Assembly: GCA_030272585.1 (NCBI GenBank)
Contig: BSYQ01000005.1
Coordinates: 6,851,501-6,915,500, forward strand
Reading direction: 5' to 3'
DNA length: 64,000 bases
Source of the DNA: Bryopsis sp. KO-2023
Taxonomy: Eukaryota > Chlorophyta > Ulvophyceae > Bryopsidales > Bryopsidaceae
Position numbers and translations under genes: made by a program. Below are positions 1 through 64,000 of the stretch, one piece after another. Position 1 is the first letter of the stretch. Every line of letters starts with the position of its first letter. The notes beneath the pieces are model-generated. The model searched no databases and had not been told where the DNA came from. It worked only from the letters and a program-made list of their open reading frames with translations.

Positions 1-1425
1 TTCCTTTTTCTTTGATAAATATCCAACAACTGAGTGCTGAAAGAATCCATACCAATGTACCCTCTGAAATTCAGTAAACCTCAAGTAAGCACCGATCTAA
101 CTGATTCAATCAATGGTCATGCAAACTTCTGTAAATTCCAAACCAACTAAATCCACAGCAAAATATGTGTCGTGAACCAGAATATTTCAGTCCACCAGAA
201 ACACCCTTGCTAAGACTGCAAATGTTCACTTCTGCATCGTCCTAAAGTAGTGAACTATGCCTAGTTCCTTAATCCACTCTGCAAGAACTGTAGAACTGAA
301 AACACATATTTACTGACCACCAAGATATTGCAAACACTATCCATGAATTCCCATCAGCTCTGAAAGAGTATTACTAACAACCTCTTCCTTTTCTCAGAAA
401 CCTTAATGAAGGTGTGTGTCTCTTTGCAACACCTACTGAAACAAATGCAATTTTGGAAAAACAAAAATGAAACGCATCGGTTGAACCGAGGCCCCCTCCC
501 CATCTGAAATGGAGCTTGTCCTCAAGCAACCATGCAACCATGCAAAACCATATCACTGTACCAGCTACAGAAAGTTGAGCTGTTCGGAGCAGCCAAAATA
601 ACCCCAAACAACTGAACAAACTACTTCAGAAAACAAGCCTGAAAAACTGAAGGCCTGAATTTGCTCTGCCAAAGTCAGAATAATCTGCTGCCCCAGATTG
701 TAACCAAACGTTCAGTTCTCAACCTTTCTGATTTGTTTTGTTCTCACACAAATATACACCAACTACGTCACCAAAGATCAAAGCTATTTCTGATTCATTG
801 ACTAGAAAAGAAATAGAAAAGAAAGAAAACACAGAAAATTTTGCAGCCCTGCAAAGTGTTCCTGCAGCTAACAGGTTCTGCACCTGCAATGTACCAACTG
901 CCCATAACAAATGTCCAGATCTCCTGCAAAAATTTTCACTGTCCCTTTTGTTTCTTTGTATGTAAAGCTGAACCTGACCATCGAATGTCATAACCTTCAG
1001 CTCCTGATCTTTGACACCATGCTATCCATGCATCAAGTTCAAACACTAGCCCATTGTGTTTACTAGTACATCGTCATGAAATAAAAGAGCTGCCAACTCA
1101 TGATACTTCATGTCTAACCACTGCAAACAAACTCAAAAAGAAATCCACCTGAAAATCTGAATCCTGCCTGAAAATCTGAGAGAACTTTTCTTTTCTTTTC
1201 TTTAACTCTGCTGATTCCCACTGATTCAAACACCAAATCAGAGATAGATCTTCAGAAACTGAAAATCCTTTGCTTTTCCTTCTGAGCTTTATATTTCTCA
1301 CAATAATATTTGAACTACCGCTGGTCCACGTATATATAGACTTCTCAAAGAAATCAGAAATATAGACTTCACCCCTGATTTTCTTTCTTGATCTCCTGAA
1401 AATCTGCAACTCAAACCAGATCTAA
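1..1425. other. Interior of E2, AT-rich, TCTGAAA/CTGCAA-rich, no gene
   Basis: No convincing coding region. The stretch is rich in short words such as CTGAAA, TCTGCA and CTGCCA on the plus strand, the same texture as 15090-19150. It ends in TCTAA, the left target duplication of E1, and resumes after the same TCTAA at 15085. Confidence 0.6.
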
Positions 1426-1845
1426 TGATAGTGAAGCTTGTGGGTGACGCAATAGTGGTCGGCTGTGTTGATTGGATTCGTGATAACTTGCTGGCTAACG
1501 CAAGTATACTTGTGGGGTTTGTTGGTTTAGACAACTCTCTAGCTAGCGCGGTTGTGAACGCTACTAGAGCACTTGGGTTGGGAAGTGATTGCGTCAGGCA
1601 AACACTTAACACACACACACACAAACACACACACAAGCGGGAACACACCAATCCCACGAATCCCGAGTTCTTACAAAATAAAGTGAACGTCAAAACAACG
1701 AGTGGGCCTCTTAAGTACCCCTAAGTGTAGTACGCTGACGCATGCCCCAAACTCTGGGTCTAATCTGTCTTACTCGCGAACCCGCATGCGTCAGCCACCC
1801 TCGGCTCTATCCCAAACTACCTCGTATAGCGCTAAAAGACTAACA
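1426..1845 (-). repeat. E1 3' LTR (copy A)
   Basis: 420 bp, minus-strand ends TGTTAG...CTATCA. It contains a CA/GT microsatellite (about 1611-1634). Where the older solo copy at 39802-40727 has a TATATAAG box, this copy reads TACTTAAG. The same LTR occurs at 8963-9381, 11979-12397, 14665-15084 and 31135-31557, and diverged at 39802-40727. Confidence 0.95.
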
Positions 1846-1870
1846 TACGCCCCCCCCGCAAAAAGTGGGC
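1846..1870 (-). promoter_or_regulatory. E1 polypurine tract
   Basis: Directly inside the 3' LTR the minus strand reads a G run (GCGGGGGGGG) followed by CGTA and the LTR start. This is where plus-strand DNA synthesis of a gypsy element is primed. The same tract precedes the LTRs at 9381 and 31135. Confidence 0.7.
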
Positions 1871-2040
1871 GCCCACGCACACCAAAACACAAAGAAAAAC
1901 AAAAACACAAAAACACAAACACAAAACTCACCCACTCCCATACCCACACCCAACTGTCTTGGACCTGTCTCTTGCTCTGACGTCTCTGACAGCTGCTGCA
2001 CGCACACACTTGGTCGACGATAACTCCTTTTCCCTCCTCC
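1871..2040 (-). other. E1 3' untranslated region between ORF3 and the polypurine tract
   Basis: Short non-coding stretch, strongly CA-rich on the plus strand (ACAAAAACACAAA words). It is repeated in E0 (about 9400-9576) and in E3 (30946-31117). Confidence 0.6.
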
Positions 2041-3979
2041 TTAACGCTGTTCCGGCGCTTGCGCTTGCTGAATAGCACGCTGCTCCTGCGCATGCGCTTG
2101 CTGCACTGCACGATACCGGACACAGGGATCAAATGCGGCAGCCACCCTCTTGGACTTAAGGAATGGCAGATCCCTTGTGATGCCGGACACCTTGAGCTGC
2201 CGCTTCACACACATGTTGCAGTGTGGCAACTTCTCGTGCTCAGCCGGGAACGGAGGGATTTCTTCGAACGTCGAGCGTGTCAGCTTCAACATATGGGCAG
2301 GTAGAGAGAATGGGGAGACGGTGGCGATGGACTTGTTGTCCACTTCCGCGACTTTTTGGACCGCCGTGACGATGCGCCCCAGCATCGAGTATGCCAACCA
2401 ATGAGCATCACACACGAGGTGATACCCACAAGGAAGGACGGAATACTTCTTCTGCGTCAGCCGCTGAGCACTTGCTTGCATTGGGCTTCTCCCGCACCAA
2501 ATGCACATGGGCAACTCGTGAAAGTGTCGGTTGCCGCGGTAATTTTGCAAGGCTCGGTCCCTGGGGTTAGTATATTGGACCTTCGGCCATTTCTCTGACG
2601 CAGTGATGGGGTTGCAAGCCTCCTCGATATCCTCCCGTGACAGGTTCACTTCGCTGGGTGCAGCATCCACTTTGTCCTGAGCAGCCGCCCTTAGTCTCCT
2701 GAGCTTAACCTTTTCTCGGAAAGCCCGAAGTGCTGCTTCTGTTGGAGCTAACTCCAACGGTGGATGGACCGCACGCTGAACCTCTGTCACCTGGCTTGGC
2801 CCTTCATCATTCCGTATTTCCCCGTCCTCCAGTTCAGAACTAGGACCTTCGAGCCTAGGAGGTGGACTGCCGAAGTCAATTTCTTCGTTAAAATCCAAGT
2901 CCAAAAGCTCCTCCTCTCTCATGTCGAATAAGTCCTCCCCCGGTGCTATTGCGGTAGCCTCATCTCCGGGAGTCTGAACTGTTGGCGCTGGTTGTGAGGG
3001 TGCTGGAGTCTTTAATGCGGCAGCCTTTAACTTGAGTAACAAGTTGGCTCTTGCTGCATCTCCAGGCATACGATCCCTCGGTGGCTCACCACCTTCATCG
3101 TCACCGTCCTCTCGCCTTCTCTTTCCGTGTGGATCTTCATCCCTACACGGCGAGCTTGGGCGTTTGTTTTTCCCTTTCCCCTTGCCCTTGCTTGAGCCTC
3201 CCGCATCATCGTCCTTGGACGGTTCCAGATCAAGTGTTGCGTTTGACAACAGAACTTGGACTTGGCGATCCAGTTCTTCGCGTACCCGTGGTGCTGGTAC
3301 CGCCGGGTTCAAACGCAGCATCTTGTCCGTTGTTTCGCTCTGCACTTGAAGTTTTTCAGAGCCGTCTCTGAGGGACTCTCCCAGCAAATCGATCTGCAGC
3401 TCTTGTTCTGCCAATTCCTTCTTAAGGTTGTTGGCTGCTGCACTCCACGCGGTTGCTACAGCTCGCTGCAGCGTTTCCTCTACCGCGGTAAATCGATCCA
3501 CCATTCCCCCGAGAGCTTGTTTACGGAGGTCATTCTCACGATGGTTAGCCATCATGTGAGATTGGAACCTTTGCTTTTTCAGCTTCATGGCTTCCAATTT
3601 TTCTTCCAAGACCTTGGTCTTGTCCTCCGCTTCTTTCTTTTCCGCCTCCGCCTTTTCCTTGGCTTTCTCCGCTGCCTCCTTCGCAGCCTCAGCTGCTTTC
3701 GTCCGGTCACTCAACTCTGAGAGCTGCCGGGTTAAGGCCTCATTGTTCTGCAGCACTTCCTCTGGGTCTAATCTGTCTTACTCGCGAACCCGCATGCGTC
3801 AGCCACCCTCGGCTCTATCCCAAACTACCTCGTATAGCGCTAAAAGACTAACGGGTTAAGGCCTCATTGTTCTGCAGCACTTCCTCTGCGGTCGACGTAA
3901 AGTGCTGCAGCTCCTCTTCTTTTTGAGCTACCTCCGCTTCCAACCTCGCAATAATTGCGGCGGGTGTATCGGCAGCCAT
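2041..3979 (-). pseudogene. ORF3 of E1: coiled-coil plus Cys/His-finger protein, broken by an LTR fragment
   Basis: This is an extra ORF downstream of pol on the same strand, where env-like genes sit in other gypsy lineages, but it has no signal peptide or membrane segment. Likely start is the MAADTP methionine (3979); an upstream in-frame Met lies at 4039. The N-terminal part is a long Ala/Glu/Lys coiled coil. A basic patch (KGKGKGKNKR) and an acidic middle follow. The C-terminal part has Cys and His spaced C-X2-C-X21-C-X2-H-X2-C-X2-H-X60-C-X2-C, like a two-zinc treble-clef or RING-type fold, then a Gln/Ala-rich tail. A 124-bp insertion (LTR end plus 35-bp duplication, 3729-3852) adds a stop and shifts the frame; the rest (571 codons from 3756) is open. 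No family recognised. DNA/RNA or Gag binding is only a guess. Confidence 0.8.
3729..3887. repeat. LTR-end fragment (about 90 bp) between 35-bp direct repeats inside ORF3
   Basis: Bases of about 3763-3852 match the last 90 bp of the family LTR (GGGTCTAATC ... AAGACTAAC). The 35 bp beginning GGGTTAAGGCCTCATTG occur on both sides (3729-3763 and 3853-3887). A 35-bp target duplication is far longer than the 5 bp made by integrase, so template switching or break repair is a better explanation than integration. Confidence 0.85.
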
Positions 3980-4429
3980 TATGTTTGTCGGAAAGAAAGA
4001 TATAAACAACGGTTTGTGCGTCTTTAGACTCTTTTTCACTCAGGAGCTCGCTCCGTTCACACAAACACTAGGGCAAAATGGTTCGAGGGCTGCGCTTATA
4101 AGGCTGGGTGACTCGTACACTTTCCTCGTTGAGTTATTGGGGTGAGACACCAACGTTTTGCTCGGTTGGAGTCTCGTCAAGACCACCTCAACACGTCACT
4201 TGATAGGGGTTTTCTCGGAACAACCACACTATCTCGAATGTGACATTGTTTGCCCGGTTTCTAAAGTACTACTGAAGCTACACTTACTGCGCCAGCCAAA
4301 TAACTTAGGCACCTAACGCATTAAAGTTAAAGAGTTGGTTTGGAAGTCGACAGAGTTTTTCTAAGGTATCCTTTTTCGCGCCCCCTTGCTATAAGGAGTT
4401 CCACCTTAGCCATCAAACACTCTGCTTCC
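3980..4429 (-). other. Spacer between pol and ORF3 in E1
   Basis: About 450 bp without an ORF. It separates two genes on the same strand and is long for a compact retroelement. It holds a TATA-like site (4096-4101) and otherwise nothing I recognise. Confidence 0.5.
4096..4101 (-). promoter_or_regulatory. Possible internal TATA box for ORF3
   Basis: The minus strand reads TTATAA in the context CAGCCTTATAAGCGCAG, about 120 bp upstream of the ORF3 start. The position would suit a separate ORF3 transcript. Inference only; splicing from the LTR transcript is an alternative. Confidence 0.3.
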
Positions 4430-7400
4430 CTATTCTCTTCCTTTCTGCAACTCTTTCCTTTCTTTCTCTTTAAATGCGCGAAGTATATCTGGTGCGTTAA
4501 CCAGATTAGCTTCAGGTTCCCAAGTAGCGTCAAGTAGATCGTATCCTTTCCACAGCACTAGGTATTCACGATTGCGTTTACCTCTAGCCCTTAGGATATT
4601 TTCGACCTCATACTCTACTTCGCTACCAATCAACTCTCCTTCTGGAGGTTGTATCTGCCTGCTGTTATCACTCGAGGTGTGATAACGCTTGAACTTAGAA
4701 ACATGAAACACTGGGTGAATGAGCCATGTTTCCGGAAGTTGAACTCTGTAAGCCACCTTTGATATTTTCTCCACAATTTCAAAGGGACCCACAAATCGAC
4801 GGCGCAGTTTGGGACTCACTTTGTTCAAAGCAGCCAACGGAATAAAACGGCTTTTTATCAGGACTTTATCCCCTTTCTCAAAAGCAATATCTTTCCTCTT
4901 CTTGTTTGCACTCACACACATTCTGTGTTGGGCTCTAGAGTAATATGCTTTTGCGGTATCCAAGTCCTGTGCCATCCGTGCTACCATAGTCTTAACTGCT
5001 TCCACTTGAAATTGCGTTGCCGTCCCACCAATGTTTGGTGTTTCTGGATGGTACCCATACATCAAATATGCAGGTGCGAACCCTGTACTCGCATTCACCG
5101 CATTGTTTGCTGCAAACTCTGCTGTAGGTAAATACTCAACCCACTTATGGGGATACCTCTCAGCATATGGCCTTAAGAAATTTTCCAGAGTACGTATGGT
5201 AACCTCACTCTGCCCATCCGTCTGAGGGTGGTAAGCTGTACTCATACGAATCTCTGTACCCAGAGCTTTAAAAAGCGTCTGCCAGAACTTGCTGGTAAAG
5301 CGAGGGTCTCTATCAGACACAATCACTTTAGGTAGGCCATGGTTGCGGTAAACATGTTCGATAAAAAGTTGGGCGTATCCTGCAGCGGTAATCTCTTTAG
5401 TACATGGGGCGAAATGCACAAACTTGGTAAGTCTATCGACAAAGACAGCTACAGCACTAAACCCATTGGATGCTGGTAGATCTGTCACCAAGTCAGTGGT
5501 AATCTGCTCCCACTTCCGCTCAGGTATTGGCAGGGGTTGAAGTAAGCCCATAGGCTTCTGTGTGTCAGCCTTTATTTGTTGGCACACAGGGCATTCGCGC
5601 ACAAATGCCTTCAACTCATTCATCCACCCCTTCCACCAATATCGCCGCGCTAGGATTTCTCCTGTTCGCGCTGGTCCTGTATGGCCTGCTGAAGGTGTCT
5701 CATGGCACTCCTTCATGATCTTATTGCGCTGGCCTTTAGGAACCACCACTTTCTCGACTAACCCTCTCTTTGGGACCGTCCAGAGTATTCCCTCTCTGAG
5801 GAAATATCCCTCAACTTCCTCGCCACTCTCAAGCTTCCGCAATATCTTCACCAAGGAGTTATCAGCTTGGAGGGCTTGTTTCCACTCGTCTTGGCTTGCT
5901 TGATGCACTTGCCAAGTGGAAATGTTCATCGCAGTTTCCACGGGCTTAGGAACACTGCGGGAGAGAGCATCTGCTAACACATTAGCCTTGCCTTTGATAT
6001 AGGAGATCTTGGGGTTGATCGAAGTCAGGTACCCCGCCTCAAGCCATCTTGCTTGGGTTCTAGAAAGGTTCCTCTGCGACAGAATATGCGTCAGAGGTTG
6101 GTGGTCAGTGAACACTGTTACTCCACCCGCACAACCTTCTAGATAATGTCTCCACTGCACCATCGCATAACATATTGCACACAACTCTTTGTCGTATGGT
6201 GCATAGTTAAGCTCGGCAGGCTTGAATCTACGTGAGAGGTAAGCTATTGGCTGCAGCCCCTCTCCGTGATCCTGTGTTAACACGGCACCGATGGCCTCAT
6301 TCGACGCATCAGTGATCACAGTGTAAGGCAGTGACGCATCTGGAAAAATAAGGACGGGAGCTTGACTTAGACGCTTTTTCAGTTCATTGAATGCGCCACG
6401 CTCAACCTGTCCCCATCTCCAGGGATGGTCTTTTTTCACTAAGTCATGGAGTGGTCCAGCAACATGTGCAAACTGGGGAATGAATTTCCTGTAGTATGAA
6501 ACCATTCCAAGGAAACTACGTACATCACTAACACTCTGTAGTTCCTTCCACTCCTTCACTGCCTTCACTTTTTGTTCCTGTGGTTTTAACCCACTTCCGC
6601 TAATGCGGTAGCCAAGATAGTCTACTGTTGCGACAGCCAGCTCACTTTTACTTGCCTTAGCAAAAAGCTGATATTCTGCTAGTCGCGCCAGGACTTTCTC
6701 TAAGTGTTCGGCATGCTGTTCCATGTTTTCAGAGAAGATGAGTATGTCATCGATAAAGACAACAACAAAATCATCTAAAAACTCTGCGAGTAGGTCTTGC
6801 ACTAGAGTTTGGAATTGCGCTGGGCAATTGGTTAGCCCAAAAGGCGCTACCAAAAACTCAAAGTGACCGTATCTCGTGCGGAACGCTGTTTTATCTGTAT
6901 CAGATGGCCTTACTGGAAATTGCCAATAGCCTGATCGCAGATCTAACTTCGAGAACACTTTGGCTTTGAACACTCTATCCATCAATTCTTCTGGCAGGGG
7001 TAAAGGATACCGGTTTTTCACCGTCACCTTATTGATCCACCTGTAATCCACACACATCCTTAAGCCTCCATCCTTTTTCGGTACAAATAGGATTGGCGCG
7101 CCCCAAGGGGACTCGGATGGTTTGATTTTCTTCTGTTCCAGAAGGTAGTCCACTTGTGCTTTCACTTCATCCAGCTCTGCTGGTGAAAGCTTGTATATTG
7201 GACGATGGATAGGTGTTGGATCCTCCAGGTCTATCTTAAACTCATGACCTTTTCTCTTCGGAGGAATCCCTGGGGGTAAATCACGAGGGAACACACCACG
7301 GTGTGTTTCTACCACCTTTTTAATTTCGGCAGGGGTGTCTGAACGAATAAGTTTGCCAATCTCATCCTCAGTGTTGAATGGCTGTGTTCGCTCTATTGCG

Positions 7401-8170
7401 TCAGGCAATTCATGTTGGCCTAAAGCTTTCTCTTCAGACTCTTGCACTACAACCATGAATGCTGTCTCTGTTTTGAGATGACGCATCATTCGTTTAGCTG
7501 AACACTCAGTCACTGGCACTTCTTGCAGTATCGACTGTACTTTTCGTTCAGGTTCAATACTCTCTTGGGTTGGATGACGCAACGGAAGATGAAACACTTG
7601 GCTGTTTTTGCAAACTGAAATCTCATTCTGCTGAAAATCTATGCGGGGGTTTTCTTTCTGCAACCAAGGCATGCCCAATATTAGGTCATAACCAAGGTGT
7701 GGGAACAGATCCGCTTTCATTTTGCACTTCAGCCCTCCTATCTTTACTCGGAGGTTGTTACAGCTGCCAGCCAGTTCTTTAATATCTCCGTTTGCCAACA
7801 TTGCTCTCTTTGAGCTTGGTGTAATCGACAACCCGAGATCACGCGCTACCTTATCATTGATATAGTTTGCGGTACTTCCACAATCAATGAATGCATAAAG
7901 GTCCGTGGTCTTGATCCGTGCTTTTACTTCGTACCCTCTCACAGGCACTTCTTGAATTTTTAACAGAGGGCATGTGTCACCCTTGGTTGATGAAGTTGAT
8001 CGAACTTCTGACACATTAACTCGCTCTGTGGTAGACCGTTGGGTTGTTTCTGACCCACTATCGTCTACGTCTGCAGGCAGGGACTCCTGTAGACTACTCT
8101 GCGACTCCAATGAGCCCACAGATTCACTAACAGAGGGAAGAGATGCAGATGACGCATGAGGCGCGTCCAT
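4430..8170 (-). CDS. pol: Ty3/gypsy Pol polyprotein (PR-RT-RH-IN-chromodomain)
   Basis: The frame is open for 1246 codons from the Met at 8170 and continues open upstream to the gag end, so translation probably enters by -1 frameshift near 8440; the upstream part carries an Arg/Lys-rich stretch. Residue numbers count from Met 8170. Protease: D96-C-G-S-T, with Cys where Ser or Thr is usual, and LILGMPWL near 163-170. Reverse transcriptase: VPKKDGGLRMCVDYR near 363-377 and FIDD at 472-475. RNase H: D621, E662, D689 and D734. Integrase: zinc finger H823/H830/C860/C863 and catalytic D893, D953, E989. C-terminus: a chromodomain-like block with YLVLWKGYDLLDATWEPE, known in chromoviruses to direct integration to modified chromatin. 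No premature stop is seen. Confidence 0.95.
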   Translation of the reverse strand: MDAPHASSASLPSVSESVGSLESQSSLQESLPADVDDSGSETTQRSTTERVNVSEVRSTSSTKGDTCPLLKIQEVPVRGYEVKARIKTTDLYAFIDCGSTANYINDKVARDLGLSITPSSKRAMLANGDIKELAGSCNNLRVKIGGLKCKMKADLFPHLGYDLILGMPWLQKENPRIDFQQNEISVCKNSQVFHLPLRHPTQESIEPERKVQSILQEVPVTECSAKRMMRHLKTETAFMVVVQESEEKALGQHELPDAIERTQPFNTEDEIGKLIRSDTPAEIKKVVETHRGVFPRDLPPGIPPKRKGHEFKIDLEDPTPIHRPIYKLSPAELDEVKAQVDYLLEQKKIKPSESPWGAPILFVPKKDGGLRMCVDYRWINKVTVKNRYPLPLPEELMDRVFKAKVFSKLDLRSGYWQFPVRPSDTDKTAFRTRYGHFEFLVAPFGLTNCPAQFQTLVQDLLAEFLDDFVVVFIDDILIFSENMEQHAEHLEKVLARLAEYQLFAKASKSELAVATVDYLGYRISGSGLKPQEQKVKAVKEWKELQSVSDVRSFLGMVSYYRKFIPQFAHVAGPLHDLVKKDHPWRWGQVERGAFNELKKRLSQAPVLIFPDASLPYTVITDASNEAIGAVLTQDHGEGLQPIAYLSRRFKPAELNYAPYDKELCAICYAMVQWRHYLEGCAGGVTVFTDHQPLTHILSQRNLSRTQARWLEAGYLTSINPKISYIKGKANVLADALSRSVPKPVETAMNISTWQVHQASQDEWKQALQADNSLVKILRKLESGEEVEGYFLREGILWTVPKRGLVEKVVVPKGQRNKIMKECHETPSAGHTGPARTGEILARRYWWKGWMNELKAFVRECPVCQQIKADTQKPMGLLQPLPIPERKWEQITTDLVTDLPASNGFSAVAVFVDRLTKFVHFAPCTKEITAAGYAQLFIEHVYRNHGLPKVIVSDRDPRFTSKFWQTLFKALGTEIRMSTAYHPQTDGQSEVTIRTLENFLRPYAERYPHKWVEYLPTAEFAANNAVNASTGFAPAYLMYGYHPETPNIGGTATQFQVEAVKTMVARMAQDLDTAKAYYSRAQHRMCVSANKKRKDIAFEKGDKVLIKSRFIPLAALNKVSPKLRRRFVGPFEIVEKISKVAYRVQLPETWLIHPVFHVSKFKRYHTSSDNSRQIQPPEGELIGSEVEYEVENILRARGKRNREYLVLWKGYDLLDATWEPEANLVNAPDILRAFKEKERKELQKGRE

Positions 8171-8427
8171 CTCATCCGGTGTGCTTTCCTTCTGTTCATT
8201 TTTCCAATCGCAGTTGTCATGTGCCGATTGGGTAGATGTGGAGAGTGTCTCTGTTCTCTCTTCACGCGGTGTACTAGTCCGCTCCTCAGGTTTTCCGCTG
8301 TGAGTACTTTTAACCTTTTTCGAGGCACCTACTTTTGATCTATGCTTCCTACGCCGCCTACGAACTCTGTTTCGCTTACGACGTTTGCGTCGGCCAGGCT
8401 CAGACGAAGCAGTTTCCTGCCTGGCGG

Positions 8428-8962
8428 TCAGTTTAACATTTTTTTTACATCGGGGAGGTTTTTCACCTCCTCCAATCTAGGACATTGCCTCACAGGGTGA
8501 CCCCTCTTTCCACAAAGATAACAATTATATCCCCCTCCCCCCTGGGGGTTCTGTCTTCCCTGATTGGCTTGTCCCCTTCCACGGTTACCACCACCGCGTC
8601 CACGTCCACCACCACCACGTCCTCCTCCTCGTCCTTGTTGCTGTTGCTGCTGCTGTTGCACTCCTGCGGCAGCTTGTGGTGGTGCTTGGGCTGGTGGTGT
8701 GGGGTTCTGCTGCTGCTGACCCTGATTCTGGCCTTTCTTCTTTCGTCCACCACGCCAGACTCCTTTCTTTTTCTGATTGGTCTGCCCTCCTTGGCCTTGT
8801 GTTCCAACTCCAAGGGCTTCCAATCGTTCGGCGGATATGATGGCGGCCTCGACATCTCGAGGTACCGTTGCTGCGACTAACTTCTGAACTTCACTTTTAA
8901 GTCCATCCACGAAGAGCAAATACTGGTGATCCTCTTCGAGGTCTGGAATCCTCAAGACTAAC
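8428..8962 (-). CDS. gag: E1 gag, 3' part (capsid C-terminus and zinc knuckle)
   Basis: This is the C-terminal part of Gag, continuing the gag frame that breaks off at 12403; removing E0 plus one TSD (3440 bp) restores phase. It starts in the capsid region (IPDLEEDHQYLLFVDGLK), passes a Gln-rich and Gly/Arg-rich segment and ends in a CCHC knuckle, CYLCGKRGHPVRQC, which binds RNA in Gag. The stop lies just after the slippery A run. Note that (GTTGCTGCT)-type codons give a Gln tract near 8636-8660. Confidence 0.9.
8439..8446 (-). promoter_or_regulatory. -1 ribosomal frameshift site between gag and pol
   Basis: The minus strand has eight A residues in the phase GTA AAA AAA ATG, so the gag frame presents the classical A-AAA-AAA slippery heptamer. 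Slipping back one base enters the frame that runs open to the pol Met at 8170. The gag stop (TGA) lies only a few codons downstream. No downstream pseudoknot was evaluated. Confidence 0.7.
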
Positions 8963-9381
8963 TGATAGTGAAGCTTGTGGGTGACGCAATAGTGGTCGGC
9001 TGTGTTGGTTGGATTCGTGATAACTTGCTGGCTAACGCAAGTATACTTGTGGGGTTTGTTGATTTGGACAACTCTCTAGCTAGCGCGGTTGTGAACGCTA
9101 CTAGAGCACTTGGTTGGAGAAGTGATTGCGTCAGGCAAACACTTAGACACACACACACAAACACACACACAAGCGGGAACACACCAATCCCACGAATCCC
9201 GAGTTCTTACAAAATAAAGTGAATGTCAAAACAACGAGTGGGCCTCTTAAGTACCCCTAAGTGTAGTACGCTGACGCATGCCCCAAACTCTGGGTCTAAT
9301 CTGTCTTACTCGCGAACCCGCATGCGTCAGCCACCCTCGGCTCTATCCCAAACTACCTCGTATAGCGCTAAAAGACTAACA
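8963..9381 (-). repeat. E0 3' LTR (copy B)
   Basis: 419 bp, same family as the E1 LTR. It shares small differences with copy C but not with copies A and D (for example GTTGGTTGG and TTGATTTGG), so B and C are a pair. Confidence 0.95.
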
Positions 9382-9576
9382 TACGCCCCCCCCGCAAAAA
9401 GTGGGCGCCCACGCACACCAAAACACAAAGAAAAACAAAAACACAAAAACACAAACACAAAACTCACCCACTCCCATACCCACACCCAACTGTCTTGGAC
9501 CTGTCTCTTGCTCTGACGTCTCTGACAGCGGCTGCACGCACACACTTGGTCGACGATAACTCCTTTTCCCTCCTCC

Positions 9577-10214
9577 TTAACGCTGTTCCGGCGCTTGCGC
9601 TTGCTGAATAGCACGCTGCTCCTGCGCATGCGCTTGCTGCACTGCACGATACCGGACACAGGGATCAAATGCGGCAGCCACCCTCTTGGACTTAAGGAAT
9701 GGCAGATTCCTTGTGATGCCGGACACCTTGAGCTGCCGCTTCACACACATGTTGCAGTGTGGCAACTTCTCGTGCTCAGCTGGGAACGGAGGGATTTCTT
9801 CGAACGTCGAGCGTGTCAGCTTCAACATATGGGCAGGTAGAGAGAATGGGGAGACGGTGGCGATGGACTTGTTGTCCACTTCCGCGACTTTTTGGACCGC
9901 CGTGACGATGCGCCCCAGCATCGAGTATGCCAACCAATGAGCATCACACACGAGGTGATACCCACAAGGAAGGACGGAATACTTCTTCTGCGTCAGCCGC
10001 TGAGCACTTGCTTGCATTGGGCTTCTCCCGCACCAAATGCACATGGGCAACTCGTGAAAGTGCCGGTTGCCGCGGTAATTTTGCAAGGCTCGGTCCCTGG
10101 GGTTAGTGTATTGGACCTTCGGCCATTTCTCTGACGCAGTGATGGGGTTGCAAGCCTCCTCGATATCCTCCCGTGACAGGTTCACTTCGCTGGGTGCAGC
10201 ATCCACTTTGTCCT
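9577..10214 (-). pseudogene. ORF3 C-terminal fragment in E0
   Basis: About 209 codons matching the ORF3 C-terminal Cys/His region of E1 almost exactly (MCIWCGRSP, LPCGYHLVC, HCNMC). The N-terminal coiled coil is deleted and the segment is out of frame with the gag remnant upstream, so it has no obvious start of its own. Retained probably as part of the 3' sequence needed for replication. Confidence 0.85.
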
Positions 10215-11833
10215 ATGCGGGAAGGTGGGCGGTTTCGTCTGTCGCGGTAATCATCACCGCCATCATCATCCGGGTCGTCATCACCAGGGTCTCCAAAGTT
10301 ACCTCGCATGCGAGGAACTCGACTGGGTCCACCAGTAGACTCATATGAACCAAGTGCAGCAAAGGGATTATTTTCTACCCTTGCTCCCAAAGCACTTAAC
10401 CCAAGTCCCAATCTTCCAGTACGTGTGGGGATCTGCATGGGTTCTTTTCCTTTCTCTTCTCTGACCTGTGCCTTAGCACGCTCAAGGTCAATTTGATATA
10501 ACACTTCTGCTGAGGAGAGAACTCTTGGGTTAGTTCGTGTGGGTCTACGTGATCCATCGGCAGAGTCGGGTTCTGAGATGCGTACTCCAGGCTGAGCTCT
10601 TGTACTTGGAGGTATCAACTGAGGGAATGTGAAATCAGCGTCTGGTGCGCTATCCACTGCAGTGCATGGTGGTGCTTCTGCAGCAACAATTTCACCCTCC
10701 TCGACCTGTACTGCTGGAGGAGCCGGTATTGTTGAGGTTCCTGCCCCAACCATTCCTACCGCGAAGCTCTGGTCTAGTGGCGGCCATGATGCAGCCAACT
10801 GCTTTACTGATTTCTTCGGCAGCGGCATCCCAAAGGCTGAGTCCTCAGGCTCAGGAGAAGTTGATTCTTCTCGCTCTGGTGATACTGCACGAGCATCACT
10901 TCCACTTTGGGCACTCTGACTTCCGCCACTCACATCCTCCATGCTTCGTTCCAGGCCAGATAATCTTAAGGCAACCACATCAGCTGCATCTTGCTGCTGA
11001 TCCCAGGTCTTGGATGCCTTTTTCTCCAAGGCAATCAAATCTTTTTGAATTGCTACTCTGGAGCTCTGCAAACGCTTCACCTCAGCACCTTGCTTATGCA
11101 AGGACTCCCGAAACAATTCTAGAGTCCGTTCGACTTTTTCGTTGGAATCCGCAACAGTTCCTAATAAGCCTTCAATTCTCCGCCCTTGAACAAGGGATAA
11201 CTCGGAGAGTTGTTTTAACTGAAGTGCTGATGCTTCAGTTGCTTCTTTTAGGTCAGCAAAACGAGAGTCCGCTAGAATGTCTGCGGCATCCATTCTCCTC
11301 GTTATTGCGTCCACAGAAGCTTTGATCTCGGCTCTTTCTTTTCTATGGTCGATATCTTGGCGTAATAGCCTCTGCTCGTATCGACTATGTTGAGCCGCTA
11401 CTGAATCCAGCTTCTGCTGTTGCGACACCACTGCATGCTGTGTGGCCTCAACCTGTTGCGCATGCTGGTGCTGTGTTTCCAGCGCCTGCCCGATCACCTC
11501 TGATGCGCCAGCCAGTTGGTTCGACACAGAGGCCTCAGCATGGGCTAGCCTCTGCCCCAGTGTCTGGTCAACTTGCTGCAGGTGACCCCTTAGCCCGTGG
11601 GCTAAATCGTCCACACGGTCATGGACCGCATCCACATCCTCTCTTAAGGCTTCCGCATCAGCTCCCATGTCTATGTCGACAGCTGCTTGCTGGACATTGT
11701 GGATGTTCTGGACGTTTATTTGTTGATACACAACATTGGGTGCGTCAGGCAATTCCTCATCGAACTCAGGTTCAATCCCTGGCTCTTCAACTTGAGGCTC
11801 GCGCACTGCCAATGCGTGTTCACGGTCAGCCAT
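10103..11833 (-). pseudogene. gag: Truncated gag of E0
   Basis: 576 codons starting MADREHALAV, near-identical to the E1 gag start. It includes the coiled-coil N-terminal region and the acidic GDDDPDDDGGDD segment. At the deletion junction (about 10214, after PPSRI) it runs out of frame into ORF3 sequence, so the last 40 or so residues are nonsense. Capsid and zinc knuckle are absent. Confidence 0.88.
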
Positions 11834-11964
11834 GGTCTCTCAGCCACTATTTGGGAGTACTCAACAACCACGGTTGGAGTTTCTCTCTACCAAACAAACA
11901 AACAAAAACGTTTGTTGCGCCACGTTCACAAGTTTCGATCTCAAGAACTTAAAGTTCTTGCCTA

Positions 11965-11976
11965 GCTCCGAAACCA
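11965..11976 (-). promoter_or_regulatory. E0 primer-binding site (initiator tRNA-Met)
   Basis: The minus strand reads TGGTTTCGGAGC two bases inside the 5' LTR. It is complementary to the 3' end, with CCA added, of the initiator tRNA-Met encoded at 60572-60643. Confidence 0.9.
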
Positions 11977-11978
11977 AT

Positions 11979-12397
11979 TGATAGTGAAGCTTGTGGGTGA
12001 CGCAATAGTGGTCGGCTGTGTTGGTTGGATTCGTGATAACTTGCTGGCTAACGCAAGTATACTTGTGGGGTTTGTTGATTTGGACAACTCTCTAGCTAGC
12101 GCGGTTGTGAACGCTACTAGAGCACTTGGTTGGAGAAGTGATTGCGTCAGGCAAACACTTAGACACACACACACAAACACACACACAAGCGGGAACACAC
12201 CAATCCCACGAATCCCGAGTTCTTACAAAATAAAGTGAATGTCAAAACAACGAGTGGGCCTCTTAAGTACCCCTAAGTGTAGTACGCTGACGCATGCCCC
12301 AAACTCTGGGTCTAATCTGTCTTACTCGCGAACCCGCATGCGTCAGCCACCCTCGGCTCTATCCCAAACTACCTCGTATAGCGCTAAAAGACTAACA
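11979..12397 (-). repeat. E0 5' LTR (copy C)
   Basis: 419 bp, apparently identical to copy B. Followed on the plus side by the CTAAC duplication and the interrupted E1 gag. Confidence 0.95.
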
Positions 12398-12402
12398 CTA
12401 AC

Positions 12403-14519
12403 CGCTGAAACTCTTTGACGAATTGTTTCACGGTTCCAGTCTGTTTGAGTTTATGGAGGTCACGCCACGCTTCATCTCGATCACTAGAGAATTCGAAAGC
12501 TGTAGCTAAGCCATCCATGAAGTCCATCCAGTCACGGAAGGGTGGTCTTTCACCTCGGTGAATTTTCAACTCTTGCATCGTTAACCAATCCGAGGCAGCT
12601 CCATAAAGGTTAGTGGCCATAATCGACTGCCACTGTGCTTCATGCACTCCGCAGGTTCTCAAGTACCGCGTCATGAGCACTTGCCATTTACGGGCTTTTG
12701 GTTCTCCGCTTCCGTTAAATGCGCGAGGCATTTGCAACTTGACGGTGCTAGGCAACCACTGTCCTTGCCTAGGAGGTCCTGGGCCCGCCGGTCCAGCGCC
12801 ACCTCCACCTCCACCTCCATCAGGAGGTCCACCGGGAGGTCCACCGCCTCCACCATCTCCACCGCCGCCACCACCTCCTCCGCCATCAGGCGCACCTGGA
12901 ATGCGGGAAGGTGGGCGGTTTCGTCTGTCGCGGTAATCATCACCGCCATCATCATCTGGGTCGTCATCACCAGGGTCTCCAAAGTTACCTCGCATGCGAG
13001 GAACGCGACTGGGTCCACCAGTAGACTCATATGAACCAAGTGCAGCAAAGGGATTATTTTCTACCCTTGCTCCCAAAGCACTTAACCCAAGTCCCAATCT
13101 TCCAGTACGTGTGGGGATCTGCATGGGTTCTTTTCCTTTCTCTTCTCTGACCTGTGCCTTAGCACGCTCAAGGTCAATTTGATATAACACTTCTGCTGAG
13201 GAGAGAACTCTTGGGTTAGTTCGTGTGGGTCTACGTGATCCATCGGCAGAGTCGGGTTCTGAGATGCGTACTCCAGGCTGAGCTCTTGTACTTGGAGGTA
13301 TCAACTGAGGGAATGTGAAATCAGCGTCTGGTGTGCTATCCACTGCAGTGCATGGTGGTGCTTCTGCAGCAACAATTTCACCCTCCTCGACCTGTACTGC
13401 TGGAGGAGCCGGTATTGTTGAGGTTCCTGCCCCAACCATTCCTACCGCGAAGCTCTGGTCTAGTGGCGGCCATGATGCAGCCAACTGCTTTACTGATTTC
13501 TTCGGCAGCGGCATCCCAAAGGCTGAGTCCTCAGGCTCAGGAGAAGTTGATTCTTCTCGCTCTGGTGATACTGCACGAGCATCACTTCCACTTTGGGCAC
13601 TCTGACTTCCGCCACTCACATCCTCCATGCTTCGTTCCAGGCCAGATAATCTTAAGGCAACCACATCAGCTGCATCTTGCTGCTGATCCCAGGTCTTGGA
13701 TGCCTTTTTCTCCAAGGCAATCAAATCTTTTTGAATTGCTACTCTGGAGCTCTGCAAACGCTTCACCTCAGCACCTTGCTTATGCAAGGACTCCCGAAAC
13801 AATTCTAGAGTCCGTTCGACTTTTTCGTTGGAATCCGCAACAGTTCCTAATAAGCCTTCAATTCTCCGCCCTTGAACAAGGGATAACTCGGAGAGTTGTT
13901 TTAACTGAAGTGCTGATGCTTCAGTTGCTTCTTTTAGGTCAGCAAAACGAGAGTCCGCTAAGATGTCTGCGGCATCCATTCTCCTCGTTATTGCGTCCAC
14001 AGAAGCTTTGATCTCGGCTCTTTCTTTTCTATGGTCGATATCTTGGCGTAATAGCCTCTGCTCGTATCGACTATGTTGAGCCGCTACTGAATCCAGCTTC
14101 TGCTGTTGCGACACCACCGCATGCTGTGTGGCCTCAACCTGTTGCGCATGCTGGTGCTGTGTTTCCAGCGCCTGCCCGATCACCTCTGATGCGCCAGCCA
14201 GTTGGGTCGACACAGAGGCCTCAGCATGGGCTAGCCTCTGCCCCAGTGTCTGGTCAACTTGCTGCAGGTGACCCCTTAGCCCGTGGGCTAAATCGTCCAC
14301 ACGGTCATGGACCGCATCCACATCCTCTCTTAAGGCTTCCGCATCAGCTCCCATGTCTATGTCGACAGCTGCTTGCTGGACATTGTGGATGTTCTGGACG
14401 TTTATTTGTTGATACACAACATTGGGTGCGTCAGGCAATTCCTCATCGAACTCAGGTTCAATCCCTGGCTCTTCAACTTGAGGCTCGCGCACTGCCAATG
14501 CGTGTTCACGGTCAGCCAT
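12403..14519 (-). CDS. gag: E1 gag, 5' part (coiled coil and capsid N-terminus), split by E0
   Basis: Starts MADREHALAV at 14519, 132 bp inside the PBS. About the first 330 residues are heptad-rich coiled coil, followed by a Pro/Ser region, an acidic segment and a Gly run (about 12790-12900). The capsid-type region (MPRAFNGSGEPKARKWQVLM, then a DWMDFMDGLATAF block) matches the retrotransposon gag fold. The frame ends at the E0 insertion after FQRLVL and resumes at 8962. The whole gag would be about 883 codons, long for gypsy Gag because of the coiled-coil extension. Confidence 0.9.
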
Positions 14520-14650
14520 GGTCTCTCAGCCACTATTTGGGAGTACTCAACAACCACGGTTGGAGTTTCTCTCTACCAAACAAACAAACAAAAACGTTTG
14601 TTGCGCCACGTTCACAAGTTTCGATCTCAAGAACTTAAAGTTCTTGCCTT

Positions 14651-14662
14651 GCTCCGAAACCA
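14651..14662 (-). promoter_or_regulatory. E1 primer-binding site (initiator tRNA-Met)
   Basis: Minus strand TGGTTTCGGAGC, two bases from the 5' LTR. Same 12-base match to the tRNA at 60572-60643 as in E0 and E2. The leader to the gag ATG (14520-14650) holds no ORF. Confidence 0.9.
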
Positions 14663-14664
14663 AT

Positions 14665-15084
14665 TGATAGTGAAGCTTGTGGGTGACGCAATAGTGGTCG
14701 GCTGTGTTGATTGGATTCGTGATAACTTGCTGGCTAACGCAAGTATACTTGTGGGGTTTGTTGGTTTAGACAACTCTCTAGCTAGCGCGGTTGTGAACGC
14801 TACTAGAGCACTTGGGTTGGGAAGTGATTGCGTCAGGCAAACACTTAACACACACACACACAAACACACACACAAGCGGGAACACACCAATCCCACGAAT
14901 CCCGAGTTCTTACAAAATAAAGTGAACGTCAAAACAACGAGTGGGCCTCTTAAGTACCCCTAAGTGTAGTACGCTGACGCATGCCCCAAACTCTGGGTCT
15001 AATCTGTCTTACTCGCGAACCCGCATGCGTCAGCCACCCTCGGCTCTATCCCAAACTACCTCGTATAGCGCTAAAAGACTAACA
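14665..15084 (-). repeat. E1 5' LTR (copy D)
   Basis: 420 bp, pairs with copy A. Carries TACTTAAG at the TATA position and an AATAAA-like word. Followed by the TCTAA duplication. Confidence 0.95.
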
Positions 15085-16022
15085 TCTAATGTATCGAATC
15101 AAAATAAAGCATTTTCCAGATTTCAGTCACTGCCAATTAAGTCCAAAAGTGACTGCAACAATACCAACTTCTGTCACTGAAAATTGCTATCTCTGATGCA
15201 GTTTGACACAACCATATCTTTCACAGGGAACCCTGAATTTCCCTCAGAAATTTTTCAGCTCAACAACCAGTCTATGGACCTGTAAAATAGAAATCAGAGT
15301 CCTCCTTTCAAGCAAAAACTGCAACTCCATCTGCAGTCTGAAATAGAGCCCAAATCTCTTATTTTCAAGCCTTTCAAATGTTGTAATTCTGCCACTGATT
15401 TGCCAAACTAATTTCCATCAACAAAACTGAAATGAAAACTCTTCTGTAGGTTTCTGTATCTGCCCTTTTTAATCAACCATACTCAAGGCAGCAAATACTA
15501 ACACCACAAAGATAAATCTCACAATGCATCAGATATTTTTCTAAACCAATACTCTGATCCTCTTTCCTTTAGAGCTGAGGTCTCTTCACACTCTGCAACT
15601 CCTAGAAAAGATCATTGTATTTTCCTTCGACTCAACTACATTCCTTCATCAATCTGAAAAGGTGATATCAGATGCAGTTCACATGTTACTGCATCCACTG
15701 AAAATTTCTCTAGCCAATTTCAGAACCCCAGCTAGCTTCCAGTTTATAGGCAAGATGTAGATATTCCAATTCTACATCCCTACCTATCGATATACGATTT
15801 TCTCCACGTCACGAAATCACCGACAATAAAAATTCAGTTCCTTCTCAAAACATCAATCGCACGCCGTACACAATCTGCCTGGCATGTATTCTCATTTCAG
15901 CCGCACGCCGCACACGGCCTGCCTGGCATGTACACTTCACTTCCATAGAACGAAGTTTGGACTATGTCCTTGAAAGTAGACTTCATTAGGTCTACCCAGC
16001 CCATAACTTCTCGCTCACCAAA

Positions 16023-16508
16023 TCAAGTCTGATGTGCCTGCAGAACACCATCAGAATCGACATACACTGAAAAATCATGCAGGTCAGGTGCGACCCCACA
16101 TGGCCCTACACCCCCTGCCTCCGAGACCTGAGAGGTGGTGGCTCCACTCGGCCGACCAGCCTCCTCATTCCCTGAAACCTCCTTCAAAATTCCTGCAGAT
16201 GCTACTGCCCCTGCAGCAGCACCCACTAATTCATCCACTGACCTACTTGCAGGAGACTCTGCCCCCAGCAGGGTACCCGCCAATTCATCCACTGACCTAC
16301 CTGCAGGAGACTCTGCCTCCAACAGAGTACCCGCCAATTCATCCACTGACCTACTTGCAGGAGACTCTGCCTCCAACAGAGTACCCGCCAATTCATCCAC
16401 TGACCTACTTGCAGGAGACTCTGCCTCCAACAGAGTACCCGCCAATTCATCCACTGACCTACTTGCAGGAGACTCTGCCTCCAACAGAGTACCCGCCAAT
16501 TCATCCAC
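16023..16508 (-). CDS. ORF with 18-residue repeats, unrecognised
   Basis: 161 codons in the sense direction of E2. The first half is a run of 18-residue repeats (consensus VDELAGTLLEAESPASRS) made by the 54-bp minisatellite; the second half is non-repetitive (ending VDSDGVLQAHQT). An adjoining Gly/Pro-rich frame lies upstream (16534-16794). It could be a remnant of a captured gene or a chance frame, since 54 is a multiple of three and the repeat has no stop. Confidence 0.25.
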   Translation of the reverse strand: MDELAGTLLEAESPASRSVDELAGTLLEAESPASRSVDELAGTLLEAESPASRSVDELAGTLLEAESPAGRSVDELAGTLLGAESPASRSVDELVGAAAGAVASAGILKEVSGNEEAGRPSGATTSQVSEAGGVGPCGVAPDLHDFSVYVDSDGVLQAHQT

Positions 16509-16545
16509 TGACCTACTTGCAGGAGACTCTGCCTCAGAGTACCCG
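16231..16545. repeat. 54-bp minisatellite, about 5.8 copies
   Basis: TTCATCCACTGACCTAC recurs at exact 54-bp steps (start bases about 16231, 16285, 16339, 16393, 16447, 16501). Copies 3-5 appear identical, so the array is young. Confidence 0.95.
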
Positions 16546-19185
16546 CCAATTCGTTAACTGCGCAGTCTGCAAGTCCCCTGGGGGACCGTCCCCCTCGTCG
16601 CCTAGCGGGCCACCTGCAGCACTGCTCACCTTCTCCTCAAGGCCTCCAGAATTTCCTGCACCAGTGTCCCTGCCTGGACCACCACCTGCAGAAATTCCAT
16701 CCACCAGACTTACTTCTCCGTATTGCGGCTGCACCGGCACTCCAACTACGGAATGGACTCCGCGCCCATAGGCTACCCTCCCCTGAGGTAACACCCTGTG
16801 TGAGTGGCTACGCCGGCCTTCTCACACTCCACTTCTGTCCTCCTTCGCCTCTTTTCTCACTCCTGCAAGTCCTCCCTGGACTTCCATCCCCGCGAAAACT
16901 TGGGGCTGAGCAACTTTCTTGAGGGATGCTGATCTTGGCTTCCCCGCTCAGTTGTCCTACATGAGTGTATGCTTCCCATGGCACTCCACTCATGCACCAT
17001 CTCCTCAGATGTAGCTACACATGGCTTTTCATCTGCAAGAGATATCTGCAAGTCTTGCTCTCCTTTTCTCACTTCACAACCCATAAGCACCACCAGGTGC
17101 TATCACCTTAAACTCTTTCCTTTGTTTTCTCTTTTCTACTTGTACTCTTCTCGTAAAAAGCATTGTAGTCAGGTGCTGCCCAAGGATATAAAATCTGCCA
17201 CATTTCACTTTCCTTCTTTTCTTCTCCCGTTTTACTTTAATAAATCAGCAAAATACTGAGTGCACCTCTTTCCTTTATCACAACAAACCACTAAGTATAT
17301 TATGGCAGTCCAAACACAAAAATCTGCCACAGTTTCTTTGTGTAAAGAATGCCTGAAAACTTCAGGTGACTCCAGCATATCACTAATATACTTTCTGCTT
17401 CCAACAAGATAGAAAGAAACTCTACCAAAATAACTGTCAGAAATATACTCCCTTTGAAAATCAGCAACCACTCTTCATCCAAATAAAAAAAAGGAAGAAC
17501 AGAACTATACCAAACAAGCAAAGAAAAACTTCTCTTTGTTCAGCCATCTGCCCTATAGACTTCTGCACTTTTTCTCTGCCTCAAGAGTACTACTGCTGAT
17601 TCAATAACTGTCCTGAAATTTTTCTGGAAACCTAAGTACCGAGAAAATGCTGCCATCAACCAATGAAAATACCCTCTTAATCAATGGGTAGGATGTGACT
17701 GCTTTGACACTTCAACCTCCCCATCTGATTTCTTTTCTCTTTGAAAGACAATCAGTATTTTCAAACAGCTTAATTTCCAGAATTTCCCTAGACTACCTTT
17801 GAAAATTCAGTCTCTAACAATACTACCACAATTGAGTGTTGTTCCCTTCCAGAAAATTCTCTAATCACTAGCAACTGTTTTCTGCTCAATAAGGGGCATC
17901 CTTGAACAAAATAACCTGCCCTCATATCAATGTATCTGACTGAAAATTTTCTGCTAGCGGAAAATAGAAGATGTCCTATTTCAGAACACCCATAATAGAA
18001 GAAAAGACCAGCTACTGCTGTACCAAACATTTCTTCAATTCACCACTATCACTCAGCCTACTAACGAAGAGTTCCATGGACCTATTGGTCCCTTCAAAAA
18101 TCTGCATCTTTTTCTGACCTGTCAAGCAAGGCTGCCACAGAAAGATACCTTGCCAACACACCTAATATCTGCCCTGCCAACAACAGAAAATGATCTGCCA
18201 CTGATCTATAAAAAGACTGATACTCTGTCATTTGTCCCACCAAACAACAGAAAATAATCTGCCACTAGTCTATTATAGAACGAAAACTTCTTGTCATTGA
18301 CATTCTTCTGAGAATAACCTGCCACTGGTCTATTCAGAAATCAGAGCAATATACCATAGGGTCCATCAAGAAAAAGACAAGACAACCCTTCAACAGAAAC
18401 ACAAACACTATACCTCAACTGACCAATAGAGTAGAACTGAAAAGTGCCTTAGCTTCCTGCAAGCAACTCTAAAATAAGTTCTGACCTTCAGTTCTCCTCA
18501 TTTCAAGTTCAGAAACGACTCCGAAAAATTCCCTCAAGCTATTGTGCATTCACTGAAACACCTGAAAATGTTCCCACAATCAACACAAATGTAGCAAGTG
18601 TTCCTAATGTACAAACATCCAAAATATGTATGCACAATCACATCAAAGCTGATGTGACACATGTTCTGACCTGCCACTAAAGCCAAGAATTTTTCCACTG
18701 CAACCTTCCACACTCTGAAATGATAAGTCACCACTACTGCTCAAATCCACTGTGCCAAGGATAAATCTCCACTAACGAATGCACAAATCCAAGCAAACAA
18801 GGAGGAACTCCTGATCAGAAAAATCCTAACTTCTGATCAATAAAGCTGTCAAATATCAACACCAGACTTTTGAAAGAATATATCAAAACTTCCTGAAAAA
18901 TCTGCCTGGTCTCAAAGACTCTTTCCAGAATTTCCACCACTAACTTGTGATCAATTCAAAGCCTTTCAGAACATCTCCCTCACTTCAGCCTGAAAATTTG
19001 ACTGCAACTCTTGAAATCCTTTCGAAAGTGATCAAACATCTTTTCCAGAATGTGTGCTGCAATCAGAAGATCATAGACCACCTGATCCTGAAATCAATCT
19101 GAAGCTCACTACCTCTAAAGTCACTTCAATCAACCAACGAAATGATCAGATCACTCAAATGTAACCCTGCAAGCACGTAACACTC

Positions 19186-20330
19186 TTGCATCTCGCGTCT
19201 GCGCTCAACTTACGCTCAGCCTGCGCTCAACCTGCGCTCAACCTGAGTCAGTTAAGCGATGCCTGCATCAGTCGCACTCACTGCGTACACTGCAACTCTT
19301 CCTGGTCGCACCAACTTAATGTGTGCTGCGCAATTCTCACTCTCGCATACAACCTGCCACGTTCTGTGCAAGTCCATCAGATCCTGCACCTTGTGCCGAC
19401 CTTGCACAGAGCTGCGCGTTCCTGCGTCAACTGCGCGATCCCTGCATCAGCTGTTCCTTCAATCGACACGCAGTCCCAACATCGTCTGCGAACTTCCATC
19501 AAGAGCTGCACAGTTCCATAAACACTGTGCAGTCCCTGCATCCTGCATAGGCTGCCCAGCCTGCATCTGCGCGAAATGTCCCATCGACATTGCAATCCGC
19601 TGCACGCAGCGTAACTCTGTCGTCTGCAGTGCAATTTCGCATGTGCAGCGCTTTCCTGTGGCTGCTGCGCGTCACATCATCCACTTACGCAGTGCCAACA
19701 TTCGCTGCGCACTTCCAGCAAAACCTGCGCACGTTCTGTCTGCGACGCAATCCTGCACGCGGTACATTTCCATATTCGCTGCGCAACCTTGTATCAACAG
19801 CGTAATTCCACATCTGCGGTACAACTCTGCATCTGCGGCGCAATCCTGGATCTGCTGCGCATTCCTGGATCTGCTGCGCATTCCTGGATCTGCTGCGCAG
19901 TTCTACACCTGCGACGCAATCCTCCAAATGCTGCGCCACCCAACGTCTCCTGCGACGCTGCATAGTCGTGCTGCGCTTGACAATGCTGCGCGCCTGTGTG
20001 TAAGCTGCGCTTCTACATACTCCAATGTATTGCCCTGCGCTCTACACATCACTTCTGCGAAATCTGTCTGCCGCAGTGTTCTTACACACACTGCGCCCAT
20101 TCTACTCCTGACGCTGATTCAGCGACTTTCCTTCACACAGCACACTCGAACACTCCAATAGATAACTGCAAATCTGCAAAGCACTGGCGTTTGTCTGCCT
20201 TGCAAACCTCTGCTTTGCACTGTGCTGTGTGCCTGCTAGTGTCCTGCGCCTCTGCGCCTTCTCACTGCGCGCCTGCCGCGCATACTGCTGCCTCTGCAGC
20301 CTGCCAGACTCGTTTGTGATCTTGTCACAA
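19186..20330. repeat. CTGCGC-rich zone of E2
   Basis: The words CTGCGC, CTGCGA and CTGCAT occur every 15-30 bases on the plus strand, with a local triplicate of TGGATCTGCTGCGCATTCC near 19848-19905. The long plus-strand frame here (19259-20161) is Cys/Ala-rich junk made by the repeated word and I do not call it a gene. Confidence 0.7.
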
Positions 20331-21400
20331 GCCTGCTCCGAAACCACTGTAACGATTCTGCCCCTGCAGATCGCTTTTTCTGCTTCAACATACTGAAGAC
20401 TGCGACCCTGCCGGTCTGCCAGTCTGAACTGCCGTTCTATTGAACGACCATCAAGGGAGACACTTGAACCTAGCAAGGTTCAAGGGGAGATCAGGTTCCA
20501 AACTAAGGTTACAAGAATGTCCAAACCCCAACAACTTATACCGTTTCTTCCAACCCTGATCCAAACTGATCCTAAGCCATAACATCAGTCTGCATCAGTG
20601 TTGCAGACCATCAAACTACCAAGTTCCTTTCAGTCCCCTTTCATGACATGCAGCCTCAGACACCTTGCACGGTACTGCGGTCCTGAGTCTGCCACCTAAG
20701 ACCTTCTAGAACCTTGTGCCTGCCAGCTCTGCAGCCCACGTTCTGCAACGCTGCCAGCACCTGTCTGCCATCAGCAACCCTGTCAGCCCGACTACTCTGC
20801 CACTTCGTCAGTCTGCCAATCTGCTGACTACCAGTCCTTTAGTCTGCAGGTCTGAAGGACCTGAACCATTCCTGCTTCTGCAGAATCATAGCAGTCAACC
20901 TGCAGCTCTAACCTGTCAGCCCAATCACTGCCAGTCTGCAAGCCTGCAGGTCTGCCTGAATCTCCTTTGATTCTGCCGAATCCTTACAGAAATAAAGAAT
21001 AAGTAGTTTGATTGGCCGCTAAAAAGAGAAACAGGGCCATCCACTGAACAAAACACGAAGAAAAATAGAAAAATAGAAAACAAACCTCACAATCATGCAA
21101 ACAAGATGATTTTCAAACGGCATAACAGATCCCATACTCTGTGAAATCCAGAAACCTTGTGTCTCTTGCTTGGACGGATGCCCGCTTCTTCGTCTGCTTG
21201 CTTCATCAGGGCATTTAGTAATAGCCCGCTCAAGCCTCTCCTAACTCGTGGTTCTATGGTGCGGATGTGGATTCCGCCCACGAGTACCGCCAAGGAGAAG
21301 GTTAAACATGGCATAAGCATTGCTTGCAATGTCTTCTTGCTCGTGATTCAGCACACGAACATGAAGAAATGCCCGCTATGCTTTATCCGTTCAAGACTCC
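20331..21400. other. Interior of E2, TCTGCC-rich, no gene
   Basis: Non-coding; TCTGCC/CTGCCA words dominate 20600-20990. The following 400 bp to 21400 shows nothing I recognise. Confidence 0.4.
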
Positions 21401-24400
21401 AAGTCCGCGCAAGCTTAGATTATAACTTCCGCTCGCTACCTCGCTTCGCAGTTTCACTTAGTCGGAAACCATAAGCTTCGCTCTTGTCAGACACTCTCCT
21501 GTAGTCCGCTGCTGTTGATATCCGCTGCGGCTTTTCATCCATTGCAGTTTTGGTCAATTCCAATGCCGCTGCAATTCCTTGGTCAGATTTCCACTTCCGT
21601 TTTCTTCATTTACAACTGATATTTTTCCTTCCTTCCACGGTACATCTTCGTTCTTCGCTCGGTAAAACGCTTGGTCGGATATCACTTAGGCACAACACTC
21701 CATTCGTTACGTTTATCCGCTAGTATATAAGCGGTCATCAGTGTAGAGATTTGTCCGAGGCCAAATCCTATGCGGATACCCCCAGGATCTCACTAAGCTG
21801 GTTGACTGCTAGAGTCCCCACTTAGCAGCGAGAGCCAGTACACCGATGAGAAGTCCGGCTGATCTCTCAGCTTCTTCTCTCTTCAACGTCCCTACGAATC
21901 TCCCATGAGTTTCTCCGCCGCAACACCTCAGAACAATAGCCGCTCGAGCATATCCATAACATGTATGGCCACTGCTATAGAGATTTGTCTGAGGCCTACA
22001 TTTCCCCCAGGATCTCATCGAATCACAATCCGCTGGTTGGCTACTAGAGTCCCTACGTAGCAGCGAGAGCCAGTATATGCAGCAGAGCGTCCGGCCATTC
22101 CCTGACCTCTTCGTCCTTTCTGCTCCAGTGCTATTGTCTTCAGTGGTCCGCTCCAATGTTTTTCCGAGTTTGGGTCTTCAAATAATGTCCGCTCCTTCTT
22201 CGGCGGTTTGAATTAATCCGCCCTGGTGGTCCAATTTAATCCACCCTGGCGATTCTTTGTTGTCTTCGGCCAATCCTCTGATGCTTTGGTAAACCCCCAT
22301 AAGTCTCCAATACATCCTCAGCTTCAGAACATCCATAATCCGCTCGTGACTGAGTCAATCGTTGCATAGCTACCCTCACGCCTCCAAGTCGGTTGTTGAT
22401 CAGAACTTCCGCTTAGTGTTGTCCGCTAGGTCGCTCCAACGTTCGCTTTGACGCCCTTTCATTCGTTCCTAATTGTACGTGCGACCGTGATCCTCAAATT
22501 CCGCCGTGGCTGATATTTTCCGCCTTGACTGATTTTTTCCCGCTTTGGCTCTTTGAGATCATCAATTCCGCCTTCATATTCCGCTCACTGGAATTGTGTC
22601 GCTTCTTCAGGCACAATATCCGCTTCCACAGGCACAATTCCGCTTCTGCAGCACAATTTCCGCTTCTGCAGGCACGATATCCGCCTTAAGTACTGGATTT
22701 TGTCCGCCCAAATGCTTCTTGTCTTCGTATTCGCTAGCAATGTGATTCCGCCAAGATTAACCCGCCAGTCATATCCCAACAGGCTTAATCCGCTGGTCAC
22801 AATCCGCCAGTCGAATACCCTTCAAGTTCTCTTCAGAACTTCGCTTCTTCCGCCGTAGTCGAAGTTGCTTTTTTTTCCTGACAAGTGCATTATCCGCTTC
22901 AGTTGCTGTTTCCGCCAACTGATGTACAATTAATCCGCCCGAACGAATTCAGTCACTCAGCTGTATGTGTCTTCCGTCTGCACGGGTCATAGTTCAGGAT
23001 TTATTTCGGTTTCTTTCTTTGCTCGGCTTCTGTGATAATCCGCCCTTCGGTCAGTTCCACGTCCGCTCGAGTTTCCTTCGTTGGAGAACAGTAATTTTTG
23101 AATGTCCGCACATTCCTTCTTTTGTTTTCCATTGCATGAGCCGCCACCTCCGTCGTCTTTGGATCCTTCTCACGGCATCGCTTTGTATGTAAACTTCCCA
23201 AAGTTTCACGGTTGCGTCTATAGGTAGTAAATCACCAACTGAGTATTTCCGCTTACTCCATCCCTATAGAATCGCAATGTGTGCTCATTTTTCGAGCCCG
23301 CTATCTCTTCGATACTGTCTAGATCCAAACACGAGTCGATTCTTTTCACCGCAGATAGTCCGCTCTCATCAATGCTCGGTTAGTCCCCAAGTTCCGCCAC
23401 TTCAAACTTGTTGACTTCCACGCGAAATACACTCCATATACCTTCCGCCACAGAGATTACCTTTTAACCCCCGCCTTCCAAAGAACCTTGGAAATAGTCT
23501 GCCAGCAACAAGACGGTCTTGTCCGCACTATCCATTTAGATACCACTAAATAGAAAGTTCCGCAAGAAAGAGTTAAAGGAATGTCAGTCCGTCGACTTCC
23601 GCTCCTCAGACAAATAACTCGGGTACCACTTGGCAGTGTTCACCTTCCCCGATAGTTTTTGTCTCTCTTTTACCTTGCACGTCCAAAGTTAAATCGCCTT
23701 TGGATAATCCCCTTGGTCCTCCTTCTGCGCGCTTGTGGCTTGGCAAATCCGCTCTTGATCCTATTTTCAGCGAGGTTTAGTTTGCTGGAAGTCAATGCAC
23801 GCCTTCCCGAGAAGAAAGTATCCAGGTAACCCCCGTTGGGTTACCCCTTGTTCGAACAGCAGTTCCGCCTGAGGGGAACTGTGCATCCCTGCTCGCCCCT
23901 TGACAAGCGACTTCCCGACGTAACTAATCCGCTTAGCGGGTTAGCACATCTTGATTTTGGCTCCGGCTTGAGCCTCATCAAGTGTCGGAAGTCCTCCTCC
24001 TTTTTCTTCACGCTTGACTTGCCTCTGGAGGAAGACCTTCGTCTTCTCTTCAGTACCCTGAACGATAATCTCCAGCTCAACCGACTAGCGGGCCAGTGTT
24101 CGTACCACGGCTGTCCAGAACACTGGTTGAGGAGCTTGCCCCCGTTTTCCTGCTGCAAGACATCCCCGTCAGAGTTCCCGCTTTGTCGCCCAAACAGTCC
24201 CCTCTCAACTGTTGGTACTTCGCCCGAAGTCTTGAGCTCTTCATATCCTCTTCTGTCCGCTGGTTTCTGCACAATATGTGGCACTTCCGCCCTTGGTCTT
24301 GTATTGAACGAAAGCCTTGTAATCTGCCTTCCAAATCAGCATAGTCGTTCCTACTTGTAGTTTCACGCAAGTTCACCTTCAAAATCCGGCTCTAGCGGTC

Positions 24401-27400
24401 GTATTTAACCCGCTCTGGCTGTCTGATTTCATCCGCCTTTGGAATTTGTTTTGAAGTCCGCCCTTGAGCCCTTCATAGTCCGCCTGATGAAGCTTTAATC
24501 CGCCCGAAGGCTAAACTTTTAGTCCGCCTTCCAGGTGTTTAATCCGCCTAAGGGCTTAGTCCTCTTTAGTCCGCCCTCCAGGTCCGCTTCTCAGGTCCGC
24601 CTTCCTCAAGGTTGCGGTCTTGGACTACTTCAAATTATCGTGTTCCTCCTTGTCCAAGTTGAACTTTGCTGCTATAAGGAATCCTTCGGACGTTTAATGT
24701 CGAGTAAAGGCACACACCTTAACACAGGCGTTCACAACAACCAGGAATAGACCGTTCTCCCTATGGACAAGGGTGCCGACGGATTACCCGGTTCTGCACA
24801 TTTCACTGAATGGGCTGTCAATGCACAATACTCGAATTAAATTCTTCCTCCACACATATGTGCAGTCCGCTGACAGAGCTTGAAGCATCTTCTTTTTGTC
24901 GAACTTATTAACATCTTCAACAATCCGCCACACTCAGATGACTCTAAGGAGTTCTGGTGTGCGTTCCAACGCTTCGTTCTTCGCTCCAAGGTACTTGGTT
25001 TCCCTCTTAGTCCGCCTTTTGAAGAGGTTCACCACTTCTCTCTCGACTGGTATATTTCTCCACTTCAACAAATCTGCCCGCTCACTCGCCTTTAAGTGTA
25101 GCATCCCAGGAAACTCTGTTTTCCGCCCTGACCACCTGTCAGTGGATGCTCCGCGGTCGCTAGTTTGGACCTCTAGCGCGATTTGTTTGTTTGTCAACCT
25201 TCAACCAGATTGCTTCGCCTGGTTCAAGCTCTCCTAGCTTGGGTCTCTCAGTATACACCATAACAGTCTTGCCAGACTGGTTGAAACTACCGCACCTCAA
25301 TAGTCTCCCAAGCCTTTTTGTCCACGTGGTGCTCATTGCTTGGTATGGCGTTTTAGGCTGCTCTGGTTGCTCCACAAAGTTAGGCCTCGGCATGGATTGC
25401 GCCATCCCTGGTCTTTGGGATTTGTCCGGCCTTCTGGCATCCATCCATCGTGCACACCTGGATTTCCGCCTCTTTGTTGATTATGCTCCACGCATAACCG
25501 CCGCTTCCACGCTCAATCTTTATCTGCCTCCTCTCCAGCCAATCCGCGTTCAGCTATGCTTTTCGCCATTCCAGGAAGTCCCCATCCCCTGTTTCCGCTT
25601 GACAAGTAGCTAGCCAAATCTCTTTTAAAATATCCGCTCAGGAAATCCGCCCCAACTCTCTTTGAGGTGGGCGTTATCAGACCCGCTTCCTTGCGATTGT
25701 CCGATTGATTCGCTGCTTCCTTTGTCCGCGTTTTGGGTTTTTCTGGTAATGGTCTCTTATTTCTCAAGCATTTCTTATCTGCCCAGGAAACTATATATCA
25801 CACAAAGTGTAGTGGCACTTAAATTCCGCCACTTGCCCTCCATTGATCAGGCACTAGCCGCCTGTCTTGTAGTCTAATTCATCCTTCCAGGCTTGTTACC
25901 AAGACATAGTATTTCCGCTCTTGGTGACCACTATTCGCTGGAATCCGCTCTTGAGCAATGCTCAGTCAAGATTTATCCGCTTTAAGCTTCAAATAAGAGC
26001 TGTATTCCGCTTCTTTGATCGTGGTTCTTCCACCCTCTCAATGTTGGACAACTTCTTCAGTATACGGAAGCAAAGCACTCCTTGTCCCGACCACAAAGCT
26101 TCAAAACTTCCATTTACTCGCTTCTCGGTGTCTAGGATAGTTTGGAACCTTATAGTCCGCTTTGGAGTCAGCTTTGGAGTCCATTCTCCCCATCATCATT
26201 GCTGGATCCATCCATTCCATGCCTGCTTCAGTATTGTCCGGTTTAGGTCGAATCTGCTGGCGCCATAGGCTGCTCAAGCTAGTAATCCGCCTATACACTT
26301 TAGTGTTCCGCCATCTGAAGCAATATCCGCTCATGTCGTGGATATCTGTCGTTAGCTTCTTTCCAATTCCAATTCCAGTCAATCTTTCGCTTGCTGGTCC
26401 TTCAAGCTTTGGATTAAGCTCCTGGAAATCTCTATTTAGTGGCGCCCTTCTTAGGTCGGCCTACTTGTTCAAAATTTCCGCTTTAATCCCCAACTGACAG
26501 TAGTATTCCGCCTCCAGCAACTCTTGAAGTCTTGGTAATGATGCAATTCCGCTCCTTCATCCAAATGTGTCTTCTGTGGTAGGACTCATCTCCCTGGCAC
26601 TAAATAATCCGCTTCTCTGACAAGTTTCCTCCACTCCGACATGCTCTTATGCATCTTTTTCCGCATGCTTTGTCATTTGCAGGATCTTCCATAATTTTGT
26701 CCGCTCGTCAGCAGTAGAATCCATTCTTCAGCGCTCAACTCTCCCAGACACATAGCTTTTTCCGCTGATCCTTGAGTTTGCGCTTTTCCTTTAAATTATT
26801 TTGTCAGTAGCACTCCTTATCCGTTTGGTAGCTTTTTCCGCTCTTCAGGTTCGGTTAACTCAATGCCTTACACTGGCTAATACGAGTATAATCCGCCCTT
26901 ACTTCCAATCCACTTGATAATCCGCTTGTTCTCTTGCTTCTGACAAAAATCCGCTGACTCTTTGCTCGCGCTCCATGCTGTTCAAGCTTTGACAGAACAC
27001 GCTTGTCGGTGATCATATTTGAATGCTCCATATGATATATATATAAGCGCCAATATATGAAAACTTGGCTTCTACCCGCTCCAGGTTGGGTCTTGTATGG
27101 AGGTAGATGACTATAGACAATCCGCCATTTTATGGCCTTCGCCACTTGACTTTGCAAGCACCAATTTCCGCTTCTGCGGCCACAGAGTGTGATTAATGTC
27201 CGCCACAACATTAGCTTGGAATCTTCATCCATTTCCGCTTCAGCTTATGGCATTTACTCTTCATGAGCAGTTGAACTTTCCGCTCAAGCAATCACATATA
27301 ATCCCAGTAGCAGCTTCACCATCCGCTCTGGCTTTGTTGATTTCCGCTTGGCAGTTCTACTGTCTCCATATAAGCACATTTACTCCGCTCTTTGAATGCC

Positions 27401-29250
27401 TGTATTGTCTGTCACTTAGTCCGCTTGCACCTTTGCTGCATTGGAATTTCCGCTCAAGACACACACCCTCATCGCCTTTGCATTCTGCCTCAGCAGTCCG
27501 CGCTGACAGTCCGCCTTTGCCTTAGCTTTTAGTCCGCTTAGTGCAATAGTCTGACGGCTGTAATTTGGTCGATGAATACTCCTTAGACTTTTGGGTGTTG
27601 TTCTTGGCGCTAGACTTCCATGTATGGCTAGTATTGTGAGCCATATCCGCTCAATGGTTTGTGGTAGTGTCCGCCCTGACCAGACGTATGATTCCGCTTA
27701 GTCTTTCAGCCAATAGTCCTTGGACCTGATCATCCAGGTTGACTCTTTTATTTCCGCTCTGGCTCAGGTTCTTGACGGTCTAATTTAATCCGCCTGACGG
27801 TATAATTTAGTCCGCCTTGACGACCTCATTTAGTCCGCCTCTGCTATTCCGCTGTTGAAAAGAGAATGAATTTTTCCGCTCGTGATCCTCGGTTGGTTCC
27901 ATGGTAACTCGATTAGTTCCAAAGAATACCACCATACACTTCCACGGCATTAACCTCTAATTCTTCTTCTTCACTCAGCCCGGAATATCACAATCCGCTA
28001 CCACATCCATTAGACCTCAAAGTTTACCCACAAGATATCCGCTCAGAGCTTCAACAATGCTTCACTTGCCCGTTCATAACATTAAGTCACAAACATCCAA
28101 TGTGGCACTGCTATTGCGTGCTCCTTAATCAGATTCAAGCTCTCGAGAATGCTCGATAGCTCGCGGCAAGCTACATTTAATCCGCTCGTCTTATATCCGC
28201 TTGTGTGAGGTCTTGGCCTATTGAAAGTCCATTCCAAACGAACTATACTCTCCAACAGCTCCTTCTGCAACAAATCATTCTGCATACTTAATAGCTTAGC
28301 AGATGATTCCTTCTCTTCCGCCCTGCGTACTTAGCAGCTTTGCAGGCGGTTTAATCTCCCTCTTGGGTGCGTTGAACTCCACTATCGCTTGAACTCGGTT
28401 TGTAGGTAACTGGCAGGCCGCTCTTCCGCTCTCTATTAGCCTGGCGACTTCTTTTCTCTCTTTGTCTTCTTGTCGCTAGTTGTGCTTACATTCTTCCGCT
28501 ATGGTCCAACTCTTGGCAGTATAAAGTCTTAAGATCTTCGTCTTCTTCTCTTCGCACTGAAAATCCGCTCTTTTGCGGTTGCTAATCCGCTGGGTGATCA
28601 GCCCAGGCGGTTTGTGCGTTGATACAGACTCGTTTCTGCTCCTGCCGTGTAACACAACCTCCAGCTTCTGTTTCATGACCGCCTCCAACTCTTGATGTAT
28701 TAAAATCCGCCTCCAACGCGATCGTGAAACTACCGTAGTTCTAGCCTCGATAGTCCGCTGATATTCCGTGTTGTGTGTCCGCTGGTGCTCCTCCAAGCTC
28801 AACCGCTTCAGCTCACAACAACACCGCCTATTCTTCCTTCTCGTTGGAATATCATTGTCCGCCCAGCAGAGTGTAAGGGCAGCGGGTCACTGGGCCACTT
28901 TGCCCGCCTTCTGCCTCTGTCCGCTCTCACTCTCCGCCGTTTCTGTTTAACCGCTTTGGTGGACTTCGTTTTTCCGGCTCTGGCGAACTACCTCGGAGTT
29001 CTGTCCGCTCCCTTTTTCCGCGACCTATTTTGTCCGCTGCGCCATTTTGTCCGCTGTCAGACTCTGGCCTTTTCCATTCGCTGTCTGACTTTGGCTCGTC
29101 CGCTGCACTTCCGGCTCGCCATTTCCGCTCTGCGGCTTCCGATGTAACACTTCCGCTCCGCGGATTCCGCTCTGCCAAATTCCGCTGTAACATAGTGTGA
29201 CATGACTGTATGTCCGACAACGGAATTTCTGGCAGCTGTCACAGGCGCAG
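21400..29250. repeat. TCCGC zone of E2: one-strand dispersed pentamer over about 8 kb
   Basis: The word TCCGC (usually TCCGCC or TCCGCT) recurs at irregular 10-60 base intervals on the plus strand; by eye 9 copies in 24421-24600 and 11 in 27181-27540, where chance would give well under one. The complement GCGGA is rare on the plus strand. The intervening sequence is not repeated, so this is not an ordinary tandem repeat. No frame longer than about 175 codons is found and none looks like a protein. Confidence 0.8.
21744..22110. repeat. Imperfect direct duplication, offset about 235 bp
   Basis: The block TAGAGATTTGTCCGAGG ... CCCCCAGGATCTCA ... CTAGAGTCCCCAC ... AGCAGCGAGAGCCAGTA (from about 21744) returns from about 21978 with substitutions and small indels. 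Confidence 0.75.
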
Positions 29251-29816
29251 TCGTCGACTTCTTGCGCAGCAACTATCCGCCACCACGCGTTGGCCGTCCG
29301 TGTGTCAAACTTCCCTCACAAACGTTGACTCGAACTTGGTTCGTCCATAGGTGGTTCGTTTATAGGAGATCTTTGCAGATCTGCTGTAGATCTTCTTCCA
29401 GAAATTTACAGGTTCTGTCGAAACTCTGTCTTAGGGAAACTTAAGCTCTCAGCTTTCCTTTCCACTGCTTTTCGACCTCTTTCGACCTGTTTCGAACTCT
29501 TTTCGACCACTGTGCTGTCCTTTAGGTTAACAGTCACAAGGTCACCTGCAGATTTCTGTAGATCTGACCCTTAGATCTCTTCCTGCGACGGGTTCCTTTT
29601 CGTTTCCTTCTCCTCGCCTCTACCCCGACCTTTCCAGTGCTTACGAACTCGTCGCTCGCACTCGCGCTCCTTCGATCCCACCTAGCACCACCCCCTTTGG
29701 TGCCATCACTCCTTGCCCATCCCCTCTTGATAGGCACTTAACCTAGCCACTGACTTTTCGTCGTCAGGTGGCTCCTCCTACAGGGTCGTCCGTCCTCGTC
29801 GTTTAGGGACGCCCAA
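29251..29816 (-). other. Probable 5' leader of E2
   Basis: Lies between the PBS and the TCCGC zone. It has four TTTCGACC-type words (29470-29510) and several AGATCT palindromes (29365-29580). A 67-codon basic frame (29534-29737) is present but resembles no Gag. Role in dimerisation or packaging is only a possibility. Confidence 0.3.
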
Positions 29817-29828
29817 GCTCCGAAACCA
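29817..29828 (-). promoter_or_regulatory. E2 primer-binding site (initiator tRNA-Met)
   Basis: Minus strand TGGTTTCGGAGC, three bases inside the LTR. This is the key evidence that E2 replicates as an LTR element even though it has no pol. Confidence 0.88.
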
Positions 29829-29831
29829 AAA

Positions 29832-30028
29832 TGATAGGGGCCCTCCTCCAAGTGGAGGAGGGTAGAACGTGGGAACACAACACAATAGCAAACCTAGCCC
29901 CAAAGGTTACACAATGTCAAAAATACAACCCTTTAAGTACCGTCCACAACACACTAACCCCTTACTCTACAGTGACACACCCACTCACCGATGGGACATC
30001 TAGACACTAACCTCGTCACCTCGTATCA
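29832..30028 (-). repeat. E2 5' LTR (197 bp)
   Basis: Plus-strand ends TGATAGGGG...TCGTATCA. A 213-bp relative stands alone at 41793-42005. The GGGCCCTCCTCC...GGAGGAGGG segment near the plus-strand start is a short inverted repeat. Unrelated in sequence to the E1 LTR. Confidence 0.85.
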
Positions 30029-30033
30029 CTACC

Positions 30034-30945
30034 GCAATAGCACCGGGGGAGGACTTATTCGACATGAGAGAGGAGGAGCTTTTGGACTTGGATTTTAACG
30101 AAGAAATTGACTTCGGCAGTCCACCTCCTAGGCTCGAAGGTCCTAGTTCTGAACTGGAGGACGGGGAAATCAGGAATGATGAAGGGCCAAGCCAGGTGAC
30201 AGAGGTTCAGCGTGCGGTCCATCCACCGTTGGAGTTAGCTCCAACAGAAGCAGCACTTCGGGCTTTCCGAGAAAAGGTTAAGCTCAGGAGATTAAGGGCG
30301 GCTGCTCAGGACAAAGTGGATGCTGCACCTAGCGAAGTGAACCTGTCACGGGAGGATATCGAGGAGGCTTGCAACCCCATCACTGCGTCAGAGAAATGGC
30401 CGAAGGTCCAATATACTAACCCCAGGGACCGAGCCTTGCAAAATTACCGCGGCAACCGGCACTTTCACGAGTTGCCCATGTGCATTTGGTGCGGGAGAAG
30501 CCCAATGCAGGCAAGTGCTCAGCGGCTGACGCAGAAGAAGTATTCCGTCCTTCCTTGTGGGTATCACCTCGTGTGTGATGCTCATTGGTTGGCATACTCG
30601 ATGCTGGGGCGCATCGTCACGGCGGTCCAAAAAGTCGCGGAAGTGGACAACAAGTCCATCGCCACCGTCTCCCCATTCTCTCTACCTGCCCATATGTTGA
30701 AGCTGACACGCTCGACGTTCGAAGAAATCCCTCCGTTCCCGGCTGAGCACGAAAAGTTGCCACACTGCAACATGTGTGTGAAGCGGCAGCTCAAGGTGTC
30801 CGGCATCACAAGGGATCTGCCATTCCTTAAGTCCAAGAGGGTGGCTGCCGCATTTGATCCCTGTGTCCGGTATCGTGCAGTGCAGCAAGCGCATGCGCAG
30901 GAGCAGCGTGCTATCCAGCAAGCGCAAGCGCGGGAACAGCGTTAA
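30034..30945 (+). CDS. ORF3 C-terminal part in E3
   Basis: Open from the E2 junction to a TAA at 30943-30945; 293 codons from the first Met. Numbered from that Met (30064) the putative zinc ligands are C140, C143, C165, H168, C171, H174, C235 and C238. Two independent copies (E1, E3) keep all eight and both are free of stops, which suggests constraint on the protein. The Gln-rich end has an imperfect repeat (AVQQAHAQEQR/AIQQAQAREQR). Function unknown. Confidence 0.8.
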   Translation, partial: AIAPGEDLFDMREEELLDLDFNEEIDFGSPPPRLEGPSSELEDGEIRNDEGPSQVTEVQRAVHPPLELAPTEAALRAFREKVKLRRLRAAAQDKVDAAPSEVNLSREDIEEACNPITASEKWPKVQYTNPRDRALQNYRGNRHFHELPMCIWCGRSPMQASAQRLTQKKYSVLPCGYHLVCDAHWLAYSMLGRIVTAVQKVAEVDNKSIATVSPFSLPAHMLKLTRSTFEEIPPFPAEHEKLPHCNMCVKRQLKVSGITRDLPFLKSKRVAAAFDPCVRYRAVQQAHAQEQRAIQQAQAREQR

Positions 30946-31117
30946 GGAGGAGTTATCGTCGACCAAGTGTGTGCGTGCAGCAGCTGTCAGAGACGTCAGA
31001 GCAAGAGACAGGTCCAAGACAGTTGGGTGTGGGTATGGGAGTGGGTGAGTTTTGTGTTTGTGTTTTTGTGTTTTTTTTTGTTTTTCTTTGTGTTTTGGTG
31101 TGCGTGGGCGCCCACTT

Positions 31118-31134
31118 TTTGCGGGGGGGGCGTA
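31118..31134 (+). promoter_or_regulatory. E3 polypurine tract
   Basis: Plus-strand TTTTTGCGGGGGGGGCG immediately before the LTR, equivalent to 1846-1870. Confidence 0.65.
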
Positions 31135-31557
31135 TGTTAGTCTTTTAGCGCTATACGAGGTAGTTTGGGATAGAGCCGAGGGTGGCTGACGCATGTGGGT
31201 TCACGAGTAAGACAGATTAGACCCAGAGTTTGGGGCATGCGTCAGCGTACTACACTTAGGGGTACTTAAGAGGCCCACTCGTTGTTTTGACACTCATAGT
31301 TACTTTGTAAGAACTCGGGATTCGTGGGATTGGTGTGTTCCCGCTTGTGTGTGTGTTTGTGTGTGTGTGTGTGTTAAGTGTTTGCCTGACGCAATCACTT
31401 CCCAACCCAAGTGCTCTAGTAGCGTTCACAACCGCGCTAGCTAGAGAGTTGTCTAAAGCAACAAACCCCACAAGTATACTTGCGTTAGCCAGCAAGTTAT
31501 CACGAATCCAACCAACACAGCCGACCACTATTGCGTCACCCACAAGCTTCACTATCA
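31135..31557 (+). repeat. E3 3' LTR (423 bp)
   Basis: TGTTAG...CTATCA, same family as copies A-D with small differences (longer GT run, ATAGTTACTTTG in place of AATAAAG region). Confidence 0.93.
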
Positions 31558-33500
31558 GAGCGGATCGACAGAAATCTGTTGGGTAAATATGATAACGAGG
31601 CTATTCTGCAAGAGCGACTCGATCGACTGCAGGAATCAGCCCGTACCCAAGCTGAAGCTGTTGATCAGACCAATGCGCTCAGGGAGAAACAAATTCTGTC
31701 TCTGCAAGCCTCTCTGACAAAAGTTGCTGAAGGTATGCGCCTACAGCAGACAACGCTGGATAACCTTGCTAGGGCTACTGATGAGTCTCGGTGCGAGCAA
31801 GTCGACCACCAAGGCCAGCTAGATACACTCTCAGGCCTGGTAAGCCAGAGCCTAAAAGTGTTGCGGGACTTACACCAAGCCGAAGAACAACGCAAACAAA
31901 GAAGAGCGGACCGAGGCAGTGTGAGTTCTGATGACACTGCAGGAGGACACAGGTCGATGCAACTGATGGAGAAATTTCTATCAGACGCGACAGAGAAACA
32001 GCAGACTTTGGAAAGTAACCTATCCAAGTATGTTGATTCTAAGTTCAAAGAAACACTGAGTGCGTGGAAAAAACGGGAGAAAGTTCGAGTCCCGGCTCAG
32101 GACCCAGTTGTAGTGGGTATGATGGGAGCAGGAACTGGCACGGTCACTTTGCCGGCCACGACAGCTGCAGCCACAAGCGTTCCTTTTGTGTCATCCACTC
32201 CTCTTACCAGTATCCCATTTCCGGTACCACCTGTTCCGGATCTGAGTACTTTTACTGGTCTAACCACGTTAGGAGGATTGGGTGGTCGCAGCCCATCGAC
32301 AACTGTCGCAGACTCCGTGGGTGGAGGTTCTCCATCTTCCTGGGGATTATTTACATCCCCAAGAACACGGACGGCATGGAGTCTTGCGCCGCCACAAACT
32401 ATGGCAATGGGCGCACCATTCGGCCAAGCGGGTCAACTTGGCACAGCCAGACCCATACTTAGTGCCCCTGTAACGAGTGTGTTACCACCAACGACATCCA
32501 TGTTAACACAACCACTGACGACAGTTCCGCTGTCTGTCTTCTATCCAATCCCGGCTCTGAACACCCAACCTGGTAACCAACCAGGAAACCAACCAGGCAC
32601 CCAACCAAGTTTGGGACAATCCGTAAATCAATACGGAGCACCTTCCGCGAGTAACCCGTATTACGGGTGGGGTTCTTATCCCTCAACTCCATCAAGCCAG
32701 CCACAGGGTGGAAATCGATCTGGTGGTGGTGGAGGGGGACCCGGAGGTGGGCCTGGGGGTGGAGGCGGAGGCGGAGGAGGACCACCTGGAAGTGGAGGGG
32801 GATCTTTCCCTTCCGGACCAGGTGGAGGTGGGGGTGGTGGATGGCCGTACCACCCAGGTGGAGGTGGAGGTGGCGGAGGTGGAGGTGGGGGTCCTCCAGA
32901 CCCTAACCAAGGCTTTGCTGCTCCGCAAGATCGCCACGGACGGATTCCGTCATCCATTCGTATTCCTTTCCCAAAGGCCTTCTCAGGTGATGGTCAGCGA
33001 TGGATCAGAGATTGGCAACTAGAAATGACGGTCTATTGCCAGACTTTGGACATCGATGAGAGCGTATGGTTCAGGCTCTTCCGCAGTAACCTGACCGGAG
33101 CTGCTGCTCAGTGGCGAAACGTCCAGGATCTGCGTACAAGGGAAGGAAAAAGACATCCAATCACAAATTGGATTGAGTTTGTTGAGGAACTGGTCCAAGC
33201 ATTTGAACCCACCAGAATGTCTGATGTAGCCAGGCGCTCCTTACGGAACCTGAAACAGACTGGGTCAGTGCATCAGTACATTGTTGCTTTCCGAGAACAG
33301 GTGCTGAGGATTCCCAACATGACAGATGAAGAACAATACTTCTTCTTCGTGGACGGGTTAAAGTTCCATATCAAACAACAAACTGTGGCTCAAGTGCCGC
33401 ACGGCATTGAGTTGGCGATCCAGACGGCGGCTCGTCTTGATGCTATTGCCTCATCCGGAGGAGGAAACTTTCGTGGAAAGCAAATGGGGGACAGTAGAAC
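31558..33500 (+). pseudogene. gag: E4: gypsy gag fragment, 5' cut by E3 and 3' truncated
   Basis: Homologous to E1 gag in layout: coiled coil, Met/Gly segment (VGMMGAGTG versus VGMVGAGTS in E1), a Gly run (32718-32894) and a capsid block (RIPFPKAFSGDGQRWIRDWQ, NWIEFVEELVQAFE, LRIPNMTDEEQYFFFVDGLK). The zinc knuckle and pol are missing. Homology ends near SGGGNFRG; 33480-33520 already belongs to another sequence. The frame would start upstream of the E3 insertion; the Met at 31531 lies inside the LTR and is not the native start. Confidence 0.85.
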
Positions 33501-33831
33501 ACAAATGGGGGTTTTTTGATAGACCTGTGGCTTTTTTCGTGATCATCGGGGTTTCATTTTTACCGTGATCGTTTTCAGTCAGTGGTACACCTGGGTAACT
33601 CAGAAAGGAAAAAGAATGATTAAGACTTCGGATTTGCGAGAACTATTTTTGGTAGTGGGACACTCTATCCGGACATTGAACATTGGTATTATTGAGTGGG
33701 AAAACGGGCTGACTCCCTTAAACTGAACCCATGTAATCACGCTGATTCCATTGCACCACGAGTGCTCACGATTCTTTGGCTCAAGTTTTGTACCTTGAGG
33801 GGGTTTGGATCATAATTAAGTTGTAGTTTGG
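33501..33831. repeat. Outer end of the left inverted-duplication arm, no gene
   Basis: From about 33580 the reverse complement matches 49340-49570 with gaps. It includes a tRNA-Trp-like remnant (about 33720-33775, minus) and a tRNA-Arg-like scrap (near 33620). Confidence 0.55.
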
Positions 33832-33916
33832 TCCGACGAGCCGGAATCGAACCGACGACCTAAGGATATTTGAACTCGATTACAATCCTCCGCTATACCA
33901 ACTGAGCTATCGTCAG
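33832..33916 (-). tRNA. tRNA-Tyr(GTA) with intron
   Basis: 85 bp. Anticodon GTA followed by an intron of about 12 nt at the canonical position, A box TAGCTCAGTTGG, B box GGTTCGATTCC, acceptor CTGACGA/TCGTCGG with one G-U pair. Diverged duplicate of 49179-49263; may or may not be expressed. Confidence 0.8.
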
Positions 33917-33985
33917 GGTCGATCAATTGGTTGCCGTGATCCTCCTTAAGATCCCCATAAATTAATTACCTCGAGAAACATTCAT

Positions 33986-34059
33986 TGCTCCCTCTGAGAG
34001 TTAAACTCAAGACCTCCCACGTACTAAACGAGTGCTCTAATCAACTGAGCTCAAGGAGC
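33986..34059 (-). tRNA. tRNA-Thr(AGT), decaying copy
   Basis: 74 bp, anticodon loop TTAGTAC. The T loop begins TTTAA in place of TTCAA in the copy at 49037-49110 and the anticodon stem has weak pairs, so this looks like a decaying duplicate. Confidence 0.65.
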
Positions 34060-34157
34060 TTCGCTCAAGCTATCGCCGATGGGACATGTGTCCGTGCTTG
34101 ACGAGGTGGGGCATGTGAGCAACCATCCAAGGTCAACAACACGCTTCCTGATCGTGC

Positions 34158-34230
34158 GTTCGTGTCATCTAGTGAATCAAGACACTTGATTGTGGCTCAA
34201 GAAACGGGAGTTCGATTCTCCCCGCGCACA
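34158..34230 (+). pseudogene. tRNA-His(GTG), decaying copy
   Basis: 73 bp. Anticodon GTG and the T arm are kept, but the acceptor (GTTCGTG/CGCGCAC) has a mismatch and the D loop is altered compared with 48867-48938. Confidence 0.65.
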
Positions 34231-34355
34231 CCAATCGCTCGTGACGGGATTGTTGTCGTTCAGGTTTAGACGGTCTCACCACGAGCAAAGATGGGCTAGC
34301 AACCGGATTGTTGGTCAACCGGTTTAACCTGACCGGACGCTTAAGATTCATTGCT

Positions 34356-34560
34356 TTCGAAAGTTCCTAACTAACCTACATCGAAACGCTTACGTTTCGT
34401 AACTATCCTAAGTTTCCTAACCAACCGACATCGGAACGCTCAAGTTTCATAACTTTCCCAAGTTCGTTTCCCAACTAACCGAAGTCGAAGCGCTTAAGCT
34501 TCGTTACTTTCCTAAGTTTCCTAACCAACCGAAATCGGAACGAGTTTCGTAACTTTCCTA
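34356..34560. repeat. CGAAACTTAAGCGTTTCG-type satellite, left arm
   Basis: About four units of roughly 50 bp containing CGAAACGCTTAAGTTTCG-like words. The matching array in the right arm (47690-48805) is more than five times longer. A further patch lies at 35040-35200. Confidence 0.8.
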
Positions 34561-34636
34561 AGTGCTCGAACAGACGACCCATCTCCGGCGACAGGACTTC
34601 TGAGAACAATTGTGGCAACAATTTTCAACAGATGGG

Positions 34637-34709
34637 TAGAGATGCGGGGTATCGATCCCCGTACCTCTCGCATACTAAGCGAGTGCTCTACGATTTGAGC
34701 TACATCCCC
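34637..34709 (-). tRNA. tRNA-Ala body with AGT (Thr) anticodon
   Basis: 73 bp. The sequence is an alanine tRNA (compare 60712-60784 and 47285-47339) but the anticodon loop is TTAGTAT where the duplicate has TTAGCAT, so AGC became AGT. The acceptor keeps G3:U70, the known identity element for alanyl-tRNA synthetase. All stems still pair (G1:U72 wobble). If made, it would put alanine at threonine ACN codons. Expression unknown. Confidence 0.75.
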
Positions 34710-34869
34710 ATCACGATTTTTTAAGCGTGGTTGCGCCTGTTATCGTCACCGTCGGACGAATTTGATGGGGTCTTTCGCGGAATTTGGTTTTTTTCATCGA
34801 AGCCTTAAAAAAGGAACACGTTCCCCCACCCCCCCACATCAAAAAAAACACCACGCATGGATTATTAGG

Positions 34870-34941
34870 AGGCACTATCGAGATTCGAACTCCGATCATT
34901 GGATTTAAAGTCCAATATAATAACCACTACACTATAACACC
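34870..34941 (-). pseudogene. tRNA-Gln-like with TTA (ochre) anticodon
   Basis: 72 bp matching the tRNA-Gln pattern (GGTGT start, TTGGACTTTAAATCCAA anticodon arm, GAGTTCGAATCTC T arm). The anticodon is TTA instead of TTG, which would read UAA. The acceptor pairs fully with three G-U wobbles, but the T stem has only three good pairs and the D stem is weak, so I favour a pseudogene. Confidence 0.65.
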
Positions 34942-35039
34942 ATTCGTTTAATAAGTTCCTCTCCGCGGATATACCGTTCCCCAAGCGTCACGTTTCGTGT
35001 TTCTCCGATCGGTCCGGAATAAAAAAAACTTTTCTAAGT

Positions 35040-35200
35040 TTCCTAATTAACCTAGGTCGAAACGCTTAAGTTTCGTTACTTTCGTGACTTTCCTAACTAG
35101 CCTAAGTCGGAACGCTTCAGTTTCGTTACTTTCGAAAGTTTCCTAGCTAGCCTAAGTCGGAACGCTCGAGTTTCGTTCTTTTCGTAAGTCTCGTAACTCC
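35040..35200. repeat. Second patch of the TTAAG/GTTTCG satellite
   Basis: Three units of CCTAAGTCGGAACGCTTCAGTTTCGTTACTTTCG type, about 55 bp apart. Related to 34356-34560. Confidence 0.7.
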
Positions 35201-35313
35201 GAACGCCTAACCATCTAAACGTTTCGAAATCCTAACTTCTTACTCTCGAAGGTTCTTCTCCCCTACCAAACCCCCGACCACATAAAGTTTATCAACTTAT
35301 CAACGTAATCGAG

Positions 35314-35386
35314 TGCAACTTTCGTGGATCGAACACGAGACCTTCATATCTTCAATCTGACCCTCTCCCAACTGAGCTAAAGTCGC
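35314..35386 (-). tRNA. tRNA-Phe(GAA)
   Basis: 73 bp; acceptor GCGACTT/AAGTTGC, A box TAGCTCAGTTGGGAGAG, anticodon loop TGAAGAT, T loop TTCGATC. One D-stem position (GG for GC) looks altered, so function is likely but not certain. Confidence 0.75.
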
Positions 35387-36027
35387 ACATATCCGGATCG
35401 CCCAGAATGCCCTTCATAAACGTTGCTCCTCCGGTAACGATGCCCCTCTGCACCCGCGACCGAGCGGTGGCCCAACATGGTCCCCCGTTTCGACTTAGGG
35501 GCGTGATGGAGTCGTCGTAGTATAGTCAATCAGTTGGATTAAATCGAGAGTTTGTATTTCGATGGCGGAGTCGATCGAGAATCACGATCGTTTTCCGCTC
35601 GAAAGACTGCCCAAAGGTTCACCCGTTCGTACTCTCTACTTTGTTCCTCGTGACAGGAGAAACAGCAAGTAAAACACACTTTCAGGACCCCTGTCCTTAT
35701 AGAAAAAAACAGGCGAAACAAGAGAAAAATCATGAAAAATCAGGTCAGATTGGACTGTCTTGGTCGAGTGACTCTTGGGGCGATCGCGACGATCGCAGGC
35801 TTTGTCGACGCAGTCTCTCGGTACTCAACGCAGTGCGCGCGTCTCCAGACAGCGGCTCGGCGGGCTCCATGGGCTGCGCGACGGCTCTTTCCGTCGATTG
35901 CGGCAGGTCGTCATCCCTGTCATCGTCGTACAGAGAGTGAGGTAGTGAGTAAGCTGGCGGTGGGAGTGGTAGATCCCTCGTATCAGCTACCGATCCCCGA
36001 AGGCAACGTGATCGCTCACAGAACATG
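35387..36027. other. No gene recognised
   Basis: Contains a 5' tRNA-Asp-like scrap (35512-35530, GTCGTCGTAGTATAG) and otherwise unassigned sequence. Confidence 0.4.
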
Positions 36028-36228
36028 TTACAGCCGTCCTGGCCTCCAGTCGTGACAGAACAGGTCCCGAATTAGATGTGCCACACTCTGCGCATTCCGT
36101 AATCCAAACAGCAGCTCCACTGTCCGACACTCCGAGAGCACTTCAGAATGGGGTGATGATCGCCGTACACCTTCCAGAGGTGTACATTCAAACAGGAAGT
36201 GTTTGTTACAGTGCAACGTGGATTGCAC
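36028..36228 (-). pseudogene. LINE ORF2 C-terminal fragment
   Basis: About 66 codons with the Cys/His pattern typical of the end of non-LTR retrotransposon ORF2 (CNKHFLFECTPLEGVRR, then an AHLIRDLF helix). No RT is attached. The Cys-rich end resembles 39650-39720 and 50290-50330 in layout. Confidence 0.55.
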
Positions 36229-36578
36229 TGGTCAACGTACTGAGTGGGGGAGTCTTGCACACACACGAACACACGAAGGGAAATAATTTACAAAACAGAA
36301 TAACGTTCAACCCCAGGGCAGTGCCCTCTAAGTAACGTCCCTCGTAGTACAATCGTACTACGAGGTGACCTGTATTACCCCGAGTCCTCTCTAGTCTCAC
36401 ATGCGGTACTGTGTACCACACAAGCGCTACAAACGCCGCCTCTTATCTAGAAAAACGTGCTTGTCTCTAAATAAGAAGATTGTCCGACTAGAATGTTTCA
36501 ATTTTGATCAAAACCATTTGTCCAATCAATTCTTAAATTAAAATTTTTGTCAAAATCGTTTTAAAAATCCCGAACCTT
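36229..36578. other. No gene recognised
   Basis: Contains the short inverted repeat CTCGTAGTACAATCGTACTACGAG (about 36342-36365) and an AT-rich segment at 36480-36570. Confidence 0.4.
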
Positions 36579-37069
36579 TTAACCCCCCAAGAAAACCCGC
36601 CCCTGTTCCACCCAACGACCCCAAACACCCATCACTGTCTCTAGCGGTCTTGCGCGTCTACCACCACGTCCGCGGCTTGCTCTAGCTCCTTGCGCTTCTT
36701 CACCTTCCACCAAATCCGCCTGAAGCTTTTGATTTTTCTGGTTGGCAGAATCCAGCTCCTTTTGTATCTGCCGCAGCTCCTGTTCGGCTGTACCCCTTGC
36801 TTGCTGTGCGATGTCCCGATCGCGTTCGAGCCCGGACACTTGATCGCAAAGTCTTTGGGCGACTCCTTGGAATTTTTCCAACTGCTTTTCCGCCTGATCC
36901 GCCCGCGCGCGTTGAGCGTCGCGTTCTGCCCGGAGTTCCAACCCGTCGTCTTGTAACCGTTGACACCTAGCCAGGAGAGTGGCTGGTCGAGTGTTTTTCC
37001 TGTTTTGGAACTAGGTTCCGGCAGTTTGTCTGGTGGGTGGATCACAAGCTTCGGGGTTCTTTTCAGCAA
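36579..37069 (-). pseudogene. Coiled-coil fragment, probably from a retroelement Gag
   Basis: A 120-codon Glu/Gln/Arg heptad-rich frame (ERDAQRARADQAEKQLEKF) ends in a basic RGRGGRRAR tail. An overlapping frame upstream (to 37069) suggests a frameshift. Gag of the local gypsy families also starts with coiled coil, so this may be a Gag remnant; no direct match seen. Confidence 0.35.
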
Positions 37070-37735
37070 CGAAGCTTCAAAGTTTTGAAGTCGTGCTAGC
37101 GCCGACTGCTTGCCAGTCTTTCCTGAATGCTTGACTGGTGTCGGAAGAGGTTTCAGGTGTGGTGGAGTAATAAGGAGTGTCCAAAAAAAGCATATTTTCG
37201 AGTGCGGAAAAGACAGATCGGAATTCGCAGAATTCAGCCGATTTTCACAGAATTAAGTTTTACCGTTGTTCATACAGCAATAGCCCCTAAAGTCCTATTC
37301 CAGCTTCGATACAGAAGGAATAATGATACGGGATAAAGCCAGCAGAGTCGCAAAAGGGTCGGGTCGGTCCACCAACGTCTCGTATCGTGTATCATTTGAT
37401 TTCGGAGTCGAACTTATGATTCGAAGGTCACAAGTTCGAGTCCCAACGAGGCCATGGAAGTTAAGAGTGTCTGATGATGACCTGAGAGTGGTAGTAACGA
37501 GAGACGAAAGTGTCATCCAGCTGATCAGTCCCAAGGAACCATGCAGGAGAATGTGTTCCCATATGGTTTCCTCGGCATTCCTCAGGCTATCACCACCAAC
37601 TTTTCATCATCGACCCATAACACATTCACCCAGTAATCTTCGTCCAGACTTTGTGAACAATCAAAACTCCTCACACACTCCCCCTTCGTTGTATCCATAC
37701 TTGGGATTTGATAGGCACTGATCGCCCTGCTATGA
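37070..37735. other. No gene recognised
   Basis: Unassigned; a weak tRNA-like T arm (AAGTTCGAGTCCC near 37430) was noted but no complete cloverleaf could be built. Confidence 0.35.
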
Positions 37736-37739
37736 ATAG

Positions 37740-38325
37740 GTCTTAACGGGGTCGGATCGGAACCGGATTTTCACTAACGTCTATTATCGGGTGATACCAA
37801 AATAGTCGGTTTTTTTCCCGATTTTTTTTATCGATCATGATCGGGGCCGATCATCGGTGATCGGTGACGTGATCGGACCGACTAATCGGGATCGGCAACC
37901 GATCCGATCAGAAAACGGCATCGGCCGATCCCGATCCCGATCCGATCAGGGCGCGGAGCTGTGATCGGAACAGTCGGTCGATCAAGATCGGCGTTTTTTG
38001 ATTTGATCGGTACAATGATCGGGGTGAACCGATCATGATCGGTATGAAAGGCGCGAAGTCGGTGAATTATTTCAAATCCGATCTGATCGGAATCTGCCGA
38101 TCAACCACCGATCCCGATCCGATCATGATCGGACGTCAGATGACGTACAAAATCACCCCCGCAAGGTCCCGAGAACCCAAAGGAACCCAATGGGATTCGA
38201 ACACCGTACCGCACGGTGCTAAGTCATTCACACTAAGCACTGAGCCAAGCGGACCACGATGATTTCGTGGCTGTTGCAATGATATACCTTAATCTTTTTG
38301 TAATTCGGTAAAATTTACTCGCACT
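37740..38325 (-). mobile_element. GATCGG-rich short element with tRNA-like core, copy 1
   Basis: A 400-bp stretch of CGATC/GATCGG words leads into a tRNA-like core (38150-38265, minus). The core has an A-box-like TGGCTCAGTGCTTAG and a B box GTGTTCGAATCCC, and shares the block CCCAAAGGAACCCA(A/G) with the MITE at 39871 and 54018. No terminal inverted repeats or TSD identified. Copy 2 is at 44020-44655. Confidence 0.6.
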
Positions 38326-38329
38326 TATT

Positions 38330-39801
38330 TTGGATGTCAGGAAAGCGTTCGACAGTGTATTGCACGATTTGGTGGCATGGCGTCTATCGGATCTGGGGGT
38401 TGGATCAAAGGCAGTTCGGTTGATTCTTGCGATGCCCACTACGGGGAAAACGGTTATACTAACGAGCAGTGGAGTTACCGATGGTTTCTATTTGGGGAAA
38501 GGAGTTCGGTATGGGTGTCCAATGAGCCCTACCCTGTATGGCTTGTATCACGATGCACTGGCGGCGTTGCTCTCTTCCAGGGATGATTTGGAGGTGGTGT
38601 GGCTCGGTGGTTTGAGGATCCCGGGGCTTTTCTGGGCAGATGATACACTCCTGTTCGTGGTTGCCTCGCAGCAGCTTCCCGCTACCATGGATCTGGTCTC
38701 TTCCTTCTCGGACACCTGGAGGATTTACATCAACATGATTAAGACCCAGTTGTTGGCATTTCATTTACCGAGGGAATGTGATGGGTCTTTCTCTTTCGAT
38801 TGGGAAGGTGAAACCTATTCGACTACTCAGGAGGCGGTCTATTTGGGCATCCACATTTCCTCCACAGCTCAGAATCCATTCGAGCCACACTACAAGATGT
38901 TGTTGGGGAAAATGAAGTCTGCTTCACAAGCACTGCTGGTGCATTTAAAAAGGACAGGCATCAGTGACCCACATGTTCCCTTACACCTGTTCAAGACGAA
39001 GGTTCTGGGGATTTTACTCTACTCTGCTGGTGTGTGGTATCCATTATCACCTTTTAGCTGGCACACAGATGTGGAGGCAGTCCATTGTGAATTTTGGCGA
39101 AGGTTCCTTGGGGTGGGCAGATTCGTTTCCTCGTGGCTGCACCTCTTGGAGGTCGGGTCCCTTCCAGTCCATTTCCATCTCGCTCGAGCCTCGCTTGGTT
39201 TCTGGAATCGGTTGTGCAGCTTACCCGATGGTCACATTGCAAAGGGGGGTTTCACTACTTTTCTGGGACTCCCACCAAGGTTGCAGCAATGGAAGAAGGG
39301 AATTGATTTTGTGTTGGGACCATCAGCACATGCACTTACCTTGTCACCTCCCACTGCTCTGGACTTGAAGGAATGGCAGGCTTGCTTTTTGGATTTTCAT
39401 CAATGGGGGTGGTCGGTCGATTTCGAGGCTCCGACTTCCGCGCGGCGCTTTCCACAGTTCCACGGCTGCTCGTCGACGCCCCTGCCAACACTATACACAC
39501 AAGTGAACCCCTCGGCGACCCCCTACAATGGATATCGATCCCTAAGGAACCGACAGGAGCTGGAAGCGGTGGCGATGCTGCGGACGAACACTTACCCTTT
39601 GGCTGCGCTCCTTTTCTCCTGGGGCTCCCGTGGCTCTCCCACCTGCGTCCTGTGCTCCTCTGGGCCGGAGGACCTAGAGCATTTCGCTATTCGATGTCCG
39701 GCGCTCCATGCTGCTCGACGCGACCTCCGTGGTGCTGCGACTGGGCGCGACGACGACGACGACGATGCTGGTGACGGAGAGGAGACGGGGGATGTTGCTG
39801 T
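38330..39801 (+). pseudogene. LINE ORF2, 5'-truncated, first part (RT to zinc region)
   Basis: Starts abruptly inside the reverse transcriptase at DVRKAFDSV (the first catalytic Asp region), then MSPTLYGLYHDAL and FWADDTLLF (the ADD catalytic box), thumb, and a C-terminal CVLCSSGPEDLEHFAIRC knuckle. The endonuclease and RT fingers are missing; 5' truncation is normal for LINEs. A solo LTR splits the tail; the frame resumes at 40728. Local bias to a GACGAC run near 39750. Confidence 0.88.
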
Positions 39802-40727
39802 TGTTAGTCGTTTTAGCGCTAGTGGGGTGAGGGGTACCCCTTTACGAGGTAGTTGGGGTTAAGCCGAGAGCAGAGATAGGACTTTACGGTTACGGTCACC
39901 GTAACCGGACCGTAACCACCGTAACCGGACCGTAACCGGAGTACAATTTTCGTCAGAAAATCGTACTTTTACGGCCGTAACCGTAGCACCGTACCACTCC
40001 GTACCGCTCCGTACCGGACCGTAACGACCGTAACGGCCGTAACAACCGTAAACCGTAGAAAGTGACCCCCGCAGGGTCCCGCGATTCCAAAGGAACCCAG
40101 GGGGATTCGAACCCGCGACCCTACTGACTGCAGCCTAACGCTTTAGCACTGAACCACGCTACTTCACGGTGATTTAGGGCCTACCGTAGTTATACCGTAC
40201 CTGTTCCGTACCGTAAAAACAACATATTACTCCGGTTACGGTACGGAGTTACGGCCGTAGTACGGTGACCGTAACCCGACCGTAACCGGACCGGACCGGA
40301 GTCGGACCAAAAATTTGGCCCAAGTCCTATCTCTGGCCGAGAGGGCTGAGGGGGGCTGACGCGTGTGGGATTGGGAGTCTCACTAGATTAGACCCAGAGT
40401 TTGGGGCACGTGTGAGTGTACTACACTTAGGGGTATATAAGGGACCCACTTGTTCATTTTGACGTTATTCTTTAGTGTAAGAAACCGGGATTCGTGGGAT
40501 TGGTGTGTTCCCGCTTGTGTGTGTGTTTGTGTGTGTGTGTGTGAATCCATCTAAGTGTTTGCCTCGCGCAACACTTTCATTCAAGTGCCTAGCAGAAGCG
40601 TTCACAACCGCGCTAGCTAGAGAGTTGTCTAACAAACCCCACAAGTATACTTGCGTTAGCCGCAAGTTATCACGAATCCAACTAACACAGCCAACCACTA
40701 TTGCGTCACCCACAAGCTTCACTACCA
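39802..40727 (+). repeat. Solo LTR of the E1 family, older copy, inserted in the LINE
   Basis: TGTTAG...CTACCA, about 453 bp without the MITE it contains. Flanked by GCTGT/GCTGC (5 bp, one difference). It has a clear TATATAAG box (about 40434) where young copies have TACTTAAG. Divergence from copies A-D is obvious, so it is the oldest member here. Confidence 0.85.
39871..40335. mobile_element. hAT-like MITE with tRNA-like core, copy 1
   Basis: 465 bp with perfect 14-bp terminal inverted repeats (CAGAGATAGGACTT / AAGTCCTATCTCTG) and a perfect 8-bp TSD GCCGAGAG (39863-39870, 40336-40343). An 8-bp TSD and a CA-G start fit the hAT superfamily. Both sides are packed with CCGTAAC/GTACCG words; the centre (40075-40165, minus) is tRNA-like with A box TGGTTCAGTGCTAAAGCG and B box GGGTTCGAATCCC, anticodon-loop region closest to Cys(GCA). 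No transposase. Nearly identical to 54018-54482. Confidence 0.9.
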
Positions 40728-40904
40728 GCTGCTGCTGCTTTCGGGACTCGGGACGACGCTGGCGAGACGGTCGGGAGGAACGGCGAAGGTTTGGGGGGGG
40801 CTACCCTATCGAAGTTCTTCGCGGAAGCCAACTCCGCGATTCGTTTGCTTCGACTAATTCGGGTACGATCACGTCTCATGTCTGACGTGGTCACACTGGC
40901 GTAG
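40728..40904 (+). pseudogene. LINE ORF2, last part
   Basis: Continues the LINE after the solo LTR and ends ...RSRLMSDVVTLA before a TAG at 40902-40904. The Leu/Arg/Ala-rich end is a common finish for LINE ORF2. Confidence 0.7.
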
Positions 40905-41600
40905 TACGACGCTGGTTTGGGGTTCTTTCGGAGTTCCTACTTTATTCTATTTTGAGTCTGTTTTCTTTCTCGACTCGATTCCGTCAAAGGGGGTTCTATT
41001 TTCGTGTTTCTGTTTCGGGGTTCTCTTTTCCTGATCCTGTGTCGCCTGAGGGGTTCGGCGTCGCTCTATTTTTGGGTCTTTCCTTTCCTTTCTTTTCCTA
41101 TCTTTCGCTGACGACTGGGGTTTTATTCTGGGGATTAGGATCTGACCTGATGGGTGTTTCTGAGAGGGATTCGGATTAGCTCTATTTCTGGGATTTTCCT
41201 TTCCTTTCTTTATCTATTTTCGCTGTCGTTTGGGGTTCGTTTCTGGGGATTCGGATCTGACCTGATCTGATGGGGGCCTTCCTTAGAGGGGTTTGGATTT
41301 GCTCTATTTTTGGGTTTTTCTTTTCCTTTCTTTTTCAATTTTTCCTATTTTCTATTTTCGTTGTCGTTTTGGTTTTGATTCTGGGGATTCGGATCGGACC
41401 TGATGGGGTCTTTCTTAGCGGGTTTCATATCAGCTCTCTTTTTGGGTATTTCTTTTCCTTTACTTTTCCTATTTTTTTGCTGACGATTTGGGGTCTGATC
41501 TGTGGGATTAGGATCTGATCTGATGGGTGTTCTCTTAGTTGGTGTTTTCCTGTTTTGCATGTGCTCGATTTTCTCGGCTTAGTTATTTTCGATACAATCA
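40905..41600 (+). repeat. LINE 3' UTR with tandem repeats of about 120 bp
   Basis: GGGATT(A/C)GGATCTGACCTGATGGG recurs near 41131, 41246, 41383 and 41503, each followed by a T-rich (CTCTATTTTTGGG...CCTTTCCTTTC) stretch; a weaker fifth unit starts near 41025. Non-coding; tandem repeats are common in LINE 3' UTRs. Confidence 0.8.
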
Positions 41601-41679
41601 TTGGATGATGACTCTATTATTGTTCTTAGACCGAAAACCACCGTTTAGTGGTCGGTCTTATAAATTGTTTGTAAACGCT

Positions 41680-41713
41680 TCTCACGCGGGCTTAACCACT
41701 CGACCACCGTTGC
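41680..41713 (-). pseudogene. tRNA-Ser remnant
   Basis: Keeps the 5' GCAACGGTGGTCGAGTGGTTAAG of the tRNA-Ser at 61879-61959, then jumps to CCCGCGTGAGA of the T arm, losing the anticodon arm. Part of the duplicated Arg-Glu-Ser block. Confidence 0.7.
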
Positions 41714-41792
41714 TCATGCTCCCTCCGCCTCCCTCGCCCTCCTCGTTGCGACTCCACAGGGGGAACGCTCGTCAAAAGGGGGTAGACGATTC

Positions 41793-42005
41793 TGATAGGG
41801 GCCCTTCTGGGAAGGGTAGATAGGGGCCCTCCTCCGAGTGGAGGAGGGTAGAACGTGGAAACACAAACAGTAGCAAAACCCAACCCCAATTACACATTTG
41901 TCAAAAATACAACCCCTTTTATAACCGACCACAACACCCTCACCCGACAGTGATTCATCCACTCGCCGATGGGACATCCAGACACACTTCGATACCTTCG
42001 TATCA
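41793..42005 (-). repeat. Solo LTR of the E2 family inside a tRNA-Glu gene
   Basis: 213 bp, TGATAGGGG...TCGTATCA on the plus strand, flanked by GATTC (41788-41792) and AATTT (42006-42010), a degenerate duplication. The left part is partly duplicated (two GATAGGGGCCC words). On its own sense (minus) strand it has a good TATA box, TTATAAAA. It sits within the 3' acceptor strand of the tRNA-Glu copy. Confidence 0.85.
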
Positions 42006-42010
42006 AATTT

Positions 42011-42080
42011 CATCACCGGGACTCGAATCCGGGTTTTATAGGTAAGAGTCACATATCTTAACCACCTAGACTACGATGGA
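42011..42080 (-). pseudogene. tRNA-Glu remnant split by the solo LTR
   Basis: Matches the tRNA-Glu at 61721-61793. The loop now reads CTCTTAC, the anticodon stem is broken, and the acceptor 3' strand is severed by the LTR. Confidence 0.8.
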
Positions 42081-42159
42081 GACGCACGTTTCCGGAGCGG
42101 GCGGGCCGCGACATGAGCGCCTCGAGTGACGGAGAAGGTCTTTGAAACCCGACGTCCGC

Positions 42160-42232
42160 CGACCTTGGCAGGGATCGAACCTACAATCTTCGGTTTCGTA
42201 GACCGACACCTTATCCATTTGGCCACAAGGTC
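42160..42232 (-). tRNA. tRNA-Arg(ACG), duplicate copy
   Basis: 73 bp; acceptor GACCTTG/CAAGGTC, anticodon loop CTACGAA, T loop TTCGATC. All stems pair. Duplicate of 61569-61641, here with a canonical T loop. Confidence 0.88.
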
Positions 42233-42300
42233 CACGCACGAGAGGTGGGCGAGGACTCCCCAAGCCAATTTCTGCCAAATTGTGTTTCCCAAGCACCACA

Positions 42301-42600
42301 AAAGTAAATCAAAATGTCCCTACTAGCTCTAAATAAAATCCCAAATCCCACCAACAGTTAATCCCTAAGGGAGGGAAGAACAAAGTTCAGGGATGGGTGA
42401 AAAACCGATTAAAGAAAGACCCACTGAGCAACCTTAAGAACCCAAACTACCGAGATCCAAACTACCGAAAAGGTCACCGAAACAGCCAGGTCAGATACCA
42501 ATCCTTTCAATCAGCCCACCCTAAACTCCGCAAAAGGAACCGCGCTTCCTGCGGAACCGTAAATATACCATATAATATATATAACATATGATATATACCG
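42301..42600. other. No gene recognised
   Basis: AC-rich, unassigned sequence. Confidence 0.4.
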
Positions 42601-42614
42601 TCTATCAATACCCC

Positions 42615-42930
42615 TGGGTTACTATTGTTTCAATGTACCCCCCAGGGGGGTCACTATTGGAGACGGGGTCATTATCAGAGACGGGGATTATGTATTTTGA
42701 ATGTACCCCCGGGGGGGGACACTATTGGAGTCTGCTGGAATGGGCAGAGTAATTCCAGGGAACAATTCCGATTAAACGAAAATCGTTCGTCGTAACGCGA
42801 CAAACGCGCCACTATCGAACGCGGTTCGATAGTGGCGATTTTTCCGATAGTGGCCCTGGGTCACTCTTGGAGACAGGGCTTGTATTCTTTCGACCCCCCC
42901 GCACCCTGCGTCACTATTGAAGAGTGCGAC
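42615..42930. repeat. Diverged CACTATTGGAGAC repeats with a hairpin
   Basis: (T)CACTATTGGAGACGGGG-like words at about 42650, 42665, 42718, 42867 and 42911, some after CCCCCAGGGG or CCCCGGGGG. They surround a perfect hairpin at 42807-42837 (14-bp arms CGCCACTATCGAAC, 3-nt loop). Confidence 0.65.
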
Positions 42931-42959
42931 ACTGCTCGAGAGTGCGACAGTGGTAGAGA

Positions 42960-43135
42960 AAATACGGTATAACATGTAATATGTAGAACATGTAATATGT
43001 ATAACATGGTATACATATAACATGTAATACATATAACATATGATAAATATAACATGTAATACATATAACATATGATAAATATAACATGTAATATGTATAA
43101 CATATGATATATATAACATGTAATAACATGTAATG
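42960..43135. repeat. AT-rich ACATGTAATA/CATATGATA array
   Basis: About ten imperfect units of ATAACATGTAATAYRTATA. No gene; self-complementary words make it prone to slippage. Confidence 0.85.
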
Positions 43136-43138
43136 ATA

Positions 43139-43190
43139 TGAACTCGGAACCCTCAGATCCGAAGTCTAATACGCTATCCATAGCGTCACG
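43139..43190 (-). pseudogene. tRNA-Arg(TCG)-like remnant
   Basis: Keeps GACTTCGGATCTGAGGGTT (anticodon arm) and an A-box-like 5' part, lacks the 3' end. The following GTCACGAGTGCTCACGATTCTTCGGCTCAAG also occurs at 33755-33790, so a larger dispersed unit is copied. Confidence 0.5.
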
Positions 43191-43425
43191 AGTGCTCACG
43201 ATTCTTCGGCTCAAGCTGCAAGAGCGCTATGCTATGACTAATTACCGTTTGTTGCGCTTTGTCTACCACTTGTTGTATGTCCTCACCTGTGCTGCCTGGT
43301 ACGTGTTAGAGATCATGGAGAATGACGCTTTGGTACCCACCCAAGGTCCCATTACGATAGGAGTTACTCGTGTGAAACGGGCAGAATACTATATATGTAT
43401 AATATAAGGTACAATCGTCGATCTA
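43191..43425. other. No gene recognised
   Basis: An 89-codon plus frame (43138-43407) spans this stretch and resembles nothing I know. Confidence 0.3.
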
Positions 43426-43741
43426 TTGGACTGCAGAGCAATCTACCCATTGTTCCTCTCCCTTGCTCTCCCGGCAATCTCCTATGCCTGCGAGGTTTGG
43501 TTCCCATCATTGACGAAGACTCTCCTGCGACGCCTTGAATCCCTCCACATCCAATTCATGAAGTTCTGCCTGGGCATCGCCTCTCTGAAAAGACCCCTGG
43601 GTGCGGAACACAACACGACTGAGTTCCCTCGAAGTGCCACCACCCCACCAACGTGTCTCCTGTATTTCGAGCTCGGCGCCATGCCCCTGGAGTTCCATTT
43701 TTTGAAGCAAACCCTACGCTTCACCAAAGCGCTGTGGACTC
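43426..43741 (+). pseudogene. LINE RT thumb fragment
   Basis: About 105 codons like the region after the RT in LINE ORF2: PLFLSLALPAISYACEVWFP, LRRLESLHIQFMKFCLGI and TCLLYFELGAMPLEFHFLK. Compare GILLYSAGVWYPLSPF in the LINE at 38330. Ends in AT-rich DNA; no catalytic residues. Confidence 0.7.
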
Positions 43742-44019
43742 ATGAACTATATTATTATTGTGATATTAAATATAATAAATACAATTACTATATATATATA
43801 CCTCCTGTTGTTCAGTACAATACTCTATATATATGTATTGATAGTAGTGTTCGTGGGTTTGGGTAATAGTACGACTGGGGATGAACGACAGGGATTAAAG
43901 GGTACGGACCCTTTCTGTAAAAATTCTATTCCTAATGATTCCCTGTTGCCCCCCTGTGTCTCCTTGTGTGTGTGTGTGTGAGCGTTTGTGTTTCGGGTCC
44001 CCTGAAGGGCATACTTGGG
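43742..44019. other. AT-rich stretch and short GT run, no gene
   Basis: Includes ATATATATATA near 43790 and (GT)7 near 43966. Confidence 0.5.
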
Positions 44020-44655
44020 ATCCGATCCCGACTAATCGGTCTCCGATCTTTCCGATCAAAGTCGGTGTCTACGAAAACCGATCAAATCGGTTTCCGATCA
44101 AAACGGCACCGATCAAAACGGCCACCGATCAAATCGGACCGATCACCCAAAATCGGTCCGACTTTTCCGATCAAAATCGGCCGATAATCTAATTCTGGCT
44201 GTGAAACCAGATCGGATCGGGATAGGCGTTTTCCGATTTGATCGGCAAATTGCCGATCTGATCGGAATCTGCCGATCAACCACCGATCCCGATCCGATCA
44301 TGATCGGACGTCAGATGACATACAAAGTCACCCCCACAGGGTCCCGAGAACCCAAGGGAACCCAATGGAACCCAATGGGATTCGAACACCGTACCGCACG
44401 GTACCGAGTCATTCACGCTAAGCACTGAGCCAAGCAGACCACAGTGATTTCGTGGCTGTTGCAATGATATACCGTAATTTTACAGAATTACAAAAAGATT
44501 AAGGTATATAATTGCAACAGCCACAGAACTATCGTGGTCCGCTTGGCTTAGTGCTTAGTGTAAATGATTCGACATTGTGTGGTACGGTGTTCGAATCCTA
44601 TTGGGTTCCCTTGAGCTTTGGGGACCTTGCAAGGGACCTTGATATTAGGGCTTCC
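44020..44655. mobile_element. GATCGG-rich element with two head-to-head tRNA-like cores, copy 2
   Basis: CGATC-rich left part as in 37740, then a tRNA-like core on the minus strand (44330-44475) facing a second one on the plus strand (44487-44650) across a short centre (TAATTTTACAGAATTA). The two cores are inverted repeats of about 140 bp with several differences. The plus core runs GTGGTCCGCTTGGCTTAGTG ... GTGTTCGAATCC. Confidence 0.7.
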
Positions 44656-47293
44656 TTGGTTGATGCAAACCAACCCTAAACTGGACTTTGCAAGGGGTAC
44701 GCTCAAAGTTCCAGTAGGAGCTGGATGGACAACTGTTCCTATGAAGGAACTTACAGCTTCTGACCCCAGAAATAGAGTCGATTTCAGCGAAAAAGATCTT
44801 CTCGCTAGTGAAGAATAGTCCGGAAGTAGATCAGGCATACCTTGTGGTAGTGCGGAACACCACACCGGAGGACATGTCGCATTTAATGCAATATCCTTAT
44901 CCGGGAATTCCAGAGGAGCAATTGAATGCCACTGGAACCACACCAGCTTATCTGCAAACGGATGTGGAAAAGGTAATGCATCCGGGTATTGACCCGAAGA
45001 TCAAGACTATTCTCACAAGTTTCAAGGATGTTTTTCCGAAAGATTTACCACCGGGCATCCCTCCAGTCAGGAAAGGCCACGAATTTAAGGTGGACCTGGA
45101 GGATGAACAAATGACCCCAATCCACCGTAATTTGTACAAACTCTCTCCAGCCGAGCTGGACGAAGTTAGGACGCAGGTGGATTACCTCCTTGAGCAAAGG
45201 AAGATCCGACCCTCCGAGAGTCCCTGGGGCGCACCCATACTCTTTGTTCCCAAGAAAGACGGAGGATTACGGATGTGTGTGGATTACCGGTGGATAAACA
45301 CGTTCACCGTTAAGAACAGGTATTCACTACCTCTTCCTGAGGAGCTTATGGATCGTCTCGCGAAGGCAAAGATCTATACGAAGATCGACCTTCGTTCGGG
45401 CTACTGGCAGTTCCCCGTTCGACCCAAGGACACCCCGAAGACAGCATTCCGGACGAGATACGGACACTTCGAGTTTCTCGTTTGTCCGTTCGGAATGACC
45501 AACTGTCCAGCACAGTTCCAGACCATGGTTCAGGACTTGCTGGGGAAGTTCCTTGACGACTTTGTCGTGGTGTTTATCGACGATATTCTGGTGTTTTCCA
45601 ACTCAGTGGAAGAACACGTCGAGCACCTTAAGTTGGTCTTTGAACGGTTGCGAAAACACAAGCTGTACGCAAAAGCCAGTAAGTGCGAGATAGGGGTATC
45701 CGAGACGGACTACTTGGGGTATCATTTGTCCGGGAAAGGCCTCCAACCGATGCAGGATAAGGTTGAGGCTATTCAACGCTGGAAGGAGTTAACTTCGGTA
45801 ACTGATGTACGAAGTTTCCTGGGAATGGTTTCTTACTATCGTAAGTTCATTCCTGAGTTCGCTAGGATTGCGAGTCCTCTGACAGATCTGACGAAGAAAG
45901 ATACTGTTTGGGAATGGGGACCGAACCAACGCAATGCCTACAACGAACTTAAGGATCGAATTAGCCGTGCACCGATCTTACTCCTTCCCGATCCTGCCAG
46001 AGAATACACCGTGATAACGGACGCATCCGGAACTGCATATGGAGCAGTTCTGACCCAGGACCATGGAAAAGGCTTGCAACCGATTGCATACCTTTCCAGA
46101 CGATTAAGACCAGCTGAAACGCGATACTCCATACGAGCATACGAGCGGGAGCTGGGGGCAATAGCTTATGCTTTAGCCCAGTGGCGACACTACCTTGAGG
46201 GATGCGATGGGGGTGTGAAGGTGTTGACTGACCACAAACCGATCACCCACTTCATGAACCAGAGCACGTTGTCGCGGACCCAAACCCGGTGGTTAAACTC
46301 AGGGTTTTTCCAGTCCATAGGTCCAAAAATCGTCTACATCCAGGGGGAAGCCAACGTATTGGCAGACGCATTATCCCGGAGCCTTCTTGGTCAGCCGGAC
46401 CAGATTAATAACCTCTCCACTTGGGAAGTGGCAGAGAAGGAGGCGTGGAAAGAAGCTTTGAGGAATGACACAAAACTCAAGCCTATTATCGAGAAAACGG
46501 AACGAGGGGTTTCTCCTCAGTATAAACTGGACGACGGTTTCCTGTACTATTCCAGGACAGAACCAGGTCCAAGTTTACTTGTGGTCCCCGAAGCGTTTCA
46601 AAAACGGATTCTGGAAGAGCACCATGACGTGCCAAGTGCCGGACATGTTGGAGCAGACCGCATGACCGAAGTACTTACCCGCAACTACTGGTGGAAAGGA
46701 GTTGGGCTCGACATCAAGACATACGTGAAAACGTGTCCAACATGTCAGCTTAACAAATCGGATTTGCAAAGGCAGAAGGGTCTTTTGCAGCCGTTACCGA
46801 TCCCAGACCAGAAATGGGAACAGATCACGACGTATCTGGTTACAGACCTACCGTCTTCCCATGGCTTCACAGCAATCGCAGTCTTTGTAGACCGATTGAC
46901 GAAGTACGCGAGGTTTGTACCCTGTAATAAGACTATCACGGCGCCGGAATACGCCAAGCTGTTCGTGGAGAACATTTATAAGCACTACGGACTACCTAAA
47001 GTTATAGTTTCGGATCGAGACCCAAGGTTCACGAGTCTTTTCTGGACCTCTCTTTTCAAACTTTTAGGTACCCAACTTCGAATGAGCACTGCATACCATC
47101 CTCAGACGGATGGGCAGTCGGAAGTCACTATTCGAGTGTTGGAGGATTTCCTGCGTCCGTACGTGGAACGGTATCCAGACCGTTGGGTGGATTATTTGCC
47201 GACGGCAGAGTTTGCAGCAAATAATTCACGGAATGTCTCCACAGGCTATGCGCCAGCCCATTTGTTGTATGGACAGAACATGGGGCAGAGCGC
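44650..47293 (+). pseudogene. pol: Dead gypsy pol, truncated at both ends
   Basis: Begins in the end of protease (LILGLPWL), hits a stop/frameshift near 44815, then 820 codons are open: RT with VFIDDILVFS, RNase H with TDASGTAYGAVL, integrase zinc finger and SDRDPRF / TDGQSEVTIR. The first integrase Asp is lost (TTYLVTDLP where E1 has TTDLVTDLP). No chromodomain; the frame is cut at GQ and runs into a tRNA-Ala 3' part. A different gypsy family from E1, about as diverged as E4 gag is. Confidence 0.92.
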
Positions 47294-47339
47294 TCGCTTA
47301 GCATGCGAGAGGTACGGGGATCGATACCCCGCATCTCCA
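47285..47339 (+). pseudogene. tRNA-Ala(AGC), 5' part replaced by gypsy pol
   Basis: From GCAGAGCGCTCG onward this is a perfect tRNA-Ala: anticodon loop TTAGCAT, T arm GGGGATCGATACCCC, end GCATCTCCA. The acceptor 5' strand and half of the D arm are gone. Confidence 0.85.
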
Positions 47340-47399
47340 CTCATCTATTGAAAATCGTTGCCAAAATTGTTCTTTGAAGTGTGCTTGTTGCCGGAGATG

Positions 47400-47650
47400 G
47401 GCCGTCACTTTGAACACCAAACCAAACCGGACATGTTCGACAAGTTAGACCGGTCTGGACGGGTTCGACAGGACGGAATATGCCTAGTCCGGTTCGGTTT
47501 GTCGAACCTGTCAGGCATCTTGTCTAAGAAACTGTCTAGAATTAGTGTGGAACCTGTTTGGACCGATGAATCTGTGTAGACCGATTTTTTTCTTCTCTCA
47601 ACGGACCGGACCGATCCAAATCTGTCCGGTCCGGTCTCGTTATGTTGAAC
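47400..47650. repeat. ACCGGAC/GGTCCGG-rich patch
   Basis: Words ACCGGAC, GACCGG, GTTCGACA and their complements recur on both strands, similar in style to the GATCGG and CCGTAAC elements, but no tRNA-like core, TIR or TSD is seen. Confidence 0.45.
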
Positions 47651-47689
47651 CGGTAACCAGCAATCCGGTTGCTAGCCCGTCTCAGCTAG

Positions 47690-48805
47690 TTAGGAAACTT
47701 TAGGAAGTAACGAAACTCACGCGTTAATTCAGGTTGGTTAGGAAACTTCAGGAAGGAACGAAACTTAAGCGTATCGATTTAGGCTAGTGAAGAAAGTTAC
47801 GAAACTTAAGCGTCTCGATTTGGGTTGGTTAGAGAACTTTGGAAAATAACGAAACTTAAGCGTTTCGATCTAGGCTAGTCAAGAAAGTTACGAAACTTAA
47901 GCCATCCGATTTATGTTAGTTGGGAAACTTTAGAAAGTAACGAAACTTAAGCGTCTCGATTTGGGTTGGTTAGAGAACTTTGGAAAATAACGAAACTTAA
48001 GCGTTTCGATCTAGGCTAGTCAAGAAAGTTACGAAACTTAAGCCATCCGATATAGGTTAGTTGGGAAACTTTAGAAAGTAACGAAACTTAAGCCATCCGA
48101 TTTGGGTTAGTTGGGAAACTTTAGAAAGTAACGAAACTTAAGCGTTTGGATCTAGGCTAGTCAAGAAAGTTACGAAACTTAAGCCATCCGATTTAGGTTG
48201 GTTAGAAAACTTAAGAAAGTTACGAAACTTAAGCGTCTCGATTTAGGTTGGTTAGAAAACTTTCGAAAATAACGAAACTTAAGCGTTTCGATTTAGGCTA
48301 GTCAAGAAAGCTACGAAACTTAAGCCATCCGATTTAGGTTAGTTGGGAAACTTTAGAAAGTAACGAAACTTAAGCGTCTCGATTTGGGTTGGCTAGAGAA
48401 CTTTGGAAAATAACGAAACTTAAGCGTTTCGATCTAGGCTAGTCAAGAAAGTTACGAAACTTAAGCCATCCGATTTAGGTTGGTTAGAAAACTTTCGAAA
48501 ATAACGAAACTTAAGCGTCTCGATTTGGGTTGGTTAAAGAACTTTAGAAAATAACGAAACTTAAGCGTTTCGATTTAGGCTAGTCAAGAAAGCTACGAAA
48601 CTTAAGCCATCCGATTTAGGTTAGTTGGGAAACTTTAGAAAGTAACGAAACTTAAGCGTCTCGATTTGGGTTGGTTAGAGAACTTTGGAAAATAACGAAA
48701 CTTAAGCGTTTCGATCTAGGCTAGTCAAGAAAGTTACGAAACTTAAGCCATCCGATTTAGGTTGGTTAGAAAACTTTCGAAAATAACGAAACTTAAGCGT
48801 TCCGA
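47690..48805. repeat. CGAAACTTAAG satellite with three-unit higher-order structure
   Basis: About 23 units each starting CGAAACTTAAG. Three types alternate: GCGTCTCGATTTGGGTTGG (about 50 bp), GCGTTTCGATCTAGGCTAG (about 41 bp) and GCCATCCGATTTAGGTTAG (about 50 bp), giving a period of about 141 bp in the regular part. Confidence 0.92.
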
Positions 48806-48866
48806 CTCAAGTTTGTGGTGGCACCATTTCAACTTGAGCAATAACAAACCCGTCACGAGCGAGTGG

Positions 48867-48938
48867 TGTTCGCGGGGAGAATCGAACTCCCGTTTCTTGA
48901 GCCACAATCAAGTGTCCTGACCACTAGACGACGCGAAC
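48867..48938 (-). tRNA. tRNA-His(GTG)
   Basis: 72 bp; acceptor GTTCGCG/CGCGAAC, anticodon loop TTGTGGC, T loop TTCGATT. All stems pair; the better of the two His copies. Confidence 0.9.
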
Positions 48939-49036
48939 TCACGATTGAGAAGGGTGTTGTCGACGTTTCATGCTTGCTCACACACCCAACCTCGTCAAGC
49001 ACGAACAAATGTCCCATCGAAGATATCTTGAGCGAA

Positions 49037-49110
49037 GCTCCTTTAGCTCAGTTGGTTAGAGCACCCGTTTAGTAAGCGGGAGGTCCTGAGTTCAACTCTC
49101 AGAGGGAGCA
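49037..49110 (+). tRNA. tRNA-Thr(AGT)
   Basis: 74 bp; acceptor GCTCCTT/AGGGAGC, A box TAGCTCAGTTGG, anticodon loop TTAGTAA, T arm CTGAG/CTCAG with loop TTCAACT. Confidence 0.9.
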
Positions 49111-49178
49111 ATAATTGTTTCGTGAGGTAATTTATGGGGAATGTATTAAGTAGGAACGCGGTAATCAATTGATCGACC

Positions 49179-49263
49179 CCGACGATAGCTCAGTTGGCAG
49201 AGCGGAGGACTGTAATAGAGTTCAGATATCCTTAGGTCGCCGGTTCGATTCCGGCTCGTCGGA
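49179..49263 (+). tRNA. tRNA-Tyr(GTA) with intron
   Basis: 85 bp including an intron of about 12 nt after the base 3' of the anticodon GTA. Acceptor CCGACGA/TCGTCGG, T arm GCCGG/CCGGC. Introns in tRNA-Tyr are usual in plants and other eukaryotes. Confidence 0.92.
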
Positions 49264-49339
49264 CGAAGCTGTTCCCGCTCGGATAAATCTGATCCAAATC
49301 GCCTCAAAATACGTAACTTGGGCTAAGAAATCGTGTGCA

Positions 49340-49395
49340 CTCGTGGCGCAATGGAATCAGCGTCGATTACATGGGTTCGATCAAAAGGGAAGTCA
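49340..49395 (+). pseudogene. tRNA-Trp-like remnant
   Basis: GTGGCGCAATGGAATCAGCG (A-box part) and GGGTTCGATCA (B box) remain but the anticodon arm does not fold. Mirror copy near 33720-33775. Confidence 0.4.
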
Positions 49396-49805
49396 GCCTA
49401 CACTCGGCTGTTTTTCCCTGTAATAATACCAATGTTCGATGTCCGACTAAAGTGCCCCACTACCAAAATATACTGTTCGCAAGATCCGAAGTCTAATCAA
49501 AATCGAGTGCAAAATCGGATCAGAATCGTCGTTTTTTCTTTAGGAACCCAAAAAAGTGAATATCCCATGTCTAAGAAGTACTGAACCTCTGATTCCCATG
49601 TGTACCAAAGTGCTGAGTGCAGTTCTTCCAAAAAATTAAAGTCCCTCATCCCTGTTTTCCCTTTCTGTAATCTGATTCTCTTGTTTACCCAAATGCTGAA
49701 TGCAATTCCTCAAAAAAAGGAAGTCCCCCTAGGTCTGTTTGGTCTTTTTCTTTGGTCTGTTGTTAAGTTTTTCTGTTTTTCTGAATACTCTTTCTGTTTT
49801 TCTGG
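49396..49805. other. No gene recognised
   Basis: Contains T-rich direct repeats (TTCTGTTTTTCTG near 49770-49810) that may be the tail side of the LINE to the right. Confidence 0.4.
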
Positions 49806-52343
49806 TTACTGTGGATCAATAACTCCCTCCACCAATCCAGAATCGATGTCTGGCTCAGTTTCGCCTCCAGTCGCTCGCTCTGCTGTAGCGTGGACGTCCA
49901 CCGACTGGGGCGTAACCCCCAAAAGCGCTGCGAGAGCGCGCGCGTTCACGTCGGCGTCGTCGGCGTCGTCTGCAGCGCCGTCGTCGTCTTCGTCGCCAGG
50001 ATCACGGTCGTCGATTCCATGATCGTCACCGTCAGTAGCTTCCCCTCGCTCACTCGTCGTTACGTACAGCAGATCCGTCCACCGCAGATTCCATCGTACT
50101 TCCAAAAGCGTAATCGTAGAATCCCCCAGCAGCAACCGTCGTACGCTTGCGAATCGTCGAATCCACTGGGTCACTCCTCCATGATACTTCGCCAAGAATA
50201 GATCCGTTACCAGAGTACCTCCATTGAACTCCACGTCGGTCGTGGTGTCGCGAGCAAATCGCGTCGTACAGGAGAACAGGAAGTGTGATTCCAGATCGCC
50301 GAAACCTGTTCCGTCACCCTCTCCGCCGAACCCTCGCGCACCACCCCCTCCTTCCCTACCGAGTTCGCCGTTGCCGGAGCGCAGACATCGGGGGCGTCGT
50401 CCTGTGGCCGGCCCAGCGCGCAGGGAGTACCGCGCTGCAGGTATCATTCGCTCTCTCCATCTCGATTGTGGGCGAAACCCTCCCTGTTGTACATGCTGTG
50501 AGTGCTGCGACCCTTTTTGTAGACCCTGCGACGATGTCCCTCCGGCGCCAGTATCGTGGGAAGGTGGAACGCGCGGGGACTCCCTTGGAACGGTACGAGT
50601 AGCTGCCAAATCGGCTTCCCCCAGGCCAGGTTGACCCAATTTGAGTTCGATGTCCCTGTTGGTGGTAATTTCCTTGATATCCCTGAGCCATAACCCAGTT
50701 GTCTTCACTGCTATAGGTAGCTGCTTGGCCAGGTGGAACTCCACAGTCTTAACCCCCATTGCTATCAGCAGCATGGTAGGGTGAGGAATTGTCTGCCTCC
50801 ATTGTTCCTGTTTTCTCCTTATGCTTCCTGTTCCTTCCCCTGTTCCTTCCCCTGGGTCCTGTGTGGTGCTGCTTTGTCCTTGTTGGTGGTGTATAGGGTG
50901 CGCAGGTAGTCCAGCAGCTGCTCCAAAGGAAACCCCTAATCCAGATCCTCTCTCTCTCTCCTGTATAGCCCAGCCTGGATGGGTGGCTCCCCTCCTGTAA
51001 GCTCCATTTCCGGTGAGATCTTTGTAAGGTAATGTAGGCCTGTGTTTTGGTTGACTTGGAGAACATGTTGTGGGATTATTTCGTTGTTTTCCACCTGATC
51101 CCCCTGCAGCAACCTCGCCTGATGCATGTACCCCTCGTCCTGTTCCTCTAGAATTGTTATTTGGTGGTAGAGCGGCTACCTGAGTAATCTCCCTTTCCCT
51201 TTTCCCACTTTGAGCTTGATCCTGTGTATGTAGGTCCATCTCCCGTCTTGTTTGAGCTGCCCGAGGAGTCACAGTGGGTGACTCTAAGCCCATACGCTCC
51301 TGACCTCCCAACCAACGAGTTGCAACCAGCAGCAGCATCCTTGTCCATCGCTTTCGACCCTCCAGGGAGAACGATAAATACTTGAGTGAGTCGGTTTCAG
51401 GAGCAGAATAACACTGAAGGGAGTCCAGAGCCCATGTAGCTTTAGTCCAGGTGAACTCCGTTGTGTTGATATCCACTAGTAATTCCATTCCTCTTCCTTC
51501 TGTTCTTTCTTCTCTTGACTTCAACCGAAAAAGCAGGACATCCTGTTGTAGGAATTCCTGTTCCAGGGGGCAGGCAAAGAACTGGGGCTTCTTTGGATAG
51601 AGCAGTGTCCAATCCTCCACCAACATCAAGTCACAGGGGGGCATTGAATGCAAATGCAGGGTCTGAGTAGCCTTCCTTTCACTTTTTCCTCGTTGAGCTT
51701 GATCCTGTGTATATAGGTCCATCCCCCTGCTTGTTTGAACTGCCCAAGGAGTCATAGAGGGTGACTCTAAGCCCAATCGCTCCTGACCTCCCCACCAACG
51801 ATGTGCAACCAGCAGCAGCATCCTCTCTCTCTCTGTCCAGCTCTGTCGACCGTCCAGGAAGAACGATACACTGAGTGAATCGGTTCCAGGAGCAGAACAT
51901 CTCTTAAGGGAGTCCAGAGCCCATGTAGCTTCAGTCCAGGTGAACTCTGTTGTGTTGACATCCAGTAGTAATTCCATTTCGCTTCCCTCTGTTCTTTCTT
52001 CCCTTGACTGCAACCGAGAAAACAGGACAGCCTGTTGCAGGAATTCCTCTCTCTTTCTTTCTCTTCTTCTCTCTATTTTGTGGGGGCAGGCAAATAATTG
52101 ATTTTTCTTTGGATAGAACCGTGTCCAATCCTCCACCAGCACCAAATCACAATGGGGTAGTGATTGCAAGTATAGGGTCTCCCGGTAGCAAAGTACTGAA
52201 TCAATAGTTCGTGCAGGTTCCAGACTCCAAAAATAAGTTTGATTCGCTCTTGGTTTCTCCATTTCCTCCAGCACCGTCATGTGTTGATAACGTTTTCTTG
52301 TTTTTGTCTCCACAGCTCTGATCGAGTGACCCCCAGGTTCCAA
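49806..52343 (-). pseudogene. LINE-derived 845-codon frame with an internal tandem duplication, no RT
   Basis: The frame is open throughout. Its last 180 residues look like a LINE ORF2 end: LESHFLFSCTTRFARDTTTD, QWIRRFASVRRLL, then an Asp-rich tail. The first 380 residues hold a duplicated block of about 150 residues (each with DLxLVEDWT, YPKK, FACP, NTTEFTWTxATWALDSL). The middle is Gln/Gly/Thr-rich. Neither endonuclease nor RT is recognisable. It may be an internally deleted ORF2, a fusion, or partly a fortuitous frame. Confidence 0.5.
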
Positions 52344-52394
52344 TAATACTCCGTCGGTCCTGTCAGGATGAGAATCCTGGCAGAACCCAAATTG

Positions 52395-54017
52395 TCAACT
52401 GGGAGGGACAGCCGAGAGTGTGGAATGGAGTGCAGGGGGCAGAACATCCCACCAGGAGGGAGAGTGAACGTCAATGGGAATCAGGGTAGACCGACCAGCA
52501 CCCCCAGAAGGCTCAATACGAACGTGCAGCAGGCATCCAGAACGGTAAAACACCGCAGAGAGCCCTTCTTGTCCCAAACAACTCTTTAAACGATGTTCAA
52601 TTTCCCGGGAAGCTGCTTTCGTGTTTCTTTGGCGGTGGGTTAAATCCGGGCGTAGCCAAGTATCGTCCATAAGGTTAACCTCATCTCTCATCCCAATGTC
52701 GTTTTTCAACGCTTCCATGTGCTTCCTCAGTGTAAGAACTGTGTTCCTGGCTTCAGGGGTCGAGCAGGTAGCCATCACAGAGCGAGTAGAGCCCCTCCCA
52801 AAGCGAAAAGCCGACACAACCAAATCCGTGGTGATGGAAGGACCTCCAGCCTTAGCAGCCAGCTTGGAAATCAGGAAGTTGATGGAGGAGGTCAGAGTAG
52901 CCGAGGTTTCCCCTTGAGTCGTTGGTAAGTTGGAAAAAATCAATTTGTTTGCTCGGTCCCGAATTTCCAACGTTTCACGTAAATCCTCAACTTCTGCTTC
53001 CAAACGTGATGTGTTCCCTCCACCCTGACCACCTGGGGTTTGAATCAGGTTATTCACTTTAGCATCCAGGGCAGCCACCGTTTCTATCAATTGTGTTGAG
53101 CTTCCACTGCCACCACCCTGTTCCACCCGTTCCACCCTTTGTAGAAGTTCACTGAATCGAGTATTGCTACTGTGTTCCAGTGCCTTAAGCGAGGTCTGAA
53201 CCTGACGATGCTGTTGGGCGTTGGCTGCTTGAGAAGATGCGAGTAAATCAGTAAGTTCTTTTCGGTTGATCTCCAACTGCTGTCGATTAGCCTCCAGAGT
53301 AGCCAACATAACCTTCTCTTTTTCCCTTGCATCTCTTTGTGATTGATCAGATTTCTGGGTAATCAAAGCCGTAAGTGACTTAAACATTTCCTGTGTAGAT
53401 GCCAGCTCCCCATCAGAAGTCTCCATAGCGTGGGCAGCAGCAGCATTGGTACGTTCCAGCGCAGCAATCCGTTCCCCTTGATTCAAACGAAATTCCTTCT
53501 CTCGAGTAAACGCCTTTGCTTGAGCAGTTAAACATGCCTGATGTTCTTCCATTGATGTAGCCAAACGATTCACAACTTGTAAGGCAGTAGACAGGTCCGA
53601 GCTGATAACCTTCACTTCATCGATAACGGTTTGGAGAGCAGCAGAGCTAGGAGGGGCGGATCCTTCAGGTTGACCATGATCAGAACGAGGAGCCGTGGGG
53701 GATCCAGGAGGGGTAGAAAAATTAATTGGGACTGATGTATCCACCGGAGCCAAGGGGGAACCAAAGGGGTTATCAGGAACCCGAATTGGAGGAATAGAGG
53801 CAGCAGCAGCAACATTGGGGGCAGTTGGTGGAATCAGAGTGGATTTGGGTGTAGAATCACCACCAGCAGTGCCTGCAGGTCTCCTCCCTTGTGTAGTGTG
53901 TACAGTTGGCTTTTTCTTCCTCTTTGAAGTGGATTCAGGGTCAGTAGGGAGGTCACCATCTGATTGAGTCTCAATTTGTAGTGTCTGTACATCCTGTGCT
54001 GTAATTGGGGCAGTCAA
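52395..54017 (-). CDS. LINE ORF1, C-terminal part (coiled coil + RRM-like)
   Basis: 540 codons visible. Order: Pro/Ser/Thr-rich segment, long coiled coil (about residues 130-340), then an RRM-like domain (NKLIFSNLPTTQGE, VVSAFRFGRGSTRSVMATC) and a C-terminal block with LRPDLTHRQR, close to the DLT-QR signature of ORF1 proteins. Known role: RNA binding and chaperoning of the LINE RNA. The N-terminal part lies at 54491-54829 beyond the inserted MITE; the Met near 54017 is created at the junction and is not the native start. Confidence 0.85.
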   Translation of the reverse strand: MTAPITAQDVQTLQIETQSDGDLPTDPESTSKRKKKPTVHTTQGRRPAGTAGGDSTPKSTLIPPTAPNVAAAASIPPIRVPDNPFGSPLAPVDTSVPINFSTPPGSPTAPRSDHGQPEGSAPPSSAALQTVIDEVKVISSDLSTALQVVNRLATSMEEHQACLTAQAKAFTREKEFRLNQGERIAALERTNAAAAHAMETSDGELASTQEMFKSLTALITQKSDQSQRDAREKEKVMLATLEANRQQLEINRKELTDLLASSQAANAQQHRQVQTSLKALEHSSNTRFSELLQRVERVEQGGGSGSSTQLIETVAALDAKVNNLIQTPGGQGGGNTSRLEAEVEDLRETLEIRDRANKLIFSNLPTTQGETSATLTSSINFLISKLAAKAGGPSITTDLVVSAFRFGRGSTRSVMATCSTPEARNTVLTLRKHMEALKNDIGMRDEVNLMDDTWLRPDLTHRQRNTKAASREIEHRLKSCLGQEGLSAVFYRSGCLLHVRIEPSGGAGRSTLIPIDVHSPSWWDVLPPALHSTLSAVPPS

Positions 54018-54482
54018 CAGAGATAGGACTTTACGGTTACGGTCACCGTAACCGGACCGTAACCACCGTAACCGGACCGTAACCGGAGTACAATTTTCGT
54101 CAGAAAATCGTACTTTTACGGCCGTAACCGTAGCACCGTACCACTCCGTACCGCTCCGTACCGGACCGTAACGACCGTAACGGCCGTAACAACCGTAAAC
54201 CGTAGAAAGTGACCCCCGCAGGGTCCCGCGATTCCAAAGGAACCCAGGGGGATTCGAACCCGCGACCCTACTGACTGCAGCCTAACGCTTTACCACTGAA
54301 CCACGCTACTTCACGGTGATTTAGGGCCTACCGTAGTTATACCGTACCTGTTCCGTACCGTAAAAACAACATATTACTCCGGTTACGGTACGGAGTTACG
54401 GCCGTAGTACGGTGACCGTAACCCGACCGTAACCGGACCGGACCGGAGTCGGACCAAAAATTTGGCCCAAGTCCTATCTCTG
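54018..54482. mobile_element. hAT-like MITE with tRNA-like core, copy 2, inside LINE ORF1
   Basis: 465 bp, same length and almost the same sequence as 39871-40335 (one difference noticed: TTTACCACTG for TTTAGCACTG). Perfect 8-bp TSD GCAGTCAA (54010-54017, 54483-54490). Confidence 0.93.
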
Positions 54483-54490
54483 GCAGTCAA

Positions 54491-54829
54491 TTGGGCATGT
54501 TCTCCAGCATGTCCAAGCTCCCCAGAAGTACCACCAGCAGGCCTCCTCCTCTCTATCAACTCAGTGTCTCCAATGTTCTTCCCCACAGTTTCATTTCCAG
54601 TAGGTTCAGTTGTATCCCATCCCAAGTCTCCTGGATCGCAAACACTGCCTCCAACAGACCCACCAACGGATTTCGTTCCCGAAGTGAGACGTCGGCAGAT
54701 CGCGTCCATGTTCGTTCCTCGCCTCTTCCCACGCTCAGCAGAAGGGGACGCAACCTCGTCCGTCATGTCGTGCGTTTCGCTCGCCTCGCGAGCCGACCTT
54801 TTTTCCTTGCTCCTCGTCTTTGGCGCCAT
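54491..54829 (-). CDS. LINE ORF1, N-terminal part
   Basis: Starts MAPKTRSKEKRSAREASETH at 54829 and runs about 113 codons to the MITE. Basic start, low complexity (VGGSVGGSV). Continues at 54017 after the MITE. Confidence 0.75.
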
Positions 54830-55600
54830 CTCTTCCAGTTAATCGTTTCGTGTACGGATCCCAGTTTCGTGAGTGGTCACAGGAAGGTTTTACGTTCTCG
54901 TTAGAGGACTGCGAGAAGTTTTACTGAGGAAGTTGTTCCGTTGATCCTGTGAAAGCGACTTCGAGCGAGTAAATGGGCTCAGAGTAAGTCGTCAGTCGAT
55001 GTAATTACCGTTTCTTTTCCCCTTGTTCTTTTCTTTTTCGACGGTGTTCTGTTCTTTTCGCACACTGACGCCTAGTCCTCGTCGTTCTACAGCGTCAGGA
55101 CTAAGCGACCAGTGGCTCCGTCGATCAAAAACTACTCCTGTTATCTTTTTTCTGTCTTTTTCTTTTTCCTGTTCTAGCCTAAGTGGGTTCTTTTTTGGCT
55201 CCGCCCAGCCGATCACCGTCTTTTTTCTTGATATTCCTCTCTTTTGCTCACCAGTGCCAAGCCCTCGTCGTTCTACAGCGTCAGGGCTCAGCAACCAGCA
55301 GCTCTCTCACACCAAAACCAAAATAGAATCGGACTAACGTCGAAAATAAAAGCGCAAAGCTGATCTTTCCCACTCGTTCTTTTTCCTCCGTCCCGGCAAA
55401 CACCAAACGCGTCGGCCAAGAACCGCACCAGAGCACACCGATACCAAGCCCACCAACACCAAGGCAGACCAGCAAGTATCGAGGTCACAGAATCCAAACG
55501 AAAGCAGCAAAAAAGCGAGAAAACGAGTTCCTGTACCGTACTTTCCCTGATCTTTCCTTTCCTTCCCAGTCAATCACTCCGAGCAAGAGCAAAGACAATA
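54830..55600 (-). promoter_or_regulatory. LINE 5' UTR with two direct-repeat monomers
   Basis: CTCGTCGTTCTACAGCGTCAGG occurs at about 55078 and 55265 with similar flanks, a period of about 187 bp. LINE 5' UTRs often consist of such promoter monomers. No ORF. Confidence 0.5.
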
Positions 55601-56184
55601 CCTCCAACCGTCGCGCACAACCTGTAGACCACGATCGTGCAGCACGTTCGCCAGAGCTTGCGTGATGTCCAAACACTTATCAAAAAGCGGTTAGAATAAA
55701 CCAACCGGTCGTCAAACTGTCAGCAATCCAAAGAGCGAACAAACAAGACGAAAAAAGAGCAGCACGGTCACCCTTTCTCTCTACCACACCGCAGCAGACC
55801 AATCCCAACGCAGCACCACTCCCTCTTGGGCGCAATACCACCAGTTCGCTCGAAAATCAAAAAAGTAATTCCAAAAAACTCCTCCAGCAACGCTACAAAC
55901 GCACGCAGCCGATAGAAACAAGGCAGCACAGCCACCAGCACGTACCAAAAAACTCGTTCCAGTGTATTCACCGCGAGAAACAAACCAAACAACCAAAAAA
56001 AATATCGCTCAGAAAAAGAAAAAAGCCCGTAACAGGCCGAATACTACTCCGATTCGAGCAACGAAAGCGGCGTCCGCACTCTCGGAGGTCCTCGCACCCG
56101 GTGTCGGTTTCTAACTTCCAGTTCCTAGCTTTCTTTCGTCCCTATTCCTAAAAAAGTTTCCTGAATTCACAGGATTCCAAAAAG
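55601..56184. other. No gene recognised
   Basis: A-rich on the plus strand (AAAAAAC words); could be the distal LINE 5' end or unrelated DNA. Confidence 0.4.
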
Positions 56185-56236
56185 ACCACTCAGACTTCGG
56201 ATCTGAGGGTTGCGAGTTCGAGTCTCGTCGGGTGCA
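56185..56236 (+). pseudogene. tRNA-Arg(TCG) 3' fragment
   Basis: Anticodon arm TCAGA-CTTCGGA-TCTGA, T arm GCGAG-TTCGAGT-CTCGT and acceptor 3' strand CGGGTGC plus A; the 5' half is absent. Confidence 0.7.
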
Positions 56237-56409
56237 GTATAGTTCTCAATATATATGAGAATATATTGAATATGTTGTAATATATATATTTTGGACCAAC
56301 AAAAGGTTTGGAAGAAAAGACTTGAGACTCAGTACTTAAGAGTTTTGCGCTTTGTAAAATTCGGGGATTCGGGGATTCCCAAAGCTTTAGGGTTTTCAGG
56401 TTTTTAGTT

Positions 56410-56682
56410 TTTTTTAGTTTTCTTAGGTTTTTTAGGTTTTTTAGGGTTTAGGGTTTAGGGTTTAGGGTTTAGGGTTTAGGGTTTAGGGTTTAGGGGGTTT
56501 AGGGTTTAGGGGGTTTAGGGTTTAGGGGGTTTAGGGTTTAGGGTTTAGGGTTTAGGGTTTAGGGTTTAGGGTTTAGGGTTTAGGGTTTAGGGTTTAGGGT
56601 TTAGGGTTTAGGGTTTAGGGTTTAGGGTTTAGGGGTTTAGGGGTTTAGGGTTTAGGGTTTAGGGTTTAGGGTTTAGGCGCTA
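56410..56682 (+). repeat. Interstitial telomere repeat array (TTTAGGG)n
   Basis: About 35 units of TTTAGGG, with several TTTAGGGG variants and a degraded TTTTTTAGG lead-in (56400-56450). G-rich strand is on plus. Plant-type telomere sequence; here it is internal. Confidence 0.97.
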
Positions 56683-57178
56683 GAACCGTGGAGTCAGGTG
56701 TTTAGACTTTGGCGCTTAGAGTTAGGACGTGGGAGTCCGGAAAGTTAGCCGTTGAGAATTAGGACTTGGGACCTAGGACCTTGAACTTAGAAAAGTTAGG
56801 CGATAGAAGTTAAGACTTAGGAATGTTCAATGTTTGGAGTAAAGACTTCGGACTTTGGATGTTCGGAAGTTTGGTAGTGTCACTTAGGACTTAGGACTTA
56901 GGCCTGTAGACTAAGGACTTTGGAGATAGGCCCTAGGAGCTAGGAAAGCTAGGAAAGTCAGGCGTTTAGACTTCGGACTGACGACTTCGGAATGTTAGGC
57001 GTTTGGAGTTAGGACTTTGGACTTTAGTCTTTGGAACGTTTGGAGTTGGGCCTTCAGACTTGGGGAAGTTACGAGTTGGGGCGTTAGACTTAGGAAGCTT
57101 AGGAGTTGGGACATTGGAGTTCGGAAAGATAGGAGTCAAGGCAGGATCTAGGGAAAGCGGGTGATTAAAAAATCGAGA
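56683..57178. repeat. Degenerate TTAGGACTT/TTAGAC sequence beside the telomere array
   Basis: Words such as TTAGGACTT, TTAGACTT, GGACTTTGG and TTAGGCG recur every 15-25 bases; resembles decayed telomere or subtelomere repeats. No gene. Confidence 0.5.
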
Positions 57179-57250
57179 GGGATGTTGGTCTAGTGGTATG
57201 ATTCTCGCTTAGGGTGCGAGAGGCCCCGGGTTCAATTCCCGGACATCCCC
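57179..57250 (+). tRNA. tRNA-Pro(AGG)
   Basis: 72 bp; loop TTAGGGT, T arm CCGGG/CCCGG, acceptor GGGATGT/ACATCCC. First gene of the cluster. Confidence 0.94.
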
Positions 57251-57334
57251 TCACACTTTGTGGGCGATCTCGTGTGTGCCTTGCACGAGCTCGGCAACGT
57301 GCATGGCCTCCCGTTAACGAGGAAAGAACGAGAT

Positions 57335-57406
57335 GGGATGTTGGTCTAGTGGTATGATTCTCGCTTTGGGTGCGAGAGGCCCCGGGTTCGATTCCCGGAC
57401 ATCCCC
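57335..57406 (+). tRNA. tRNA-Pro(TGG)
   Basis: 72 bp, differs from the AGG gene mainly in the loop TTTGGGT. The pair are 156 bp apart and look like a tandem duplication with anticodon change. Confidence 0.94.
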
Positions 57407-57663
57407 CTTGTGTCTGTTGGGATGGATCCGCAACGAATTTCCTGCTTCCCATCAAGAGTCGAGATTCAAGAGTACGCGCCTGCTATGCTTTTTCCTTCCT
57501 TTCCTTTTTTTCTTGCCTCTGTGCGCATCTCCCGATGGAATCATGTTCGTTCCATCATGTTTACGTTCTTTGGGAAAACAACGTTCAGAGATGAGACGGT
57601 AGTCCGGAGCATCCACGGATATGGGCGTCAGCGCCCGCCTCAGATCGAGAGCTTTCTGTGTGA

Positions 57664-57747
57664 GCACAGGTGCCCGAGTGGTCTAAGGGGTTAGACTCAA
57701 GTTCTAATGGACGTCAGTCCGCGTGGGTTCAAATCCCACCCTGTGCA
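57664..57747 (+). tRNA. tRNA-Leu(CAA)
   Basis: 84 bp class II tRNA with long variable arm; loop CTCAAGT, acceptor GCACAGG/CCTGTGC, B box GGTTCAAATCC. A T6 terminator follows at 57753-57758. Confidence 0.94.
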
Positions 57748-57816
57748 ACAGATTTTTTGGGGGCCTTGGCACAATCGGTGACGGATGTGCTCAATCGACT
57801 TTCCTTCCGTAACGTG

Positions 57817-57888
57817 GCGTTGTTAGTCCAACGGTTAGGATACTTGCCTTCCAAGCAAGGGACCCGGGTTCGACTCCCGGACAACGCA
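57817..57888 (+). tRNA. tRNA-Gly(TCC)
   Basis: 72 bp; acceptor GCGTTGT/ACAACGC, loop CTTCCAA, B box GGTTCGACTCC. Confidence 0.94.
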
Positions 57889-57929
57889 GATGTGAGTTAT
57901 ATCGTTCGAATGTTTTACGTCATGCAACA

Positions 57930-59480
57930 GGTCCGAGCGTGTCGCATTTTCGGCGAAACCACGTCGCTCCTCGGCTGGTGTTCCGATTGACTCGCTCTTG
58001 GTGTCTAAAGACGCGTCCCGACGAGATCTATCCATAGGTTTTGATCGGGAGTCAATCGGAGGTCTGGTTGGGGAGTTATGGCCGGTACCGTTTCACGAGA
58101 GTCTACGTAAGCGCGATTTTCGGCGAAACGAGGTCGCTCCTCGGCTAGGGCTCCGATTGAGGCGCCCTTGGTGTCAAAAGGAGCGCCTCGACGAGATCTT
58201 ACCATAGGTTTTGATCGGAGGTCAATCGGAGGTCTCGTTGAAGAGTTACGGCCGATACCGTTTCACGAGAGTCTACGTAAGCGCGCTTTTCGGCGAAACG
58301 AGGTCGCTCCTCGGCTAGGGCTCCGATTGAGACGCCCTTGGTGCCAAAAGGAGCGCCTCGACGAGATCTAGCCATAGGTTTTGATCGGAGGTTGATCGGA
58401 GGTCTCGTTGAAGAGTTATGACCGATACCGTTTCGGGTGCTAACCGTGAAGCGTGCGCGTGTCGCATTTTCGGCGAAACGATGTCGCTCCTCGGCTAGGG
58501 CTCCGATTGAGGCGCCCTTGGTGCCAAAAGACGCGTGTCGATGAGATCTAGCCATGGGTTTTGATCGGAGATCAATCAGAGTTCTGGTTGAAGAGTTACG
58601 GCCGATACCGTTTCACGAGAGTTTACGTAAGCGCGATTTTCGGCGAAACGATGTCGCTCCTCGGCTAAGGCTCCGATTGAGGCGCCCTTGGTGCCAAAAA
58701 AAGCGCCTCGACGAGATCTAGCCATAGGTTTTGATCGGAGGTCAATCGGAGGTCTCGTTGAAGAGTTATGGCCGATACCGTTTCGGGTGCTAACCGTGAA
58801 GCGCGCGCGTGTCGCATTTTCGGCGAAACGATGTCGCTCCTCGGCTAAGGCTCCGATTGAGGCGCCCTTGGTGCCAAAAAAAGCGCCTCGACGAGATCTA
58901 GCCATAGGTTTTGATCGGAGGTCAATCGGAGGTCTCGTTGAAGAGTTATGGCCGATACCGTTTCGGGTGCTAACCGTGAAGCGCGCGCGTGTCGCATTTT
59001 CGGCGAAACGATGTCGCTCCTCGGCTAGGGCTCCGATTGAGGCGCCCTTGGTGTCTAAAGACGCGTCTCGACGAGATCTAGCCATGGGTTTTGATCGGAG
59101 ATCAATCGGAGGTCTGGTTTAAGAGTTACGGCCGATACCGTTTCACGAGAGCCTACGTAAGCGCGATTTTCGGCGAAACGATGTCGCTCCTCGGCTAGGC
59201 CTCCGATTGACTCGCTTTTGGTGCCTGAAGACGCGGCTCGATGAGAGCTAGCCATGAGTTTTGATCGCGAGTCAATCGGAGCTCTGGTTGGGGAGTTATG
59301 GCCGATACCGTTTCGGGTGGTGACCGGGAATCGCGCGCGAGGCGCATTTTCGACGAAACGAGGTCGCTCCTCGGGTAGTGCTCCGATTGAGGCGCCCTTG
59401 GTGTCATAAGACGCGTCTCAACGAGACCAAGCCACAGAAAGTCGTTGCGAGTCAATCGGAGAAGTGGTTGGGGAGCTATG
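57930..59480. repeat. 170/180-bp satellite, about 9 units, between tRNA genes
   Basis: CGGCGAAAC recurs at 57951, 58121, 58291, 58471, 58641, 58821, 59001, 59171 and (as CGACGAAAC) 59351. Two unit types alternate irregularly: 170 bp with TTTCACGAGAGTCTACG and 180 bp with TTTCGGGTGCTAACCGTG. Frames on both strands are repeat artefacts. Confidence 0.95.
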
Positions 59481-59600
59481 GACAAAAACGTTTGGGGCGC
59501 TCTCGCTCCGAGCTCAAGGCGCCCCCATAACTACACCGAAAAGTCATCGTCATCTGAAAGGCGGGATCCTGAGTTCGGCTTGTCGTTGCAAAAATACGTA

Positions 59601-59673
59601 GGGGGTGTAGCTCAAATGGCAGAGCGCTCGATTCGCATTCGAGAGGCACGGGGATCGATACCCCGCTCCTCCA
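59601..59673 (+). tRNA. tRNA-Ala(CGC)
   Basis: 73 bp; loop TTCGCAT, G3:U70 present, T arm GGGGATCGATACCCC type. One acceptor mismatch (position 6:67). Confidence 0.88.
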
Positions 59674-60392
59674 GCCCAGCTTATTTGTTGCCTTGGTCAA
59701 GAGCCGTTGCTCGTTGGCGGAGTGTGAAAATGCTGTCGTGCAACGGATCCGTTGTATGTGAGGGGTGAGTGAAGGCCAACGGCTTGAGACGAAAACCAAT
59801 TTAATAAGAACAACAAAAACCTTTCCCGATTATCGAGGTTCCATTGGGGTAGTTCTTTTCAAAATTTCTGGGAATTTTGGTCGGAAGAGGGTATAGGATC
59901 GCCCAATTGGTGTTTGGGGAAATTTCGACGTGGAGAGTATATCAACAACTTTGAGAGAGTCTGAGAGAGTTTGGTTAATCTAGGTACTGATACTGAAGGA
60001 TGAATTCTTTGATTGGAGTAATTGTGTGGAACAATGGTTGCGATAGGGGGGAGTGGCCCCTCAGGAAAAAATATGTAATTATTGTTATTTCCACGACGAC
60101 AACAACACCACGCGCCCGAGCCACTATCAACATATCCGTTCCGTCTCACACCGTAGTGCTCCGTACTCATATCTCGTACTCTATCCTAGAATAAACCCTC
60201 CACCAAATCCCACCGTCATCCTCGTCATTCCTACATCTCAATCAAATTCCTCCGAACGATCCCACTTTCGTCCTCGTCATTTCTACGTCTCTACCACCCT
60301 TTCCGATCGATCACGATCACTCCCATTTCACACAAAGCACCGTCCGCCTCTTTGGATCGATGATTTGAGGGATGTTTCTCGGCAATAGGGGT
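59674..60392. other. No gene recognised
   Basis: Unassigned spacer between tRNA-Ala and tRNA-Lys; no repeat or ORF that I can support. Confidence 0.5.
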
Positions 60393-60465
60393 CGCCCGAG
60401 GAGGGGCTCGAATCCTCGACCACAAGATTAAGAGTCTTGCGCTCTACCGACTGAGCTACCCGGGC
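60393..60465 (-). tRNA. tRNA-Lys(CTT)
   Basis: 73 bp; acceptor GCCCGGG/CTCGGGC, loop CTCTTAA, B box GATTCGAGCCC. Confidence 0.94.
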
Positions 60466-60571
60466 AGACGAAAAAGTGTTCCGGATCGCCGTCCACGTCC
60501 CCCGTCGCTCCGGCCTTGCGTCGCTGAACGCGGTAGGGGTTAGGTGCCTTCGACGGGGGAGGATTTTTGTA

Positions 60572-60643
60572 TTCGGAGTGGCGCAGTGGAAGCGTGGTGG
60601 GCCCATAACCCACAGGTCCCAGGATCGAAACCTGGCTCCGAAA
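60572..60643 (+). tRNA. Initiator tRNA-Met(CAT)
   Basis: 72 bp. Initiator marks: three stacked G-C pairs on both sides of the CCCATAA loop (GTGGG/CCCAC) and T loop ATCGAAA. Acceptor TTCGGAG/CTCCGAA, so pair 1:72 is U-A where A-U is usual. With CCA its 3' end (GCTCCGAAACCA) is exactly complementary to the PBS of E0, E1 and E2. Confidence 0.95.
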
Positions 60644-60711
60644 GGCGTGCGACTCGTGTCGATGGTCGAAAGAAAGGGTCGTAGCGGAAATTCCGCACCC
60701 TTTTTTGCGTG

Positions 60712-60784
60712 GGGGTTGTAGCTCAGATGGTAGAGCGCTCGCTTTGCATGCGAGAGGCACGGGGATCGATGCCCCGCAGCTCCA
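60712..60784 (+). tRNA. tRNA-Ala(TGC)
   Basis: 73 bp; loop TTTGCAT, G3:U70, T arm CGGGG/CCCCG. Parent of the 3'-half repeats that follow. Confidence 0.94.
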
Positions 60785-61105
60785 GCCAATTTCGTTCTGA
60801 GTGAGGTACGGGCCCCCGAATTATGACCGCGACGGAGTATCAGGGTTGCGAGCGGGAGGTGCGGGGATCGATGCCGTGCACCTCCGGCCGATTTTGTTTT
60901 GAGTGAGGCACGGGCCCCTTGAATTATCACCGCGACGGAGTATCTGGGTTGCGAGCAGGAGGTGCGGGGATCGATGCCGTGCACCTCCGGGCGATTCTGT
61001 TTTGAGTGAGGTACGGGCCCCCGAATTATTACCGCGACGGAGTATCAGGGTTGCGAGCGGGAGGTGCAGGGATCGAGGCCCCGCACCTCCGGGCGATTTT
61101 GGCGT
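60785..61105 (+). repeat. Three tandem units (about 105 bp) each with a tRNA-Ala 3' half
   Basis: Each unit has GTACGGGCCCCCGAATTAT, CGCGACGGAGTATC, then GGAGGTGCGGGGATCGATGC ... CACCTCCGG, the latter being the variable loop, T arm and 3' acceptor of tRNA-Ala. The D arm and anticodon are absent, so B box without A box. Confidence 0.88.
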
Positions 61106-61568
61106 GGGAGGGCCCAAAACATGTCCTTCTTGTGACCGGGGTCGGTGCGTCGGTGTCGGGAGGCGCGGGTCGGGTGCTCGAGCCTTCGGGGGGGAGCGTT
61201 CTTTCGTGCTCCGGGTGGCCGACGATGGGGGTAGATGGGCGTGACGGCGCGATTAATTTTAAGGTAATGAGTGCATTATAAAATTTATTTAGGGGTGCAG
61301 GGGGGGGGGCGCGTGACGGCGCGCTTTCTGTAAAGGTATACCGTGGAAAAAATTTTGTATGTAGGGGGGGGGGGGCGCGCGGAAATCGTACGACGCGGAC
61401 TCGACGAGGGGTCGGACGCGGGCCAAAAAATCTCCAAATCCCCCGAGCACGGCCGAAATGGGCCTGTTTTCGCCCGTTTTCCGGGAAGCCACACTTTATT
61501 TAAGCCGGAATGCGCTCCCGAACTCGCGACGGGCCCCTTGAACGCGCCCCCCGTGCATCTTGTGCGCG
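61106..61568. other. G-tract-rich spacer
   Basis: Holds G10 (about 61301) and G12 (about 61364) tracts next to CGCGTGACGGCGCG repeats; no gene. Confidence 0.6.
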
Positions 61569-61641
61569 GACCTTGTGGCCAAATGGATAAGGCGTCGGTC
61601 TACGAAACCGAAGATTGCAGGCTCGACCCCTGCCAAGGTCG
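61569..61641 (+). tRNA. tRNA-Arg(ACG)
   Basis: 73 bp; acceptor GACCTTG/CAAGGTC, loop CTACGAA. The T loop starts CTCGA instead of TTCGA (the duplicate at 42160 has TTCGA), a change in the B box that could weaken transcription. Confidence 0.88.
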
Positions 61642-61720
61642 ACGGACGTCGGGTTTCGGACAGCTTCTCCGTCCCGCGACGCGCTCATGTAACGGCCCGC
61701 CCGCTTCGGAAACGTGCGCC

Positions 61721-61793
61721 TCCGTCGTAGTCTAGGTGGTTAGGACATGTGGCTCTCACCCACAAGACCCGGGTTCGAGTCCCGGCGACGGAA
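61721..61793 (+). tRNA. tRNA-Glu(CTC)
   Basis: 73 bp; acceptor TCCGTCG/CGACGGA, loop CTCTCAC, B box GGTTCGAGTCC. Confidence 0.94.
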
Positions 61794-61878
61794 TCGTCCA
61801 CGCCCTTTTCGCCCCCGTGGAGGCGCCTCCTCCGGGCGTTTCGCGACCAGGAGGGCGAGGGAGGCGGAGGGAGCGTGA

Positions 61879-61959
61879 GCAACGGTGGCCGAGTGGTCAA
61901 GGCGTGTGCCTGCTAAGTACATGGGTTATCCCGCGTGAGTTCGAATCTCACCCGTTGCG
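61879..61959 (+). tRNA. tRNA-Ser(GCT)
   Basis: 81 bp class II tRNA; acceptor GCAACGG/CCGTTGC, loop CTGCTAA, B box GTTCGAATC. Confidence 0.92.
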
Positions 61960-61984
61960 ACGATACTGCTTGTCGTTTTGTGGC

Positions 61985-62740
61985 CTGGCCGTCACATCTT
62001 CCGGCGACCTCGTTCCGTAGCGATGGGACTTGTCTGTAGCCTCCGGCGACCTCGTTCCGTAACGACAGGACCTCCCCGTAGCTTGCGGCGACCCCTCCCC
62101 GTAACGATGTGACTTGTCCGTAGCCTCCGGCAACCTCGTTCCGTAGCGATGGGACTTCTCCGTAGCTTGCGGCGACCTCGTTCCGTAGCGATGGGACTTC
62201 TCCGTAGCTTGCGGCGACCTCGTTCCGTAGCGATGGGACTTCTCCGTAGCTTGCGGCGACCTCGTTCCGTAGCGATGGGACTTCTCCGTAGCTTGCGGCG
62301 ACCCCTCCCCGTAACGACAGGACCTCCCCGTAGCCTCCGGCGACCTCGTTCCGTAACGATGGGACCTCCCCGTAGTTTCCGGCGACCTCGTTCCGTGGCG
62401 ATGGGACTTCCCCGTAGTTCCCGACGACCTCGTTCCGTAGCGATGGGACTTCTCCGTACTTTCCGACGACCTCGTTCCATGACGATGGGACCTCTCCGTA
62501 GCCTCCGACGACCTCGTTCCGTAGCGATGGGACTTGTCCGTGGCGATGGGACCTCCCCGTAGTTTCCGGCGACCTCGTTCCGTGACGATGGGACCTCTCC
62601 GTAGCCTCCGACGACCTCGTTCCGTGACGATGGGACCTCCCCGTAGTTTCCGGCGACCTCGTTCCGTGGCGATGGGACCTCTCCGTAGTTTCCGGCGACC
62701 TCGTTCCGTGACGATGAGACTTCTCCGGAGGTTCCCACGC
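61985..62740. repeat. 42-bp minisatellite, about 18 units
   Basis: Unit CGTTCCGTAGCGATGGGACT plus TCTCCGTAGCTTGCGGCGACCT. Blocks of identical units at 62130-62300. Since 42 is a multiple of three and units lack stops, frames of 137-294 codons are open on both strands; these are artefacts unless expression is shown. Confidence 0.95.
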
Positions 62741-62749
62741 AAAACGGGT

Positions 62750-62823
62750 CGCTCCCTGCAAGGATCGAACTTGCGACCTTGCGGTTAACAGCCGCACGCT
62801 CTAACCAGCTGAGCTAAGGAAGC
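62750..62823 (-). tRNA. tRNA-Asn(GTT)
   Basis: 74 bp; acceptor GCTTCCT/AGGGAGC, loop CTGTTAA, T arm GCAAG/CTTGC. A T4 lies a few bases downstream. Confidence 0.94.
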
Positions 62824-62922
62824 ACGTTCATCCGTCGTCGGAAGGGGGCACCGTACGCACGGACGACGACGCGACGGCCCGCCGGGTCGCACGGAGGGGT
62901 GCGCGAGGCCGAAACGAGCGGG

Positions 62923-62996
62923 GTGCTCGTGGTGTAGTCGGTTATCACGTCAGTCTCACACACTGAAGGCCCCCGGTTCGAGCCCGGGCGAGCACA
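62923..62996 (+). tRNA. tRNA-Val(CAC)
   Basis: 74 bp; acceptor GTGCTCG/CGAGCAC, loop CTCACAC, B box GGTTCGAGCCC. Confidence 0.94.
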
Positions 62997-63271
62997 CTCA
63001 GTCGCTATAAGATTGCCTTGGGCCCAATCGAATGACACCGCCAGCGGTGGGGACTTTTTGTCGAGGTAAGTAATGCGTTTGGGTGTAAGTATTGGTTCCG
63101 TGAAGTACCGTGACTTTCCCTGCCTCGATTCCATCAGCATTGCCCGTGCACGCCCCTGATTTTCTCCCTCCCTCGACGGATGGACAACTCTCTCACGCCC
63201 CCTTCCTTCATCGCTCTCATCACGTTCCGTTCCACCGGCTCGCGGCCCATCAAAGTGAAGGGTCCATCCAA
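62997..63271. other. Spacer, nothing recognised
   Basis: Mixed sequence without repeat or gene. Confidence 0.5.
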
Positions 63272-63343
63272 AGGGGACAACCAGGTTCGAACTGGTGGCC
63301 TATCGATCTGCAGTCGATTGCTCTACCACTGAGCTATATCCCC
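63272..63343 (-). tRNA. tRNA-Cys(GCA)
   Basis: 72 bp; acceptor GGGGATA/TGTCCCC, loop CTGCAGA, discriminator U as usual for Cys. Confidence 0.94.
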
Positions 63344-63440
63344 ACGCTCACGACATTCCGATTCCGGGGCCGGCTCTTGTCCGCAAGTGCCTCTCCGCAC
63401 GCACGACCATGGCGCGCACGAACGAATCGACAATCGTTTC

Positions 63441-63512
63441 GGCCTAGTGGCTCAATGGTAGAGCATCCGACTCCAGATCGGAAGGTTGCGCGTTCGATTC
63501 GCGTCTGGGTCA
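63441..63512 (+). tRNA. tRNA-Trp(CCA)
   Basis: 72 bp; acceptor GGCCTAG/CTGGGTC (two wobbles), loop CTCCAGA, B box CGTTCGATTCG. Last gene of the cluster. Confidence 0.93.
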
Positions 63513-64000
63513 TGGCACGTGTTTGCTTGCCTGCCTGCCCGTAACGTTTTCGTAATTTTTCTTAAGTACTGTTTGTCCTCAAGTACTGGGGGTGGGTTGA
63601 GTACTAGGTGCAAGTTATGTACTGGGAGCGACTTCAGTACTCGGGGTGAGGTTATGTATCGGTCAAGGGTTATGCACCAGATGATGCGATCGGTTATGTG
63701 TTTTCGATATGTTTTTTTTTTGTCGAGGGAATGAGCGTCGATCTCTCACCGTCTTTGTGCCCGCTCCCTTTGATGTTGGTGAAATGAGCGTGGTCGTGTG
63801 TGTGTGCTCGGTTAGAAGTTTGGTTAGACACGGTGGAGGGTTAGGCGAATCGATAATGTTACGGTGTTAGAGCGCTACGGATATGGTCGGGACGGGCGAT
63901 GGTTACGATTCGCTGGGACGAGAACTCGAGACGTTGAACGGAGCATGCAATTGAGCTCTGTTTTGCTGAATGTTGGACCGCTTGCCTCGGATACGAACGT
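63513..64000. other. Terminal spacer with GTACT-rich patch
   Basis: GTACTGGGGGT-like words recur at about 63566, 63601, 63617 and 63635. A T9 run lies near 63712. No gene recognised to the window end. Confidence 0.5.

Follow-up and report, generated by a model that had tools for sequence, protein, structure and literature searches.

Helper recognition of gene-less LTR elements is poorly understood. LARDs and other non-autonomous LTR elements, such as Dasheng and BARE2, have LTRs, a primer site, a PPT, a TSD and a non-coding interior kept among copies, and are presumably mobilised by other elements; the LTRs of barley LARDs measure about 4 kb. VANDAL elements, which are DNA transposons, bear VANC motifs. 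These are described as short, dense, family-specific motifs of one orientation in non-coding parts, of tandem-repeat origin and with demonstrated DNA binding; they differ between related families, and one VANC protein acts on an unrelated element (PMC5735166, PMC10398659). The VANC21 site, for example, is given as YAGTATTAY (PMC5735166). RNA viruses are reported to carry packaging signals in many copies over the genome RNA, mostly stem-loops around a variable motif, which the coat protein reads (PMC6281560). Sireviruses, which are LTR retrotransposons, are described as having high-copy, family-specific motifs with a CGG core that are palindromic and lie in the LTRs and upstream of env in at most 32 copies (PMC2829016). 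For Ty1 and Ty3, the sequences important for RNA packaging are said to "have not been precisely defined" (PMC4974528). In the titles and abstracts of TRIM and LARD papers that were consulted, no dispersed exact word matched to a helper was found.

Nested gene-less elements in the window

The window is a stretch of 64,000 nt from the green seaweed Bryopsis sp. KO-2023; negative coordinates lie upstream of it. The original prediction described one giant LTR element with a 16-kb field of one-strand words. The one-strand words are real, but the single element resolves into two nested elements of about 9 kb, each with its own words: E1 is inserted in E3, and E3 in E2, all on the minus strand. Both E2 and E3 are LTR retrotransposons of full size that lack genes, and they are unrelated to each other.

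E2, which has copies genome-wide, occupies 20989..30028 except for its 3' end, which E3 has split off and which lies at -2554..-2281. Its LTRs (TG...CA) at -2554..-2358 and 29832-30028, the latter being the 5' LTR, are identical and 197 bp long, with the TSD CTACC on both sides; the element's own length is about 9.3 kb and its interior is non-coding. Both the LTR and an initiator-Met primer site had been predicted and were confirmed, the site being TGGTTTCGGAGC at 29817..29828 (minus strand), complementary to the 3' end of initiator tRNA-Met. The gene for this tRNA lies in the window at 60572..60643 (plus strand).

The 5' LTR and 5' interior of E3 span 15090..20988. Its middle part covers 1..1425, bordered on the right by E1, and runs upstream to -2280, with a solo LTR of the E1 type breaking it at -499..-62. 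The element measures about 9.2 kb and has identical 641-bp LTRs (-2280..-1640 and 20348-20988), the TSD GAAAT and the primer site TGGTTTCGGAGC at 20335..20346 (minus strand). E1 itself (1426..15084) is a Ty3/Gypsy chromovirus with gag, pol, a chromodomain and a third ORF, identical 420-bp LTRs, the TSD TCTAA and Pfam matches to RVT_1, RT_RNaseH, rve and Chromo.

With identical TG..CA LTRs and TSDs, a primer-binding site and a PPT, and no gag-pol, both E2 and E3 resemble LARDs. Since their LTRs are short (197 and 641 bp, next to an interior of about 9 kb in E2), we call them LARD-like rather than LARDs.

Words, strands and copies

In E2 RNA the word is GCGGA (TCCGC on the plus strand), present 133 times in a field at 21273..29280 (minus strand). 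The enrichment over dinucleotide shuffles that had been anticipated is clear (mean 14.1, maximum 25 in 200 shuffles), and the mononucleotide expectation is 13.2; the reverse complement occurs 3 times against 3.6 expected. No GCGGA was found in the E2 LTR or in the first approximately 550 nt after it. The local TCCGC counts of the original prediction were reproduced (9 in 24421-24600, 11 in 27181-27540), as was the strand bias: in 500-bp bins starting at 15001-29001, TCYGC occurs 216 times and GCRGA 15 times. Outside the field, in bins from 30001 to 64000, the counts are 47 and 64, and the bias extends to coding E1 on the same strand (68 and 8).

The E2 words are irregularly spaced (median 41 nt, CV 0.94), as had been noted, and spread over the reading frames 45/45/43 without frame preference, with stops in all frames and weak period-3 signal. 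The description of an LTR element without gag-pol holds, and the non-coding interior is kept among copies. The words are no tandem satellite either, as their flanks are not mutual copies: 2 word pairs agree at 24 or more of 40 flank positions, and 200 random sets average 0.23 such pairs, with at most 2. The claim of unrelated surroundings is correct to that extent, but mean flank similarity lies slightly above random (10.92 vs 10.44, sd 0.06), as expected from preferred neighbours (A or G before the word, not G after it). Small local arrays or short repeats occur at 22499-22684, 24389-24605 and 27771-27840. The word is exact, with no excess of its one-mismatch variants in E2 (170 vs about 190, summed), and in predicted folds it is not more unpaired than words of the same composition (0.407 vs 0.410).

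E2 thus has dense, same-orientation motifs in non-coding DNA like those of VANC, without the tandem-repeat spread. Like RNA-virus packaging signals the motif is present in multiple copies; unlike them it is an exact word with no structural preference in the predictions, it is shared with a gene-less parasite, and it is a putative binding site. E2 also differs from Sireviruses, in that its word, although similarly high-copy, family-specific and with a CGG core, is non-palindromic, present in 133 copies, confined almost entirely to one strand and absent from the LTR.

E3 carries GCAG(A) and GCGCAG instead of GCGGA. In its 5' part (15090-20347) GCAGA occurs 45 times against 16.4 expected (shuffle maximum 28) and GCAG 125 times against 56.9, and the 5' LTR is likewise GCAGA-rich (16 vs 1.9). 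The 5' leader (19190..20347, minus strand) holds 23 GCGCAG words where 3.9 are expected. A dominance of TCTGC had been proposed for 1-1425; an excess is present there but modest (7 GCAGA vs 2.7). GCAG is also less special than GCGGA, being over expectation in a control stretch at 49500-56300 (66 vs 24.9, CAG runs).

Scoring 40 of 93 candidates gave at least 40 full-length matches to the E2 LTR. These form 18 neighbouring pairs, of which 13 are spaced 8.0-9.2 kb and 5 are spaced 13.5-32 kb, the window's own pair being the 32-kb one; 5 matches are unpaired. The copy set was built from 30 of 41 matches to the stretch 24351-24950, the window's own locus included. Across these loci, about 3.6 kb contains 32-55 GCGGA and 0-1 reverse complements, and the two lowest loci (32 and 35) hold additional LTR sequence. 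The possibility that other copies would expose the interior as an unrelated insertion proved right for the E3 part and wrong for E2, whose copies keep GCGGA.

Variants shared by at least 2 E2 copies number 14 inside the word against 29.7 in trinucleotide-matched columns (resampling p 0.0003), based on 430 word columns, i.e. 86 words after removal of tandem duplicates, and on copies that are not mutually independent, which limits the test; before the removal the values were 14 and 29.4. Singleton variants are not depleted (25 vs 20.4), and there is free variation at positions -1 and +5 (11 and 12 shared variants in 86). Depletion of shared but not of singleton variants is a sign, at the level of sequence, that the word may be under selection during propagation of the copies. 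However, plain retention of GCGGA is unremarkable (1719/1781, 71st of 232 CpG pentamers), in a first pass the proportion of variable columns within the word equalled that outside it (0.235 vs 0.237), and 3 of 20 control words with few sites also give ratios of 0.5 or below. The same test on E3 copies gave 3 vs 4.2.

Coding relatives of the two elements

Beyond the original prediction, we found coding elements that have both ends and word in common with each parasite, E6 for E2 and E5 for E3. The primer site is identical in E1, E2, E3, E5 and E6, and the 3' end of initiator tRNA-Met is complementary to all of them. The PPT/3'-LTR junction of E2 (a G-run followed by AGTAGT|TGATACG) is common to L074, a copy of E6, and the sequence AGTAGTTGATACG from this junction is absent from E1; E3 and E5 have the junction CTAGATGGGGAGGAA|TGTAAGGATTC in common. 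The body of E2 has no notable DNA similarity to E6 (E >= 0.04), so that the word is common without common sequence. Sizes are comparable, with E2 at 9.3, E3 at 9.2 and E5 at 9.0 kb and the flank copy of E6 at 9.8 kb or more.

E1, E5 and E6/L074 resemble Ty3/Gypsy chromoviruses in gag, RT, RNase H, integrase, chromodomain and initiator-Met primer site, and differ in having a third ORF after pol and, for E5 and E6, a coding sequence biased to the family word. RT, RNase H, integrase and chromodomain were found in E1 and E6/L074 (L074 polB matches RT_RNaseH, rve and Chromo in Pfam, and the RT part was seen as translation in polA), and E5 pol is known from translation only. By eye, a CCHC-like knuckle can be made out at the end of Gag in both E5 and E6; in Pfam, L074 gag matches a zinc knuckle only below the cut-off.

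The word excess in the putative helpers was judged by synonymous shuffling, with a stricter version that keeps codon-boundary dinucleotides. In gag and pol of the E6 flank copy, GCGGA occurs 48 times against 19.7 (rank 1 of 978 pentamers), and against 25.6 under the stricter shuffle (rank 1 of 928). In L074 it occurs 73 times against 36.2 and 48.7, ranking first both times; in gag, polA, polB and ORF3 taken separately the ranks are 1, 1, 4 and 1 (looser) and 1, 3, 5 and 4 (stricter), and the words occupy different codon frames. For E5, GCAG is first of 256 tetramers in both versions (141 vs 93.0 and 118.0), while among pentamers under the stricter shuffle CTGCA is first and GCAGA third (z 2.8). 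The helper coding sequences therefore hold the word in excess of codon choice.

In E1 neither word is in clear excess beyond codon choice. Under synonymous shuffling, the ranks of GCGGA are 85-103 in E1 and 164-440 in the control pol2+gag2, and those of GCAG are 37-105 and 66-70. The controls are not wholly clean: the whole of E1 has GCGGA 26 vs 12.7 and GCAGA 42 vs 28.8, E1 pol has GCAGA at z 2.2-2.9, and CGGA tops the pol2+gag2 tetramers under the stricter shuffle (z 2.3).

As side observations, the otherwise non-coding interior of E3 keeps two short remnants of the E5 gag-pol region within 15962..16858 (minus strand), at 84-86% DNA identity in 16610-16858 and 76-78% in 15962-16143, and the first 500 nt of the E5 interior contain 9 GCGCAG, the word in which the leader of E3 is rich.

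Possible readers of the word

The evidence from sequence favours the proposed binding-site array on RNA or DNA, serving packaging, silencing or a host factor, and suggests that the word may be the mark that lets the gene-less element travel with its helper. We regard it as an evenly poised call that the word serves as a recognition tag matched to the helper, with Gag of the helper, acting on RNA, as its most likely reader. Helper Gag, through its CCHC-like knuckle, would bind many copies of the word along its genomic RNA and package that RNA, the sites being dispersed. The helper machinery would thereby recognise its own RNA, and the parasite's RNA by imitation. Genes would be dispensable to the parasite, which could be mobilised in trans given ends that match, a sufficient number of words and a length like that of a genome. 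CCHC knuckles of LIN28 are reported to recognise NGNNG (PMC11011352), which GCGG and GCAG would fit. Counting against a tag, nt 429-4979 of yeast Ty3 are reported dispensable when proteins are supplied in trans, while dependence of Ty3 packaging on the UTRs or POL is also reported (PMC4974528).

The chief rival, which we think unlikely, is that a helper protein, such as the product of the third ORF, recognises the word in the DNA of the element and strips it of silencing marks, the parasite being opened with its helper because it has the helper's sites. VANC21 sites are described as similarly short, dense, family-specific, of one orientation and mainly non-coding, and the action of VANC6 is said to extend to an unrelated element that bears its motif (PMC5735166). 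Further, the third ORFs of E1, E5 and E6 match no Pfam family above cut-off, and GCGGA includes a CpG. The helpers are enriched in the reverse complement as well, which is not expected of a pure RNA-strand tag: TCCGC occurs 26 times against 7.8 in the E6 copy and CTGC 82 times against 43.1 in E5, and with codon shuffles TCCGC scores z 3.4-4.0. Yet VANC sites are reported to spread as tandem repeats (PMC5735166), where E2 has small local arrays only, and to be mainly non-coding, where helper gag and pol are enriched in the word; the strand ratio in E2 and the lack of convincing similarity between the third ORF of E1 and those of E5 and E6 also argue against it. Slightly less probable again is an RNA tag read by a host protein (for export, protection from splicing or early polyadenylation, or stability) that serves helper and parasite transcripts alike. 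Long unspliced RNAs may need such help, and strand bias and coding-sequence excess are compatible with any RNA reader, but from a host factor one would expect a single preferred word across families, whereas two families in one genome have different words and E1 and pol2+gag2 have no comparable excess.

A functionless trace, left either by a mutational process, as the original prediction also considered, or by tandem duplications that have since degenerated, is improbable. The few short repeats in E2 and the slightly raised flank similarity would agree with it; against it stand an expectation from base composition of only 13.2, an exact word without a one-mismatch halo, flanks that are not copies of each other, the depletion confined to shared variants, and the identical word in several frames of unrelated helper ORFs. 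We give hardly any credence to decayed or spliced coding sequence: a few open frames exist (e.g. 23836-24360) and period-3 power reaches 4.1 in parts of E2 and E3, but it reaches 20-21 in E1 gag and pol. E2 has stops in all six frames and words in all phases, its variation is alike in all phases with indels not in threes, its 174-aa open frame has no Pfam match, and it shows no protein similarity to the helper proteins.

Returning to the helper-matched tag, the signal singles out a specific candidate, four or five bases long, in each of two pairs of otherwise dissimilar helper and parasite; each pair serves as an internal control for the other, as do further elements. Should it be correct, binding specificity, packaging and parasite origin could be addressed by simple binding and reporter assays, and coding-sequence word excess could match orphan non-autonomous elements to helpers in other genomes. 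A wider version, a shade less probable, is that clade-private words (GCGGA and GCAG, with a GC-R-G core) and helper-length satellites saturated with the helper's word form a self-recognition code between retrotransposons. Each RNA would carry dozens to more than 100 words, even at synonymous sites of helper genes, and gene-less satellites would have evolved interiors of about 8 kb packed with the helper's word, at helper-like length; this would provide a route for the origin of genome-sized non-coding parasites. Elsewhere in the window, a solo LTR of an E2-related family (81-82%) at 41794..42005 (minus strand) adjoins the 3' end of a tRNA-Lys gene.

Nested LTR elements and their dispersed words

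In this 91-Mb genome (28 contigs, TTTAGGG telomeres) the minus strand carries a stack of three LTR elements: E1, a coding Ty3/Gypsy chromovirus, lies within the gene-less element E3, which lies within the gene-less element E2. The E2 LTRs (197 bp, identical, target-site duplication (TSD) CTACC) are at -2554..-2358 and 29832-30028, where negative coordinates are bases upstream of the window. Those of E3, which is inserted in E2, are at -2280..-1640 and 20348-20988 (641 bp, identical, TSD GAAAT), and E1, inserted in E3, occupies 1426-15084 (LTRs of 420 bp, identical, TSD TCTAA). These two separate nested sets of LTRs and TSDs rule out the single giant E2 of the original prediction, and its 16-kb word field is the interior of two nested elements. 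E3 also contains a solo E1-type LTR (-499..-62) and a 54-bp tandem repeat (6 copies, 16221-16552), and a plus-strand E1-type copy is interrupted by E2. Two Pfam matches of E3 frames are spurious: that of 16023-16508 to NTS has no domain stretch, and that of 19259-20161 to HypD is under the cut-off.

After subtraction of nested parts, the lengths are about 9.3 kb for E2 and about 9.2 kb for E3. The genome-wide spacing of E2 LTRs agrees with this length of E2: the 40 full-length matches (the best 40 of 93 candidates) gave 18 neighbouring pairs and 5 unpaired LTRs, with spacings of 8.0-9.2 kb in 13 of the 18 pairs and 13.5-32 kb in the other 5. The E2 stretch 24351-24950 has 41 matches in the genome (40 of 40 candidates scored) at 83-100% identity. 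A tandem E2 array, LTR-interior-LTR-interior-LTR with a period of 9144 bp, is present at G000:C11:3724572-3743055.

The predicted enrichment of a one-strand pentamer over shuffled sequence is confirmed in E2, whose RNA (minus strand) contains GCGGA 133 times, compared with 14.1 in dinucleotide shuffles (maximum 25 in 200 shuffles), and its reverse complement 3 times. GCGGA is an exact word, since its one-mismatch variants total 170 against about 190 expected. A or G precedes the word 122 times out of 133, whereas G follows it just 5 times. There is no GCGGA in the E2 LTR or in the ~550 nt directly after it. Spacing is near random (median 41 nt, CV 0.94). Decay of tandem repeats was rejected given the exactness of the word and flanks that are not copies of each other (mean likeness slightly above random, 10.92 versus 10.44 of 40), and protein coding was rejected given stop codons in all frames, weak period-3 power (0.5-4.0 versus 20-21 in E1 pol and gag) and the absence of frame preference. 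The view that the array is neither tandem satellite nor coding sequence thus stands for E2. Leftovers of CpG depletion were rejected on a mononucleotide expectation for GCGGA of just 13.2, and imitation of the initiator-tRNA D-arm was rejected, as the tRNA contains GCGCAG but has GTGGA instead of GCGGA.

No excess of GCGGA was found in E3. Its word is GCAG, with 125 occurrences versus 56.9 in the 5' interior (GCAGA there 45 versus 16.4), GCAGA 16 versus 1.9 in the LTR, and a GCGCAG cluster adjoining the 5' LTR (23 versus 3.9). GCAG is less special, the control stretch 49500-56300 (plus strand) having 66 versus a Markov expectation of 24.9; there the excess is due to runs of CAG that face two long ORFs on the minus strand. 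The coding E1 has the same TCYGC strand bias (68 versus 8), and both words are in excess there too, though less strongly (GCGGA 26 versus 12.7, GCAGA 42 versus 28.8).

Copies of E2 are 93-100% identical in most aligned pieces. We sorted variant columns into two classes: shared ones, seen in at least two copies and having arisen in source elements, and singletons, which are mostly post-insertion. Exclusion of L012, L017 and L044 (the window's own copy), of the tandem duplicates L015, L016 and L046, of blastn pieces that were shorter than 300 nt or had their start before position 165, and of columns with <8 letters or before 230, left 86 words of the E2 field. Their 430 columns hold 14 shared variants versus 29.7 in trinucleotide-matched columns (resampling P = 0.0003, from copies that are not independent), but 25 singletons versus 20.4 expected. 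At the neighbouring positions -1 and +5, 11 and 12 of 86 columns carry shared variants. Because shared variants are fewer inside the words, singletons are not, and the neighbours are free, the constraint coincides with the five word bases and acts before insertion. Among control words with few sites, 3 of 20 ratios were <=0.5 (mean 1.03). Also counting against the constraint, plain retention of GCGGA is unremarkable (1719 of 1781, 71st of 232 CpG pentamers), and in a first pass over 28 of 30 loci (identity >0.88) variable columns were as frequent within words as elsewhere. In E3 the same test gave 3 shared variants versus 4.2, with too little divergence among copies.

Proposed coding partners of E2 and E3

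In E5, the putative coding partner of E3 (-34895..-25910; LTRs 464 bp, identical, TSD AGTGG), gag bears a CCHC-like knuckle, the pol frame runs for 1387 codons, and a third ORF is present. E5 and E3 have in common the junction of polypurine tract (PPT) and 3' LTR, the primer site, the leader GCGCAG cluster and two short remnants of gag-pol. When the E5 ORFs are shuffled among synonymous codons, GCAG is first of 256 tetramers (141 versus 93.0; 141 versus 118.0 with codon-boundary dinucleotides kept).

E6, the putative coding partner of E2, is a chromovirus whose gag has at least 40 matches in the genome (40 scored of 84 candidates). We analysed locus L074 and a 97-99% identical copy in the flank at -14622..-4825. 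The 3' junction, a G-run then AGTAGT abutting TGATACG, is the same as in E2 and unlike that of E1, and the primer site is identical in E6 and E2; beyond the 3' end, no notable DNA similarity was found between the two. In L074 pol lies in two frames, and part of the 3' junction of L074 recurs in the stretch between them; the pol frame of the flank copy is open over 1375 codons. Among 928-978 pentamers, GCGGA takes the top rank in the E6 ORFs of both copies under both shuffles (flank copy 48 versus 19.7 and 25.6; L074 73 versus 36.2 and 48.7) and stands in different codon frames. GCAGA is not enriched there after codon shuffles. Mere coding repeats do not account for the word in L074, as whole-locus counts and codon shuffles put it in each ORF; the flank copy, with gag and pol tested without the repetitive third ORF, agrees.

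Neither word is high in the control ORFs of E1 and of pol2+gag2 in the window (GCGGA ranks 85-103 and 164-440, GCAG 37-105 and 66-70), and under the stricter shuffle CGGA tops the tetramers of pol2+gag2 (z 2.3). E1 was rejected as helper of E2 given its different PPT junction and no clear word excess beyond codon choice.

A third ORF follows pol in E1 (2041-3756), E5 (L009:6501-7508) and E6 (L074:1100-2848). All three are Lys/Glu/Ala-rich and coiled-coil-like by eye, and those of E1 and E5 also have a Cys/His cluster around LPCG.H.VC. No Pfam family scored above the cut-off in any of them, and comparisons of the E1 ORF with those of E5 and E6 gave no convincing or reliable similarity.

Possible readers of the words

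One genome contains two putative helper/parasite pairs. The members of each have their ends, their primer site and a dispersed word private to the pair in common, and interiors that are otherwise mostly unrelated. A recognition tag would be the simplest explanation of these common ends and words, and judging from sequence, a helper-matched tag of some kind is probable. The suggestion that the words form an array of RNA- or DNA-binding sites is favoured to this extent, the nature of the reader being more tentative. The word may be an RNA tag read by the helper Gag, which would give dispersed packaging of helper and parasite RNA, and we put the chances of this at about even. One-strand use in E2, the synonymous-site excess in helper genes and the similar lengths (E2 9.3, E3 9.2 and E5 9.0 kb; E6 copy at least 9.8 kb) favour it. 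LIN28 CCHC knuckles recognise NGNNG (PMC11011352); GCGG and GCAG both match this pattern, from which we infer a possible link to Gag knuckles. Counting against a Gag-read tag, the reverse complements are enriched in the helpers too (TCCGC 26 versus 7.8 in E6, CTGC 82 versus 43.1 in E5), the word shows no difference in accessibility in predicted RNA folds, and yeast Ty3 tolerates loss of its interior (PMC4974528). Hairpins pairing forward and reverse words in E6 gave no sign (median distance 55.5 versus 57.8 random).

The main rival is a tag acting on DNA, comparable to the VANC sites of VANDAL elements; these sites are likewise dense, same-orientation and family-specific (PMC5735166). We consider this rival unlikely, and a host RNA factor reading the tag slightly less likely still. 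There is precedent for non-autonomous LTR elements, for dispersed packaging signals and for arrays of VANC motifs, and E2 is classed as a non-autonomous LTR retrotransposon. A helper-matched exact word saturating a gene-less LTR element was not found in the literature searched, mostly papers outside subscription.

tRNA genes and repeats in the window

The window contains 25 tRNA-gene predictions between 33829 and 63512, of which one has a stop anticodon. They are most crowded at 57-63.5 kb, close to TTTAGGG telomere-like repeats (56440-56677) and satellites; the window ends ~133 kb short of the end of the contig. A gap of 2 bp separates a solo LTR of an E2-related family (41794-42080 region) from a tRNA-Lys gene at the latter's 3' end, which suggests insertion targeted to tRNA genes. 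A 467-bp direct repeat occurs at 39871-40337 and 54018-54484, 14 kb apart and 99.8% identical.
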